Below are positions 1 through 40,529 of a stretch of DNA of 40,529 nucleotides, piece by piece (the first letter of the stretch is position 1; the number at the start of each line of letters is the position of its first letter). The position numbers were made by a program, and so were the translations under genes. The DNA lies in IMG/VR virus record IMGVR_UViG_3300042691_006394, positions 1 to 40,529 of that record. One strand, 5' to 3'. A model generated the notes under the pieces. It worked only from the letters and a program-made list of their open reading frames with translations. It ran no database searches and was not told where the DNA came from. The DNA comes from a virus.

Positions 1-2
1 TG

Positions 3-410
3 ATTGAAATGGGCCTGATAGAAAAGTTAGAGAATGGATACTACTACCCTTCCAACAAATGGTATCTGGCGCATGAAGGTGAAGAGGTTGTCACAACCAC
101 AGCCCACGATGATTTAGCTAAGCAGGTTGTGCAATACTTCAATGAGGTCAACGGTACTAAGTATCAGCTCCACTCCAACATCGAACTCGTCAAGAAGATC
201 TTGAAGCAGAACAGCAAGCTGACACTCGATCACTTCAGAAGTGTGATCGTCCACAAGAAAGAAAGCTGGGGCGATGACGATAAGATGAAGGAGTACAACA
301 GACCATCAACTCTATTCTCCGGCAAGTTCCTCAAATATTTAGATGACGCCAACCACTACTGGCTAAACAAACAGAAACATGATTCAGCAACTCAGATCAT
401 TGGGCATTAA
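3..410 (+). CDS. Replisome-organizer-like protein, C-terminal part (5' end outside window)
   Basis: The frame is open to the left edge of the window (first ATG at 9), so this is probably the 3' part of a longer gene whose N-terminal DNA-binding domain lies outside. From about residue 35 of the visible part the sequence fits the conserved C-terminal domain of phage replication-initiation/replisome-organizer proteins (Phg_2220_C type): a VVQYFNE start, an FRSVIVHKKESW helix, and the closing RPSTLFSGKFLKYL signature. Proteins with this domain usually bind the phage origin or help load the helicase. Here the gene overlaps the start of a primase-helicase gene by 32 bases, which suits that role. 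The domain assignment is by remembered pattern. The function is inferred from the family and the neighbour. Confidence 0.72.
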   Translation: MEMGLIEKLENGYYYPSNKWYLAHEGEEVVTTTAHDDLAKQVVQYFNEVNGTKYQLHSNIELVKKILKQNSKLTLDHFRSVIVHKKESWGDDDKMKEYNRPSTLFSGKFLKYLDDANHYWLNKQKHDSATQIIGH

Positions 411-2109
411 TGTCAGAGATGGACAGAGAGGCAACGTCAAGGTTGTCTGTCCAAAGTGCTCTGACAGCAGGAAGCATAAGAGCGATCCTTGCCTCAGCGT
501 TGATGTGGCTGAAGGTATATGGAACTGCCATAACTGTGGTTGGAAGGGATCTATCAAGACGCCAAAGAAGGAATACTTCAGGCCGATGACAGAACTCAAG
601 ACCTTAAGTGATGGCGTAGTCAAATGGTTTGCAGATCGGGGGATATCCAATCAGACTCTCATTAGATATAAGATATCAGAGGGGCTGGAATACATGCCTC
701 AGGTTAGCGAACAGAGAAACACCATTCACTTCAACTACTACTACAATGGCGAACTCATCAACATCAAGTACAGGACTAGTGATAAGCATTTTAAAATGGT
801 TTCTGGTGCTCAGCTTATTCCTTACGGGATTGACGTTGCAATTGACAATTCTGACACTGAACTGGTTATTGTCGAAGGCGAAATGGATGCGCTCTCGTTT
901 TACGAGGCTGGCATCAAGAACGTAATCTCTGTACCCAACGGAGCAAGCAAAGGATCACAGAAGCTGGAATGGCTTGACGAGGTGTACCACATCTTTGATG
1001 GCAAGAGGATCTGCTTAGCTACAGACATGGACGAGGCTGGCATAGCTCTGAGAAACGAGTTAGCCAGAAGGCTGGGCAAATCCAACTGCTGGATCATTGA
1101 ACTCCCATACAAGGACGCCAACGATACCCTGATCAACAGCGGAACAGCAGGATTGGTCGAGTGTTACAACTCAGCCAGTCCGTTTCCTGTAGAAGGTATT
1201 GACGATGCACTATCTGTAAAGCATGAGGTTCTCAGTCTATATGACGAGGGTACTCCTCAAGGCTTTGACATTGGTATGGACTTCATCTGGCATCCCGGTC
1301 AGGTTACTCTCGTGACTGGCATACCGGGACACGGCAAGTCCACCTTCATCAAGAACGTCATCTTTAAGCTGGCGGAGATGCACGGACTGAAGTCATTCAT
1401 CTACTCAGCCGAGGAGGCCAACACAGCCTTTGCATTATCTGATATGTATCAGATTGGCATAGGAAAGTCCTTCTTCAAGTCTGACTACAGCAGCAGGATC
1501 ACCCGTGATGAAATTGAGGAGTGGACGCCATTCATGAACGAACACTTCAAGTACTATCGGTTGTCAGATAACGACCTATCTATTGAGGGTATCCTTGAGA
1601 AGGCCAAAGACATGGTCAAGAGGTTTGGCGTGAACATCATGGTCATCGACAACATGAGTACTGTCGAGAAGAGTATGAGTAACCAGACCGATACTAGACA
1701 CCACCAGATAAAGAACATGATGAACGATGTGTCAAGGTTCGCCAGAAACTTTGGTGTCCATGTATTTCTTGTGGCGCACCCAAAGAAGATGACTGAGATC
1801 AAGAGTGGCATCTACAGAGTCCCTAACGGATACGATGTTGGAGACTCGTCACACTGGTTCAACCTACCTGACAATGGTATGACTGTCTACAGAAACCTCG
1901 AGACCAAGCAGACTGAACTACACAGATGGAAGGTAAGGTTTAAGTACTCAGGTCAGGTTGGAGTCAACTACTTCCAATTCAATATCAACAACAGCAGATA
2001 TCACCCAGTAGAAAAACTAAACGATGGCAGCGACAAGACGAAGTTCATCGGCCAGCCGATCACGAACAAAGACATCCAAGGTTTCGCCTCACTTGCAGAT
2101 TCTCTTTAA
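379..2109 (+). CDS. T7 gp4-like DNA primase-helicase
   Basis: This 576-residue bifunctional replication protein should synthesize RNA primers and unwind DNA at the fork. Three modules are visible in order. The first is a zinc-binding primase domain with C24-x2-C27 and C50-x2-C53. The second is a TOPRIM domain with the acidic EGEMDA motif (E166, E168) and the DMDEAG motif (D216, D218). The third is a DnaB/RecA-fold helicase with Walker A GIPGHGKST (K320), a Walker B ending at D424 in VIDN, and the FLVAHPKK helicase motif near residue 465. The length matches T7 gp4 (566 residues). It sits directly after a replisome-organizer-like gene. No DNA polymerase is visible in the window, so that partner must lie elsewhere in the genome. 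The start at 379 gives a natural N-terminus just ahead of the zinc finger. Confidence 0.93.
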   Translation: MIQQLRSLGINVRDGQRGNVKVVCPKCSDSRKHKSDPCLSVDVAEGIWNCHNCGWKGSIKTPKKEYFRPMTELKTLSDGVVKWFADRGISNQTLIRYKISEGLEYMPQVSEQRNTIHFNYYYNGELINIKYRTSDKHFKMVSGAQLIPYGIDVAIDNSDTELVIVEGEMDALSFYEAGIKNVISVPNGASKGSQKLEWLDEVYHIFDGKRICLATDMDEAGIALRNELARRLGKSNCWIIELPYKDANDTLINSGTAGLVECYNSASPFPVEGIDDALSVKHEVLSLYDEGTPQGFDIGMDFIWHPGQVTLVTGIPGHGKSTFIKNVIFKLAEMHGLKSFIYSAEEANTAFALSDMYQIGIGKSFFKSDYSSRITRDEIEEWTPFMNEHFKYYRLSDNDLSIEGILEKAKDMVKRFGVNIMVIDNMSTVEKSMSNQTDTRHHQIKNMMNDVSRFARNFGVHVFLVAHPKKMTEIKSGIYRVPNGYDVGDSSHWFNLPDNGMTVYRNLETKQTELHRWKVRFKYSGQVGVNYFQFNINNSRYHPVEKLNDGSDKTKFIGQPITNKDIQGFASLADSL

Positions 2110-2389
2110 GGAGAACTGGAGGACGTTCAATAACGGAGGTCAATGGCTTGAGTATGTGGAGGACAGTTCGGGGGAGAACCTTCTAGAACCAACAAAGCTA
2201 GAAGATATACAACCCAACAAGACATACTACATGCAGCAGGTATACAGAAAGAATGAGTTCCACCCTACAGTCTTTCATGAATCTGTAAGCTGGTCAACGA
2301 TTGAAGAGCTACATAAAACAGGAAGAATATGGCAACGAAAGGAAAGTCAGCAAGAGTCAAAGGTCATTCATTCGAAAGAGATATGGTAA
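2093..2389 (+). CDS. Hypothetical phage protein (start uncertain)
   Basis: The frame contains an ATG at 2024, but residues encoded between 2024 and 2092 are a Ser/Arg/Thr-rich run that looks like a frame shadow of the helicase C-terminus. A TTG at 2093 gives about 98 residues and only a 17-base overlap, so I prefer it. The body is aromatic and acidic (FKENWRTFNNGGQWLEYVED, then NKTYYMQQVYRKNEFHP). No catalytic motif is recognised. The 3' end overlaps the next gene by 61 bases in another frame, typical of tightly packed phage early genes. It fills an otherwise empty 220-base gap between two recognisable replication genes. The function is unknown. Confidence 0.6.
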   Translation: MQILFKENWRTFNNGGQWLEYVEDSSGENLLEPTKLEDIQPNKTYYMQQVYRKNEFHPTVFHESVSWSTIEELHKTGRIWQRKESQQESKVIHSKEIW

Positions 2390-2679
2390 AGTTCTTTCGT
2401 GATCTAGGGTTCGAAAAGTGTAACACATCAAGGTTTGAATCCAAGATGAAGGATGATCAAGGTATAGATCTAACAAACACAGACCCATTATCAGTTCAGT
2501 GCAAAGCTGTAGAAAAGCTCGGAAGCATGCATGATATTCTTGATAGTATGCCAAAGGATACAAATTGGAATATAGTGCTACATAAAAAGAATAGGAAGGG
2601 TACTATAGTTGCGATGGATATAGAAGACTTCAGAGAGATAATACAATCACTAATTACAAACCAAATTATTAAACCATGA
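2329..2679 (+). CDS. PD-(D/E)XK family nuclease (Hjc/resolvase-like)
   Basis: This 116-residue protein has the layout of a small PD-(D/E)XK nuclease: a basic N-terminus, an early acidic residue in the GHSFERD segment (E16), the second acid in QGIDLT (D47), and the Q-x-K pair in VQCKA (Q57, K59). The size and motif spacing recall archaeal-type Holliday-junction resolvases and small phage recombination nucleases. It would act on branched or damaged DNA during replication or before packaging. It lies next to the primase-helicase and overlaps the following gene by four bases (ATGA), suggesting translational coupling. The fold is fairly clear from the motif. The actual substrate (junction, flap or VRR-NUC-like) cannot be told from sequence alone. 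Confidence 0.7.
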   Translation: MATKGKSARVKGHSFERDMVKFFRDLGFEKCNTSRFESKMKDDQGIDLTNTDPLSVQCKAVEKLGSMHDILDSMPKDTNWNIVLHKKNRKGTIVAMDIEDFREIIQSLITNQIIKP

Positions 2680-2891
2680 AAGAACTAGTAAAGAGGATAC
2701 TAACGAACCACCCTCAGTCGTCTCTCGAAGGATTACACATGATAACTGGCGGAAGCATTGAGGAGCTAAAAGAGACTATTGCCGACCTGCTTGAAGAGGG
2801 ATGGCTGTCGGAAGGTAGTGTAAGGCACGGTGATGCGGTAGTAACAGTATTCAAAAAGAAAAAAGAAAAGCAATTAAACCTCGGAATATAA
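2676..2891 (+). CDS. Small winged-helix-like protein
   Basis: This 71-residue protein starts inside the stop of the nuclease gene. It reads as three helices followed by a hairpin: KELVKRILTNHP, then SLEGLHMITGG and SIEELKETIADLLEEGWLSEG, then a short beta hairpin ending in a lysine run. This matches the layout of winged-helix domains in which the second and third helices recognise DNA. The C-terminal KKKKEK adds positive charge. It may be a transcription or replication accessory factor. No family name can be given with confidence. Confidence 0.6.
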   Translation: MKELVKRILTNHPQSSLEGLHMITGGSIEELKETIADLLEEGWLSEGSVRHGDAVVTVFKKKKEKQLNLGI

Positions 2892-2903
2892 AATCATCAA
2901 ACC

Positions 2904-3047
2904 ATGAAACTAGTTATTGACGCTGGCGAGATCGATGTATACATGATCATCCCCACATTCACTTTTCTCTACGATCCGGAAGACAAACGCCTTGAGATCG
3001 GAGCTTACCTGTTCAATTATTTCTTAACCATAAACCTGAAGAAATAA
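2904..3047 (+). CDS. Small hypothetical protein, 47 residues
   Basis: ATG at 2904 follows an A-rich leader (AAATCATCAAACC), the same kind of start context as neighbouring genes, and the frame runs 47 codons to TAA at 3045. The product begins MKLVIDAGEIDVYM and ends TINLKK. It is mixed beta/hydrophobic with acidic patches and no known motif. It lies 12 bases after the winged-helix gene and directly ahead of the structured 3048-3186 gap, so it is the last gene before the hairpin terminator. Support is its start context, its fit to the gap and its intact frame. Confidence 0.5.
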   Translation: MKLVIDAGEIDVYMIIPTFTFLYDPEDKRLEIGAYLFNYFLTINLKK

Positions 3048-3058
3048 TTCACCCCCTG

Positions 3059-3088
3059 TTTTAAGGAGATGTGCAGAGATATCTTTTG
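3059..3088 (+). promoter_or_regulatory. Possible Bacteroidota-type promoter
   Basis: A TTTT box at 3059-3062 and TATCTTTTG at 3080-3088 resemble the Bacteroidota sigma-A promoter elements (-33 TTTG and -7 TAnnTTTG), with one extra base inside the -7 element. Their separation is compatible with a promoter. A start a few bases downstream would fall just before the first hairpin at 3097. This is inference from a degenerate motif in an AT-rich stretch. Confidence 0.25.
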
Positions 3089-3096
3089 AGCTTTGC

Positions 3097-3186
3097 ATTA
3101 ATCCTTAGGCGAAATGCGAGCCGACTAAGGGTTAGTAATAATCCGCCCCGTTTCAGCTCGCATCTGGACGGGGCTTTTGTTTTTGT
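3097..3186 (+). ncRNA. Structured RNA: two kissing hairpins ahead of the GIY-YIG gene
   Basis: Hairpin 1 pairs 3097-3108 with 3125-3136 (12 pairs, two of them G-U) around a 16-base loop. Hairpin 2 pairs GCCCCGT at 3145-3151 with ACGGGGC at 3168-3174 around another 16-base loop. The two loops hold perfectly complementary octamers, ATGCGAGC at 3114-3121 and GCTCGCAT at 3156-3163, so they could form an eight-pair kissing interaction (equivalently a double pseudoknot). A T-rich tract follows directly. It lies in a 139-base non-coding gap, and the next start codon (3187) abuts the T tract. It could be a small phage RNA, an attenuator, or a leader limiting expression of the homing endonuclease. I do not recognise a known RNA family. 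Confidence 0.55.
3145..3186 (+). terminator. Intrinsic terminator
   Basis: A seven-pair, nearly all-GC stem (3145-3151 with 3168-3174) is followed by TTTTGTTTTTG, the classical layout of a Rho-independent terminator. It closes the first early gene block after the 47-residue ORF. Its loop also carries one arm of the kissing octamer, so termination may depend on whether the upstream hairpin has formed. Confidence 0.65.
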
Positions 3187-3939
3187 ATGTACTACTTATA
3201 TCAACATATTAGGGATGATAATGGTCAAGTATTTTATGTAGGTATAGGAGATAAGTACAGGCCGAACGAAAAGACTTCTCGTAATAAATTTTGGAAAAAC
3301 ATAGTAGGTAAAACTTCATACACGATAGATATAGTAAAAGAGTTTGAGTCTGTAGATGATGCAAAAGAGTGGGAGAAATTCTTTATATCTATTTATGGTA
3401 GGAGAATAGATAATTCTGGACATCTTGTGAACCTAACATTTGGTGGCGATGGTTCGTTTGGCAGAATAGACTCAGAATATTCTAAAAGAAAAAGATCGAG
3501 GTCATTTAAACTTAAGATGTCATACGCGATAGATGCATATGATGTTAGTACAAAAAATCATATTGGATCTTTTGAGAGCATATCAGAAGCATCCTTTGCT
3601 ACAGGAGTAAATAGAGGTGCAGTACATGCATGTATACACAAGAAGCAATATCATAGTAAGGGAATTACTTTTTGTCACTACGGTGATACTCCAGAGTGGG
3701 ATGAGATAGAATCATCAATTAATACTGGGAAGTCAATATCAGGGAGACAAAGGTTTACAGAAAGATTCTCTAAGAGAATACTAATGTATTCTCTAGATGG
3801 AGAATTATTGGCTGAGTATGAGTCAGCATGTGCAGCCGCTAGGTCAATCGGAAAGAGCCATTCAAGTATATCTCTATGTGCAAATAACAAACCCGGACAT
3901 CTAACTGCATATGGGTATGTATGGAAATGGAAACAATAA
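3187..3939 (+). CDS. GIY-YIG homing endonuclease with NUMOD1-type repeats
   Basis: This 250-residue protein has an N-terminal GIY-YIG nuclease variant: MYYLYQH followed by FYVGIG (residues 17-22), a conserved Arg/Lys region, a catalytic Glu in the EWEKFFISIYG helix (about E63), and the downstream LVNLTFGGDG signature. Two NUMOD1-like DNA-binding repeats follow, at about 115-160 (IDAYDVSTKNHIGSFESISE onward) and 195-248 (ILMYSLDGELLAEYES onward). This is the standard make-up of free-standing phage homing endonucleases, which cut a related phage's DNA to spread their own gene. The stretch is more AT-rich than its neighbours, consistent with transfer. The ATG lies immediately after the terminator T-tract, so expression may need read-through. 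Confidence 0.88.
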   Translation: MYYLYQHIRDDNGQVFYVGIGDKYRPNEKTSRNKFWKNIVGKTSYTIDIVKEFESVDDAKEWEKFFISIYGRRIDNSGHLVNLTFGGDGSFGRIDSEYSKRKRSRSFKLKMSYAIDAYDVSTKNHIGSFESISEASFATGVNRGAVHACIHKKQYHSKGITFCHYGDTPEWDEIESSINTGKSISGRQRFTERFSKRILMYSLDGELLAEYESACAAARSIGKSHSSISLCANNKPGHLTAYGYVWKWKQ

Positions 3940-3964
3940 TTTTTAATAACCAAAAACAAGTACA

Positions 3965-4180
3965 ATGAGTACAGCAAACCAATCAGTAGGCGCAGCTTGG
4001 CGCAAGGTGATCAACACATCTAAAGGACAAGTAGAAATTCTCTCTCTAACTATTGGAGACAAACGCTACACTATGTGGCCTAATGGCTTCAAGAAAGAAG
4101 GTGAGAAGTCTCCAGACTATAGACTGACTGAAGACAACTACGAACCAAAAGCAAAAGCAGCAAGCGACTTACCATTCTAA
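3965..4180 (+). CDS. Small protein with SSB-like acidic tail
   Basis: The 71-residue product has a beta-rich core (GAAWRKVINTSKGQVEILSL, then KRYTMWPNGFKK) and ends in SDLPF. A short DLPF/DIPF tip is the usual docking tail of single-stranded-DNA-binding proteins, where it recruits replication partners. The core also recalls small phage OB-like or DUF736-type proteins. In this replication arm a role as a mini-SSB is plausible but inferred, since the domain is much shorter than a standard SSB. The start at 3965 follows an A-rich leader, and a strong hairpin follows the stop. Confidence 0.55.
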   Translation: MSTANQSVGAAWRKVINTSKGQVEILSLTIGDKRYTMWPNGFKKEGEKSPDYRLTEDNYEPKAKAASDLPF

Positions 4181-4183
4181 ATT

Positions 4184-4209
4184 AAGGGGGAGGGTAACTC
4201 CTCCCCTTT
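4184..4209 (+). terminator. Hairpin terminator or processing site
   Basis: GGGGAGG at 4187-4193 pairs with CCTCCCC at 4200-4206 around a six-base loop, extended by three weaker pairs (4184-4186 with 4207-4209). It follows the stop of the SSB-like gene and is followed by only a short T run, so it may be a weak terminator or an mRNA-stabilising stem. Confidence 0.45.
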
Positions 4210-4223
4210 CTAAAACAAACCAA

Positions 4224-4493
4224 ATGCAAGTATACGTATCACATAAGATAGACGAAGGACCAATACACTGGGAGTATACCATCGAGAAAGGAGACAGGAC
4301 AACTACCATTAACCAAAAAGATGGAGAGTATCTGGCTGGTATTCTGGATAGCGGTGATGATATCACTATCGAGATCGCTGGTCAAGAGCTGGTACTGGAC
4401 TACCACGAAGCTGAGCATCTGACAGCTCTGTTGCTGGCACAATATGAAGGAAGGTTAGAATTAAAGGAAGTTAAAACATACAGATCAATATGA
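4224..4493 (+). CDS. Hypothetical protein, 89 residues
   Basis: This is an acidic, beta-rich product with no recognised motif. It contains segments such as IHWEYTIEKGDRTTTINQ and ITIEIAGQELVLDYHEAEHL. The start follows an A-rich leader after the 4184-4209 hairpin. Its 3' end overlaps the dNMP kinase start by four bases (ATGA), implying coupling to nucleotide metabolism genes. The function is unknown. Confidence 0.7.
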   Translation: MQVYVSHKIDEGPIHWEYTIEKGDRTTTINQKDGEYLAGILDSGDDITIEIAGQELVLDYHEAEHLTALLLAQYEGRLELKEVKTYRSI

Positions 4494-5029
4494 TTAAACT
4501 AGTTGGACTCAGTGGATATGCAAAGTCAGGGAAGGACGAGGTTGCCAGATTCATCAGGCAGCAGATGCCAACGTTTGAGGTGAAGAAGTTCTCCGGCAAG
4601 CTCAAGTATATCGCCAGTATGTTGACAGGCTTTGATGCATACAACTTCGAGAACCAGCATTTCAAGACAAAGGTTCTGCCGGGATGGAACATGACAGCTC
4701 GGGAGTTACTTCAGCGGCTGGGAACCGAAGCCATTAGAAACAACCTCCATGAAAAGGCTTGGGTCAATGCTTTGTTTGCAGACCACAGCCAGTATTCAAG
4801 GTGGGTTATCACTGACGTAAGATTCCCTAACGAAGCCCAAGAGATCAAAGACTATGGCGGAATAATAGTCAGGGTCAACAGAACTGGCTTTGGTCCAGTG
4901 AATGATCACCCATCTGAGACCGCACTAAACGACTGGGACTTTGACGCCATCATCGAGAACAATGGAACACTGGAAGATTTAAAAGAAACCACAAGAATAC
5001 TTTATGACACATATATACTTAAGGGATAA
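4490..5029 (+). CDS. Deoxynucleotide monophosphate kinase (T4 gp1-like)
   Basis: This 179-residue P-loop kinase should phosphorylate dNMPs to dNDPs for phage DNA synthesis. The N-terminus carries the P-loop GYAKSGKDE (G9 to K15, D16). LLQRLGTEAIRNNL and ITDVRFPNEAQEIKDYGG are hallmark segments of the phage dNMP kinase family; the latter (about residues 107-125) contributes base and phosphate binding. A DHPSE segment near 140 also fits. It sits inside the early arm with replication genes, overlapping its neighbours on both sides by 4 and 26 bases. The length is somewhat shorter than T4 gp1 (241 residues) but usual for short-form phage members. Confidence 0.88.
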   Translation: MIKLVGLSGYAKSGKDEVARFIRQQMPTFEVKKFSGKLKYIASMLTGFDAYNFENQHFKTKVLPGWNMTARELLQRLGTEAIRNNLHEKAWVNALFADHSQYSRWVITDVRFPNEAQEIKDYGGIIVRVNRTGFGPVNDHPSETALNDWDFDAIIENNGTLEDLKETTRILYDTYILKG

Positions 5030-5243
5030 CGAACAATACAAATTAGTAACAGACAAGGTAAGTGTTGACATTATAGCTCAAGATGTAAACGTATTCGTTG
5101 ACAAGAGCCCCATACTAGACGACCTCAAAGGGATATCAGTATCTCTCTCCCGAGCCATCGAAGAAGGCAACGACTTGCAGATTGGTATTGTCATCGGTCA
5201 GGTTCTTTCAAAAATAAATGAGATCATCAATGAAGTTAACTGA
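5004..5243 (+). CDS. Hypothetical protein, 79 residues
   Basis: The product has a beta-rich start (THIYLRDNEQYKLV, VSVDIIAQDVNVFV) and a C-terminal amphipathic helix (IGIVIGQVLSKINEIINEVN). No motif is recognised. It overlaps the kinase by 26 bases upstream and the next gene by 14 bases if that starts at 5230. Support is its position in the tightly packed operon and the absence of an alternative frame. Confidence 0.6.
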   Translation: MTHIYLRDNEQYKLVTDKVSVDIIAQDVNVFVDKSPILDDLKGISVSLSRAIEEGNDLQIGIVIGQVLSKINEIINEVN

Positions 5244-5529
5244 GTCACAGGCAGAGTCATTTGAGTTGTTGCACGCCAGTATATGTAACGCACTGATGTA
5301 TGCAGAGGATCTGCTAAAGCAAAAGCATGTTGCATTTAGAGAGACCATGCCACCTGTAATCACCAAGCTGAGGTGGCTGAAGACCGCCATTGAATTGAAG
5401 ATCCCTTCAGACCGAAGGAGCGAAGCTCGGGAGAAAGATCATCTGTTCTATGACGAACTACTAAGGTGTGCAACTCACATGGACTCCAAGACTAAAAAGA
5501 AATTAGAAGACTTTATAAACAAACTATGA
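5230..5529 (+). CDS. Hypothetical helical protein, about 99 residues
   Basis: The product is mainly alpha-helical (MKLTESQAESFELLHASI onward, ending TKKKLEDFINKL), with no catalytic motif recognised. Two ATGs are available, 5218 and 5230. I choose 5230 because it gives the more natural MKLTESQ N-terminus and a smaller overlap with the preceding gene. The stop overlaps the next start by four bases. It may be a small regulatory or DNA-associated protein. The function is unknown. Confidence 0.62.
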   Translation: MKLTESQAESFELLHASICNALMYAEDLLKQKHVAFRETMPPVITKLRWLKTAIELKIPSDRRSEAREKDHLFYDELLRCATHMDSKTKKKLEDFINKL

Positions 5530-5696
5530 GAGAAATAAGCGCAAGGTATTCAGTAAGCAAGGACGGCAGGCTTGACGTGGCTATAGTAAACATATCAGAA
5601 GACTTCTGGTTACTTAGCCAAGAAGATAAGACAGCTGTCCTTGACTCAATGCAGTTATGGATAAACGATCAAAGAGATGCAATGCAACAAAGCTAA
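5526..5696 (+). CDS. Small hypothetical protein, 56 residues
   Basis: ATG at 5526 overlaps the upstream stop (ATGA), and the frame runs 56 codons to TAA at 5694. The product starts MREISARYSVSKDGRLDVA and is acidic with a helical C-terminus (EDKTAVLDSMQLWINDQ). It fills the gap between two supported genes and overlaps the following zinc-finger gene by 20 bases. No function is recognised. Confidence 0.55.
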   Translation: MREISARYSVSKDGRLDVAIVNISEDFWLLSQEDKTAVLDSMQLWINDQRDAMQQS

Positions 5697-5913
5697 ATTC
5701 CGAACCAAGGCAGATGCCGTCAAGAGGGTTAAAGAGATCACCAGCTTGGGTGGCGAACACAGGAAACCTAAGCGTGTATACAAGTGCCCTATCTGTAGAG
5801 CATACCACCTTACTAGTAAACCCAAACGTAAAAAACAAATACCACTGGACAGTTACAATCCAGCTTGGTCTAAACTAATTAATGATGCCGGACATAACAA
5901 TGTGCTCGGGTGA
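5677..5913 (+). CDS. Small zinc-ribbon-like phage protein
   Basis: The 78-residue basic product resembles a widespread small phage family: a KFRTKADAVKRVKEI helix, then KRVYKCPICRAYHLTSKPK. The CPIC pair (about C37 and C40) with a following His in AYHLTS suggests a minimal zinc knuckle. The rest is lysine/arginine-rich, consistent with nucleic-acid binding. A different frame at 5657-5878 is open in the same stretch, but this one carries the recognisable motif. The molecular role is unknown. Confidence 0.65.
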   Translation: MQCNKAKFRTKADAVKRVKEITSLGGEHRKPKRVYKCPICRAYHLTSKPKRKKQIPLDSYNPAWSKLINDAGHNNVLG

Positions 5914-6082
5914 AGGATGCCCAGCAAAAGAATCATGCTACAGGTTCACCGCAGAACCTAGCTATAGACAGTCCTACTTTCTCAACCCCCCGATCAAAGA
6001 TGACAAGTGCGACCATTACTGGGGTGAAAATTCTGAAAGCATTTGGAACCAATTAAAAAATATAGTCGATGGAAAAGAATGA
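5882..6082 (+). CDS. Small Cys-rich phage protein
   Basis: The 66-residue product has four cysteines in an ordered pattern: TMCSGEGCPAKESCYRF near the N-terminus and a fourth in DDKCDHYWG. This suggests metal binding. I recall the same pattern (CxxxxC...C...PPIK...C..YW) in small genes of Bacteroidota and other phages, but no function is known. The start could be the first or second Met (5882 or 5885). It overlaps both neighbours slightly. Confidence 0.62.
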   Translation: MMPDITMCSGEGCPAKESCYRFTAEPSYRQSYFLNPPIKDDKCDHYWGENSESIWNQLKNIVDGKE

Positions 6083-6317
6083 ACAAAAGAAAATGCTAAA
6101 AGAAATCATGGAAGCAGATGCTAAAGATGGATTGTATAATTCTCTAACAGCAGTGGAAACTTTAGCAAAATGGATGATGTATAACGTCACAGAACACAGT
6201 GGCGATATGCAGGAAGCAATAGATAATGCTCTTGAAATTGAAAGCTATCAGTTCAATGATGCATTTTTTAAAGGTGTTAAATCAAAGATTCTGAATAAAT
6301 CACCATACAACAAATAA
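6069..6317 (+). CDS. Hypothetical protein, 82 residues
   Basis: The product is mostly helical, with Met-rich and acidic segments (EKNEQKKMLKEIMEADAKD, TLAKWMMYNVTEHSG). No known motif is present. It overlaps the Cys-rich gene by 14 bases and ends just before the first MAQQTAVEWL gene, in a cluster of small phage-specific genes of unknown function. Confidence 0.62.
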   Translation: MEKNEQKKMLKEIMEADAKDGLYNSLTAVETLAKWMMYNVTEHSGDMQEAIDNALEIESYQFNDAFFKGVKSKILNKSPYNK

Positions 6318-6340
6318 ACTATGGCACAACAAACGGCAGT
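6309..6340 (+). repeat. Direct repeat, copy 1 (leader and first codons)
   Basis: A 32-base identical stretch is shared with 6525-6556. It spans the untranslated leader (AACAAATAAACT) and the first codons of the MAQQTAVEWL genes. After one mismatch, eight further bases also match. It marks a tandem gene duplication including its translation start region. Confidence 0.9.
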
Positions 6341-6533
6341 TGAATGGTTGGTATTTGAAGTATTAGGAGAAAATGCAAGAATGCTTTATGGTGATTTAAT
6401 AAGACAAGCCAAAGCAATGGAGAAAGAGCAGATAAAAAAAGCCTTTGCTGATGGTCAGGAGATGCCCATCAATCATCCCACTCTCCCTCACTTTAGTAAC
6501 GAAGAATATTATAACGAAACCTATAACAAATAA
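6321..6533 (+). CDS. MAQQTAVEWL-family small protein, copy 1
   Basis: This 70-residue protein begins MAQQTAVEWL, a start I recall from many small genes of Bacteroidota phages. A helical middle contains the IRQAKAMEKEQIKKAF segment, which resembles the AKAIERNHI segment of the next gene. It is the first of two tandem copies that share leader and N-terminus but differ in the middle and C-terminus. The function is unknown. Confidence 0.7.
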   Translation: MAQQTAVEWLVFEVLGENARMLYGDLIRQAKAMEKEQIKKAFADGQEMPINHPTLPHFSNEEYYNETYNK

Positions 6534-6556
6534 ACTATGGCACAACAAACGGCAGT
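6525..6556 (+). repeat. Direct repeat, copy 2 (leader and first codons)
   Basis: This is the second copy of the 32-base identical stretch at 6309-6340. It again covers the leader and the start of a MAQQTAVEWL gene. The repeat distance is 216 bases, so recombination between the copies would delete exactly one gene unit. Confidence 0.9.
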
Positions 6557-6776
6557 AGAATGGTTATTTGAACAATTAGTTAATTATATTTCTTATGACG
6601 ATGAAAGGGCATTTAAACAGCATGAGGATATAATAGACATAGTTAATAAAGCAAAAGCAATAGAAAGGAATCATATTGCCGAAGCTATTATGTATGCTCT
6701 CGATGAAGATGGGCATACAGGAGATTGGAAAATTAAATTTATAAACGACTACTATGAAAGGAGTTTTAGAGTTTGA
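6537..6776 (+). CDS. MAQQTAVEWL-family small protein, copy 2
   Basis: This 79-residue paralogue of the preceding gene has an identical first ten residues and then a different helical body (YISYDDERAFKQHEDIIDIV, AKAIERNHIAEAIMYAL). It ends FINDYYERSFRV. Its 3' end overlaps the next gene by 23 bases. The strong start conservation with divergent bodies suggests duplication followed by diversification. The function is unknown. Confidence 0.7.
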   Translation: MAQQTAVEWLFEQLVNYISYDDERAFKQHEDIIDIVNKAKAIERNHIAEAIMYALDEDGHTGDWKIKFINDYYERSFRV

Positions 6777-7011
6777 TCTCAACGACTTAGATGATCGCCT
6801 TGCGCACATGCGTTGCGTGAAATCTCTTGACTTGGCACTGGCTCTTTGGGAGATAATACATAACGCCAAGAAAGGTATGCAAATAAAGATCGAGAAAGCT
6901 TTGGATGAGGATAAGAACTTCACACCATACGACTCTCTCGATCTGATCTACGACAGGATCTATGACATACTGAGCGAACACGGAATCGTCATAGACGATC
7001 TAGTCATTTAA
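6754..7011 (+). CDS. Hypothetical protein, 85 residues, last rightward early gene
   Basis: The acidic helical product starts MKGVLEFDLNDLDDRLAHMR. A small phage family with an FDLDDxDDR...HMRC..S start and an ALWEI segment, as here, is remembered from Bacteroidota phages. The 3' end overlaps the 3' end of the leftward gene at 7004 by eight bases, so transcription converges here. The function is unknown. Confidence 0.68.
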   Translation: MKGVLEFDLNDLDDRLAHMRCVKSLDLALALWEIIHNAKKGMQIKIEKALDEDKNFTPYDSLDLIYDRIYDILSEHGIVIDDLVI

Positions 7012-7318
7012 CCCTCCAGACACGGAGTGTATCAGGACCAGTTCTTCTAACTGTAAACTTAGCAGCCTTGTTATTCTTTTTAACATAGCTTACACAGGCA
7101 GCACTGGCTCTGGATACTGCCCTTCTAATCTCGGTCTTTGAAGACTTCATTTCGAAGGACTCTCCCGCTGCCATCTCAGAGAATGGATACCTCAGGCTTG
7201 CGCCTATAGACCTGAATCCAGACATTGGTATGTCTTTCTGGATAATAAAAACATCGCCCGACTCAACACGTACTGACCTTCCAACTGGAAGTTTGGTGGT
7301 GGTTTTTTTGATTGCCAT
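7004..7318 (-). CDS. Small basic hypothetical protein, 104 residues
   Basis: The product is basic (N-terminus MAIKKTTTKLPVGRSVRVES) with a C-terminal half rich in Ala, Lys and Arg (TEIRRAVSRASAACVSYVKK, then FTVRRTGPDTLRVWRVK). The layout, a beta strand pair followed by helix and strands, recalls small phage proteins of unknown function, possibly nucleic-acid binding. It is transcribed leftward from the same intergenic region as the HxlR-type gene, so the two may share control. Its stop overlaps the stop of the last early gene. Confidence 0.66.
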   Translation of the reverse strand: MAIKKTTTKLPVGRSVRVESGDVFIIQKDIPMSGFRSIGASLRYPFSEMAAGESFEMKSSKTEIRRAVSRASAACVSYVKKNNKAAKFTVRRTGPDTLRVWRVK

Positions 7319-7338
7319 AGCTAATTGTTATGTACCAA

Positions 7339-7400
7339 ATATCTATAATAGAGAGATATCCGAGCGGCTATGGACATTGTTTAGGTTAGTTTAATCTAAC
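7339..7400. promoter_or_regulatory. Candidate operator region between divergent genes
   Basis: The 164-base space between the leftward gene (starting 7318) and the HxlR-type gene holds two inverted repeats. One is ATATCT at 7339-7344 with AGATAT at 7354-7359 (nine-base spacer). The other is GTTAG at 7385-7389 with CTAAC at 7396-7400 (six-base spacer). Such palindromes suit dimeric winged-helix regulators like HxlR. No clear promoter box was found. The role is inferred from position only. Confidence 0.4.
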
Positions 7401-7482
7401 TTGTTTTTAGTTTCTGTATACAATAAGGACGCATGTTTGGTTAATTTCTGGCATCAGAAAGATCGATCCAAAAATACTAGAG

Positions 7483-7743
7483 TTGCAAAGGAAGAAGATA
7501 GGCGGCAAATGGAAACCTATTATCCTGATGATACTGAGAGATAAGCCTGCCAGATTTAACAAGATTAAGCAGCTTATGCCGGGTGTCAGTGGTAATATGC
7601 TGACCAAAAGTCTAAAGGAACTTGAAAGGGACGGCCTGATTAGGAAAGTAGATGGCGAACACGTTGTCTATTGCTTGACCGATAGAGCTGTCAAGATAGT
7701 AGATCTTCTGCTGCAGATAAAGCTACTTGTCGAGAATCTTTGA
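7483..7743 (+). CDS. HxlR-family winged-helix transcriptional regulator
   Basis: The 86-residue product matches the core of HxlR regulators: the IGGKWKPIILMILRDKPARF helix pair, the recognition segment MPGVSGNMLTKSLKELERDG, and the wing with HVVYCLTDRA. HxlR proteins usually bind as dimers near divergent promoters. The only start close to the domain is TTG at 7483. The frame stays open upstream to 7411 without ATG, and the nearest ATG (7433) is out of frame. It therefore lacks most of the usual 15-20 residue N-terminal extension with its conserved Cys-Pro, or uses an unusual start. Its 3' end overlaps the leftward lysis-side gene by 21 bases. It is the only rightward gene after 7011. Confidence 0.78.
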   Translation: MQRKKIGGKWKPIILMILRDKPARFNKIKQLMPGVSGNMLTKSLKELERDGLIRKVDGEHVVYCLTDRAVKIVDLLLQIKLLVENL

Positions 7744-7989
7744 TCCCTCTACATAGCTCTTCCACTCCTCCAGATCATCTATCCTTTGCTCCTGCTCCTC
7801 AAGCCAGTCTTTCTTCCTATCGTCCTTGTCTTGTATCTGTTGCAGCTTTATAGATGTATCTTTCTTTAGCTCCTCAATCTCTGCCCTCATTAATCTAAAC
7901 TCAGACAGGACTCCCCCAGCTACAAACGAAACGGTCAGTACACCAACGATGACTGACCAGTTCTCTGATAGGAACTTTTTACTTTCCAT
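7723..7989 (-). CDS. Membrane-anchored coiled-coil protein (spanin- or holin-accessory-like)
   Basis: This 88-residue protein has one N-terminal membrane segment (ENWSVIVGVLTVSFVAGGVL) followed by a charged coiled coil (RLMRAEIEELKKD, then DDRKKDWLEEQEQRIDDLEE). This is the topology of inner-membrane spanins and of small accessory lysis proteins. It is the last gene of the leftward late/lysis arm, overlapping its upstream neighbour by 11 bases. The exact role is inferred from topology and location. Confidence 0.6.
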   Translation of the reverse strand: MESKKFLSENWSVIVGVLTVSFVAGGVLSEFRLMRAEIEELKKDTSIKLQQIQDKDDRKKDWLEEQEQRIDDLEEWKSYVEGSKILDK

Positions 7990-8176
7990 TCTCCAGAGAT
8001 TTCACCCTGCGTTCTACCCTCTTGATCCTGACGAGCATACTAGAGTCAGCCTTCATAAAGGTACTGTCGATCGATCTGATCTCAGGCTGGATTGGTTCGG
8101 GGGTGCGAGTGTACATGTAGATAGTAAATCCCAATAGACAGATAGCACCTATTACTGCAATGATTCTATTTGCCAT
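7979..8176 (-). CDS. Small single-pass membrane protein
   Basis: The product starts MANRIIAVIGAICLLGFTIY, a signal-anchor helix, and continues with a Pro-rich then basic helical stretch (RIKRVERRVKSLENGK). ATG at 8176 is preferred over the upstream in-frame GTG at 8182. It lies between two other membrane proteins in the lysis cassette. It could be an i-spanin-like or lysis accessory protein. No family is recognised. Confidence 0.55.
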   Translation of the reverse strand: MANRIIAVIGAICLLGFTIYMYTRTPEPIQPEIRSIDSTFMKADSSMLVRIKRVERRVKSLENGK

Positions 8177-8351
8177 CGTCACCAGTTATTTTCTTGATTG
8201 ATGTGGCCATTGCGCCAAAGAGTACAGATACAAATGCAATCAGCAGCTCCCTATTAGACTGCGGCATTTCCTTTTCCATGAGCATAAAGAAGATGACTAT
8301 GGCGATCGCCATAACCAACAGAGATCCGATGAAGCTAGTTATATTATTCAT
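8166..8351 (-). CDS. Putative holin-like protein, two membrane segments
   Basis: The 61-residue product has two predicted membrane helices (SFIGSLLVMAIAIVIFFMLM and ELLIAFVSVLFGAMATSI) separated by a short charged turn, with a charged C-terminus (KKITGDDGK). This is the class II holin layout. It lies directly downstream of the M15 peptidase gene, overlapping it by eight bases. Holin function is inferred from topology and neighbourhood. A second holin-like gene lies at 9836-10075. Confidence 0.62.
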   Translation of the reverse strand: MNNITSFIGSLLVMAIAIVIFFMLMEKEMPQSNRELLIAFVSVLFGAMATSIKKITGDDGK

Positions 8352-8811
8352 ATGGGGTGTATACAGTTTTACCGTTCACCCTCTTAGCTTTAAGAATTTG
8401 TTTGCGTTGTTTGCCTGAAGACTCATAGGATACATGAACCCAGTCTGGGTTGTTATCACTCCCGAACTCCCAGATAAGCTGGTCAAATGCCAAGTTATCT
8501 TTAATATGATTGAACACATCAGCGTTGCTCACTCCGTTTGGAGATCCGTCCATGTCGATGTCGATGGCTTCCCCCGAACAGTGCTGACTTGTGGCGGAAC
8601 CACCGATTGCTGAGTTTAACTCTTTGCTCCTGTATCCTGATGAGATGTGTATTGGGCATCTGAAGTGATTACGGATTGGTTCAAATACTTTCTCCGCCAA
8701 TAGTTTGAAGTTGGCAATGTGCTCTGGGGTTGGCATATTGCTGATGCCATTCCTCTTTGCTGATTCACTGCGTACTACTTCTGATAAGTCTAAGTGTTCT
8801 GATAGTTTCAT
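8344..8811 (-). CDS. Peptidase M15-type peptidoglycan hydrolase
   Basis: This 155-residue protein matches M15A D-Ala-D-Ala peptidase-like endolysins. It has ISSGYRSKELN (about residues 56-66), the zinc motif SQHCSGEAIDID (H77, D84) and the third ligand in WVHVSY (H126). It would cleave stem-peptide cross-links in the host wall. The size is typical for small phage or endolysin M15 domains. It starts inside the stop of the 38-residue basic gene (ATGA overlap) and is followed by a holin-like gene. It is one of three wall hydrolases in this cassette. Confidence 0.88.
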   Translation of the reverse strand: MKLSEHLDLSEVVRSESAKRNGISNMPTPEHIANFKLLAEKVFEPIRNHFRCPIHISSGYRSKELNSAIGGSATSQHCSGEAIDIDMDGSPNGVSNADVFNHIKDNLAFDQLIWEFGSDNNPDWVHVSYESSGKQRKQILKAKRVNGKTVYTPYE

Positions 8812-8924
8812 CCTTGCCCTCTGTATTTAGAAATCTTTTTATCTTTTGGACCCCTTCTTTTCTGGGCCTTACCTCTCCTTCTCTTTCCGAAGGTTACCTT
8901 TACTGACTCAGTTCCCTTCCGCAT
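8808..8924 (-). CDS. 38-residue very basic protein
   Basis: ATG at 8924 (minus strand) opens a frame of 38 codons, ending at TGA 8808-8810, overlapping the end of the CHAP-like gene by 17 bases and the M15 start by four (ATGA). The product starts MRKGTESVKVTFGKRRRGKA and ends KISKYRGQG, with about one third Lys/Arg. I recall similar tiny basic proteins ending in a YRGQG-like tip in Bacteroidota phages. It may bind nucleic acid or charged surfaces. The tight overlaps on both sides support it being translated. Confidence 0.6.
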   Translation of the reverse strand: MRKGTESVKVTFGKRRRGKAQKRRGPKDKKISKYRGQG

Positions 8925-9846
8925 ATAATTCGTTTATTACTGCTTTGACATATTCTTTATTCTTTGCAAAATGCAGGGCATTCTTTAAAACCTTTTCCTT
9001 AGGTTGCTTATTCTTTAGTCCGCCAAATATTACGGCAAACGTGTCCTGACTTTCCCCATCCAATCCACTCTGCCTAATAGACCCAAGCTCGTTTCTTAAT
9101 ATGTTAGCCTGCTCTATATACTTAGAGTTCTCCTCACCAGCTGCAGCTCTTGCAGCCTCTGGTGTTAGCCTGTAGAATCTGTTCATCGTACTAACCCTGC
9201 CCCTTTGGTTGGCATTGGTTCCTCTAGCATCTACCACTTCTGACTCGCCTTTACCTTCATTAAACAAACCGTAGTTATTAAAAGTCTCGTATCTCCCACC
9301 ACCCTTGTCGCCTGTCACAAACTCAAGATGATATGGGTTCATGGCGCCAGTATCATTAGCCTCAAAGTACTGCACCAAATCACCGGGCATAGGCTTCTCG
9401 TCTGGCTTCAATTCAGTATACCCAGACTTACTTAGCTGTGCCGCAAACAGTGGGTTATACTGAGGTATCTTCCTCCCCTTCTCATCTGTTGCCAGACCAG
9501 TGTGCAGAGTTCCAGCCATCTTATCAAAGCTCACTCCGGCATTAGCAGCTATTGTACAAACACCAGCAGCACAGGTATTCTGATTTAGAGGGTCGCCTAT
9601 AACAGGGATTCCACCAGCCTTACCTTTCTTACTTCTCTCTCTAGCTTCTGCTACCATCTTGTTTGAAACAAAACTTCTTGGATCTGCGGCCATAGTAATA
9701 TCAGCACCCTTAGACTTTGCCTTATCTACAATAGAGTTGAACTCATCCGCCTTGCTCATGTACTGTCTCATTTTAGCGACAGCACTGGCAACAGATTTTG
9801 GTTCTGGTGTGGGCGGACTTAATGTTTCTGTGTATCTACTTGCCAT
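8908..9846 (-). CDS. CHAP/NlpC-P60-like peptidoglycan hydrolase
   Basis: The 312-residue protein has a central papain-like hydrolase region with a plausible Cys-His-Asn triad: Cys92 (or Cys97) in NTCAAGVCTIAANAGV, His173 in PYHLEFVTG and Asn190 in the FNNYG segment. A PMPGDLVQYF strand (about 153-161) is typical of CHAP/NlpC domains. An Ala/Lys-rich helical N-terminus (about 1-75) and a helical C-terminus flank it. It could be an endolysin or a virion-associated wall hydrolase. It sits downstream of a holin-like gene and upstream of the small basic and M15 genes. The catalytic assignment is from motif reading only. Confidence 0.72.
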   Translation of the reverse strand: MASRYTETLSPPTPEPKSVASAVAKMRQYMSKADEFNSIVDKAKSKGADITMAADPRSFVSNKMVAEARERSKKGKAGGIPVIGDPLNQNTCAAGVCTIAANAGVSFDKMAGTLHTGLATDEKGRKIPQYNPLFAAQLSKSGYTELKPDEKPMPGDLVQYFEANDTGAMNPYHLEFVTGDKGGGRYETFNNYGLFNEGKGESEVVDARGTNANQRGRVSTMNRFYRLTPEAARAAAGEENSKYIEQANILRNELGSIRQSGLDGESQDTFAVIFGGLKNKQPKEKVLKNALHFAKNKEYVKAVINELYAEGN

Positions 9847-10075
9847 TGATTATCTTAGTTATCTTCTCTCCTGCAGATATGATGAATGCCCCCAAGACAA
9901 TAGTCTCGAAGGATGTATATATTCTCTCATTGATAGCGAGGTCTTTACCAAAAGCTCCGGTAGCTACGTCAACAAATGAGTAAACTACCATCACGAAGAA
10001 TGCCCATACTCCAATGACATTCTTCTCATTGATTGAATTACTGTCATTGAATAGGTCTGAAAAGAACTTTCTCAT
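9836..10075 (-). CDS. Holin-like protein, two membrane segments
   Basis: The 79-residue product has a charged N-terminus (MRKFFSDLFNDSNSINEKN), two hydrophobic segments (VIGVWAFFVMVVYSFVDVAT and ETIVLGAFIISAGEKI) and a basic end. I recall this layout and the NEKNVIG..AF..MV pattern in small holin-like proteins of Bacteroidota phages. It lies between the GH24 lysozyme and the CHAP-like hydrolase, the expected place for a holin. Function is inferred from topology, pattern and context. Confidence 0.7.
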   Translation of the reverse strand: MRKFFSDLFNDSNSINEKNVIGVWAFFVMVVYSFVDVATGAFGKDLAINERIYTSFETIVLGAFIISAGEKITKIINGK

Positions 10076-10092
10076 TGCAAAAATATTTAAGG

Positions 10093-10542
10093 TTAATTAT
10101 TAAGCTTAGTAAAATACAGGGTGGATTCTGCGTTCCTTCTCTTGACAAGTCCAGTCAGTATCTTGCCATTGGCTCTGGTCCACTTCTTAAACTCGTCTGC
10201 AATAGTTGGATCGTCTGGGTTGGCATTAACTTTCTTCAGAAGCGTAGATGACTTAAGGTTGTTTACACCGCAGTTGTATGCGAAGCTTACCAGCGCTGAC
10301 ATTTGATTTTCATTTAACTTGCTGGTTACTAGGCGATTAACACTATCTTCAAATTTATCCAGTATAAACTCTAGCAACTTGACTGCACGATCGACAGTGA
10401 TCTTATCTCCCATCTTTACTTTAGTTCCATCTTCATAGAAGGTATTGCCGTAGCCAATAGTTTCCTTATTTGAGCTGCACCGATAAGCCTCAAGCCTGAG
10501 ACCTTCGAAAGATTTCACCAGATCTGTTCCTGCCTTGTTCAT
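10093..10542 (-). CDS. GH24 T4-type lysozyme (endolysin)
   Basis: This 149-residue muramidase matches the T4/P21 lysozyme family. The catalytic triad E-x8-(D/C)-x5-T is present as Glu13 (KSFEGLRLEAY), Cys22 and Thr28 (TIGYG); Cys in the middle position is a known variant. ALVSFAYNCGV and a C-terminal LVKRRNAES segment are also conserved. It cuts the MurNAc-GlcNAc backbone of peptidoglycan at lysis. It has no signal peptide, so it would depend on a holin. It overlaps the 3' end of the giant polyvalent gene by four bases (ATGA). Confidence 0.92.
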   Translation of the reverse strand: MNKAGTDLVKSFEGLRLEAYRCSSNKETIGYGNTFYEDGTKVKMGDKITVDRAVKLLEFILDKFEDSVNRLVTSKLNENQMSALVSFAYNCGVNNLKSSTLLKKVNANPDDPTIADEFKKWTRANGKILTGLVKRRNAESTLYFTKLNN

Positions 10543-13500
10543 TTGAATCCGTATTTCTCAAGTATCTGTACATATGCTATAGACCTAGCAGTCTCAAGTG
10601 CAGCATCAAACATAGACTCACTTATCATCCTATCATCCTCTTTGATACCATCCATAAATTCTTGGATCATCTTCTTGGATTCCTGACCAGCAAGCTTCCT
10701 ATACTCATAATATTCCTGATCATTCATTGGCCTCTCGGTACCATCCTCCATTATGATGTTCATCTTCTTAGGCACTCCAACAAAGAACTTGTTCTCGTTA
10801 AGCCACTTGATCATCTTGTCTCCTTCAGGATTTGAAACAGGAGTCAATCTCTCTGTAGTGTTATACTTAACCTCCTCGCCAAACACATCAATGATTGGCC
10901 TGATGCGATCGTTAAACATTGGAAGGTCTCTGTATATAACCTCCATGAAAGTTTTAGCATCACGCTGTGGATCGCCAGTAACAAGCTCACTATATAATCT
11001 ACCAGTCTGCTGTGCGAGATTGGATACAGCTACAGACTTAACCTGCTGTGCAACATACTTCTCCATTCTTTGAGACATCTTTGAGTCTGGGGCATACTTC
11101 CCACGACCAGCCTGAACGTCAAACATTCCAAAGAAATCTTGGAGTCCAGACAGCAAGGACTTGTCATACATATTCAAGAAGAAACCGTATGCATATAGCG
11201 GAAGCTGCGTGTTATCATCAAAGCTGTACTTCTTGGCGTCTCTTATATGACCAACGCCAGCAAGAATACCTGCGATTGGCCAGTCTTTATACGATATCTT
11301 AGTACCGTCTTTGAGTGTTATGGTATACGGCCTCCATTTGCCTTTCTGAAGTTCATATCTTTTCTGAATATCAGTAGATCCGCCAGCAGTAATTTCAAAC
11401 CAATCATCGTCATCCTCACCAACCTTGCTTGCAAGAATCGACAGAGCTGTCATCCCAATAGCAAACTTGTTGAACATGTCGATACGCTCTTCTGTGGTAA
11501 GCTTATTAGATCTATCATTAAATGGATTCCTTAATCCAGTAGCAGCCTTTATCAATCCAAAAGGACTATAATTAAGAGAGTTCTCTGTAAGGTTAGCAAC
11601 GATCCTAGCGAATGGGACTACCATCTTAATGGCTGGGAACTTCTGTTGCAACGCAACAGTTGCATCAAACAGTGGTTTAGTCCAACCCTCTGGATCGTAG
11701 TTCATTGTGATCCTCTTACCAATAGCATCAGCCTCGGCTGTTCCTTTTCTACCCTGTGCAACTATCTCAATTACCCTTCTCTTGTGCTGCAAAGTACCCG
11801 GCTTAAACCCTTCGGCAGTAGCCTGACTTCTGGCGTTGGATATATTCTCCTTTGTGTTGCCAAGCATTTGATTGGCCTTCTTGAAATTATTTCCAGCAGG
11901 AGTGCCAGCAGCTTCAGCATAGGCTAGCATGTTAGCAATAGCTTCTTGGTTAGCCGTAGAGAACAGTGCGTCAGTAGCGGCAAGCATTCTACCTACATAC
12001 TTCCATGCGCCAAAGTTTAATGGTGGTATCTTATCCAGAACCTGACCTTTCTTACCTAGCCACTTACTCCAAGTGAAATACTCTAGTGGACTCTCAGAGA
12101 AGTATTTGTCTGACTCTTTAGACCTAACGCCAGACTTCATGATGTCTGCCGCTGTTATAGCTCCTTTGGCAACCCCCGAACCGAATCCTTTTACGCCAGC
12201 AATCATAGACATAGGAGAACCATTCAACATGGCAATCCTGAAGGCTACCGCTGGTAATTCGAACGCAGTATTAAATATGTTGGCAAAGAAGTTGGTTGAC
12301 TGTGTTGTAACACCAGACAGGATCTTTGCATACCACAAGGCTTGCAATACGTCCATTGGTTTCATTGGCGCAATGCCAGCCAAGTAGTGAGACAGCTTAA
12401 TAATTGCCTTGTCTTTTGGTAAACCTTCGCTTGCATTGTTAACATCCTTCAACATACCAACGATCTCTCCCTTCTGCACCTCACTAATATTCTCAACTCC
12501 CTTCTTCTTAAGTTCTCTAAGTATCTTTGGCAGGAAGAACTCAACTGCATTAGGATCTTTCTTAAATGCTATGAATGCCTGAACCGCCTGACCTAAGTCT
12601 GTAGCTTTCTTTGCGAACTCATTGTATATGGCAGCTTGCTTATCGGCCAGAGCTTCCTTGATTGCAGGATCTGTCTCTGCTGACATCTGAGTGCCAAGTC
12701 TTTTAGCTACCTCTGCAGCCATCCAAACCTTGGAAACTTCTGGAATATCTGGATTGCCTAGAACATAGTCAGCAGCATCCACTATATTGAGTCCATCCAA
12801 GAACTCGTTGACAGCCTCTGATGTCTGCTTGTTGGGACGCTGGAAATATGTAACAGCATCGTCTTGAATCTTAGCCTGAGTCTCGGGATCGAGATCACCA
12901 AACTTAGATGACAAAGCCCTGTTCCTTTCTTTGCCTTTACCCGGAGCACGAAGGTCTTCTTCTGAACGGTTTCCTACCGAAGCCTGTATCCTGTTATCTG
13001 TAGTGCTGAATGCGCCAGAGTTATCTGTTGCGGATTTGATTTGACCCATATCTAATACGACATACTGGCTAGTGTATTTCATACCAAGCATGCCCTTATC
13101 TATGATACCATCAGCCGCATTTTCTTCAAGTGATTGAAACTCTTTTTGTGATATTCTATCAGCACCATACTTCCACTTTGACCATATGTTTTTTGGTAGT
13201 GGATTTCTTATATTTAGATAAGCATCAAAAACCTTAGACTTATCTCTATAGTCTTTGCTTGAAGATTTTGTGTAGGACTTTGCTCTGCTTTGACTAGAAG
13301 TAAAATATAGTCCATAGTCTCCTGTATATGTATCCTTACCTCTGTCTTCAGGATTTAATGTTCCTCCATGATAAACAACCAACGGCTCTCCATTCTCATC
13401 GACAACCTTAGATGCATTGGCAGGATCATTCTCCCAATCGCCAAACCAATTCTTAAACTCAGGCGTTCTTACCTGTTCGTATTGTTTGTCATTAAGGTTG

Positions 13501-16500
13501 GATGGTTTGCCGTTAGGTGCGAGGTTGCGGTTGCCTACAGAGGCTTGCGCTCTTGATTTTTTACTGAGCTCTGCTGCTCCGCCTTTGAGTTGTCTGATTT
13601 TACCGAGGACTTCTTGATCATTTCTGCCAACTGTTTCGCCAGCAAGGGAATCTCCGACTCTTGTACCTCCGGAAGTATTTGCTCGTCTGCCTGATACGGC
13701 TTGATTAATTTCTTCATCTGTTACTCCTAATTTTTTAGCAAGTTTCTTTGCTGCGTTAAAATAATCTGGTGCAGAATCTTCAGTATATCCTTCGGAAGCA
13801 TCTTCAAAAGACTCTCCCTCTTTGAAGGATTCATACAGTATCTTTTCTGGATACCACATTACAGCTTGAAGATCTGCCATTGTGATATCAACACCGTTCT
13901 CTTCGCTTAACCTTCTCTGCACATCAGAGAATACATCCCTGATAAACTTCCTTTCCTCTCCGCTAGATGGCGCTTCCTTCTCTCCCCTCAACAGTTTAGC
14001 CAGACCATTACCAGCCTTACGAAGCTCATCTGTTTTCTGATTCGAAGATAATAAATTTCTTACATCTTTTTTAGCAGAAGCTTTCTCAATTGCATTTGCA
14101 ATGTCCGATACAGACCTGCCAGATACAGAACCAATTACGGACTTTAATATCTTAGAAGCCTCTTTGTCAGACTTTATATCTTGTATTGAAGATGCTATTC
14201 TCTTTTTACCGTTAGATATCAGATCCTTATCACGTTCAATCAAAGTCCCAGTAAGGCGGCCCCATGTACGCATGAACCAGCGGTCCATAGTAAGCTGCCC
14301 AAACTCACCCCACAGATTCATATAGAATCCATTTCCAATCTTTGGGCCAAGTATTACAGCTCCATAGACATCCTCATTAGCCAACTCTCCACTAACTAGA
14401 TCACCCAACTTTCCATCAGGCTTACGATACTTGAGATCGCCAGCACGATGCTTAGATGTCAAGAACTGATTTATCTCAGCCATCGTTACGCCATTATCTA
14501 ATAGGCCATTAATAAGCTTAAGTGACTTTTTAATACCAACCTGTTGAGCACCAAAGTCTCCGTTTGGATCAAACCTTTTTGTATCCTTAAATATCTGATA
14601 CTGCTTCTCAGCAAGCTCAAAGTTCTTGTCTACTTTATTACCATTTGACATCACAGCCAGAGGTAAAATGAATGCTCCCCTAGCTTCCTGATCTGTCTCT
14701 ATCTCCGGATGTATAGCACTAATTGCAGCAAGAGCAGACTGTGTCTTTTCATCATACCATCCTATAGCTTCTGGGTGGGCAGATATAGCATTAGCAGCCT
14801 CTTTTGTTAATACATCAGAAAGATACTTTTTGGTACTATCGTTATAAACAGTTGGGTCAAATCCCTTACCATACTTCTTTTTAAGTTCCGGGATAAAACT
14901 TTTAAGCTTAGCCTGAACAGCGTCTTTAAAATCAACTTTGTTTGCAAAGCTTGATTGGTTTGCAAAGTTCTTAATATTCTCAAAGAATACTGGATTCTCA
15001 TCATTGCTTATCCTAGATTGTTCAGTCGATGCTTCAAATCTTTTTACATTACTTTCACCAACAACTTCAGCGATATCTCTACCAGTCTTCAACGCATCAG
15101 CAACTTGGCTGACAGTCTTTTTGAATGCTGCAAGATCTGTGTCGTTTAGGATAGGGTCAATGCCAAAAAATTTAGCAATACTGTTCACAAAATCAATAAG
15201 CTTCTGGCGCAATCCAGTATCCAGCTTGGATACATCAATTAATCCAGAGTTAATTCTACCTATTGTTTCTACAATAGCTTCGTCATTCTGAACCTCTGCG
15301 GCCTCTTCTTCAGAAACCTCACGTCCATACATTTGAGATAACTTCTCTCTTGAGTAGTTTTCTTTGGCCCAGTCAAGAGCACCGAATACTCCGTCATTGG
15401 TTTTAGCTGCTCCATTAAGCCCCCGAACTACCGCATCGTACAACTTCTTGTCGGTGTTCCTTATGATGTTCATCACAGGATGTGCAGCCTCGTGCCACAC
15501 AACCAGTCCAGCCTCGATGTCGTTAGCAAGCTTAGACTTGTCTATGATAATTGTTCCATCTGCTGCAATAAAAAGACCTTGATTACCCCTAGCAGCCCTA
15601 GCCCCTTCAGTATCAGTTGCTGAGTCAACAATCTTAAACTTAATGCCAGCCCTCTTCAAAGCCCTTGAAGCCATATCAATTGACTCTGCCAAAGTTCTGG
15701 TCACCACATCTGTACCTTTGCCAAATACATTTGGCATCCTATTATTGGCCAATGCATTTGCAATCTCTCTGAACTGCCTGTTATTAAACTTGGTTGGGTT
15801 GTCGCCAGTAGATCCAGTCTTTATGTTTTCATTGGTGTCAAGATCGTAGATAGATTCTTGGCCAGCCATTCCTGCAAACTTCACAGCAACATCTCTGTTC
15901 TCTTTTGGAGTAATAATATTAAGATCTATGGAAACACGGTTGCTGCCGGGAAACTTATACAGACCAATCTTAAACTGGTTGCCCTCAATCTTGTCACGAT
16001 TATCCTCTACAAACTGATCTACCATCTCTGGCGTGATCTCTTCTGTAGTGGTATTAATTGAAGCTGCAGGTACTACAAGGCCACCTCCAGTATATACACT
16101 ACCATCGATGTTCATTGTAACTCCAGCCTCTCCTTCACTATTCTTAATCTGATCTATGTTCTGTGATACCTTGTCTTTATCAACTCTCGTTAAAGAATAA
16201 GAATCCTCTATATTAGAGAACTCTTCTGGTAATAAAGCCATCTTCTGGTCAGCGAAAGGTCTCTGTGCCGGAGGAACATATCCTTCGTCACCCTTCTTCT
16301 TCATTGTACCATCAGGATTACGGAATGACTTGTTGAAGTTTACCCAAGAGTTTTGGCCCCTTGTCTCTGTGGTCATTGCTCTTCTGGCTAATGGAGAATA
16401 CATCCTTGCATGTACATTCCATGCATTCTCTTCTCCGATGGCGCCAAATGAATTACCTAACCTTGTATGGCCAAAATAGTCATGAACAAACCTGAAGATA

Positions 16501-19500
16501 TCGTTAATCAACAGTGGCTTACCATTTACATCCTTTACACCACTGTCTGTAAGAAGAGCGTTCTGCTGCCTTTGTGTATCTGTTATTGGTGTATCTCCAA
16601 ATCCTTCTTCTGTTGAGAAGATGTACATGTGCTTATTGTCACGCACATCCTTGATCATCTCCTCTGAGTTTTTGTAAGGCTCACCTTTACCAGTCCATAT
16701 CTCCACCTTTACTCCAGACTTTGCAATAGCATTAAACTGCTCCATAGTCTCATCAGCCATAGCCTTATATGCGGCCTGAACTTCAGGATCGTCTGGGCTG
16801 TCAATAAGCTGGTCATATGCGTCTGCTATTCTCTTAGACTTCTCTTCGTCAAGCCTTGTAATCTTTGCTGGCTCTGGGGTGTTAATACCTTTAGATGCCT
16901 TAAACTCATTCTCAATTACTGCGGCCTCTGGGTTAGGGTCATTAAACAACCTCTTACCAGCTACTGTCCCTTGGCTGCCGATATTGCTATCGGCTCCTGT
17001 ACCTTGGACTTTGCTTTGATTGTTGCCTTCTGCAACTACATTAAAGTTGTCATCAATAAATATCTTCTTGTCAAGTATACTCTTCCTAAACTCTTCGCTT
17101 GACTTGATGTCTTCTTGTATCTTAGTCTTAAGAGCCTCGTCTTCGCTAGATAAAAGCTTCTTCTTTAACAGCTTCTCGTTAGCCAATGCGATTGAATACT
17201 TCTTGCTAGCGTTATCAGATAAGTCTGCGACAGCCTTAACCTTTGGCATGTCGACCCTATTTACAGATTCAATGGCGTTAACCACATCCATCTTCTCCCT
17301 ACCCTGTTCGCTTGTTAATTCGCCTGACATAACCTGAGCATTAATAACACTCTTTACATCAGCAGTAAACGCCTTATCGGTACCTAACTTAGACAGCATA
17401 TTAACACCAACCTTATTGGCCCTAAACGCACCAGTTCCGGCAAACAGTGCAACAAGCTGACCATCAGTAAACATTGTCGTAGCTGTAGATGCTACATTGT
17501 CCGCCATTTGATTTGGATCAAACTTTTCTGGGGACAAGATCATCTTTGTTAGATCTGTTCCTATACTGGTTGCCACCTCTTCAGTTGTTTCCTTAAGGTT
17601 TTCTATCTGAGACAAACCAACAATCTTCAGTCCATCCTTTACGATATTCTTAATAGTAGGCTGAAGCGCCTCCCTCTTTAAACTACCAGAAGCAATCTGA
17701 TTTACCAGAGCGCCCACGCTTGGACTTACCTCTCTCCTGAATGCATCAAGAACTTTCTCGTCTTTGAATATTCTTTCAGTTAGTGCATTGAGACCAGCTA
17801 CAGATTTTGCATATAGCTTTCTCTTCATAGGATCGTTAGGATACAGTTGCATCCCCTCTTGTTCCGCCTGATCATATGAGCTAGAATACGCTACCATGGC
17901 TCCTGCCGCATTCATAATCTGTGGCATGGTTATGCCAGAATTGACTGCATTTGCCGCAATAATATCTTCTGCAGTCATTGCCGCTGTGGTTGCATTCTTT
18001 AGAAAACCAGCAGCCTTTGTAGCTGCTCCTAAACCAGAAGCAACACCCTTAGTTCCTAATGCCTGAAACAGAACCTGTCCGGCAAGATTAAGGGAACCAT
18101 CGATTATTTCTTGAGGTGTAGACCTTACGTCTGTATATGTTTCAAGGTCAGACTTCTCAGCCATTTCCTGAGCTGTCAATTGCTTACCAGCTTTAACCTT
18201 ATTATTCAATTCATCAAGCCTAGCTTTCTGTGGACCCGCACCGACAGCTTCAAACCTTGTTCTTGTTGGAGAATCAAGAGCTGCCCTTGCAACATCTGCT
18301 TCTGTTCTTTGGCCTATCAGTCTTGACAAAAAATTATTTGTCCCTTCAACGGTAGACATTACCCCCGAAATAAGCTGGTTTAAGGCGCCAGATTGAGGGA
18401 TCTCTGTTCCTAGCATCCTCTGCTCCATCGGTCTCACATACTTGTAGTATGCTTCTCTATTTGCCTGAGGCAATTGTTCTGCAGCTTTATCTAATCTTTC
18501 TACAGATGGCTTCAGATTAGCAAACCAGTTATCGTCCTTATACAACTCAGCTCCTAACCTTCTTCTAGTATCCGCTATTACCTTGTCAGGAAATCTATTA
18601 TCGAGAGTTTCTGATGTATCTTTAGCCTTCCTAATAGATGCAAGATCAGGTGCGTTGGCTATCTGTATCTGACTGCCTAGGTCCGCTATATCCCTATCTG
18701 CAGAAGATCTTCCAGCCTGTTTAGCCAATGAATACCTTTCTTGGTCAGCATACTTGAGATAAGCCATACCGACCTCAAGTGGATCTTTATCTGCGCCAGA
18801 AACCTTTGATGCAGCAACACGACCAATAGCATCATATGCCTTGGAGTATCTATCATTAATAGATTTTAGTGCAGCCTTGTATTCGTTATCATTCTCACGA
18901 TATTGTACAGATGCCACACCGGACGGTACAGTTCTTAATGGGTATTTTGAATTGAGTGCGCTTAGCTCTTTTGCCTTCTGTGCATTTAGGTTTTTATAGA
19001 AACCATCCAGATATGTTGGATCAGATGCTAGCTGTTGATTAAATCCGGGTATTGTATTAAGTGTAGCAATCTGCTTTTGATTCTGATCTCTGTAGAACTT
19101 TGCAGTGTTCTCTAGTATTGCATCACCAACAATAGACTTATGGTTGACATCAAACGACTCTATATCAGCATCGTCAACTTTACCAGTCTTTTGGATCTTG
19201 TTCTTTATATCCTGTGGAGTTCCTGCAAATACAATTTGTGTAGCAGCCTTTGGCGCCACTTGATTAAGATACTTTATATCTTCCTTCTTTGCAGTGCCAG
19301 TCTCTTGGAATTGCTTAACGATTTTACCAGCCTTACCTTCACGGGACTGCTCAAATTGATTAACACCAAACATGTCAACCATACCGAACTGGTCTCTTTT
19401 CTGGAAGGCTTGATTAAGGCCAGACTCGTAATTATCTAGTAAGCCTTTAGCGTCAGACTTAGCTGTATTGCTATGCCTCTGGGTCTTTTGCTGAGGAGTC

Positions 19501-19694
19501 TCCGAAGCGAACGGAGAAGGTAAGTATGAAGACTGAGAAGCCGGACCAGAAACGTCTTTTTTTTTACCAAACATCTTGCCGAAATCATCAGCGTATTTCA
19601 TCACGTCTTGTTGAGACGCACCCATACTTAACATCGATTTGATGTTGCTGTCAAGCTCTGATCTCTTCTTGTCGTCAAGTATAAAATCTGGCAT
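10539..19694 (-). CDS. Giant polyvalent (probably ejected) protein, 3051 residues
   Basis: One unbroken frame reads as a chain of modules like the large polyvalent proteins of phages and conjugative elements. The N-terminal third is helical with hydrophobic stretches (about 550-770). Residues about 960-1170 hold a domain with the HDYFGH motif (1071-1076). A zincin-type metallopeptidase has HEAAH at 1401-1405 and a likely third ligand at E1472 (DEAIVE). Residues about 1600-1960 form another conserved-looking phage domain I cannot name. An ADP-ribosyltransferase-like domain runs from about 2079 (FKNWFGDW) through YHGG at 2108. The C-terminal part (about 2560-3051) includes VVPFARIVANLTENSL, typical of a polyvalent-associated C-terminal domain. 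It would be carried in the virion and delivered with the DNA. No DxDGD RNA-polymerase motif was found, unlike the giant virion RNA polymerases of crAss-like phages. Confidence 0.82.
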   Translation of the reverse strand: MPDFILDDKKRSELDSNIKSMLSMGASQQDVMKYADDFGKMFGKKKDVSGPASQSSYLPSPFASETPQQKTQRHSNTAKSDAKGLLDNYESGLNQAFQKRDQFGMVDMFGVNQFEQSREGKAGKIVKQFQETGTAKKEDIKYLNQVAPKAATQIVFAGTPQDIKNKIQKTGKVDDADIESFDVNHKSIVGDAILENTAKFYRDQNQKQIATLNTIPGFNQQLASDPTYLDGFYKNLNAQKAKELSALNSKYPLRTVPSGVASVQYRENDNEYKAALKSINDRYSKAYDAIGRVAASKVSGADKDPLEVGMAYLKYADQERYSLAKQAGRSSADRDIADLGSQIQIANAPDLASIRKAKDTSETLDNRFPDKVIADTRRRLGAELYKDDNWFANLKPSVERLDKAAEQLPQANREAYYKYVRPMEQRMLGTEIPQSGALNQLISGVMSTVEGTNNFLSRLIGQRTEADVARAALDSPTRTRFEAVGAGPQKARLDELNNKVKAGKQLTAQEMAEKSDLETYTDVRSTPQEIIDGSLNLAGQVLFQALGTKGVASGLGAATKAAGFLKNATTAAMTAEDIIAANAVNSGITMPQIMNAAGAMVAYSSSYDQAEQEGMQLYPNDPMKRKLYAKSVAGLNALTERIFKDEKVLDAFRREVSPSVGALVNQIASGSLKREALQPTIKNIVKDGLKIVGLSQIENLKETTEEVATSIGTDLTKMILSPEKFDPNQMADNVASTATTMFTDGQLVALFAGTGAFRANKVGVNMLSKLGTDKAFTADVKSVINAQVMSGELTSEQGREKMDVVNAIESVNRVDMPKVKAVADLSDNASKKYSIALANEKLLKKKLLSSEDEALKTKIQEDIKSSEEFRKSILDKKIFIDDNFNVVAEGNNQSKVQGTGADSNIGSQGTVAGKRLFNDPNPEAAVIENEFKASKGINTPEPAKITRLDEEKSKRIADAYDQLIDSPDDPEVQAAYKAMADETMEQFNAIAKSGVKVEIWTGKGEPYKNSEEMIKDVRDNKHMYIFSTEEGFGDTPITDTQRQQNALLTDSGVKDVNGKPLLINDIFRFVHDYFGHTRLGNSFGAIGEENAWNVHARMYSPLARRAMTTETRGQNSWVNFNKSFRNPDGTMKKKGDEGYVPPAQRPFADQKMALLPEEFSNIEDSYSLTRVDKDKVSQNIDQIKNSEGEAGVTMNIDGSVYTGGGLVVPAASINTTTEEITPEMVDQFVEDNRDKIEGNQFKIGLYKFPGSNRVSIDLNIITPKENRDVAVKFAGMAGQESIYDLDTNENIKTGSTGDNPTKFNNRQFREIANALANNRMPNVFGKGTDVVTRTLAESIDMASRALKRAGIKFKIVDSATDTEGARAARGNQGLFIAADGTIIIDKSKLANDIEAGLVVWHEAAHPVMNIIRNTDKKLYDAVVRGLNGAAKTNDGVFGALDWAKENYSREKLSQMYGREVSEEEAAEVQNDEAIVETIGRINSGLIDVSKLDTGLRQKLIDFVNSIAKFFGIDPILNDTDLAAFKKTVSQVADALKTGRDIAEVVGESNVKRFEASTEQSRISNDENPVFFENIKNFANQSSFANKVDFKDAVQAKLKSFIPELKKKYGKGFDPTVYNDSTKKYLSDVLTKEAANAISAHPEAIGWYDEKTQSALAAISAIHPEIETDQEARGAFILPLAVMSNGNKVDKNFELAEKQYQIFKDTKRFDPNGDFGAQQVGIKKSLKLINGLLDNGVTMAEINQFLTSKHRAGDLKYRKPDGKLGDLVSGELANEDVYGAVILGPKIGNGFYMNLWGEFGQLTMDRWFMRTWGRLTGTLIERDKDLISNGKKRIASSIQDIKSDKEASKILKSVIGSVSGRSVSDIANAIEKASAKKDVRNLLSSNQKTDELRKAGNGLAKLLRGEKEAPSSGEERKFIRDVFSDVQRRLSEENGVDITMADLQAVMWYPEKILYESFKEGESFEDASEGYTEDSAPDYFNAAKKLAKKLGVTDEEINQAVSGRRANTSGGTRVGDSLAGETVGRNDQEVLGKIRQLKGGAAELSKKSRAQASVGNRNLAPNGKPSNLNDKQYEQVRTPEFKNWFGDWENDPANASKVVDENGEPLVVYHGGTLNPEDRGKDTYTGDYGLYFTSSQSRAKSYTKSSSKDYRDKSKVFDAYLNIRNPLPKNIWSKWKYGADRISQKEFQSLEENAADGIIDKGMLGMKYTSQYVVLDMGQIKSATDNSGAFSTTDNRIQASVGNRSEEDLRAPGKGKERNRALSSKFGDLDPETQAKIQDDAVTYFQRPNKQTSEAVNEFLDGLNIVDAADYVLGNPDIPEVSKVWMAAEVAKRLGTQMSAETDPAIKEALADKQAAIYNEFAKKATDLGQAVQAFIAFKKDPNAVEFFLPKILRELKKKGVENISEVQKGEIVGMLKDVNNASEGLPKDKAIIKLSHYLAGIAPMKPMDVLQALWYAKILSGVTTQSTNFFANIFNTAFELPAVAFRIAMLNGSPMSMIAGVKGFGSGVAKGAITAADIMKSGVRSKESDKYFSESPLEYFTWSKWLGKKGQVLDKIPPLNFGAWKYVGRMLAATDALFSTANQEAIANMLAYAEAAGTPAGNNFKKANQMLGNTKENISNARSQATAEGFKPGTLQHKRRVIEIVAQGRKGTAEADAIGKRITMNYDPEGWTKPLFDATVALQQKFPAIKMVVPFARIVANLTENSLNYSPFGLIKAATGLRNPFNDRSNKLTTEERIDMFNKFAIGMTALSILASKVGEDDDDWFEITAGGSTDIQKRYELQKGKWRPYTITLKDGTKISYKDWPIAGILAGVGHIRDAKKYSFDDNTQLPLYAYGFFLNMYDKSLLSGLQDFFGMFDVQAGRGKYAPDSKMSQRMEKYVAQQVKSVAVSNLAQQTGRLYSELVTGDPQRDAKTFMEVIYRDLPMFNDRIRPIIDVFGEEVKYNTTERLTPVSNPEGDKMIKWLNENKFFVGVPKKMNIIMEDGTERPMNDQEYYEYRKLAGQESKKMIQEFMDGIKEDDRMISESMFDAALETARSIAYVQILEKYGFK

Positions 19695-19708
19695 TATGAT
19701 AGTTTATG

Positions 19709-21115
19709 TTATTCGAAAATCGGCTTACCGTCTGGACCAATACCCTTGTATGTAAGTCCAGTTGGGCTTGGATTGCCTTGAGCACCTGCTGCGCTAACAG
19801 CCTTACCACTAAGAGCTTCGTTAACTCTCATGTCAAAACTCTGTTCTGAAAGTGATGTGATAAGTTTGCCAGAACCTTTCATGTAGATTCCAACAGATCC
19901 ATCTCCAGATTTCTTAACAGTAATCATTGATGGTGACAGCTTTTTACCAGCCGCCCTCATTACACTATTTTCATCTGCAATAGTCAGGATAGCATTCTTA
20001 ATATTGTTATCTATCTTTGTAGAAGACATTGGATCTTCACCACCTTCAAGCGTAGAAACCAGAGTCTTAAATGCAGGAATCCTACCCTTCTCAAGACCCG
20101 GCCCGCTGTTCCCAACATTAATAGTAACACCACTCTTTGGTCTATTAATAATATCCGGCAATTCCCTTTTAAGATCTTGAGTCATGAATCCCTTTTTAAT
20201 AAGATCTATGTCTAACTTCTCGACCTCATCAGGAATGCCATCGCCATTCTTATCTATAGATGGATTAGTTCTTAACAGTGCAAGCCTTTGTTCTTTAGTG
20301 GCGCCATTGTAGTTATTGATAAACTCCTCAGCCTTTCTTGTATACATTGCATCTACAGCAGGGAATGCTGTAAACTTTTTATAAACATTATTATCGATGT
20401 ATCCAAATGGGTCTGTCCTTAACTTAACCTCTTTACTCTTTGCATCAAGAACCTGTAGCTCAGGGTTAAACTTTACAGTCTTACCTCCGAGATCAACATC
20501 ACTATTATCAGGCGCCTTAATTAATTCTGATACCTGCTTATAACCAGCAGACACATCATACAGATCCTTCAGGTTCTTCTGATAAACATTCTCAGCTAGG
20601 TTGTCATCGTAGTCGGCCTGCATCTCTTCGGTAGTTTTAAACCTACCATCTTTGGTAAGTGCAGACTGTATAAATCTATTCTTGAATACCTCTGGAGAAA
20701 ATCCAGCCTTGCGTTCTGCAGGCAAGCTATTTACATACTGGTCAGCCTTGGCGTATACATCCTTGACCATCTTATCATACTGGGATATCTTGGCGATATC
20801 CTGACCAAGCTTTGATCTGAAATCAAATGATTCGATATCCTTTGCTCTTGATCCAGTTTCTAGCAACTGCTTTAAATACATATCTCTGGTCTCTTTAGAC
20901 CAGTTACTATTCTGTAGTATTGAATTAAAGTTCTGAGCGTTTTCATACCTACGCTTCATCTCTTCGTCTTGAAGAGAACGCATGTACTTAGCCCTTTCAA
21001 ACTCAACCTGCTGGCGCTTTAATGCATCCTGCTGTTGTTGCTCAGCAATATTCAACATCACCTGAGTTGGCGTGCGATCAAATTCAATAGGAGCTATTCT
21101 TGTTTCTTGAGCCAT
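19709..21115 (-). CDS. Ejection/internal virion-like protein with EF-hand-like loop
   Basis: The 468-residue protein is mostly helical and charged, with a Gln-rich N-terminal helix (EQQQQDALKRQQVEFERAKY) and long coiled stretches, as in internal virion or ejection proteins. Residues 288-299 (DKNGDGIPDEVE) form a near-perfect EF-hand/TSP3-like calcium loop, with ligands at D288, N290, D292 and D296 and an acidic E299. The C-terminal 130 residues are beta-rich and Gly-rich. It lies between the giant polyvalent gene and a Gly-rich ejection-type gene. The structural role is inferred from context. Confidence 0.6.
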   Translation of the reverse strand: MAQETRIAPIEFDRTPTQVMLNIAEQQQQDALKRQQVEFERAKYMRSLQDEEMKRRYENAQNFNSILQNSNWSKETRDMYLKQLLETGSRAKDIESFDFRSKLGQDIAKISQYDKMVKDVYAKADQYVNSLPAERKAGFSPEVFKNRFIQSALTKDGRFKTTEEMQADYDDNLAENVYQKNLKDLYDVSAGYKQVSELIKAPDNSDVDLGGKTVKFNPELQVLDAKSKEVKLRTDPFGYIDNNVYKKFTAFPAVDAMYTRKAEEFINNYNGATKEQRLALLRTNPSIDKNGDGIPDEVEKLDIDLIKKGFMTQDLKRELPDIINRPKSGVTINVGNSGPGLEKGRIPAFKTLVSTLEGGEDPMSSTKIDNNIKNAILTIADENSVMRAAGKKLSPSMITVKKSGDGSVGIYMKGSGKLITSLSEQSFDMRVNEALSGKAVSAAGAQGNPSPTGLTYKGIGPDGKPIFE

Positions 21116-21118
21116 CTT

Positions 21119-21793
21119 TTATTTGTTGCCAAATCCTTTAAAGACCTGAGAACCACCCAACAGACTTCCACCAATACTTGAAAGAGCATTTGATCTGGTC
21201 TGATTTGCAGCATTGAGCAAGTTTGCCTTTGAGTTGAATGCAGTCATTGAGTTGTCGTATACGTTCTGATCTTCACGGTAGTTGGCCATCTGAGCATTGT
21301 ATACATCGTTAAGCCTCTGACCTCTCTGTGCGTAGTTAGCCATATCAGCATTAAGAGATTCATCAGCTGCAGCACCGCTATAGGCGCCAATGAGATTGAG
21401 CATCTGTGATGGATCTGTAACCGCTTTAGAAGCAGCACCAATCTTATTAGTCATCCTGCCCTGAATCCCCCGAGCTTGCGCAGCTTGGAATGGGTTGAAG
21501 TTCAACTCTCTTTGAGCCTGACCCAACATCTGTCCGGGGAACTGGCTTCTTGAATACTGAGGCACCTGCTTAGACATCCTCTTCATATCCCTCGCAGCAA
21601 ACAGACCTGAAATACCGCCAGCAATACTAGAGGCTATTCCAAGTCCAGCCATAATAGGGTTAGCCTTACCGAGTAGACCAGCGAGACCTCCACCGCCACC
21701 CGAAGCAGCAGGCCCAGCAGATTGCATAATCTGTGGGACACCTCTGTTGGTTGACAAGGCATCATACATGTTTCCTAACTGAAATCCTGCCAT
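21119..21793 (-). CDS. Gly/Ala-rich ejection-type protein
   Basis: The 224-residue protein has an N-terminal glycine run (SGGGGGLAGLL), then a small-residue-rich hydrophobic stretch (PIMAGLGIASSIAGGISGLF) that could insert in membranes. A Gln/Asn-rich helical rest follows (FNPFQAAQARGIQGRMTNKI, NYAQRGQRLNDVYNAQMANY). This is the usual look of small podoviral ejection proteins. It sits one gene downstream of the tail protein genes and next to other internal virion candidates. The assignment is by composition and position. Confidence 0.62.
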   Translation of the reverse strand: MAGFQLGNMYDALSTNRGVPQIMQSAGPAASGGGGGLAGLLGKANPIMAGLGIASSIAGGISGLFAARDMKRMSKQVPQYSRSQFPGQMLGQAQRELNFNPFQAAQARGIQGRMTNKIGAASKAVTDPSQMLNLIGAYSGAAADESLNADMANYAQRGQRLNDVYNAQMANYREDQNVYDNSMTAFNSKANLLNAANQTRSNALSSIGGSLLGGSQVFKGFGNK

Positions 21794-22539
21794 TACTGTT
21801 GAGTTTCGTGTCCTCTAGATGGGACAAATGATATGTTTACAAAGTTCCAAATCTTCTTGGCGGTAGGTCCGAAAAACACCCCCTGAAATAAGCCAATCTC
21901 TCCCCTCATATTGTCGCCCTTGTATAGCTTTTCATCTGCAGTACCAGTAACATTTGGAGAAAGCCTATCCCTTAAAATGCTACCATATTTTACACCCTCC
22001 TTGGATACAAAATCTGCAGCCCTTAGGTCTGAGCTCTGAACGTTCGGAACTTCTGTTCTGATGTGGAGCAGGTCGGGGGTATCCCCCTCGAAGGCAGCTG
22101 CTTGGTATACTTTAGTTACGTTACCAGCATCGCTATGTGCAAATGCTAATACCGAGTCATACGTCTGACCATAGAAAGTATTTAAAGCGCCATCATGTAC
22201 ATATGGATACCCTGACTTAAAGGTTACTAACCTATTCCCAACCATGCTCATCCAATCTGGCCTAAAGCTGTACTGAGAAACCCACTTGTCTAATGCAGGC
22301 TGGTATGCCCATACGGCACCCTGAGCATCATATGCATCATAGTATGACCTTAGGATCTCTGTGATGGTAATCTGACCACTAAGGGCACTCTGAGTTACTA
22401 GGATGACCTGATTGACACTAGACACAGCTATGAATGTACTGGTTACGATCTCACCATTATACCTGACAGTAACTCCAGCTGGAGCTGTCACCAGATACTC
22501 ACGACCCTCAATGACTGATATATTTACGGTTGCTACCAT
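21793..22539 (-). CDS. Tail stabilization-type protein, separate C-terminal part
   Basis: The 248-residue protein contains WVSQYSFRPDWMSMVGNRLV and YPYVHDGALNTFYG, segments I recall near the C-terminus of the very large stabilization-type tail proteins of crAss-like phages, here encoded by a separate gene. Its N-terminal 70 residues are a short beta-rich domain (VNISVIEGREYLVTAPAGV) not part of that pattern. It overlaps a 61-residue gene, which in turn overlaps the 1196-residue tail gene. The split is discussed in the findings. Confidence 0.6.
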   Translation of the reverse strand: MVATVNISVIEGREYLVTAPAGVTVRYNGEIVTSTFIAVSSVNQVILVTQSALSGQITITEILRSYYDAYDAQGAVWAYQPALDKWVSQYSFRPDWMSMVGNRLVTFKSGYPYVHDGALNTFYGQTYDSVLAFAHSDAGNVTKVYQAAAFEGDTPDLLHIRTEVPNVQSSDLRAADFVSKEGVKYGSILRDRLSPNVTGTADEKLYKGDNMRGEIGLFQGVFFGPTAKKIWNFVNISFVPSRGHETQQ

Positions 22540-22718
22540 GATTGAGCTTCTTCTAATGTTTGAAATACAGGACTAATTGAACTGCTATCACCATCTAATA
22601 AGGCGACCATATACACCCCACCAGAACTGTAAATATTCTTACTGTCATTCCTCTCAATCAATGCAACCTTGCCGAGTATATTATATACCAGATTCATCGC
22701 CTGCTTTTCCGTCATCAT
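22533..22718 (-). CDS. Small hypothetical protein, 61 residues
   Basis: The product (MMTEKQAMNLVYNILGKVAL onward) has a helical start and a beta C-terminus (YMVALLDGDSSSISPVFQTL). It sits between two pieces of the tail protein, overlapping one by seven and the other by four bases. It has no recognised motif. It may have entered with the accessory segment or act as an assembly partner. The function is unknown. Confidence 0.55.
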   Translation of the reverse strand: MMTEKQAMNLVYNILGKVALIERNDSKNIYSSGGVYMVALLDGDSSSISPVFQTLEEAQSW

Positions 22719-25700
22719 ACGCTTGGTGTTGTAGTGTCGTTAGAGTTGAATGATCCTGTGTTTGTAATCAGGTTATATGTAAGTGTTGCCACCCTTTCCC
22801 CCGAACTGGCAGATTTAGTTGGTGAACCGTCAGATGTTATCTGTTTACCCACTGAACTAATATTCAATACTGCAGTAGCTGTAGGGTTAGTAAAGCTGAA
22901 TGCTGGGCTACCGCCCGGACCTTGCTCGATTGGCGAACCACCCTTCCAAAGAGTAGCTGCTACATTTACAGGCTGCACACCAACTGTACTATACCAGAAT
23001 GCCCGGAGATCCACAACAAGAGTTGTAGCAGATGGGTAACTCGCCTTAAGTTGTGCCACATTAATCAGTACAGACTCAAATCCTGTTCCTGTATTGTCGC
23101 CGCCCCAGTCAAGAAGTGGAGTTCCTGATGTTGGCCATATAGCAGAAACACCCCATCCTACATACTTAGGCTGAGCGTCCTGACCTACATTAGGAGTGAC
23201 AATCCTAGTCCTTGTATCCAGATCAAAGCCATCGGTAAACTGATATGTCAATAGCATGTAGTCGGCATCAAACACAAACTGTGTTGCAATAGCAAATGCA
23301 AAAGGAGCAGAACTAGCCGCATCATATATCCCATCTGAAGCTACCGATGCAACCACCTGATATGAACCAACCTGTGATGGCCTTACACTTGAAGGGCCAT
23401 AGGCTGTGCCGCCAGTACCACTATATGTAAATGTTACAGCACCCGTTGAACCTGTAACTGTAGCTTGATTAGGTCCAATCTGACTGCCTGTATATGTATA
23501 GCTTGCATCTCCCACAACCGTCACAGTAGAAGAAGATGAGACAGTTGTAAAGCTATATGTACTAGATGATAACGCCATATCAGTAAGCCTAGCACCTGCT
23601 GGATTGGCTGACTTCCTTGGCGAAAACATCAATACTTCATTATGGTATGGATCTATGCCGCCATAGAATTTCAATCCAGATCCGATAACATCCTGACCAA
23701 CCTTCCTGAAGTACTTCATCATCTTGTTTGATGATATAGGGAATAGACCGTTAGGGCTGTAGCTTACTACAGACCCTTTATTGGCGTCAAACCAATATAC
23801 ATTGCCCATGTACCTTACAACACTCTCAGGGTTGATAGTGCCAAAGCTTCCCCTCATTACATTCACATTTCCTATAACCCCCGAGCTGGTCGCCAAGAAT
23901 GAATTGCCAGTATTGTCAATAATCTGGGCCTCCCCTAAATATATAGAAGCCGTCTCCTGTTCTCCAATTGCTAACATTACCGTACCCTCTGACTCTACCT
24001 TACTTACGAGCTGAAGCTTTTGTATAGAGTTTAATTCGATAGGTAGGTTGGTTTGATCAAGTGCATCAAACGTACTCATGCCATTGGTCTGAGTTCCGGG
24101 CACAATGACATTACTCCAGTATACACTAGTCTTCTTGAGGGCTGGCCTTGCATCGGAGACTATATTAGTCCTTCCGATATTAGTGTTCCAGTTCTGCCAC
24201 TTTAAATCCATTGGAGACATAGCCTCAACAATAAAGTTTGTTGAAGACACTGTTCTGTCCAACAGTATTACATCACCAGTAAATGATCCAGACAAAGTTG
24301 AATAGCTCCTATTAGATAACCCCGGGTTGTTAATTGGATACATAACACCCTTCTCATAATAGAACTCATTTACGCTTTGTGCATATGGAGTATATATTTC
24401 AAACAGGTACTGTACAATAGTTCCAAGATTAGCTAAGTCTACTATTACATAATCTCCATAAGTATCTTTCACTTTTAAAGACCTAACAGTATTATCGCTA
24501 CCATATAGCTTTAGTACATCGCCTTCCTGATATGAGTAACCCATACCATATTTGTTCAGCCCATCAACCTTAACAGCAATACCAGTTCTAGTTTCTAGAT
24601 ATGTTGTACTATATGTATAGGTGCCGTCATTCGCTTTTATTGCATACTGAACATCAGTAGCCCTCATCTGCATGAAGAAATTCGTCCTCAGAGACTTTGT
24701 CATTACCACTGTATAGTAGTGCGCCCAGTCTGGTATCTCAGCTTGTAGTATAGATGGCGTTCCATTATTCACTAAGAGCCAATCTACTTTAGTGGTGTAG
24801 GCAGTGTTATTGTATGATCTGTCCTGAGTAACAAACTTTGTATTGTCAGAAACAACAGTACCACATTTTCTTCCAGCCTGATCAAAGAATACTACTCCAA
24901 GCTTGTATGATGAGTCACTTTTAAATACATACTTATTAGCTACGTTAGACGGGGAAGGAACAGAACCTGTAACAGTTGCCGTTACGCCCGGGAATGAGAA
25001 ACCTCTAACATCTGCTATTGTATATCCATAATATACAGCAACCTGTGATAGACCAGCGCCTCTAAAGTCTGACTGGTTATACGTATAAGTTGTAGCAGGA
25101 TACGTGCCGGGCGCATAGTATCCACTCCAAGTATCCCCAATACCTGTTATATCTAATAGATACACAGTGATCTGGCTCGGGGGATCTCCAAGTGTTAACA
25201 TGACCCAAGTACCTGTAACAGCACCACCAGAATTTTCTTTTGATACTGTCAATGATGTAGATGAAGGAGCCTGATATCCATCGTAGTTATTACCTAAGAA
25301 TAACCTATTCTTCCCTATCTCTAAAGTACCAGACCTTATTGGTATAGAATCAAACTGCTTATATGCTGTCGGATCGTCAACTCCTACACCAACTGAGTCG
25401 TTAAAGAATTTAAAAGTCAAAGCAGTTCCCGTATTGTGTGCAGAGAACCCTGTTGTAAACGATTTAACAATAGAGTACTTACCGCCAATAACATACTTGG
25501 CAGCTACCTCAACCCTAATAACATCCTGCGGAATCTTCTGTGTTGTAGGTATGGTTACGTCTATTCTATTGTATCCTGCAGTTACATCATCAACGTTATG
25601 GTAGTTTATAAGAGTAGACAATGGCGAGAACACACTCACCTCAAAGTCCCTATAAACAAATCTGTATGCGAATTGAAAAGCTTCGTTTGATATGAAGTTG

Positions 25701-26305
25701 CTAGCATAACCAGCTTCAGTTCCTTTAGCTACCGTAAGTGGGAAAGCTGGCTGATTCCTGATCAGTGTAATTACTGAGGCCAACATCTTGGTATTAGACT
25801 CTTGGTCCAATACATACGGGCTAACATCTGTAGTATAACTAACATGGTTTAGCTTTATACCAGCCTCAACGTTTATCCTTCTCTGAGGATTTACGCCATC
25901 AGTCCAGTACAAAAGATTACCAACCATCGAGACAGAATGTATCGGGCTAGAGAAGTTAAGTCCGCCAACAACCTGAGTTGAAAGCAGGGCAGTATATACT
26001 GTACTGTTGTCGGCATCGTAGCAATAGATGCCATGAGATCCAGAACTGTTTTTATTGAAGAAGAAAACCCTGCGGTTCGGGGTATCCTCCCATGCACCAA
26101 TAGTAGTATTGGTTCCAGATGGAAGAGTAAAAGCCCCCGAGTTGTTCTTAATGGAGTTACCCTCAACGTTGGATATCTGACCAACCTTACCGTTCTCACT
26201 TGTAGAAAAACGAATGTTTAGGGCGTTCAGGTATTCACCCGTGTCCATCAGAACATAGGAGTCGTCATTGTTGACGCCTTTAAGAAATATCTTCTTGTTA
26301 ATCAT
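22715..26305 (-). CDS. Large tail stabilization-type protein with accessory Ig-like domain
   Basis: This 1196-residue structural protein starts with KKIFLKGVNNDDSYVLMDTG and LNALNIRFSTSENGKVGQIS, a start I recall from the large tail/stabilization proteins of crAss-like phages. The conserved body is beta-rich up to about residue 895 (DPYHNEVLMFSPRK). A domain resembling an MBG-type Ig-like adhesin repeat follows (about 930-1007: YTYTGSQIGPNQATVTGS onward). A further C-terminal beta domain then occurs (FVFDADYMLLTYQFTDGF onward). The normal C-terminal segment appears to be in a separate gene downstream. It overlaps the upstream connector gene by one base. The family is inferred from remembered sequence. 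Confidence 0.72.
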   Translation of the reverse strand: MINKKIFLKGVNNDDSYVLMDTGEYLNALNIRFSTSENGKVGQISNVEGNSIKNNSGAFTLPSGTNTTIGAWEDTPNRRVFFFNKNSSGSHGIYCYDADNSTVYTALLSTQVVGGLNFSSPIHSVSMVGNLLYWTDGVNPQRRINVEAGIKLNHVSYTTDVSPYVLDQESNTKMLASVITLIRNQPAFPLTVAKGTEAGYASNFISNEAFQFAYRFVYRDFEVSVFSPLSTLINYHNVDDVTAGYNRIDVTIPTTQKIPQDVIRVEVAAKYVIGGKYSIVKSFTTGFSAHNTGTALTFKFFNDSVGVGVDDPTAYKQFDSIPIRSGTLEIGKNRLFLGNNYDGYQAPSSTSLTVSKENSGGAVTGTWVMLTLGDPPSQITVYLLDITGIGDTWSGYYAPGTYPATTYTYNQSDFRGAGLSQVAVYYGYTIADVRGFSFPGVTATVTGSVPSPSNVANKYVFKSDSSYKLGVVFFDQAGRKCGTVVSDNTKFVTQDRSYNNTAYTTKVDWLLVNNGTPSILQAEIPDWAHYYTVVMTKSLRTNFFMQMRATDVQYAIKANDGTYTYSTTYLETRTGIAVKVDGLNKYGMGYSYQEGDVLKLYGSDNTVRSLKVKDTYGDYVIVDLANLGTIVQYLFEIYTPYAQSVNEFYYEKGVMYPINNPGLSNRSYSTLSGSFTGDVILLDRTVSSTNFIVEAMSPMDLKWQNWNTNIGRTNIVSDARPALKKTSVYWSNVIVPGTQTNGMSTFDALDQTNLPIELNSIQKLQLVSKVESEGTVMLAIGEQETASIYLGEAQIIDNTGNSFLATSSGVIGNVNVMRGSFGTINPESVVRYMGNVYWFDANKGSVVSYSPNGLFPISSNKMMKYFRKVGQDVIGSGLKFYGGIDPYHNEVLMFSPRKSANPAGARLTDMALSSSTYSFTTVSSSSTVTVVGDASYTYTGSQIGPNQATVTGSTGAVTFTYSGTGGTAYGPSSVRPSQVGSYQVVASVASDGIYDAASSAPFAFAIATQFVFDADYMLLTYQFTDGFDLDTRTRIVTPNVGQDAQPKYVGWGVSAIWPTSGTPLLDWGGDNTGTGFESVLINVAQLKASYPSATTLVVDLRAFWYSTVGVQPVNVAATLWKGGSPIEQGPGGSPAFSFTNPTATAVLNISSVGKQITSDGSPTKSASSGERVATLTYNLITNTGSFNSNDTTTPSV

Positions 26306-27066
26306 CAGTTCTTTATGGTTGGGCCGTAGCCTCTGTCAAGACTTCTTCTGATATCGTTGATATCAATAGAGTTCATCCTTGCCTTAAGCAACCTCAGTTG
26401 GTTATAAAACTCATCTTTTGCTACCTGTCTTTCACCCATATTATACGCCCTAGAATGTTCTTTGGTTTTATAGTGTATATAGGATTTAATACAGTCAATA
26501 GCATATGGATGAATAGCGTTGCTTGCAGAGGTAGTCAAGCCATCAGTGATATAGTCCAGAACAATCTCAGTGCCTATGTAACTAGTATCTAGTTGCATTT
26601 CGCCACGCTCTCTGAGTATGACGAATGAGTCTCTAGTACCAGAGAAATTATTGAAGATACGTCCGAGGTGCTCTCCCTTGTCGTTGAGATAATTAGTATA
26701 CCAAAAACCTTCCCAGTCGTTTGGCAATATACCGTTAGCCGCTTCGATATCTCCATAGGCGATCTTGTTCCCATTGCTGTCAAATTTATTGAGCCTGTTA
26801 AAGGAATCTCTCTTTTCGCCATGTGGGTAGATATACTGCCCCACCTCGTTTCCTACTCTTATGTAGTCAACGAAATCGCAAGGAAGAGTAACCGCCTTAT
26901 ATGAGTTAACTGGAAGCCTAACGCTCTTTACATTCTGAAGAACATCGAAGTTCAACATGCGAAGAGCATCTACACCGTACTGCAGAAATTGTAAATACCA
27001 GTGCATTGTGTACCCCCGATCTGCAAGGGCTGACCTAACAACGTTATCTAGTGTATACAGTTTCAT
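26305..27066 (-). CDS. Head-tail connector/ring-type structural protein
   Basis: The 253-residue protein begins MKLYTLDNVVRSALADRGYT and contains VKSVRLPVNSYKAVTLPCDF. I recall this signature in a structural gene next to the stabilization protein in crAss-like and related Bacteroidota phages, where ring/connector proteins lie. It would be a head-tail connector or tail ring component. It overlaps both neighbours by one base (TAATG), part of a tightly coupled structural block. The identification is by remembered sequence and position. Confidence 0.7.
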   Translation of the reverse strand: MKLYTLDNVVRSALADRGYTMHWYLQFLQYGVDALRMLNFDVLQNVKSVRLPVNSYKAVTLPCDFVDYIRVGNEVGQYIYPHGEKRDSFNRLNKFDSNGNKIAYGDIEAANGILPNDWEGFWYTNYLNDKGEHLGRIFNNFSGTRDSFVILRERGEMQLDTSYIGTEIVLDYITDGLTTSASNAIHPYAIDCIKSYIHYKTKEHSRAYNMGERQVAKDEFYNQLRLLKARMNSIDINDIRRSLDRGYGPTIKN

Positions 27067-27689
27067 TAGTCATTAATATTTTGAGCCTTATCTGCAGGCG
27101 GTGTTTGAACAAGTATGTTATATACAGTCTGAACAACCTGAGCCTCCATGTCAGACGAAAGTGGAAGAATGTCATAATCAGTTACCTGAGACATATCCAT
27201 TCCAACCAACCTGATGAATACACTGTTGATGCTGAGTCCGGGAAGGTTCTTTGTAAAGATTATATCCTTACCTATTACCTCGTAACCAATCAAACCACTC
27301 ATATCGCCAAGAAGATCCTGAGGCTTTACAATACCATACAGTGAAGATGGTATCGGAACGAATGGCTCATCAATGGCGTCAGTCTTTGATACATGTAATA
27401 CACCCATATTCCTTGGCAGACTTATCGGTATGCTCGGGAGTGTACACTTACTCTTTGTTGTTTTGTATGTTGTAACGGGAATTTGGTCATAGCTGTATAT
27501 CATACAGTTGTTAGGAATAGTATCACCTTCAGGCATATTAACCTGAAAATAATCCGTCTTCAATAACTGATTTGAAACCTGTTCAATCAATAACTTAATA
27601 TCATTTATATGCACACGAGCTGAAATGATAGGATTGCCTTTCAACATCCGCTGCACTTGCTCGCTTATCTTCTTCTTAGTAGTAGACAT
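27066..27689 (-). CDS. Structural/connector-like protein, 207 residues
   Basis: The product (STTKKKISEQVQRMLKGNPI, INDIKLLIEQVSNQLLKTDY, NMPEGDTIPNNCMIYSYDQI) matches a structural protein remembered from crAss-like and other Bacteroidota phages, located beside the ring protein. It has no catalytic motif. It is coupled by one-base overlaps to the ring-type gene downstream and the homing endonuclease upstream. A head-tail or tail assembly role is inferred. Confidence 0.65.
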   Translation of the reverse strand: MSTTKKKISEQVQRMLKGNPIISARVHINDIKLLIEQVSNQLLKTDYFQVNMPEGDTIPNNCMIYSYDQIPVTTYKTTKSKCTLPSIPISLPRNMGVLHVSKTDAIDEPFVPIPSSLYGIVKPQDLLGDMSGLIGYEVIGKDIIFTKNLPGLSINSVFIRLVGMDMSQVTDYDILPLSSDMEAQVVQTVYNILVQTPPADKAQNIND

Positions 27690-28321
27690 TATAAATATCT
27701 TAAAGATGTTTTATTATTATTCTCACCACGAAGCCACGCTCTAAGAGTAGTAGGTTTAACGCCAATGAAATCAGCTGCATCGATTGCGCACTTATAGACA
27801 ATACCAGTATTGATATCTACTACTTTTTTAGAATTACATCTTTGGCCCATCTTTCTCAAGGATATTTTTGCTTTCGTTTCTTCACTTCTTAATTTCCCCC
27901 TTTTTGCATCTGACAACCTACGTCTAGTTTCAGTACTTCTATTAGACTGGGCAATAGACATTATAGCTTTTGTTTCTTCACTATGTTTTCTGCCTTTAAA
28001 AAATACCGATTTCTTTGCCCTTGTTTCCTCACTTACAATTGCACCTAGCGTACCATCTCCTCCCTCTGTCTTATTTACAAGACTACCTTTACCAAGGTCT
28101 TTTCTGCCATAAAAGGCGACTAAATATTTTTCTATAGATAATGCCTCTTCGTAACATATATCTTTATGCGTTATTGTCACTTTATAGCCGTGCTTATTCA
28201 CAATATTGTACCAGTGGCTGTTTCGGCTATTCTTTGAATAAGCCCTCCTTGAATGTTTACCAACACCCACATAAAACACTTGGTTATTATCTAGCCTTGT
28301 ATGTGTGTACACTACTGCCAT
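27689..28321 (-). CDS. GIY-YIG homing endonuclease inserted in the structural block
   Basis: The 210-residue protein has a GIY-YIG nuclease (VVYTHTRL, FYVGVG at 16-21, a catalytic Glu near 64 in SIEKYLVAFYGR, then LVNKTEGGDG). Two NUMOD3-like Lys-rich segments follow (GRKHSEETKAIMS at about 110-122 and GKLRSEETKAKIS at about 142-154), then a C-terminal helix-turn-helix (about 165-200). It lies between two structural genes and joins each by a one-base TAATG overlap, so it appears to have inserted cleanly at their junction. It would spread itself and perhaps linked structural alleles into related phages. Confidence 0.87.
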   Translation of the reverse strand: MAVVYTHTRLDNNQVFYVGVGKHSRRAYSKNSRNSHWYNIVNKHGYKVTITHKDICYEEALSIEKYLVAFYGRKDLGKGSLVNKTEGGDGTLGAIVSEETRAKKSVFFKGRKHSEETKAIMSIAQSNRSTETRRRLSDAKRGKLRSEETKAKISLRKMGQRCNSKKVVDINTGIVYKCAIDAADFIGVKPTTLRAWLRGENNNKTSLRYL

Positions 28322-29028
28322 TACTGTCCTTCCTGTATTTTAGCTTGAGCAAATTGCATAATATCAGCAGCACTAAGATTTAGACCATAGTAAGAGAGAG
28401 CTATTGATATTACATTTGACACATCATAGTCTCTCCACTCTAATTGTGTAGATCCGCCTTGATTATATGTTATAGTCCTTCCGGACTGTGTATAAGCAAA
28501 CACCGGAACAGCTGGCCTTCTGAAGTAGTATACCCCACCAGACTGGGCCTGCTCGGGGAACAACTGGATCTGATTGCTAGAGTTCATGATCGCAATAGGA
28601 TCATCTATACTTACAGGTATAACCTGTGACTCTAATCTTTCAATAAGCTCCTCTTCATTAAGAACCTGAACACCTGAGTATACGTTCCTACCAAGAGTAG
28701 AGTTGTACACCGTAGTGTACATAGAGATCAGATGCATGTAGTTTGATGGCAGCGTGATAACACCGCCAGAAGTTATGTTTACTGGAGAACCACCACCAGT
28801 GAAAGTATACTTAGATTTAAATGGACTTAGCGCATCGTCTATACGCTGAGATTCACCATATAAGCTAGACTGAACTTGTGCGGGTAACTTAGGATTGGTG
28901 TGATACTGATTGAATAGAACTAATTGGGCAGCATCGAGGGTTCTATCAATCTCCTCATGTGAGACATAACCATTCTGATCCTTCGTGAGGTAGTAAAGTA
29001 TAGTGTCGTGTATTACTTTGAGGTCCAT
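28321..29028 (-). CDS. Structural/connector-like protein, 235 residues
   Basis: The product starts MDLKVIHDTILYYLTKDQNG and contains SHEEIDRTLDAAQLVLFNQY, followed by a beta-rich second half (GGVITLPSNYMHLISMYTTV, GGVYYFRRPAVPVFAYTQSG). I recall this protein type in Bacteroidota phages near the ring and tail genes. It was probably adjacent to the 27066-27689 gene before the homing endonuclease inserted. A head-tail connector or assembly role is inferred. Confidence 0.65.
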   Translation of the reverse strand: MDLKVIHDTILYYLTKDQNGYVSHEEIDRTLDAAQLVLFNQYHTNPKLPAQVQSSLYGESQRIDDALSPFKSKYTFTGGGSPVNITSGGVITLPSNYMHLISMYTTVYNSTLGRNVYSGVQVLNEEELIERLESQVIPVSIDDPIAIMNSSNQIQLFPEQAQSGGVYYFRRPAVPVFAYTQSGRTITYNQGGSTQLEWRDYDVSNVISIALSYYGLNLSAADIMQFAQAKIQEGQ

Positions 29029-29306
29029 CAGAATCTATTATTAGGTATGTTCACCGTTTTGCCAATTCGAGATCCTAACTTCCAGTTAAGATCATTTATA
29101 TATCCCTTAGGGCTGTCGTTCTTGGCGTGTCTTGCGAAGTAGCTCTTAACCTGACCTTCAGTCTTGCCGCCCTTGGTCCCCCACTTGCCACGATGCTTAG
29201 CCTCCCCGCCTTTAAGAGTAATCTCCCGACCAGTCTTTGGATTAGTCCCAGTTGCGGCCCAAGCATGATTACCGTCCTTCGCTGCAAAAACTTTAAATAA
29301 AGCCAC
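29028..29306 (-). CDS. Small basic hypothetical protein, 92 residues
   Basis: The product is strongly basic and Gly-rich (KTGREITLKGGEAKHRGKWG, KTEGQVKSYFARHAKN). It begins MALFKVFAAKDGNHAW. No motif is recognised. It overlaps the downstream structural gene by one base and the lipoprotein gene by 14. It may be a small virion or nucleic-acid-binding protein. Confidence 0.62.
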   Translation of the reverse strand: MALFKVFAAKDGNHAWAATGTNPKTGREITLKGGEAKHRGKWGTKGGKTEGQVKSYFARHAKNDSPKGYINDLNWKLGSRIGKTVNIPNNRF

Positions 29307-29844
29307 CGACTAATCTTATTAGAGATTTACGAAATATTATTACCAGAGCCGCTACAAACAATGCCCAGAACTTTATCTGGAACCATCTTAGATCTGCCTT
29401 TAATTCCTTGTTCTCAGTTTGCGAACTGCGAACAGACAACTTCAGTGAATCGATCTGCTGGTCTCTGGATGAGATATCCTTCTTCAGAATATCCTCAAGC
29501 TTTCTGTCTCTAACAGTATTGGTTATGGTTTCCTTGCGTATGACTACAGAGTCAGCTGCTGTGTATGTGAGTACCCCCGAGCTGACCTTAATTCGTGCCC
29601 TTCCAATAGTAGTATCGAAATCTTTGCAAGGGACGTTAACTAGTTTCTGTACAATAGAGTCCTTATAGACTACACTATCTTTTACCTTTGTTACAACGAT
29701 GGTATCGTTGACGCAATATCCACGCCTTACCATTTCCTGAGCCACCTCATCAAACTTGGTCTCATCCCTGAGAACACGCTTGACAGGATCGCATCCGATC
29801 AGGAGGAGACTAATTACGATTACGCTTAGGTATTTCAACTTCAT
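29293..29844 (-). CDS. Candidate unimolecular spanin (lipoprotein with C-terminal membrane anchor)
   Basis: The in-frame ATG at 29844 is preferred over an upstream one at 29910, because from 29844 the product starts with a lipoprotein signal (MKLKYLSVIVISLLLIGC, lipobox LLIGC, Cys18). A long hydrophilic and partly coiled central region follows (about 20-150, including a KDISSRDQQIDSLKLSVRSS stretch). Near the end is a membrane segment (FWALFVAALVIIF, within about 157-175). N-terminal lipidation plus a C-terminal membrane helix is the topology of unimolecular spanins such as phage T1 gp11, which fuse the outer and inner membranes at lysis. It lies 20 kb from the lysis cassette but within the same late arm. 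Confidence 0.62.
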   Translation of the reverse strand: MKLKYLSVIVISLLLIGCDPVKRVLRDETKFDEVAQEMVRRGYCVNDTIVVTKVKDSVVYKDSIVQKLVNVPCKDFDTTIGRARIKVSSGVLTYTAADSVVIRKETITNTVRDRKLEDILKKDISSRDQQIDSLKLSVRSSQTENKELKADLRWFQIKFWALFVAALVIIFRKSLIRLVGGFI

Positions 29845-30067
29845 CAGGTTTAAGGGCAAACACCCGTTGAGCGTAAACCACGGTCTCAAGACCATCCATC
29901 CTTTTTTCAAGGGATTGGATTCGAACCTGTACTTCAGCGTTAGCAGAAAGTAGGGTCTTGATATCAGTCCTTATCTCAGTAAAGAGGTTCCAGAGTATCA
30001 CTCCAAAACATGTAACCAGTCCGGGCGTCAGCCACGATTTAACTTTGTCAACGGGTGTTACGGCCAT
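29810..30067 (-). CDS. Small membrane protein with coiled coil
   Basis: The 85-residue product has an N-terminal membrane segment (PGLVTCFGVILWNLFTEI) and then a coiled coil (NAEVQVRIQSLEKRMDGLET). It overlaps the start of the candidate spanin gene by 35 bases and may be its partner in lysis, or an unrelated tail-associated membrane protein. The topology is clear and the function is not. Confidence 0.55.
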   Translation of the reverse strand: MAVTPVDKVKSWLTPGLVTCFGVILWNLFTEIRTDIKTLLSANAEVQVRIQSLEKRMDGLETVVYAQRVFALKPDEVEIPKRNRN

Positions 30068-30348
30068 TATTTTTCTTTGAAAACGCTCAACAATTGAGCC
30101 TTCGCCAACACAGTCAGTTGTTCATTGTTCTTAATGAACTCCTTCAGAGTTGACTCATCGCTCGGGTCCAAGTCAAGTGTTTCGCCATTGTAGCACTTCT
30201 GCGCCCATGTAAACAGCTTGAGTGCGTCTCCTTTGTTTGATTGGGCCAGCTGGCTAGATAGCAGCTTGCCGAGGGTGATCGCCTTGTCGTCAATGTCCTT
30301 TACAGGAGCACCGTCAAGTCCGACCAGTTGTTTTGAAAAGTCTAACAT
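30067..30348 (-). CDS. Hypothetical phage protein, 93 residues
   Basis: ATG at 30348 (MLDFSKQLVGLDGAPVKD) is preferred over an upstream in-frame ATG at 30366. The family-like pattern (DFSKQLVGLDG start, then LKLFTWAQKCYNGETLDLD, then AKAQLLSVFKEK) is remembered from small phage genes in the structural region, sometimes acting in tail assembly. No catalytic motif is visible. It is followed by the membrane coiled-coil gene, one-base overlap. Confidence 0.65.
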   Translation of the reverse strand: MLDFSKQLVGLDGAPVKDIDDKAITLGKLLSSQLAQSNKGDALKLFTWAQKCYNGETLDLDPSDESTLKEFIKNNEQLTVLAKAQLLSVFKEK

Positions 30349-30410
30349 AGTTAAAAGTTTTAGCAAAAATACTAAGGATCTTAGCAGTCATTGCCAAAAA
30401 AACACCATGA

Positions 30411-30764
30411 TTATTTCATCAGAAGTATAACTGTGACTATAAGGATGGCATAGTACACTGGGCCTAGAACCTCCTGAATATCGTAGAGCAGTCTGTCAAT
30501 AATGCTAGTGGTAGTACGAGAAATATAGTCATATGGCAGCCCCCTGAAAAGATTCAGGGACACGTCAAATACTAGCCTCCTCAGTACTAGTAGCCCTGCC
30601 ACTACAAATAGACTATTGGTCAGGAAGTATGCAGGCGAAATCAGGATAAGGTAAACCGCCCCATTGATCCCGTGAAATACCCGTTCCCCCTCAGAAATGA
30701 GCCTGTAATCTGTATAAGCCAATGCTATATTGACTAATGTGTATAGACTAATCCAGAACAACAC
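30411..30764 (-). CDS. Multi-pass membrane protein, 117 residues
   Basis: Three or four hydrophobic segments are visible (LFWISLYTLVNIALAYTDY, LILISPAYFLTNSLFVVAGL, PVYYAILIVTVILLM). No conserved motif is recognised. It overlaps the other membrane gene by 17 bases. A pair of polytopic membrane proteins between fibre and tail genes may act in superinfection exclusion or lysis. This is inference only. Confidence 0.6.
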   Translation of the reverse strand: MLFWISLYTLVNIALAYTDYRLISEGERVFHGINGAVYLILISPAYFLTNSLFVVAGLLVLRRLVFDVSLNLFRGLPYDYISRTTTSIIDRLLYDIQEVLGPVYYAILIVTVILLMK

Positions 30765-30999
30765 CTAGAGATAATAAGATCCCCAAAAGCTGCATAACAG
30801 CTAGCACCGTCCAGAAGGCGGACCCTTTGATAGACTCCTTAAAGTCAACGTATCCAACCATCAAGAAAGTACCCGCCAATGAGAACACAGGGCTAGCCAC
30901 AAAGGGAACCCACCAATAGATAACCCCGAATGTCTTCCAAATCGAAAGCGGAAGAAGGCTCCCCACTAGGAAGCCTATCAACCCTCTTATGTGACTCAT
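30748..30999 (-). CDS. Multi-pass membrane protein, 83 residues
   Basis: The product has two or three hydrophobic segments (GLIGFLVGSLLPLSIW, VPFVASPVFSLAGTFLMVGY, VLAVMQLLGILLSLGVVLD). It starts MSHIRG and partners with the following membrane gene, overlapping it by 17 bases. Its role is unknown. The four-base overlap with the upstream gene puts it in the same late transcript. Confidence 0.6.
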   Translation of the reverse strand: MSHIRGLIGFLVGSLLPLSIWKTFGVIYWWVPFVASPVFSLAGTFLMVGYVDFKESIKGSAFWTVLAVMQLLGILLSLGVVLD

Positions 31000-31304
31000 A
31001 TTAATACTACATTTAGTTCACCTGCTGCCCACTGATAAGCCCAAGCATTAATGTCTACTCCAGACTGAGTACCCCAATCTTCGTAGTCCTGACCGCCCAT
31101 GCTCAGATTCCCTACAGCTACTACTTGACCCGCAGTTACCACGTCATTACCCTCAGAATCTTGGGTAGTTACGTCAGCTTCCTTCATCTCGTAATAAAAT
31201 TGTGCAGAAGTTTCAAGGTCATCACCGATAGACCTGAGAGAGAACTGTTCTGCTGTCTTAACTTGTCCGTCTTTCCATACGGATACTGGTTGAATTTGTG
31301 CCAT
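30996..31304 (-). CDS. Small tail-associated hypothetical protein, 102 residues
   Basis: The product begins MAQIQPVSVWKDGQVKTAEQ and has SIGDDLETSAQFYYEMKE and GQVVAVGNLSMGGQDYEDW. I recall this pattern in small proteins of Bacteroidota phages near the tail-fibre genes. It is acidic and beta-rich, with no catalytic motif. It lies between a fibre gene and the membrane-protein pair. Confidence 0.65.
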   Translation of the reverse strand: MAQIQPVSVWKDGQVKTAEQFSLRSIGDDLETSAQFYYEMKEADVTTQDSEGNDVVTAGQVVAVGNLSMGGQDYEDWGTQSGVDINAWAYQWAAGELNVVLI

Positions 31305-31316
31305 TGTTTATTGTTT

Positions 31317-33224
31317 TTAATTTAACTTAACCCATGTTGTTCCGTTGTACCCCCACCATCCTGAGCTTGTTACAGCCCCCGAACCAGCGTTCGTTGCATA
31401 AGCCAACAACCCTTCAGCTGGAGATGATATAGCCTCTACCTGTGCTCCTGTCATTCGTGGTGGAAGGAAGCCTTTTGTAGTGGAATCTATTGCTACTTGT
31501 GCAGACGCATAGTATGTATTAGAACCAAATGTTATGTTAGTAGTATCCCTATCTCTGATGTAACTTATTATTCCAGTACGATTAAATAATCTTAAATTAT
31601 AATATGTACCATCATTATAAACATTAAAATTATAATGTGTTGAATTTCCAACCCTCCATGCATAACCAATAGAACCTCCAGTACCTTGACCATTAGTTCT
31701 TGCCATAAAAGCATCTACTGTTGCAGTTCCAGAATCAGCTACTACACCATGCCCTATTGTATTAGCACCATTTGCAAAAATCCAAGTACCAACAGAATTA
31801 TCTGTCAAGTTTGCAGTAATTCCTATTGCTCCATATAATATTCCAGTACTACCTAAGCTTCCAAGACTAATCAATTGTCTTGTTGTAGCATCAGTTGTTG
31901 AAATACCATTCAGCTGTATAGCATAATCAGTGGAGGTTTGTGTATTAGACATTGTAGCCCTTCCAGTAATCATTCCCGTAAACCGCCCCGTACCCTGCAC
32001 ATCAAGTTTGTATAGGCCAGTATCTGATGCAGTACCTATTAAAAAATTGTTTGAAGTGGAAAACCTTGCAACCTCTGTTCCTGCTCCACCTGTCCACCTA
32101 TCATTGTAAAATCCAAAACCTCCACCGCTTATAGAACCTATTGCATAACCTGCTCCTCCTCCCCATTGCGAAAAACCTAACATCACATCACCTGCACCTG
32201 ACCTTCGCAAATAACCCAATATACCATTCGCTGCTGGTGTACCATAAACATCAAAAACCCCTTGAATAGCTGACCCAAATGTGTGAAGTGAACCAACACC
32301 CAAACTTGATTTAAATGTAGATAAAGAAAAACTTTGTCTGTGATATTCTCCTTCTGTAACATCTTTTGATATAAATCTTAATGTGTTGTCACTACCAACG
32401 AATCTAATTATTGAACCATATTGCCTACTTGTTCCATCCGGATTTTCGTAAAAACTTAAACTTGCATTCCCATTTGAAATAGACGAATTTATTTCAAATA
32501 ACCCTTCATTTCCAGCACTTCCATATACAGATACTCTTCCACCTACAAAATTTAGATAATTGCCACTTTGCGTCACTGTTCTATTCCCAGTCAGTGTGCC
32601 ATCGCTGTTGTAGATATTTGTACTAGTAGGTAAAACCTGCGTAGACAACGCCCCCGTACTGTCGGTAACCACCATCCTCGATCCAACACCTGCAAAAGAC
32701 TCAACCTTTAAGCCTCCAGTATTCCTAAACAAAACCTCTCCTGTACCTCCAGTACCTATGTGTACAGGCGTTGCACCCATCTGATATCCAAGGTATGTAG
32801 CAAAGGAGTCCCAACCTACAAAGATTCCGTTGGTAAAATTGGTAGCCCTACCGTAAAACTGATTTGTTGTCACAAGGTTACCAATAGATCCTATAGTTAA
32901 GTCCCCATTAATTTTAGCAGTTCCATTAACATCTAGCTTAAAGCCAGCATCAGTAGTACCGCCAATAATAACATTACCGTTTGATGCAAATCTCGTAGTA
33001 GTAGATCCTACGATGTCAAGATTATTTCCGCCAAGAGTTACTGACCTGTTGCCAGAAAGAGTTCCATTAGAGTTGTATATGTTTGTAAATACAGATGAAG
33101 ATACTGTCTCTAGTCTCTGGGTCGTAGAGTTTCTTACCAATACTGAATATCCCCCCGAGCTGTAACCCTCAGCATTATCCTTAAGTATCCCAGCCTTATG
33201 TAGTATATCCGATAGTACCTTCAT
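31317..33224 (-). CDS. Tail-fibre/receptor-binding protein with modular repeats
   Basis: The 635-residue protein is Gly/Thr/Asn-rich and beta-helical in style. It carries repeated modules shared with the 35252-40528 fibre: NIYNSNGTLSGNRSVT (about 48-63) and a second copy (about 203-218), GFKLDVNGTAKINGDL and a later LDVQGTGRFTG copy, and a terminal GFLPPRMTGAQVEAI block (about 585-600) ending YNGTTWVKLN. Such modules are widespread in Bacteroidota fibre and surface proteins. It probably forms a distal fibre or adhesin. It lies among other fibre genes. Confidence 0.75.
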   Translation of the reverse strand: MKVLSDILHKAGILKDNAEGYSSGGYSVLVRNSTTQRLETVSSSVFTNIYNSNGTLSGNRSVTLGGNNLDIVGSTTTRFASNGNVIIGGTTDAGFKLDVNGTAKINGDLTIGSIGNLVTTNQFYGRATNFTNGIFVGWDSFATYLGYQMGATPVHIGTGGTGEVLFRNTGGLKVESFAGVGSRMVVTDSTGALSTQVLPTSTNIYNSDGTLTGNRTVTQSGNYLNFVGGRVSVYGSAGNEGLFEINSSISNGNASLSFYENPDGTSRQYGSIIRFVGSDNTLRFISKDVTEGEYHRQSFSLSTFKSSLGVGSLHTFGSAIQGVFDVYGTPAANGILGYLRRSGAGDVMLGFSQWGGGAGYAIGSISGGGFGFYNDRWTGGAGTEVARFSTSNNFLIGTASDTGLYKLDVQGTGRFTGMITGRATMSNTQTSTDYAIQLNGISTTDATTRQLISLGSLGSTGILYGAIGITANLTDNSVGTWIFANGANTIGHGVVADSGTATVDAFMARTNGQGTGGSIGYAWRVGNSTHYNFNVYNDGTYYNLRLFNRTGIISYIRDRDTTNITFGSNTYYASAQVAIDSTTKGFLPPRMTGAQVEAISSPAEGLLAYATNAGSGAVTSSGWWGYNGTTWVKLN

Positions 33225-33233
33225 GTGTATATT

Positions 33234-33971
33234 TTATATTCCGAAGAATCCGTTCATTCCAAAAGGATCAAAAGATGTAGCAAGTGCTACCTCTGTTATA
33301 TTTATTGTACCAAGCCCCCAGTCACCTGCGGCAGATAGTGTTACGTTATAAGTTTGGTTGCCCGTTGCATTAACTATTTTATATTGTGATGCTACCTGCA
33401 TACCTGATGTGCCTGTGCCATTGTTTTGTGTTTGCTGCGTTGACCAAGAGCCATTTGTAGTATCTGAGTCAGCCGTTATAGTGGCATTACCTTCATTGGC
33501 AATTGCTCCAAATATTGCATCGCCATTATTTACGTTAGTTGCAGAGCTTGATGCAGTTGTTGTATTTCCTGCTGTTGTTGCACCTGCACTCAAGAAATTA
33601 GCAGCAAAATTGCTAGTATTAGAAGAGAACTCTGTAAGAGTCCAAGACTTAGCAGTAGTGGATGAACCAAAGGTTACTGTTATAGTACTTGTGGTGTTCA
33701 AAGTTCTAACCGATGAGGTGAATATCCTAAGTACAGAACCTGCTGATGCCGCACCGGGGTCGTTCAATACGTTAACTCTTGATGTCCAAGTGTTACCTGC
33801 ATTATCAGTTATTGAGGAGTAAGGGTCAGCACCACCACCACCTGAGTTATCATAAGCCAATGCCAATACCGCCAAAGTATTAGCTCCAAAGTTCTGTGGT
33901 GGCACTATAGCTATTGATGTAGCTGCCGTAGTATTACCCCCAGTACCTCTATTTGTTCCAACTAATGCCAT
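33234..33971 (-). CDS. Ser/Thr-rich tail-fibre or virion surface protein
   Basis: The 245-residue product is rich in Thr, Ser, Ala and Asn with alternating hydrophobic positions (GSVLRIFTSSVRTLNTTSTI, VSSYK-like strands), typical of a beta-sandwich fibre domain. It starts MALVGTNRGTGGNTTAATSI. No catalytic motif is present. It lies between two other fibre genes and likely forms an accessory fibre or surface domain. Confidence 0.6.
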   Translation of the reverse strand: MALVGTNRGTGGNTTAATSIAIVPPQNFGANTLAVLALAYDNSGGGGADPYSSITDNAGNTWTSRVNVLNDPGAASAGSVLRIFTSSVRTLNTTSTITVTFGSSTTAKSWTLTEFSSNTSNFAANFLSAGATTAGNTTTASSSATNVNNGDAIFGAIANEGNATITADSDTTNGSWSTQQTQNNGTGTSGMQVASQYKIVNATGNQTYNVTLSAAGDWGLGTINITEVALATSFDPFGMNGFFGI

Positions 33972-34180
33972 TAGAAATAGATGCTATATTCGTTAGCCGT
34001 TAAGTAATCTATAATATCTTGGTCAGTCATTGTATTGGCGAAAGTGAAAGGACTGCGTGAGTCGTGATGGTCAAATACTCCATCCTTGAATACTCTCAAC
34101 TCCGCTATCAGACTAACTGTATCGTCTGGGTTGTTTACCTTCTCAACCAATACTATCTCCTTTGTTATATTATAACTCAT
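33971..34180 (-). CDS. Small fibre-associated protein, 69 residues
   Basis: The small acidic product (SYNITKEIVLVEKVNNPDDT, FANTMTDQDIIDYLTANEYS) overlaps the downstream fibre gene by one base and the upstream one by 11. It may be a fibre assembly factor or small adaptor, but no family is recognised. Confidence 0.55.
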   Translation of the reverse strand: MSYNITKEIVLVEKVNNPDDTVSLIAELRVFKDGVFDHHDSRSPFTFANTMTDQDIIDYLTANEYSIYF

Positions 34181-35234
34181 ATCCGTAAATTGTTAAGTCC
34201 AATGAAATAGCTGCATCTGTTGTTATCCTTAACTGATGGTCAGCAGTTACCGCTGATATACCATAGGGTAGGCTGATGATAGCACCGGGTCTTGAGTTAG
34301 CTGATGGAGCAAATGAACCCGCCCATACAAGTTGGTCAGTACCTGCTGTGTATGTAGTATCCGCTGAAGCACCAAACCAAATGATAACCCTTGCAGCCGT
34401 AGTAGCATAAGATGATACTGCTAAATAAGTTATTGCTATTTTTTTTCCTGATGAAGGAGTCCATATAGATGCTCCCGTCTGCTGAGTGGTATAGTTAGCA
34501 CTCTTCCATACTTGCATACCTGCATCGGTATGAGCAACCAACTGCCTACCGAATACATCAGCAATACCATTAACTCTATCATCTGTAGCCACAGCCGTAG
34601 GGAGAGCAGCCTCTGCTCTGAAACCTATTTTTAATGGGTTACCACTATCAGCCAAATCATGGGCAATATTACCAACATTAAAAGTACCTGTAGTATCACC
34701 TCTCTGCCTATCCCATGATGTCCCATTGAATACAAGACATTTAGCACCTATATCTATATGGTTCTCAGTATTGGTTTCACCATCAGCATGAGCAGCATCA
34801 ATAGGCACTGTACTTGCTCCATCACTTATCTGCACATTATAAGTTGCTCCTGCGTTTTGGGTTGCTGCTACCGTTCCATCTACAGTCAAAGACCCTCCGT
34901 TATCAGTAACAGGTATTGAGGCATTGGTTACGTTCACATCTTGAGTAGTCGGGAAATTGGATACTGATACCGACCCATCAACAGTCAGGCTCCCACCATT
35001 ATCAGTTACTGGTATTGAAGCATTCTGCACTGATACGTTTTGTGTACCAGTACCTGCGTTTGCAGTTACTGTTCCTGAGACGGTTACTGTACCACTCACT
35101 CCTACCGTACCATCTACGGTAAGTGAACCACCGCCATCTGCAATAGGTACTGGACTTTGGTCTGATGCGATAACTACAGGAGCTGAGTTAGCACTTGTAG
35201 CTTGTCCATTTGGGTTATTCGGGAAGTATGCCAA
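34170..35234 (-). CDS. Repeat-containing fibre/appendage protein
   Basis: The 354-residue protein starts MAYFPNNPNGQATSANSAPV and has near-identical repeats in its first 120 residues (VTDNGGSLTVDGSVSVS type, two to three copies), then a C-terminal globular part with FNVGNIAHDLADSGNPLKIG and TYTAGTDQLVWAGSF. This type is remembered from tail-appendage genes of diverse phages. It lies between two other fibre genes and probably builds part of the same host-binding structure. Confidence 0.65.
   Translation of the reverse strand: MAYFPNNPNGQATSANSAPVVIASDQSPVPIADGGGSLTVDGTVGVSGTVTVSGTVTANAGTGTQNVSVQNASIPVTDNGGSLTVDGSVSVSNFPTTQDVNVTNASIPVTDNGGSLTVDGTVAATQNAGATYNVQISDGASTVPIDAAHADGETNTENHIDIGAKCLVFNGTSWDRQRGDTTGTFNVGNIAHDLADSGNPLKIGFRAEAALPTAVATDDRVNGIADVFGRQLVAHTDAGMQVWKSANYTTQQTGASIWTPSSGKKIAITYLAVSSYATTAARVIIWFGASADTTYTAGTDQLVWAGSFAPSANSRPGAIISLPYGISAVTADHQLRITTDAAISLDLTIYGYEL
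34875..35150 (-). repeat. Tandem repeats coding for NASIPVTDNGGSLTVDG
   Basis: About 99-base units at roughly 34875, 34974 and (degenerate) 35110 encode copies of the ASIPVTDNGGSLTVDG segment of the appendage protein. The second and first copies are nearly identical at protein level with synonymous changes, suggesting an old duplication kept by selection on the protein. Confidence 0.7.
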
Positions 35235-35251
35235 TGTTTATAATTTTATTG

Positions 35252-38200
35252 TTAAATAATATTCCAATTTGTACCATCAGAGATGACATCCAAAGCAGTA
35301 TATCTTACTGCCATTGTGATGGATGTGCTACCATCAATGGTTTGTGATGATGTTGTATTGATAGTTACCGTTCCTGTTCCTACGTTCTTTAAAGTGTATC
35401 TGTTTGTATTACCTACGGCAGTCGGAAGAGTTAAAGTTGTAGTTCCACTAATCAGATAAACATAGTCAGTATTCGCAGCAGCACCTGCCGTAGTGTTAGT
35501 AGAGATATTGTTTACTGACCTTGTGATTCCTCCACCACTACCTGATGGTGTTGCCCAACTGCCATCACCTCTCAAGAATGTTGTAGCCGATGGTGTACCT
35601 GTGATAGCAGATGAGAAAAGTGGTATCCTATTAGTAGCTATCTCTTGAACTGTTGCAGCACTACCCGTAACATTGGCAAGGAAACTATTCGCTGCTACAT
35701 TCTGAATTTTAGCATAAGTGACAGCAGTGTTATCAATTGTCCATGTAGCACCACTACCACTAACTGTAATATCTCCTTTATCTCCGTCTGTCACACCTCC
35801 CGAACCGCCAATGATTGCCCATCCTGTTGATAGGTACTGATAGAGTCCCTCTGTAGCATCTGTTTGATAGACCACTAAACCAACAGCTGGGGTAGAGATA
35901 GCTGAGCGTTGAGTAGAGGTCATTCGTGGAGCAAGGAAGCCTTGAGTCGTAGAAGCAACATCAAGTATAGCAGATGCATGAGTTGTAGCTGCTCCTATCG
36001 CAACAGTACCCCTTTGTGCAGTACCATTATGAGCAAGAACAATATATCCGTACCCATTAGTAGATGCTTGTTCGCCTGTGAATATTCTTATACTACCGCT
36101 TCTTTGTCCAAATGAAGCCGAAGCATCATTACTAACAATATCTAAATATTGTGGAGTATCAGCCCTCCATAAACTTGGTTTTAAAGTTATCTTATCAACT
36201 AAATTATTGTTTGTAATCTCAATATGTGCAGTACCGCTACCTAATCTTACTGGAGAATTTGTTGCAGTAGAGTATATATCTATCCTTGCATTATTTGATA
36301 TTACAAAAGGGTTTCCTCCTGTTACTGTTATTGCTCCATTGGTGAAGTTTAATACTCTAAAACCTCCACTATTTGCAATAGTAAAAGTTCCACCAAACAT
36401 AGACAATCCAGTAACACTTGTTGCAGATGAATCTATTATATTTACTTGACCCGTATACCGCCCTGTGCCCTGCACATCAAGTTTAAAACCTGAGTCAACC
36501 GTGCCGCCAATGATTGTATTACCCTCTAAAGAGTTAAGAGATGTACCAACTGCGAATAGATTATACCTTGCCCCAGTTCCTGATACTGTTGCAGTATTGT
36601 TTATATAAACTCCAAAAGCATTAAGATTCGCAGAAAGACTTGAAGAATTACCAATAGCTAAAGATGCAACTGGAGTCGCAAAACTACCAGATACTGTTGA
36701 TGTCATTATTTTCCTTGTACCAGCAACAGGGTCACCTTGAGAGCCAACGTAAACATTTAAATCACCTAATATTCCTGATGAAAAAGAATGTACAGAATTG
36801 GATGTTATTGAGTTTGTCCCAATAGTCATTTTTGTCGTAGCATCTACACCTAAACCAGTACTGGTTTTCAATAACAAATTTCCACCACCTCCTGCTGCAA
36901 AAACAAAATCTACTGCACTCCAAATAACTCCTTGACCTGAACCTGTATATCCATTTCTAAATCTTATTGAAGTTGCACTACCTCCACCATTGTTTGCATT
37001 ATATAGTTGCAGATTTTCTGTTGTGCCAGACGAATTAGAATTTAATCTTAATCCAATATTTTGTACACCAGTAAAAGCACCATTAGTAAACGTAGGATTA
37101 ATATCAAGTCCTACAAGTACATCATTATTCGCAGCAGCAACAAGTGTATGAGTAAGATTCAATCCTCTCGCAATAGCACCTGATGCAATATTGCTACCTG
37201 TGAATGTAAGATTAAAACCACCACTTGTCACAGTCCTATTTCCATTCAGCGTTCCATCAGCAGTGTATATATTACCCGCTGCAAGACTCACCCACGATGT
37301 GCCGTTATAGAAGTCGCTTGTATTAGTTGTAGTGTTGTATACGGAGAGACCAGTAGCAGGGGACACGATGGCATCTCTCTGCGTTCCCGTCATCCGAGGT
37401 TGGAGGAAGCCACGGGTGGTGGAACGAGCCTCAAGAACTGCACTTGCAGGAATGCCAATACTTAAATTAACTGCTGCACTTTGCGTTGAAAATAAAGCGT
37501 AGTTACTCGTAAAATAATGAAATCCTGTACCTCCATCTCCAAAAACTTGAGCAGCACCTCTTAGTCCTAATCCAGCAGTACCACCACCAATTAAAGAAGC
37601 TGCATCGCCAATTAGTAATGTTGTAGAGTTGAATGACAAATACGATGCAGCAGCAGAAAGATTTAAACCAAATGCAGTAGTTATTGTTAATCCCCCACTC
37701 ACCCTCGCAGTCCCCTGCACATCAAGTTTGAAACCTGCGTCTGTTGTGCCGCCTACTACTACATTTTTAGTGGACTGGAACAGTGTCATTATAACATCTG
37801 AAGTACTTGGTTGAGCACTACCACCTCCAGTAAAGTATAGATTTGCATAAGGGTTATGGATAAATGCTCCACCATTAACTGGTAAGGCAAGAGATGTTCC
37901 TGCCATACCAATTTCCATATACCTAGAGTTTGCTCCATAAAAAATACTACCTCTTCCTAATGTATTACTATTGTGAATAACAAAACTTCCTCCTGCATTG
38001 CTAACGCCTAATTCAAGCTGACCTGCAACAAAACTTGTTGTTGCAGTTCCAATAGATAATTTATTCCCACCTAATCCTACCGTCCTATTCCCCGTCAGTG
38101 TACCGTCTGAGTTATAGATATTGGCAGTTGATACAGTACCCCATGACAAAGTACTTCCATCAGTTGTAAGATACTTACCACTATTGCCTGTCTGTGAAGG

Positions 38201-40528
38201 GAAGCCACTAACAAAAGTATAAGCATCATCCCAGTTACCTTGCTTTATTGTTGTAGGGATAGAATAACCACTTTGCAACCCTACGGCTATCGTTCCGCTT
38301 GTTGTTATAGGTGAGCCACTTGTAATTACTAAGCCTGTTGGGACAGTTAGAGCAACGGAGGTAACAGTGCCAACCCCACCTATTGTCCAGCTTCTATCCG
38401 CTGTTAAATCATAGGTAGTGCCGTTTATAGTAAGAGTCCTTGCATTGGTAACAGGAGTATATCCTAATGCTCCGGTAACGTCAGCAGATGTAAGTGTTAC
38501 TGCGCCAGTTCGGGAGTTGAATGAAGATACACCGCTGACAACATTTGCCCACGAAAGCGTATTCCCGTCTGTAGTCAAGAACTTACCTGCATTACCTGTT
38601 TGTGTTGGGAAGTTGGATACCCATGTATAGGCATCATCCCAGTTTGATATCTTAGTACCTGTGATTCCATAGGCAGGATGCGCTGTGAATACAGGATCTG
38701 TTTCTGTTGTTAAATATGTAATGCTGTCCAGAGTACCGTCACCCTTTACAAACTGTGATGCGCTCCCCCCGAGCCATCCTGCCTTGGTAGTATTCTTCCA
38801 AAGACCAGTAGCCAAATCATAGTATAAAATATCCTTATCGGCTGCAGAACTTATAAGCACATTATGAAGCTCATCAAGCTCAAATCCGTTTTGTATGTTA
38901 TAGATTATCCTGCCATTGGTTGGACTAGTCCTAGCAACAAAACCTATGAATACCGTATGGTTCGGTTGTGTTGGAGGAGTCTTAGTTACATAACCCGGGT
39001 TAGTTGCAGATAACCATATCTTATCACCGTCAAGTAGTGTGTCAGTCGTAAATGGATTAGGGGCCCCCGATCTTGTATCCAAGTCGTGCAACGTACCTAT
39101 AGCAGCTACCTGACCATCAGCATTATGTGCGATATCATCGACAACAACACCAAAGGTCTTGCTAGAAGAAGCCTCCGTATTAGCCTGTGCCAAAATAATG
39201 TTTGGCCTATTGCCTGTAGAACCCTGCAGGTAAACAATCTTTCCCTTGTGTATCGTAGATCCAGTACTGTTTCTTCCTATGATTGTAATCTTCTCTGCAT
39301 CGTCAACAATACCATCATTGTCGATATCGTATACAGCCTTAGATAAATATGTGGCGCTAATATCTGGAATGTCCGCAGCATCAAGAGTATCCCAATATGT
39401 GTCGTAGTCGGTTGTGGACTGCTTCCTCAGGAATTGACCTACAGTACCGCCTGCCTCAACACCGGGACCAACCATTCCTGCATTACCGGAATGAACAACA
39501 ACCTTATAGGCGTTGCTAGCCGGAGCAGTAGCAAATGATACATTTACTGAGTTGTTACTCGTGATAGTCACATCCGTAAGAACCTGAGCACCGCTGGTAA
39601 CCTCGTATACCTGAACCAGAACACAGTCGTCATTCAGGTTGTGTGTAACACTGTATATAGTATTTACGCCATCGCCTACAGTCGTGCAGTACGCAGCATC
39701 AATAGGAAATTGAGAAACCGCATAGTCTCCAAGATCGTATGCTGGTATTGGTTGATTTGTATGGACACACGGTATAGACTGGCCATTGCGCAGTATAACA
39801 AGTAGATCCTCATATACATCGTAAATGCCCTGCTGAGTTACTCCCCCGAGCAGCAAAACTCTCAGCATATCAGTCAGATGACTGAACAAAGTCTGAGCCT
39901 TCTCGAAGTCAGGGAAGTCGCCATTGCATTCAATAGACTGCTGCCTGAGAACCTCAATCAAAGGAATCAGATCCTCGATCGGCTCGGGAGTACAAGCCTC
40001 AGCAGTAACGGTCTTGCTGATTGTCTCCAGAACACTAAGCCAAGCATAGGTCTGGTGTGAATATGTCAGCGTAGAAGCAAGTGTAATAGTATAGACAGCA
40101 TCGTAGTAGTTTCCGCTATGCTGCAGGTTAATAGCTGAAGTTGTACTAGTCTTGGTTCCTGTAGGAATACTTACCGCAGTCCAAGCTCTTGTTGGCGCAG
40201 TGTTATTGTATCCAGAAACAGAATAGTTGGTGCTGTCGGAATAAGAAAGGTTCGGGGTAAATACATCAAAGTTCTCAGTCAGAACTAAGTCGACAGGAAC
40301 ATACTGAAATACAAAGCTCCTAGTGAATGTACTGACCACATCGTCTGTGGTCTTGATCTCGTATAGAATCGTATATGTACCACACTGAACACCGCCCGTA
40401 GAACTAAGCCTAAGGTTAGTAGAAAAAGTGCCCCCCGAACTGGTCACGTCAGGAGTTGCAAAATTACCAGTTCTTACGTAACCATCAGGCTGTGTGACTG
40501 TAAAGATGCCGATGGCTCCGACAGGATA
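35252..40528 (-). CDS. Large tail-fibre protein, 5' end outside window
   Basis: The frame is open to the right edge (a GTG at 40447 is internal), so at least 1758 codons are visible and the true start lies outside. The N-terminal visible part has beta domains, then a helical segment (PEPIEDLIPLIEVLRQQSIE onward), then CVLVQVYEVTSGAQVLTDVT. A long modular region follows with repeats: GKFLTTDGNTLSW, NIYNSDGTLTGNRTV, GFKLDVQGTARVSG and GFLxPRMTxTQRxAI blocks at about 37367-37412 and 35897-35941. The end is a beta domain (TYLTLPTAVGN-like). It probably forms the main receptor-binding fibre. Module shuffling with the 31317-33224 fibre is likely. Confidence 0.78.
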   Translation of the reverse strand, partial: YPVGAIGIFTVTQPDGYVRTGNFATPDVTSSGGTFSTNLRLSSTGGVQCGTYTILYEIKTTDDVVSTFTRSFVFQYVPVDLVLTENFDVFTPNLSYSDSTNYSVSGYNNTAPTRAWTAVSIPTGTKTSTTSAINLQHSGNYYDAVYTITLASTLTYSHQTYAWLSVLETISKTVTAEACTPEPIEDLIPLIEVLRQQSIECNGDFPDFEKAQTLFSHLTDMLRVLLLGGVTQQGIYDVYEDLLVILRNGQSIPCVHTNQPIPAYDLGDYAVSQFPIDAAYCTTVGDGVNTIYSVTHNLNDDCVLVQVYEVTSGAQVLTDVTITSNNSVNVSFATAPASNAYKVVVHSGNAGMVGPGVEAGGTVGQFLRKQSTTDYDTYWDTLDAADIPDISATYLSKAVYDIDNDGIVDDAEKITIIGRNSTGSTIHKGKIVYLQGSTGNRPNIILAQANTEASSSKTFGVVVDDIAHNADGQVAAIGTLHDLDTRSGAPNPFTTDTLLDGDKIWLSATNPGYVTKTPPTQPNHTVFIGFVARTSPTNGRIIYNIQNGFELDELHNVLISSAADKDILYYDLATGLWKNTTKAGWLGGSASQFVKGDGTLDSITYLTTETDPVFTAHPAYGITGTKISNWDDAYTWVSNFPTQTGNAGKFLTTDGNTLSWANVVSGVSSFNSRTGAVTLTSADVTGALGYTPVTNARTLTINGTTYDLTADRSWTIGGVGTVTSVALTVPTGLVITSGSPITTSGTIAVGLQSGYSIPTTIKQGNWDDAYTFVSGFPSQTGNSGKYLTTDGSTLSWGTVSTANIYNSDGTLTGNRTVGLGGNKLSIGTATTSFVAGQLELGVSNAGGSFVIHNSNTLGRGSIFYGANSRYMEIGMAGTSLALPVNGGAFIHNPYANLYFTGGGSAQPSTSDVIMTLFQSTKNVVVGGTTDAGFKLDVQGTARVSGGLTITTAFGLNLSAAASYLSFNSTTLLIGDAASLIGGGTAGLGLRGAAQVFGDGGTGFHYFTSNYALFSTQSAAVNLSIGIPASAVLEARSTTRGFLQPRMTGTQRDAIVSPATGLSVYNTTTNTSDFYNGTSWVSLAAGNIYTADGTLNGNRTVTSGGFNLTFTGSNIASGAIARGLNLTHTLVAAANNDVLVGLDINPTFTNGAFTGVQNIGLRLNSNSSGTTENLQLYNANNGGGSATSIRFRNGYTGSGQGVIWSAVDFVFAAGGGGNLLLKTSTGLGVDATTKMTIGTNSITSNSVHSFSSGILGDLNVYVGSQGDPVAGTRKIMTSTVSGSFATPVASLAIGNSSSLSANLNAFGVYINNTATVSGTGARYNLFAVGTSLNSLEGNTIIGGTVDSGFKLDVQGTGRYTGQVNIIDSSATSVTGLSMFGGTFTIANSGGFRVLNFTNGAITVTGGNPFVISNNARIDIYSTATNSPVRLGSGTAHIEITNNNLVDKITLKPSLWRADTPQYLDIVSNDASASFGQRSGSIRIFTGEQASTNGYGYIVLAHNGTAQRGTVAIGAATTHASAILDVASTTQGFLAPRMTSTQRSAISTPAVGLVVYQTDATEGLYQYLSTGWAIIGGSGGVTDGDKGDITVSGSGATWTIDNTAVTYAKIQNVAANSFLANVTGSAATVQEIATNRIPLFSSAITGTPSATTFLRGDGSWATPSGSGGGITRSVNNISTNTTAGAAANTDYVYLISGTTTLTLPTAVGNTNRYTLKNVGTGTVTINTTSSQTIDGSTSITMAVRYTALDVISDGTNWNII

Positions 40529-40529
40529 T

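Follow-up and report, generated by a model that had tools for sequence, protein, structure and literature searches.

The 40,529-base stretch of viral DNA analysed here (the window; IMG/VR record IMGVR_UViG_3300042691_006394) carries a dispersed, asymmetric word, spelled in full YAGYTCGGGRG with the strong form CAGNTCGGGGG. In this phage and its relatives the word is strongly enriched, held at homologous positions, independent of frame and peptide, confined to one clade and, in the middle and late segments of the genome, biased in orientation. Something made by the phage probably reads the word itself. That it is an oriented DNA site whose most likely reader is the phage's own replication/recombination module is the view that we tentatively favour, at a little under an even chance.

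Enrichment and spelling of the word

The 7-mer TCGGGGG occurs 22 times in the window, on the plus strand in 5 cases and on the minus strand in 17 (Table 1). Every copy and coordinate given by the original prediction was correct. Dinucleotide shuffles of the window gave far fewer copies (n=100; mean 1.3, maximum 5). A G at −2 precedes 20 of the 22 copies, CAGN lies upstream of nine, the number previously counted, and 22 of the 37 runs of at least five G in the window are preceded by TC. The sister form GNTCGGGAG contributes nine further copies, while GNTCGGGRG is observed 29 times against 0.71 expected. As GNTCGGGAG is enriched across the clade with the same C-A-G-pyrimidine (CAGY) flank as the form with five Gs (G5), the full word is YAGYTCGGGRG. 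Enrichment in the window is real and stronger than originally stated. The nearly even spacing that had been remarked on does not amount to a rule, coefficients of variation being ∼0.4–1.0, mostly as for random placement. The literature searched held nothing relevant to the word.

Table 1. Copies of the word, linked genes and leader-position elements; positions refer to the window unless a genome is named.
Feature	Position	Strand	Context
Primase-helicase gene	379..2109	+	PHROG and Pfam matches; in core common to motif-bearing phages
RusA-like Holliday junction resolvase gene	2329..2679	+	PHROG phrog_244, E 6e-15; shared core
GATCGGGGG	634..642	+	within primase-helicase gene, Arg-Gly codons CGG GGG
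GTTCGGGGG	2166..2174	+	directly past primase-helicase stop codon
GATCGGGGG	5987..5995	-	close to convergent end of rightward genes
GTTCGGGGG	8095..8103	+	minority orientation
GTTCGGGGG	8571..8579	-	M15 peptidase gene
GTTCGGGGG	12173..12181	-	gene of 3051-aa giant protein
GTTCGGGGG	15420..15428	-	giant protein gene
TCGGGGG, without G at −2	18362..18368	-	giant protein gene
GCTCGGGGG	21467..21475	-	
GGTCGGGGG	22071..22079	+	minority orientation
GTTCGGGGG	22798..22806	-	crAss muzzle-like gene
GCTCGGGGG	23878..23886	-	muzzle-like gene
GCTCGGGGG	25175..25183	+	minority orientation, antisense within muzzle-like gene
TCGGGGG, without G at −2	26134..26140	-	muzzle-like gene
GATCGGGGG	27013..27021	-	
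GCTCGGGGG	29574..29582	-	
GTTCGGGGG	31376..31384	-	
GCTCGGGGG	33152..33160	-	
GCTCGGGGG	38766..38774	-	
GATCGGGGG	39064..39072	-	
GCTCGGGGG	39843..39851	-	
GTTCGGGGG	40432..40440	-	
Sister form GCTCGGGAG	4697..4705	+	
Sister form GCTCGGGAG	5147..5155	-	
Sister form GCTCGGGAG	5425..5433	+	
Sister form GTTCGGGAG	8459..8467	-	
Sister form GCTCGGGAG	27432..27440	+	
Sister form GGTCGGGAG	29223..29231	-	
Sister form GTTCGGGAG	35797..35805	-	
Sister form GTTCGGGAG	38508..38516	+	
Sister form GCTCGGGAG	39982..39990	+	
Leader elements	G021 (IMGVR_UViG_3300032116_000195), oriented 10695, 11008, 11472, 11942		other genomes also
Hammerhead-like	L096 11644-11700 and 11123-11213	-	
Hammerhead-like	G012 about 4110-4170		

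Selection on nucleic acid rather than peptide

Codon- and dinucleotide-shuffled controls, which the original prediction had called for, both fail to reproduce the TCGGGGG count. Synonymous-codon shuffles gave 0.81 sense and 0.17 antisense copies, compared with 18 and 2 observed in genes (the 18 on the coding strand of their own gene agreeing with the earlier count), and for the 9-mer the codon-shuffled mean was 0.28 against 18 in genes. All three reading frames are used, as had been claimed. In 13–14 pooled genomes the G at −2 is kept in each frame, and in 80–98% of sense, antisense and intergenic copies, which argues that selection acts on the nucleic acid and not on the peptide. The codon pairs CGG-GGG and TCG-GGG occur 11–12 times over expectation. 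Arg87-Gly88 of the primase is encoded by CGGGGG in 9 of 14 genomes, CGG making up 4.5% of Arg codons, and the word site at 634..642 is spelled by rare codons and kept in 9 of the 13 phages compared. The codon shuffles, the conservation, the −2 G and the rare codon pairs bear out the earlier inference that a DNA or RNA word is selected, and selection on the word is the sole reading that fits. That base composition, codon usage or a frequent Ser-Gly peptide gives rise to the word as a side effect is hardly credible; G is indeed abundant on the coding strand in the late arm, but the shuffles, the use of all frames, the conservation of sites and the lack of bias in near-miss words rule this out as the sole cause.

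The phage and its relatives

By its sequence the window is a fragment of a crAss-like phage of ∼61 kb; it corresponds to positions 19380–59908 of a 61,112-base virus contig (99.99% match), and several related contigs have matching ends, like circular maps. The gene content, with muzzle protein matches, a primase-helicase and, outside the window, the recombination and replication genes described below, suggests a crAss-like podovirus. The nearest isolate relatives of the primase among the matches listed are Tenacibaculum and Flavobacterium phages (∼33–34%), and a host in the Bacteroidota is therefore likely. When the host was sought through genome contigs, only primases at 24–38% identity turned up. 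The 3,051-residue protein encoded at 10539–19694 (minus strand) contains an ADP-ribosyltransferase (ART-PolyVal) domain at residues 2099–2229. Small repeated genes, several per phage, whose products start MAQ(Q/K)TAVEW, are present at 6295–6565 (plus strand) of the window and in the related genomes G010 and G018.

A search of related phages, also proposed at the outset, revealed the same word in contigs whose primase is at least 57–60% identical (57–100%), while TCGGGGG occurs no more than twice in those with a primase of ∼41% identity or less. TCGGGGG is the top 7-mer in all seven motif-bearing genomes or loci ranked, and 7-mer ranking of motif-free relatives gave no convincing analogous enriched word. 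The density of the G5 form in the clade is ∼0.3–0.7 copies per kb. Between phages of ∼70–74% DNA identity 30–69% of aligned copies are intact, compared with 7–18% for GC-rich controls; most pairs, at near 50–60%, retain at least about half of their copies at homologous positions. One genome, G004 (L137–L139), is mostly excluded from pooled counts because its GC content drops from ∼42% to 31% near 15 kb (oriented) and its later genes lack matches in the clade. These features suggest a mosaic phage or an assembly chimera, in which the clade's replication module is joined to unrelated late genes.

Orientation along the genome

Genomes were oriented with the primase on the plus strand, the early arm being the 14 kb before the primase (mostly outside the window) and the middle segment the next 5.2 kb. 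The strong form CAGNTCGGGGG is distributed +4/−51 in the early arm, +13/−1 in the middle segment and +10/−64 in the late arm. Near-miss words, TCGGGG[ACT] among them, are by contrast split almost 1:1. When homologous sites are counted once, independent clusters of GNTCGGGGG number 15/73, 13/2 and 28/119, respectively (middle versus early or late, Fisher ∼2.5e-7); in G021 the strands carry 11 and 28. The orientation switches twice, where the initiator and primase genes meet and again close to +5 kb. The search for an origin located none, iterons were not found beside the initiator, and repeats at +5.7 kb (G021) and +4.4 kb (G010) were rejected as an iteron origin, as they are duplicated small genes.

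The coding-strand bias originally reported holds in middle and late genes and is absent or reversed in early genes. Among genes 360 bases or longer, the late arm has 94 sense and 25 antisense independent sites and the middle segment 8 and 0 (together 102 versus 25), compared with 10 and 17 in the early arm. Early polarity is therefore carried mostly by intergenic leader copies. Within genes of every arm, GGGAG prefers the sense orientation and does not track the genome strand. As early polarity lies chiefly between genes and GGGAG simply prefers sense, we do not claim that replication direction sets orientation. A coding-strand or mRNA-only rule is weakened by the early arm and the antisense copies.

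A tRNA-like leader in the early arm

Of the early intergenic copies, the majority are located at the 5′ boundary of a leader element that covaries and resembles a tRNA; the elements described are outside the window. Each directly follows a stop codon and comprises CCCCC, a stem of 7 base pairs and a hairpin of 5 base pairs closed by a 7-base loop, after which comes the next ATG, a geometry equal to that of a tRNA acceptor plus T arm. Compensatory changes are seen in 8 of 12 pairs (25 sequences), the CCCCC ahead of the stem is unpaired, and the 7-nt loop is often UUCGANU. The elements have no Rfam match at gathering scores in the stretches searched. They could be RNase P-type processing sites. 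At some genes a hammerhead ribozyme-like sequence occupies the leader position instead, with a Hammerhead_3 match of 44.4 bits that is below the gathering score of 48.5 (E 1.6e-7, 5.2-kb search).

Genes linked to the word

In addition to the primase-helicase and the RusA-like resolvase, the phage encodes, outside the window, an integrase, an Erf annealing protein, a YqaJ/RecE-like exonuclease and a Phg_2220_C/DnaD-like initiator whose gene overlaps the start of the primase. A NUMOD/HNH homing endonuclease adjoins the replication genes (3187–3939, plus strand). The genes for the exonuclease, a small protein termed p149, the primase and the resolvase are present in the motif-bearing loci tested, and motif-free relatives have, of these, just a primase of 38–41% identity. 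Erf and the integrase are strongly divergent among the motif-bearing loci tested. A p149 profile found matches in 44 loci, every one of which carries the word, and gave no match in 60 loci that lack it; eight further word-bearing loci without a match were fetched around other genes or are incomplete. As several linked genes share this association, co-occurrence does not single out the reader.

The fold of p149 is possibly DnaA-domain-IV-like. Its predicted structure (pLDDT 86.9) has as best Foldseek match in the PDB the DnaA DNA-binding domain 3pvp (prob 0.84), at a non-significant E of 1.6, and among viral proteins it matches phage DnaA C-terminal proteins with prob up to 1.00, the best E of ∼0.12–0.2 being likewise not significant. 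Profile comparison of p149 with Bacteroidota DnaA domain IV was negative, and homology finds no support at the sequence level. The DnaA likeness is therefore treated as a lead.

Discussion

We infer that DNA rather than RNA is read. YAGYTCGGGRG would then be a clade-specific, asymmetric recognition site on phage DNA, held by selection and pointing mostly one way. Its reader may be the YqaJ/RecE-like exonuclease, p149, the Phg_2220_C/DnaD-like initiator, the primase-helicase or the RusA-like resolvase, acting at the word in a strand-dependent manner, such as by loading, pausing, priming or nicking. The oriented replication or recombination signal suggested at the outset remains the favoured candidate. 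Counting against a DNA site are the small size of the antisense excess in early genes, which leaves early polarity mainly to leader copies, the RNA function that those copies may serve, the adherence of GGGAG to coding sense, the non-significant fold matches of p149 and the failure to locate an origin.

Several of these points would suit the main rival, a signal in RNA, for example an early-to-late switch through base pairing or protein binding, in which middle and late mRNAs carry CAGYUCGGGRG and early leaders the complement CCCCCGAACUG. We consider such a signal unlikely, if worth serious attention. The prevalence of sense copies in middle and late genes, the position of early intergenic copies at the leader edge and the preference of GGGAG for sense in all arms are consistent with it, but the antisense clusters (25 late, 17 early) are far above chance and keep the −2 G. 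Moreover, C and T are equally frequent at −1 of late copies while the leaders offer almost solely A, full pairing of GGGAG with CCCCC is impossible, and in G003/G004 minus-strand TCGGGGG lies inside or among plus-strand genes, two of three such copies lacking G at −2. A site-specific nick word of the T5, phiKMV-like or LUZ24-like kind, at which a phage nickase would cut one strand per copy, is in our estimate improbable. Known nick words are short, present in many copies in coding and non-coding DNA, restricted to one strand and similarly placed in relatives (PMC3517423, PMC11780129). The word described here is likewise short, asymmetric, numerous, located in and between genes, strand-biased, clade-specific in spelling and conserved in position among related phages. 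Nick words are, however, essentially one-stranded (the LUZ24 control word occurs nine times on one strand and never on the other), whereas about a quarter of the present copies are reversed, a 5-kb middle segment is inverted and copies are more numerous; no nickase was identified. Of the known kinds the LUZ24-like and phiKMV-like nick words are the closest in size, number, independence of frame and conservation of position, although we file the word neither there nor under Chi.

Resemblance to a host Chi site, which would stop a host nuclease of the RecBCD/AddAB type and so protect phage DNA, lies in the G-rich, asymmetric, dispersed, oriented and frame-independent character of the word. Phages can enrich host Chi, ∼2–3-fold in lambdoid phages and strongly, it is reported, in recombinase-free phages (PMC3784561). 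The phage studied here is enriched tens of fold and has its own exonuclease and Erf. Host Chi is very unlikely, since among 396 sampled Bacteroidota genomes none approaches such a density (the largest count is 73 in 5.5 Mb); nor is the word comparably enriched in any of 13 assorted bacteria. Still less likely is that the phage primase recognises the word on the template of the lagging strand. Such a template would suit the orientation on both sides of the initiator/primase junction, and the word is present with primases at least 57% identical and absent near 40%, but the primase sites known are some three bases in length, and the part of the late arm immediately to the right of +5 kb is misoriented for a simple bidirectional fork. 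DnaA boxes are also asymmetric 9-mer sites, and the phage core holds a predicted DnaA-domain-IV-like protein; unlike them the word is not TTWTNCACA, the fold match of p149 is not significant, and binding by it is putative. KOPS (FtsK-orienting polar sequences) share the G-rich, polar, octamer-like character and the orientation along a replicon, but they serve a host chromosome function, and the phage word shows no sign of a translocase. The word is enriched and shows no avoidance, which makes the restriction-related site once suggested unlikely; among the proteins searched, part of the proteome, there was no methyltransferase.

A more speculative form of the oriented DNA site, to which we give little weight, is a private polarity code in which a DnaA-domain-IV-like protein reads dozens of boxes of 9–11 bases. 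The boxes would be directed outwards from an origin located where initiator and primase meet and would steer replication or recombination separately on each strand, with the word also forming part of the tRNA-like early leaders.

Dispersed oriented words in phage genomes have been a puzzle for 50 years, since the nicks of T5, and their function is unsettled. The present data add a strongly selected word in uncultured crAss-like phages, together with its tolerance, a map of its orientation and a small set of genes linked to it, so that binding assays on a few proteins could test the reader directly. Should the word report replication polarity, it would also help to find the origins of phages that resist cultivation.
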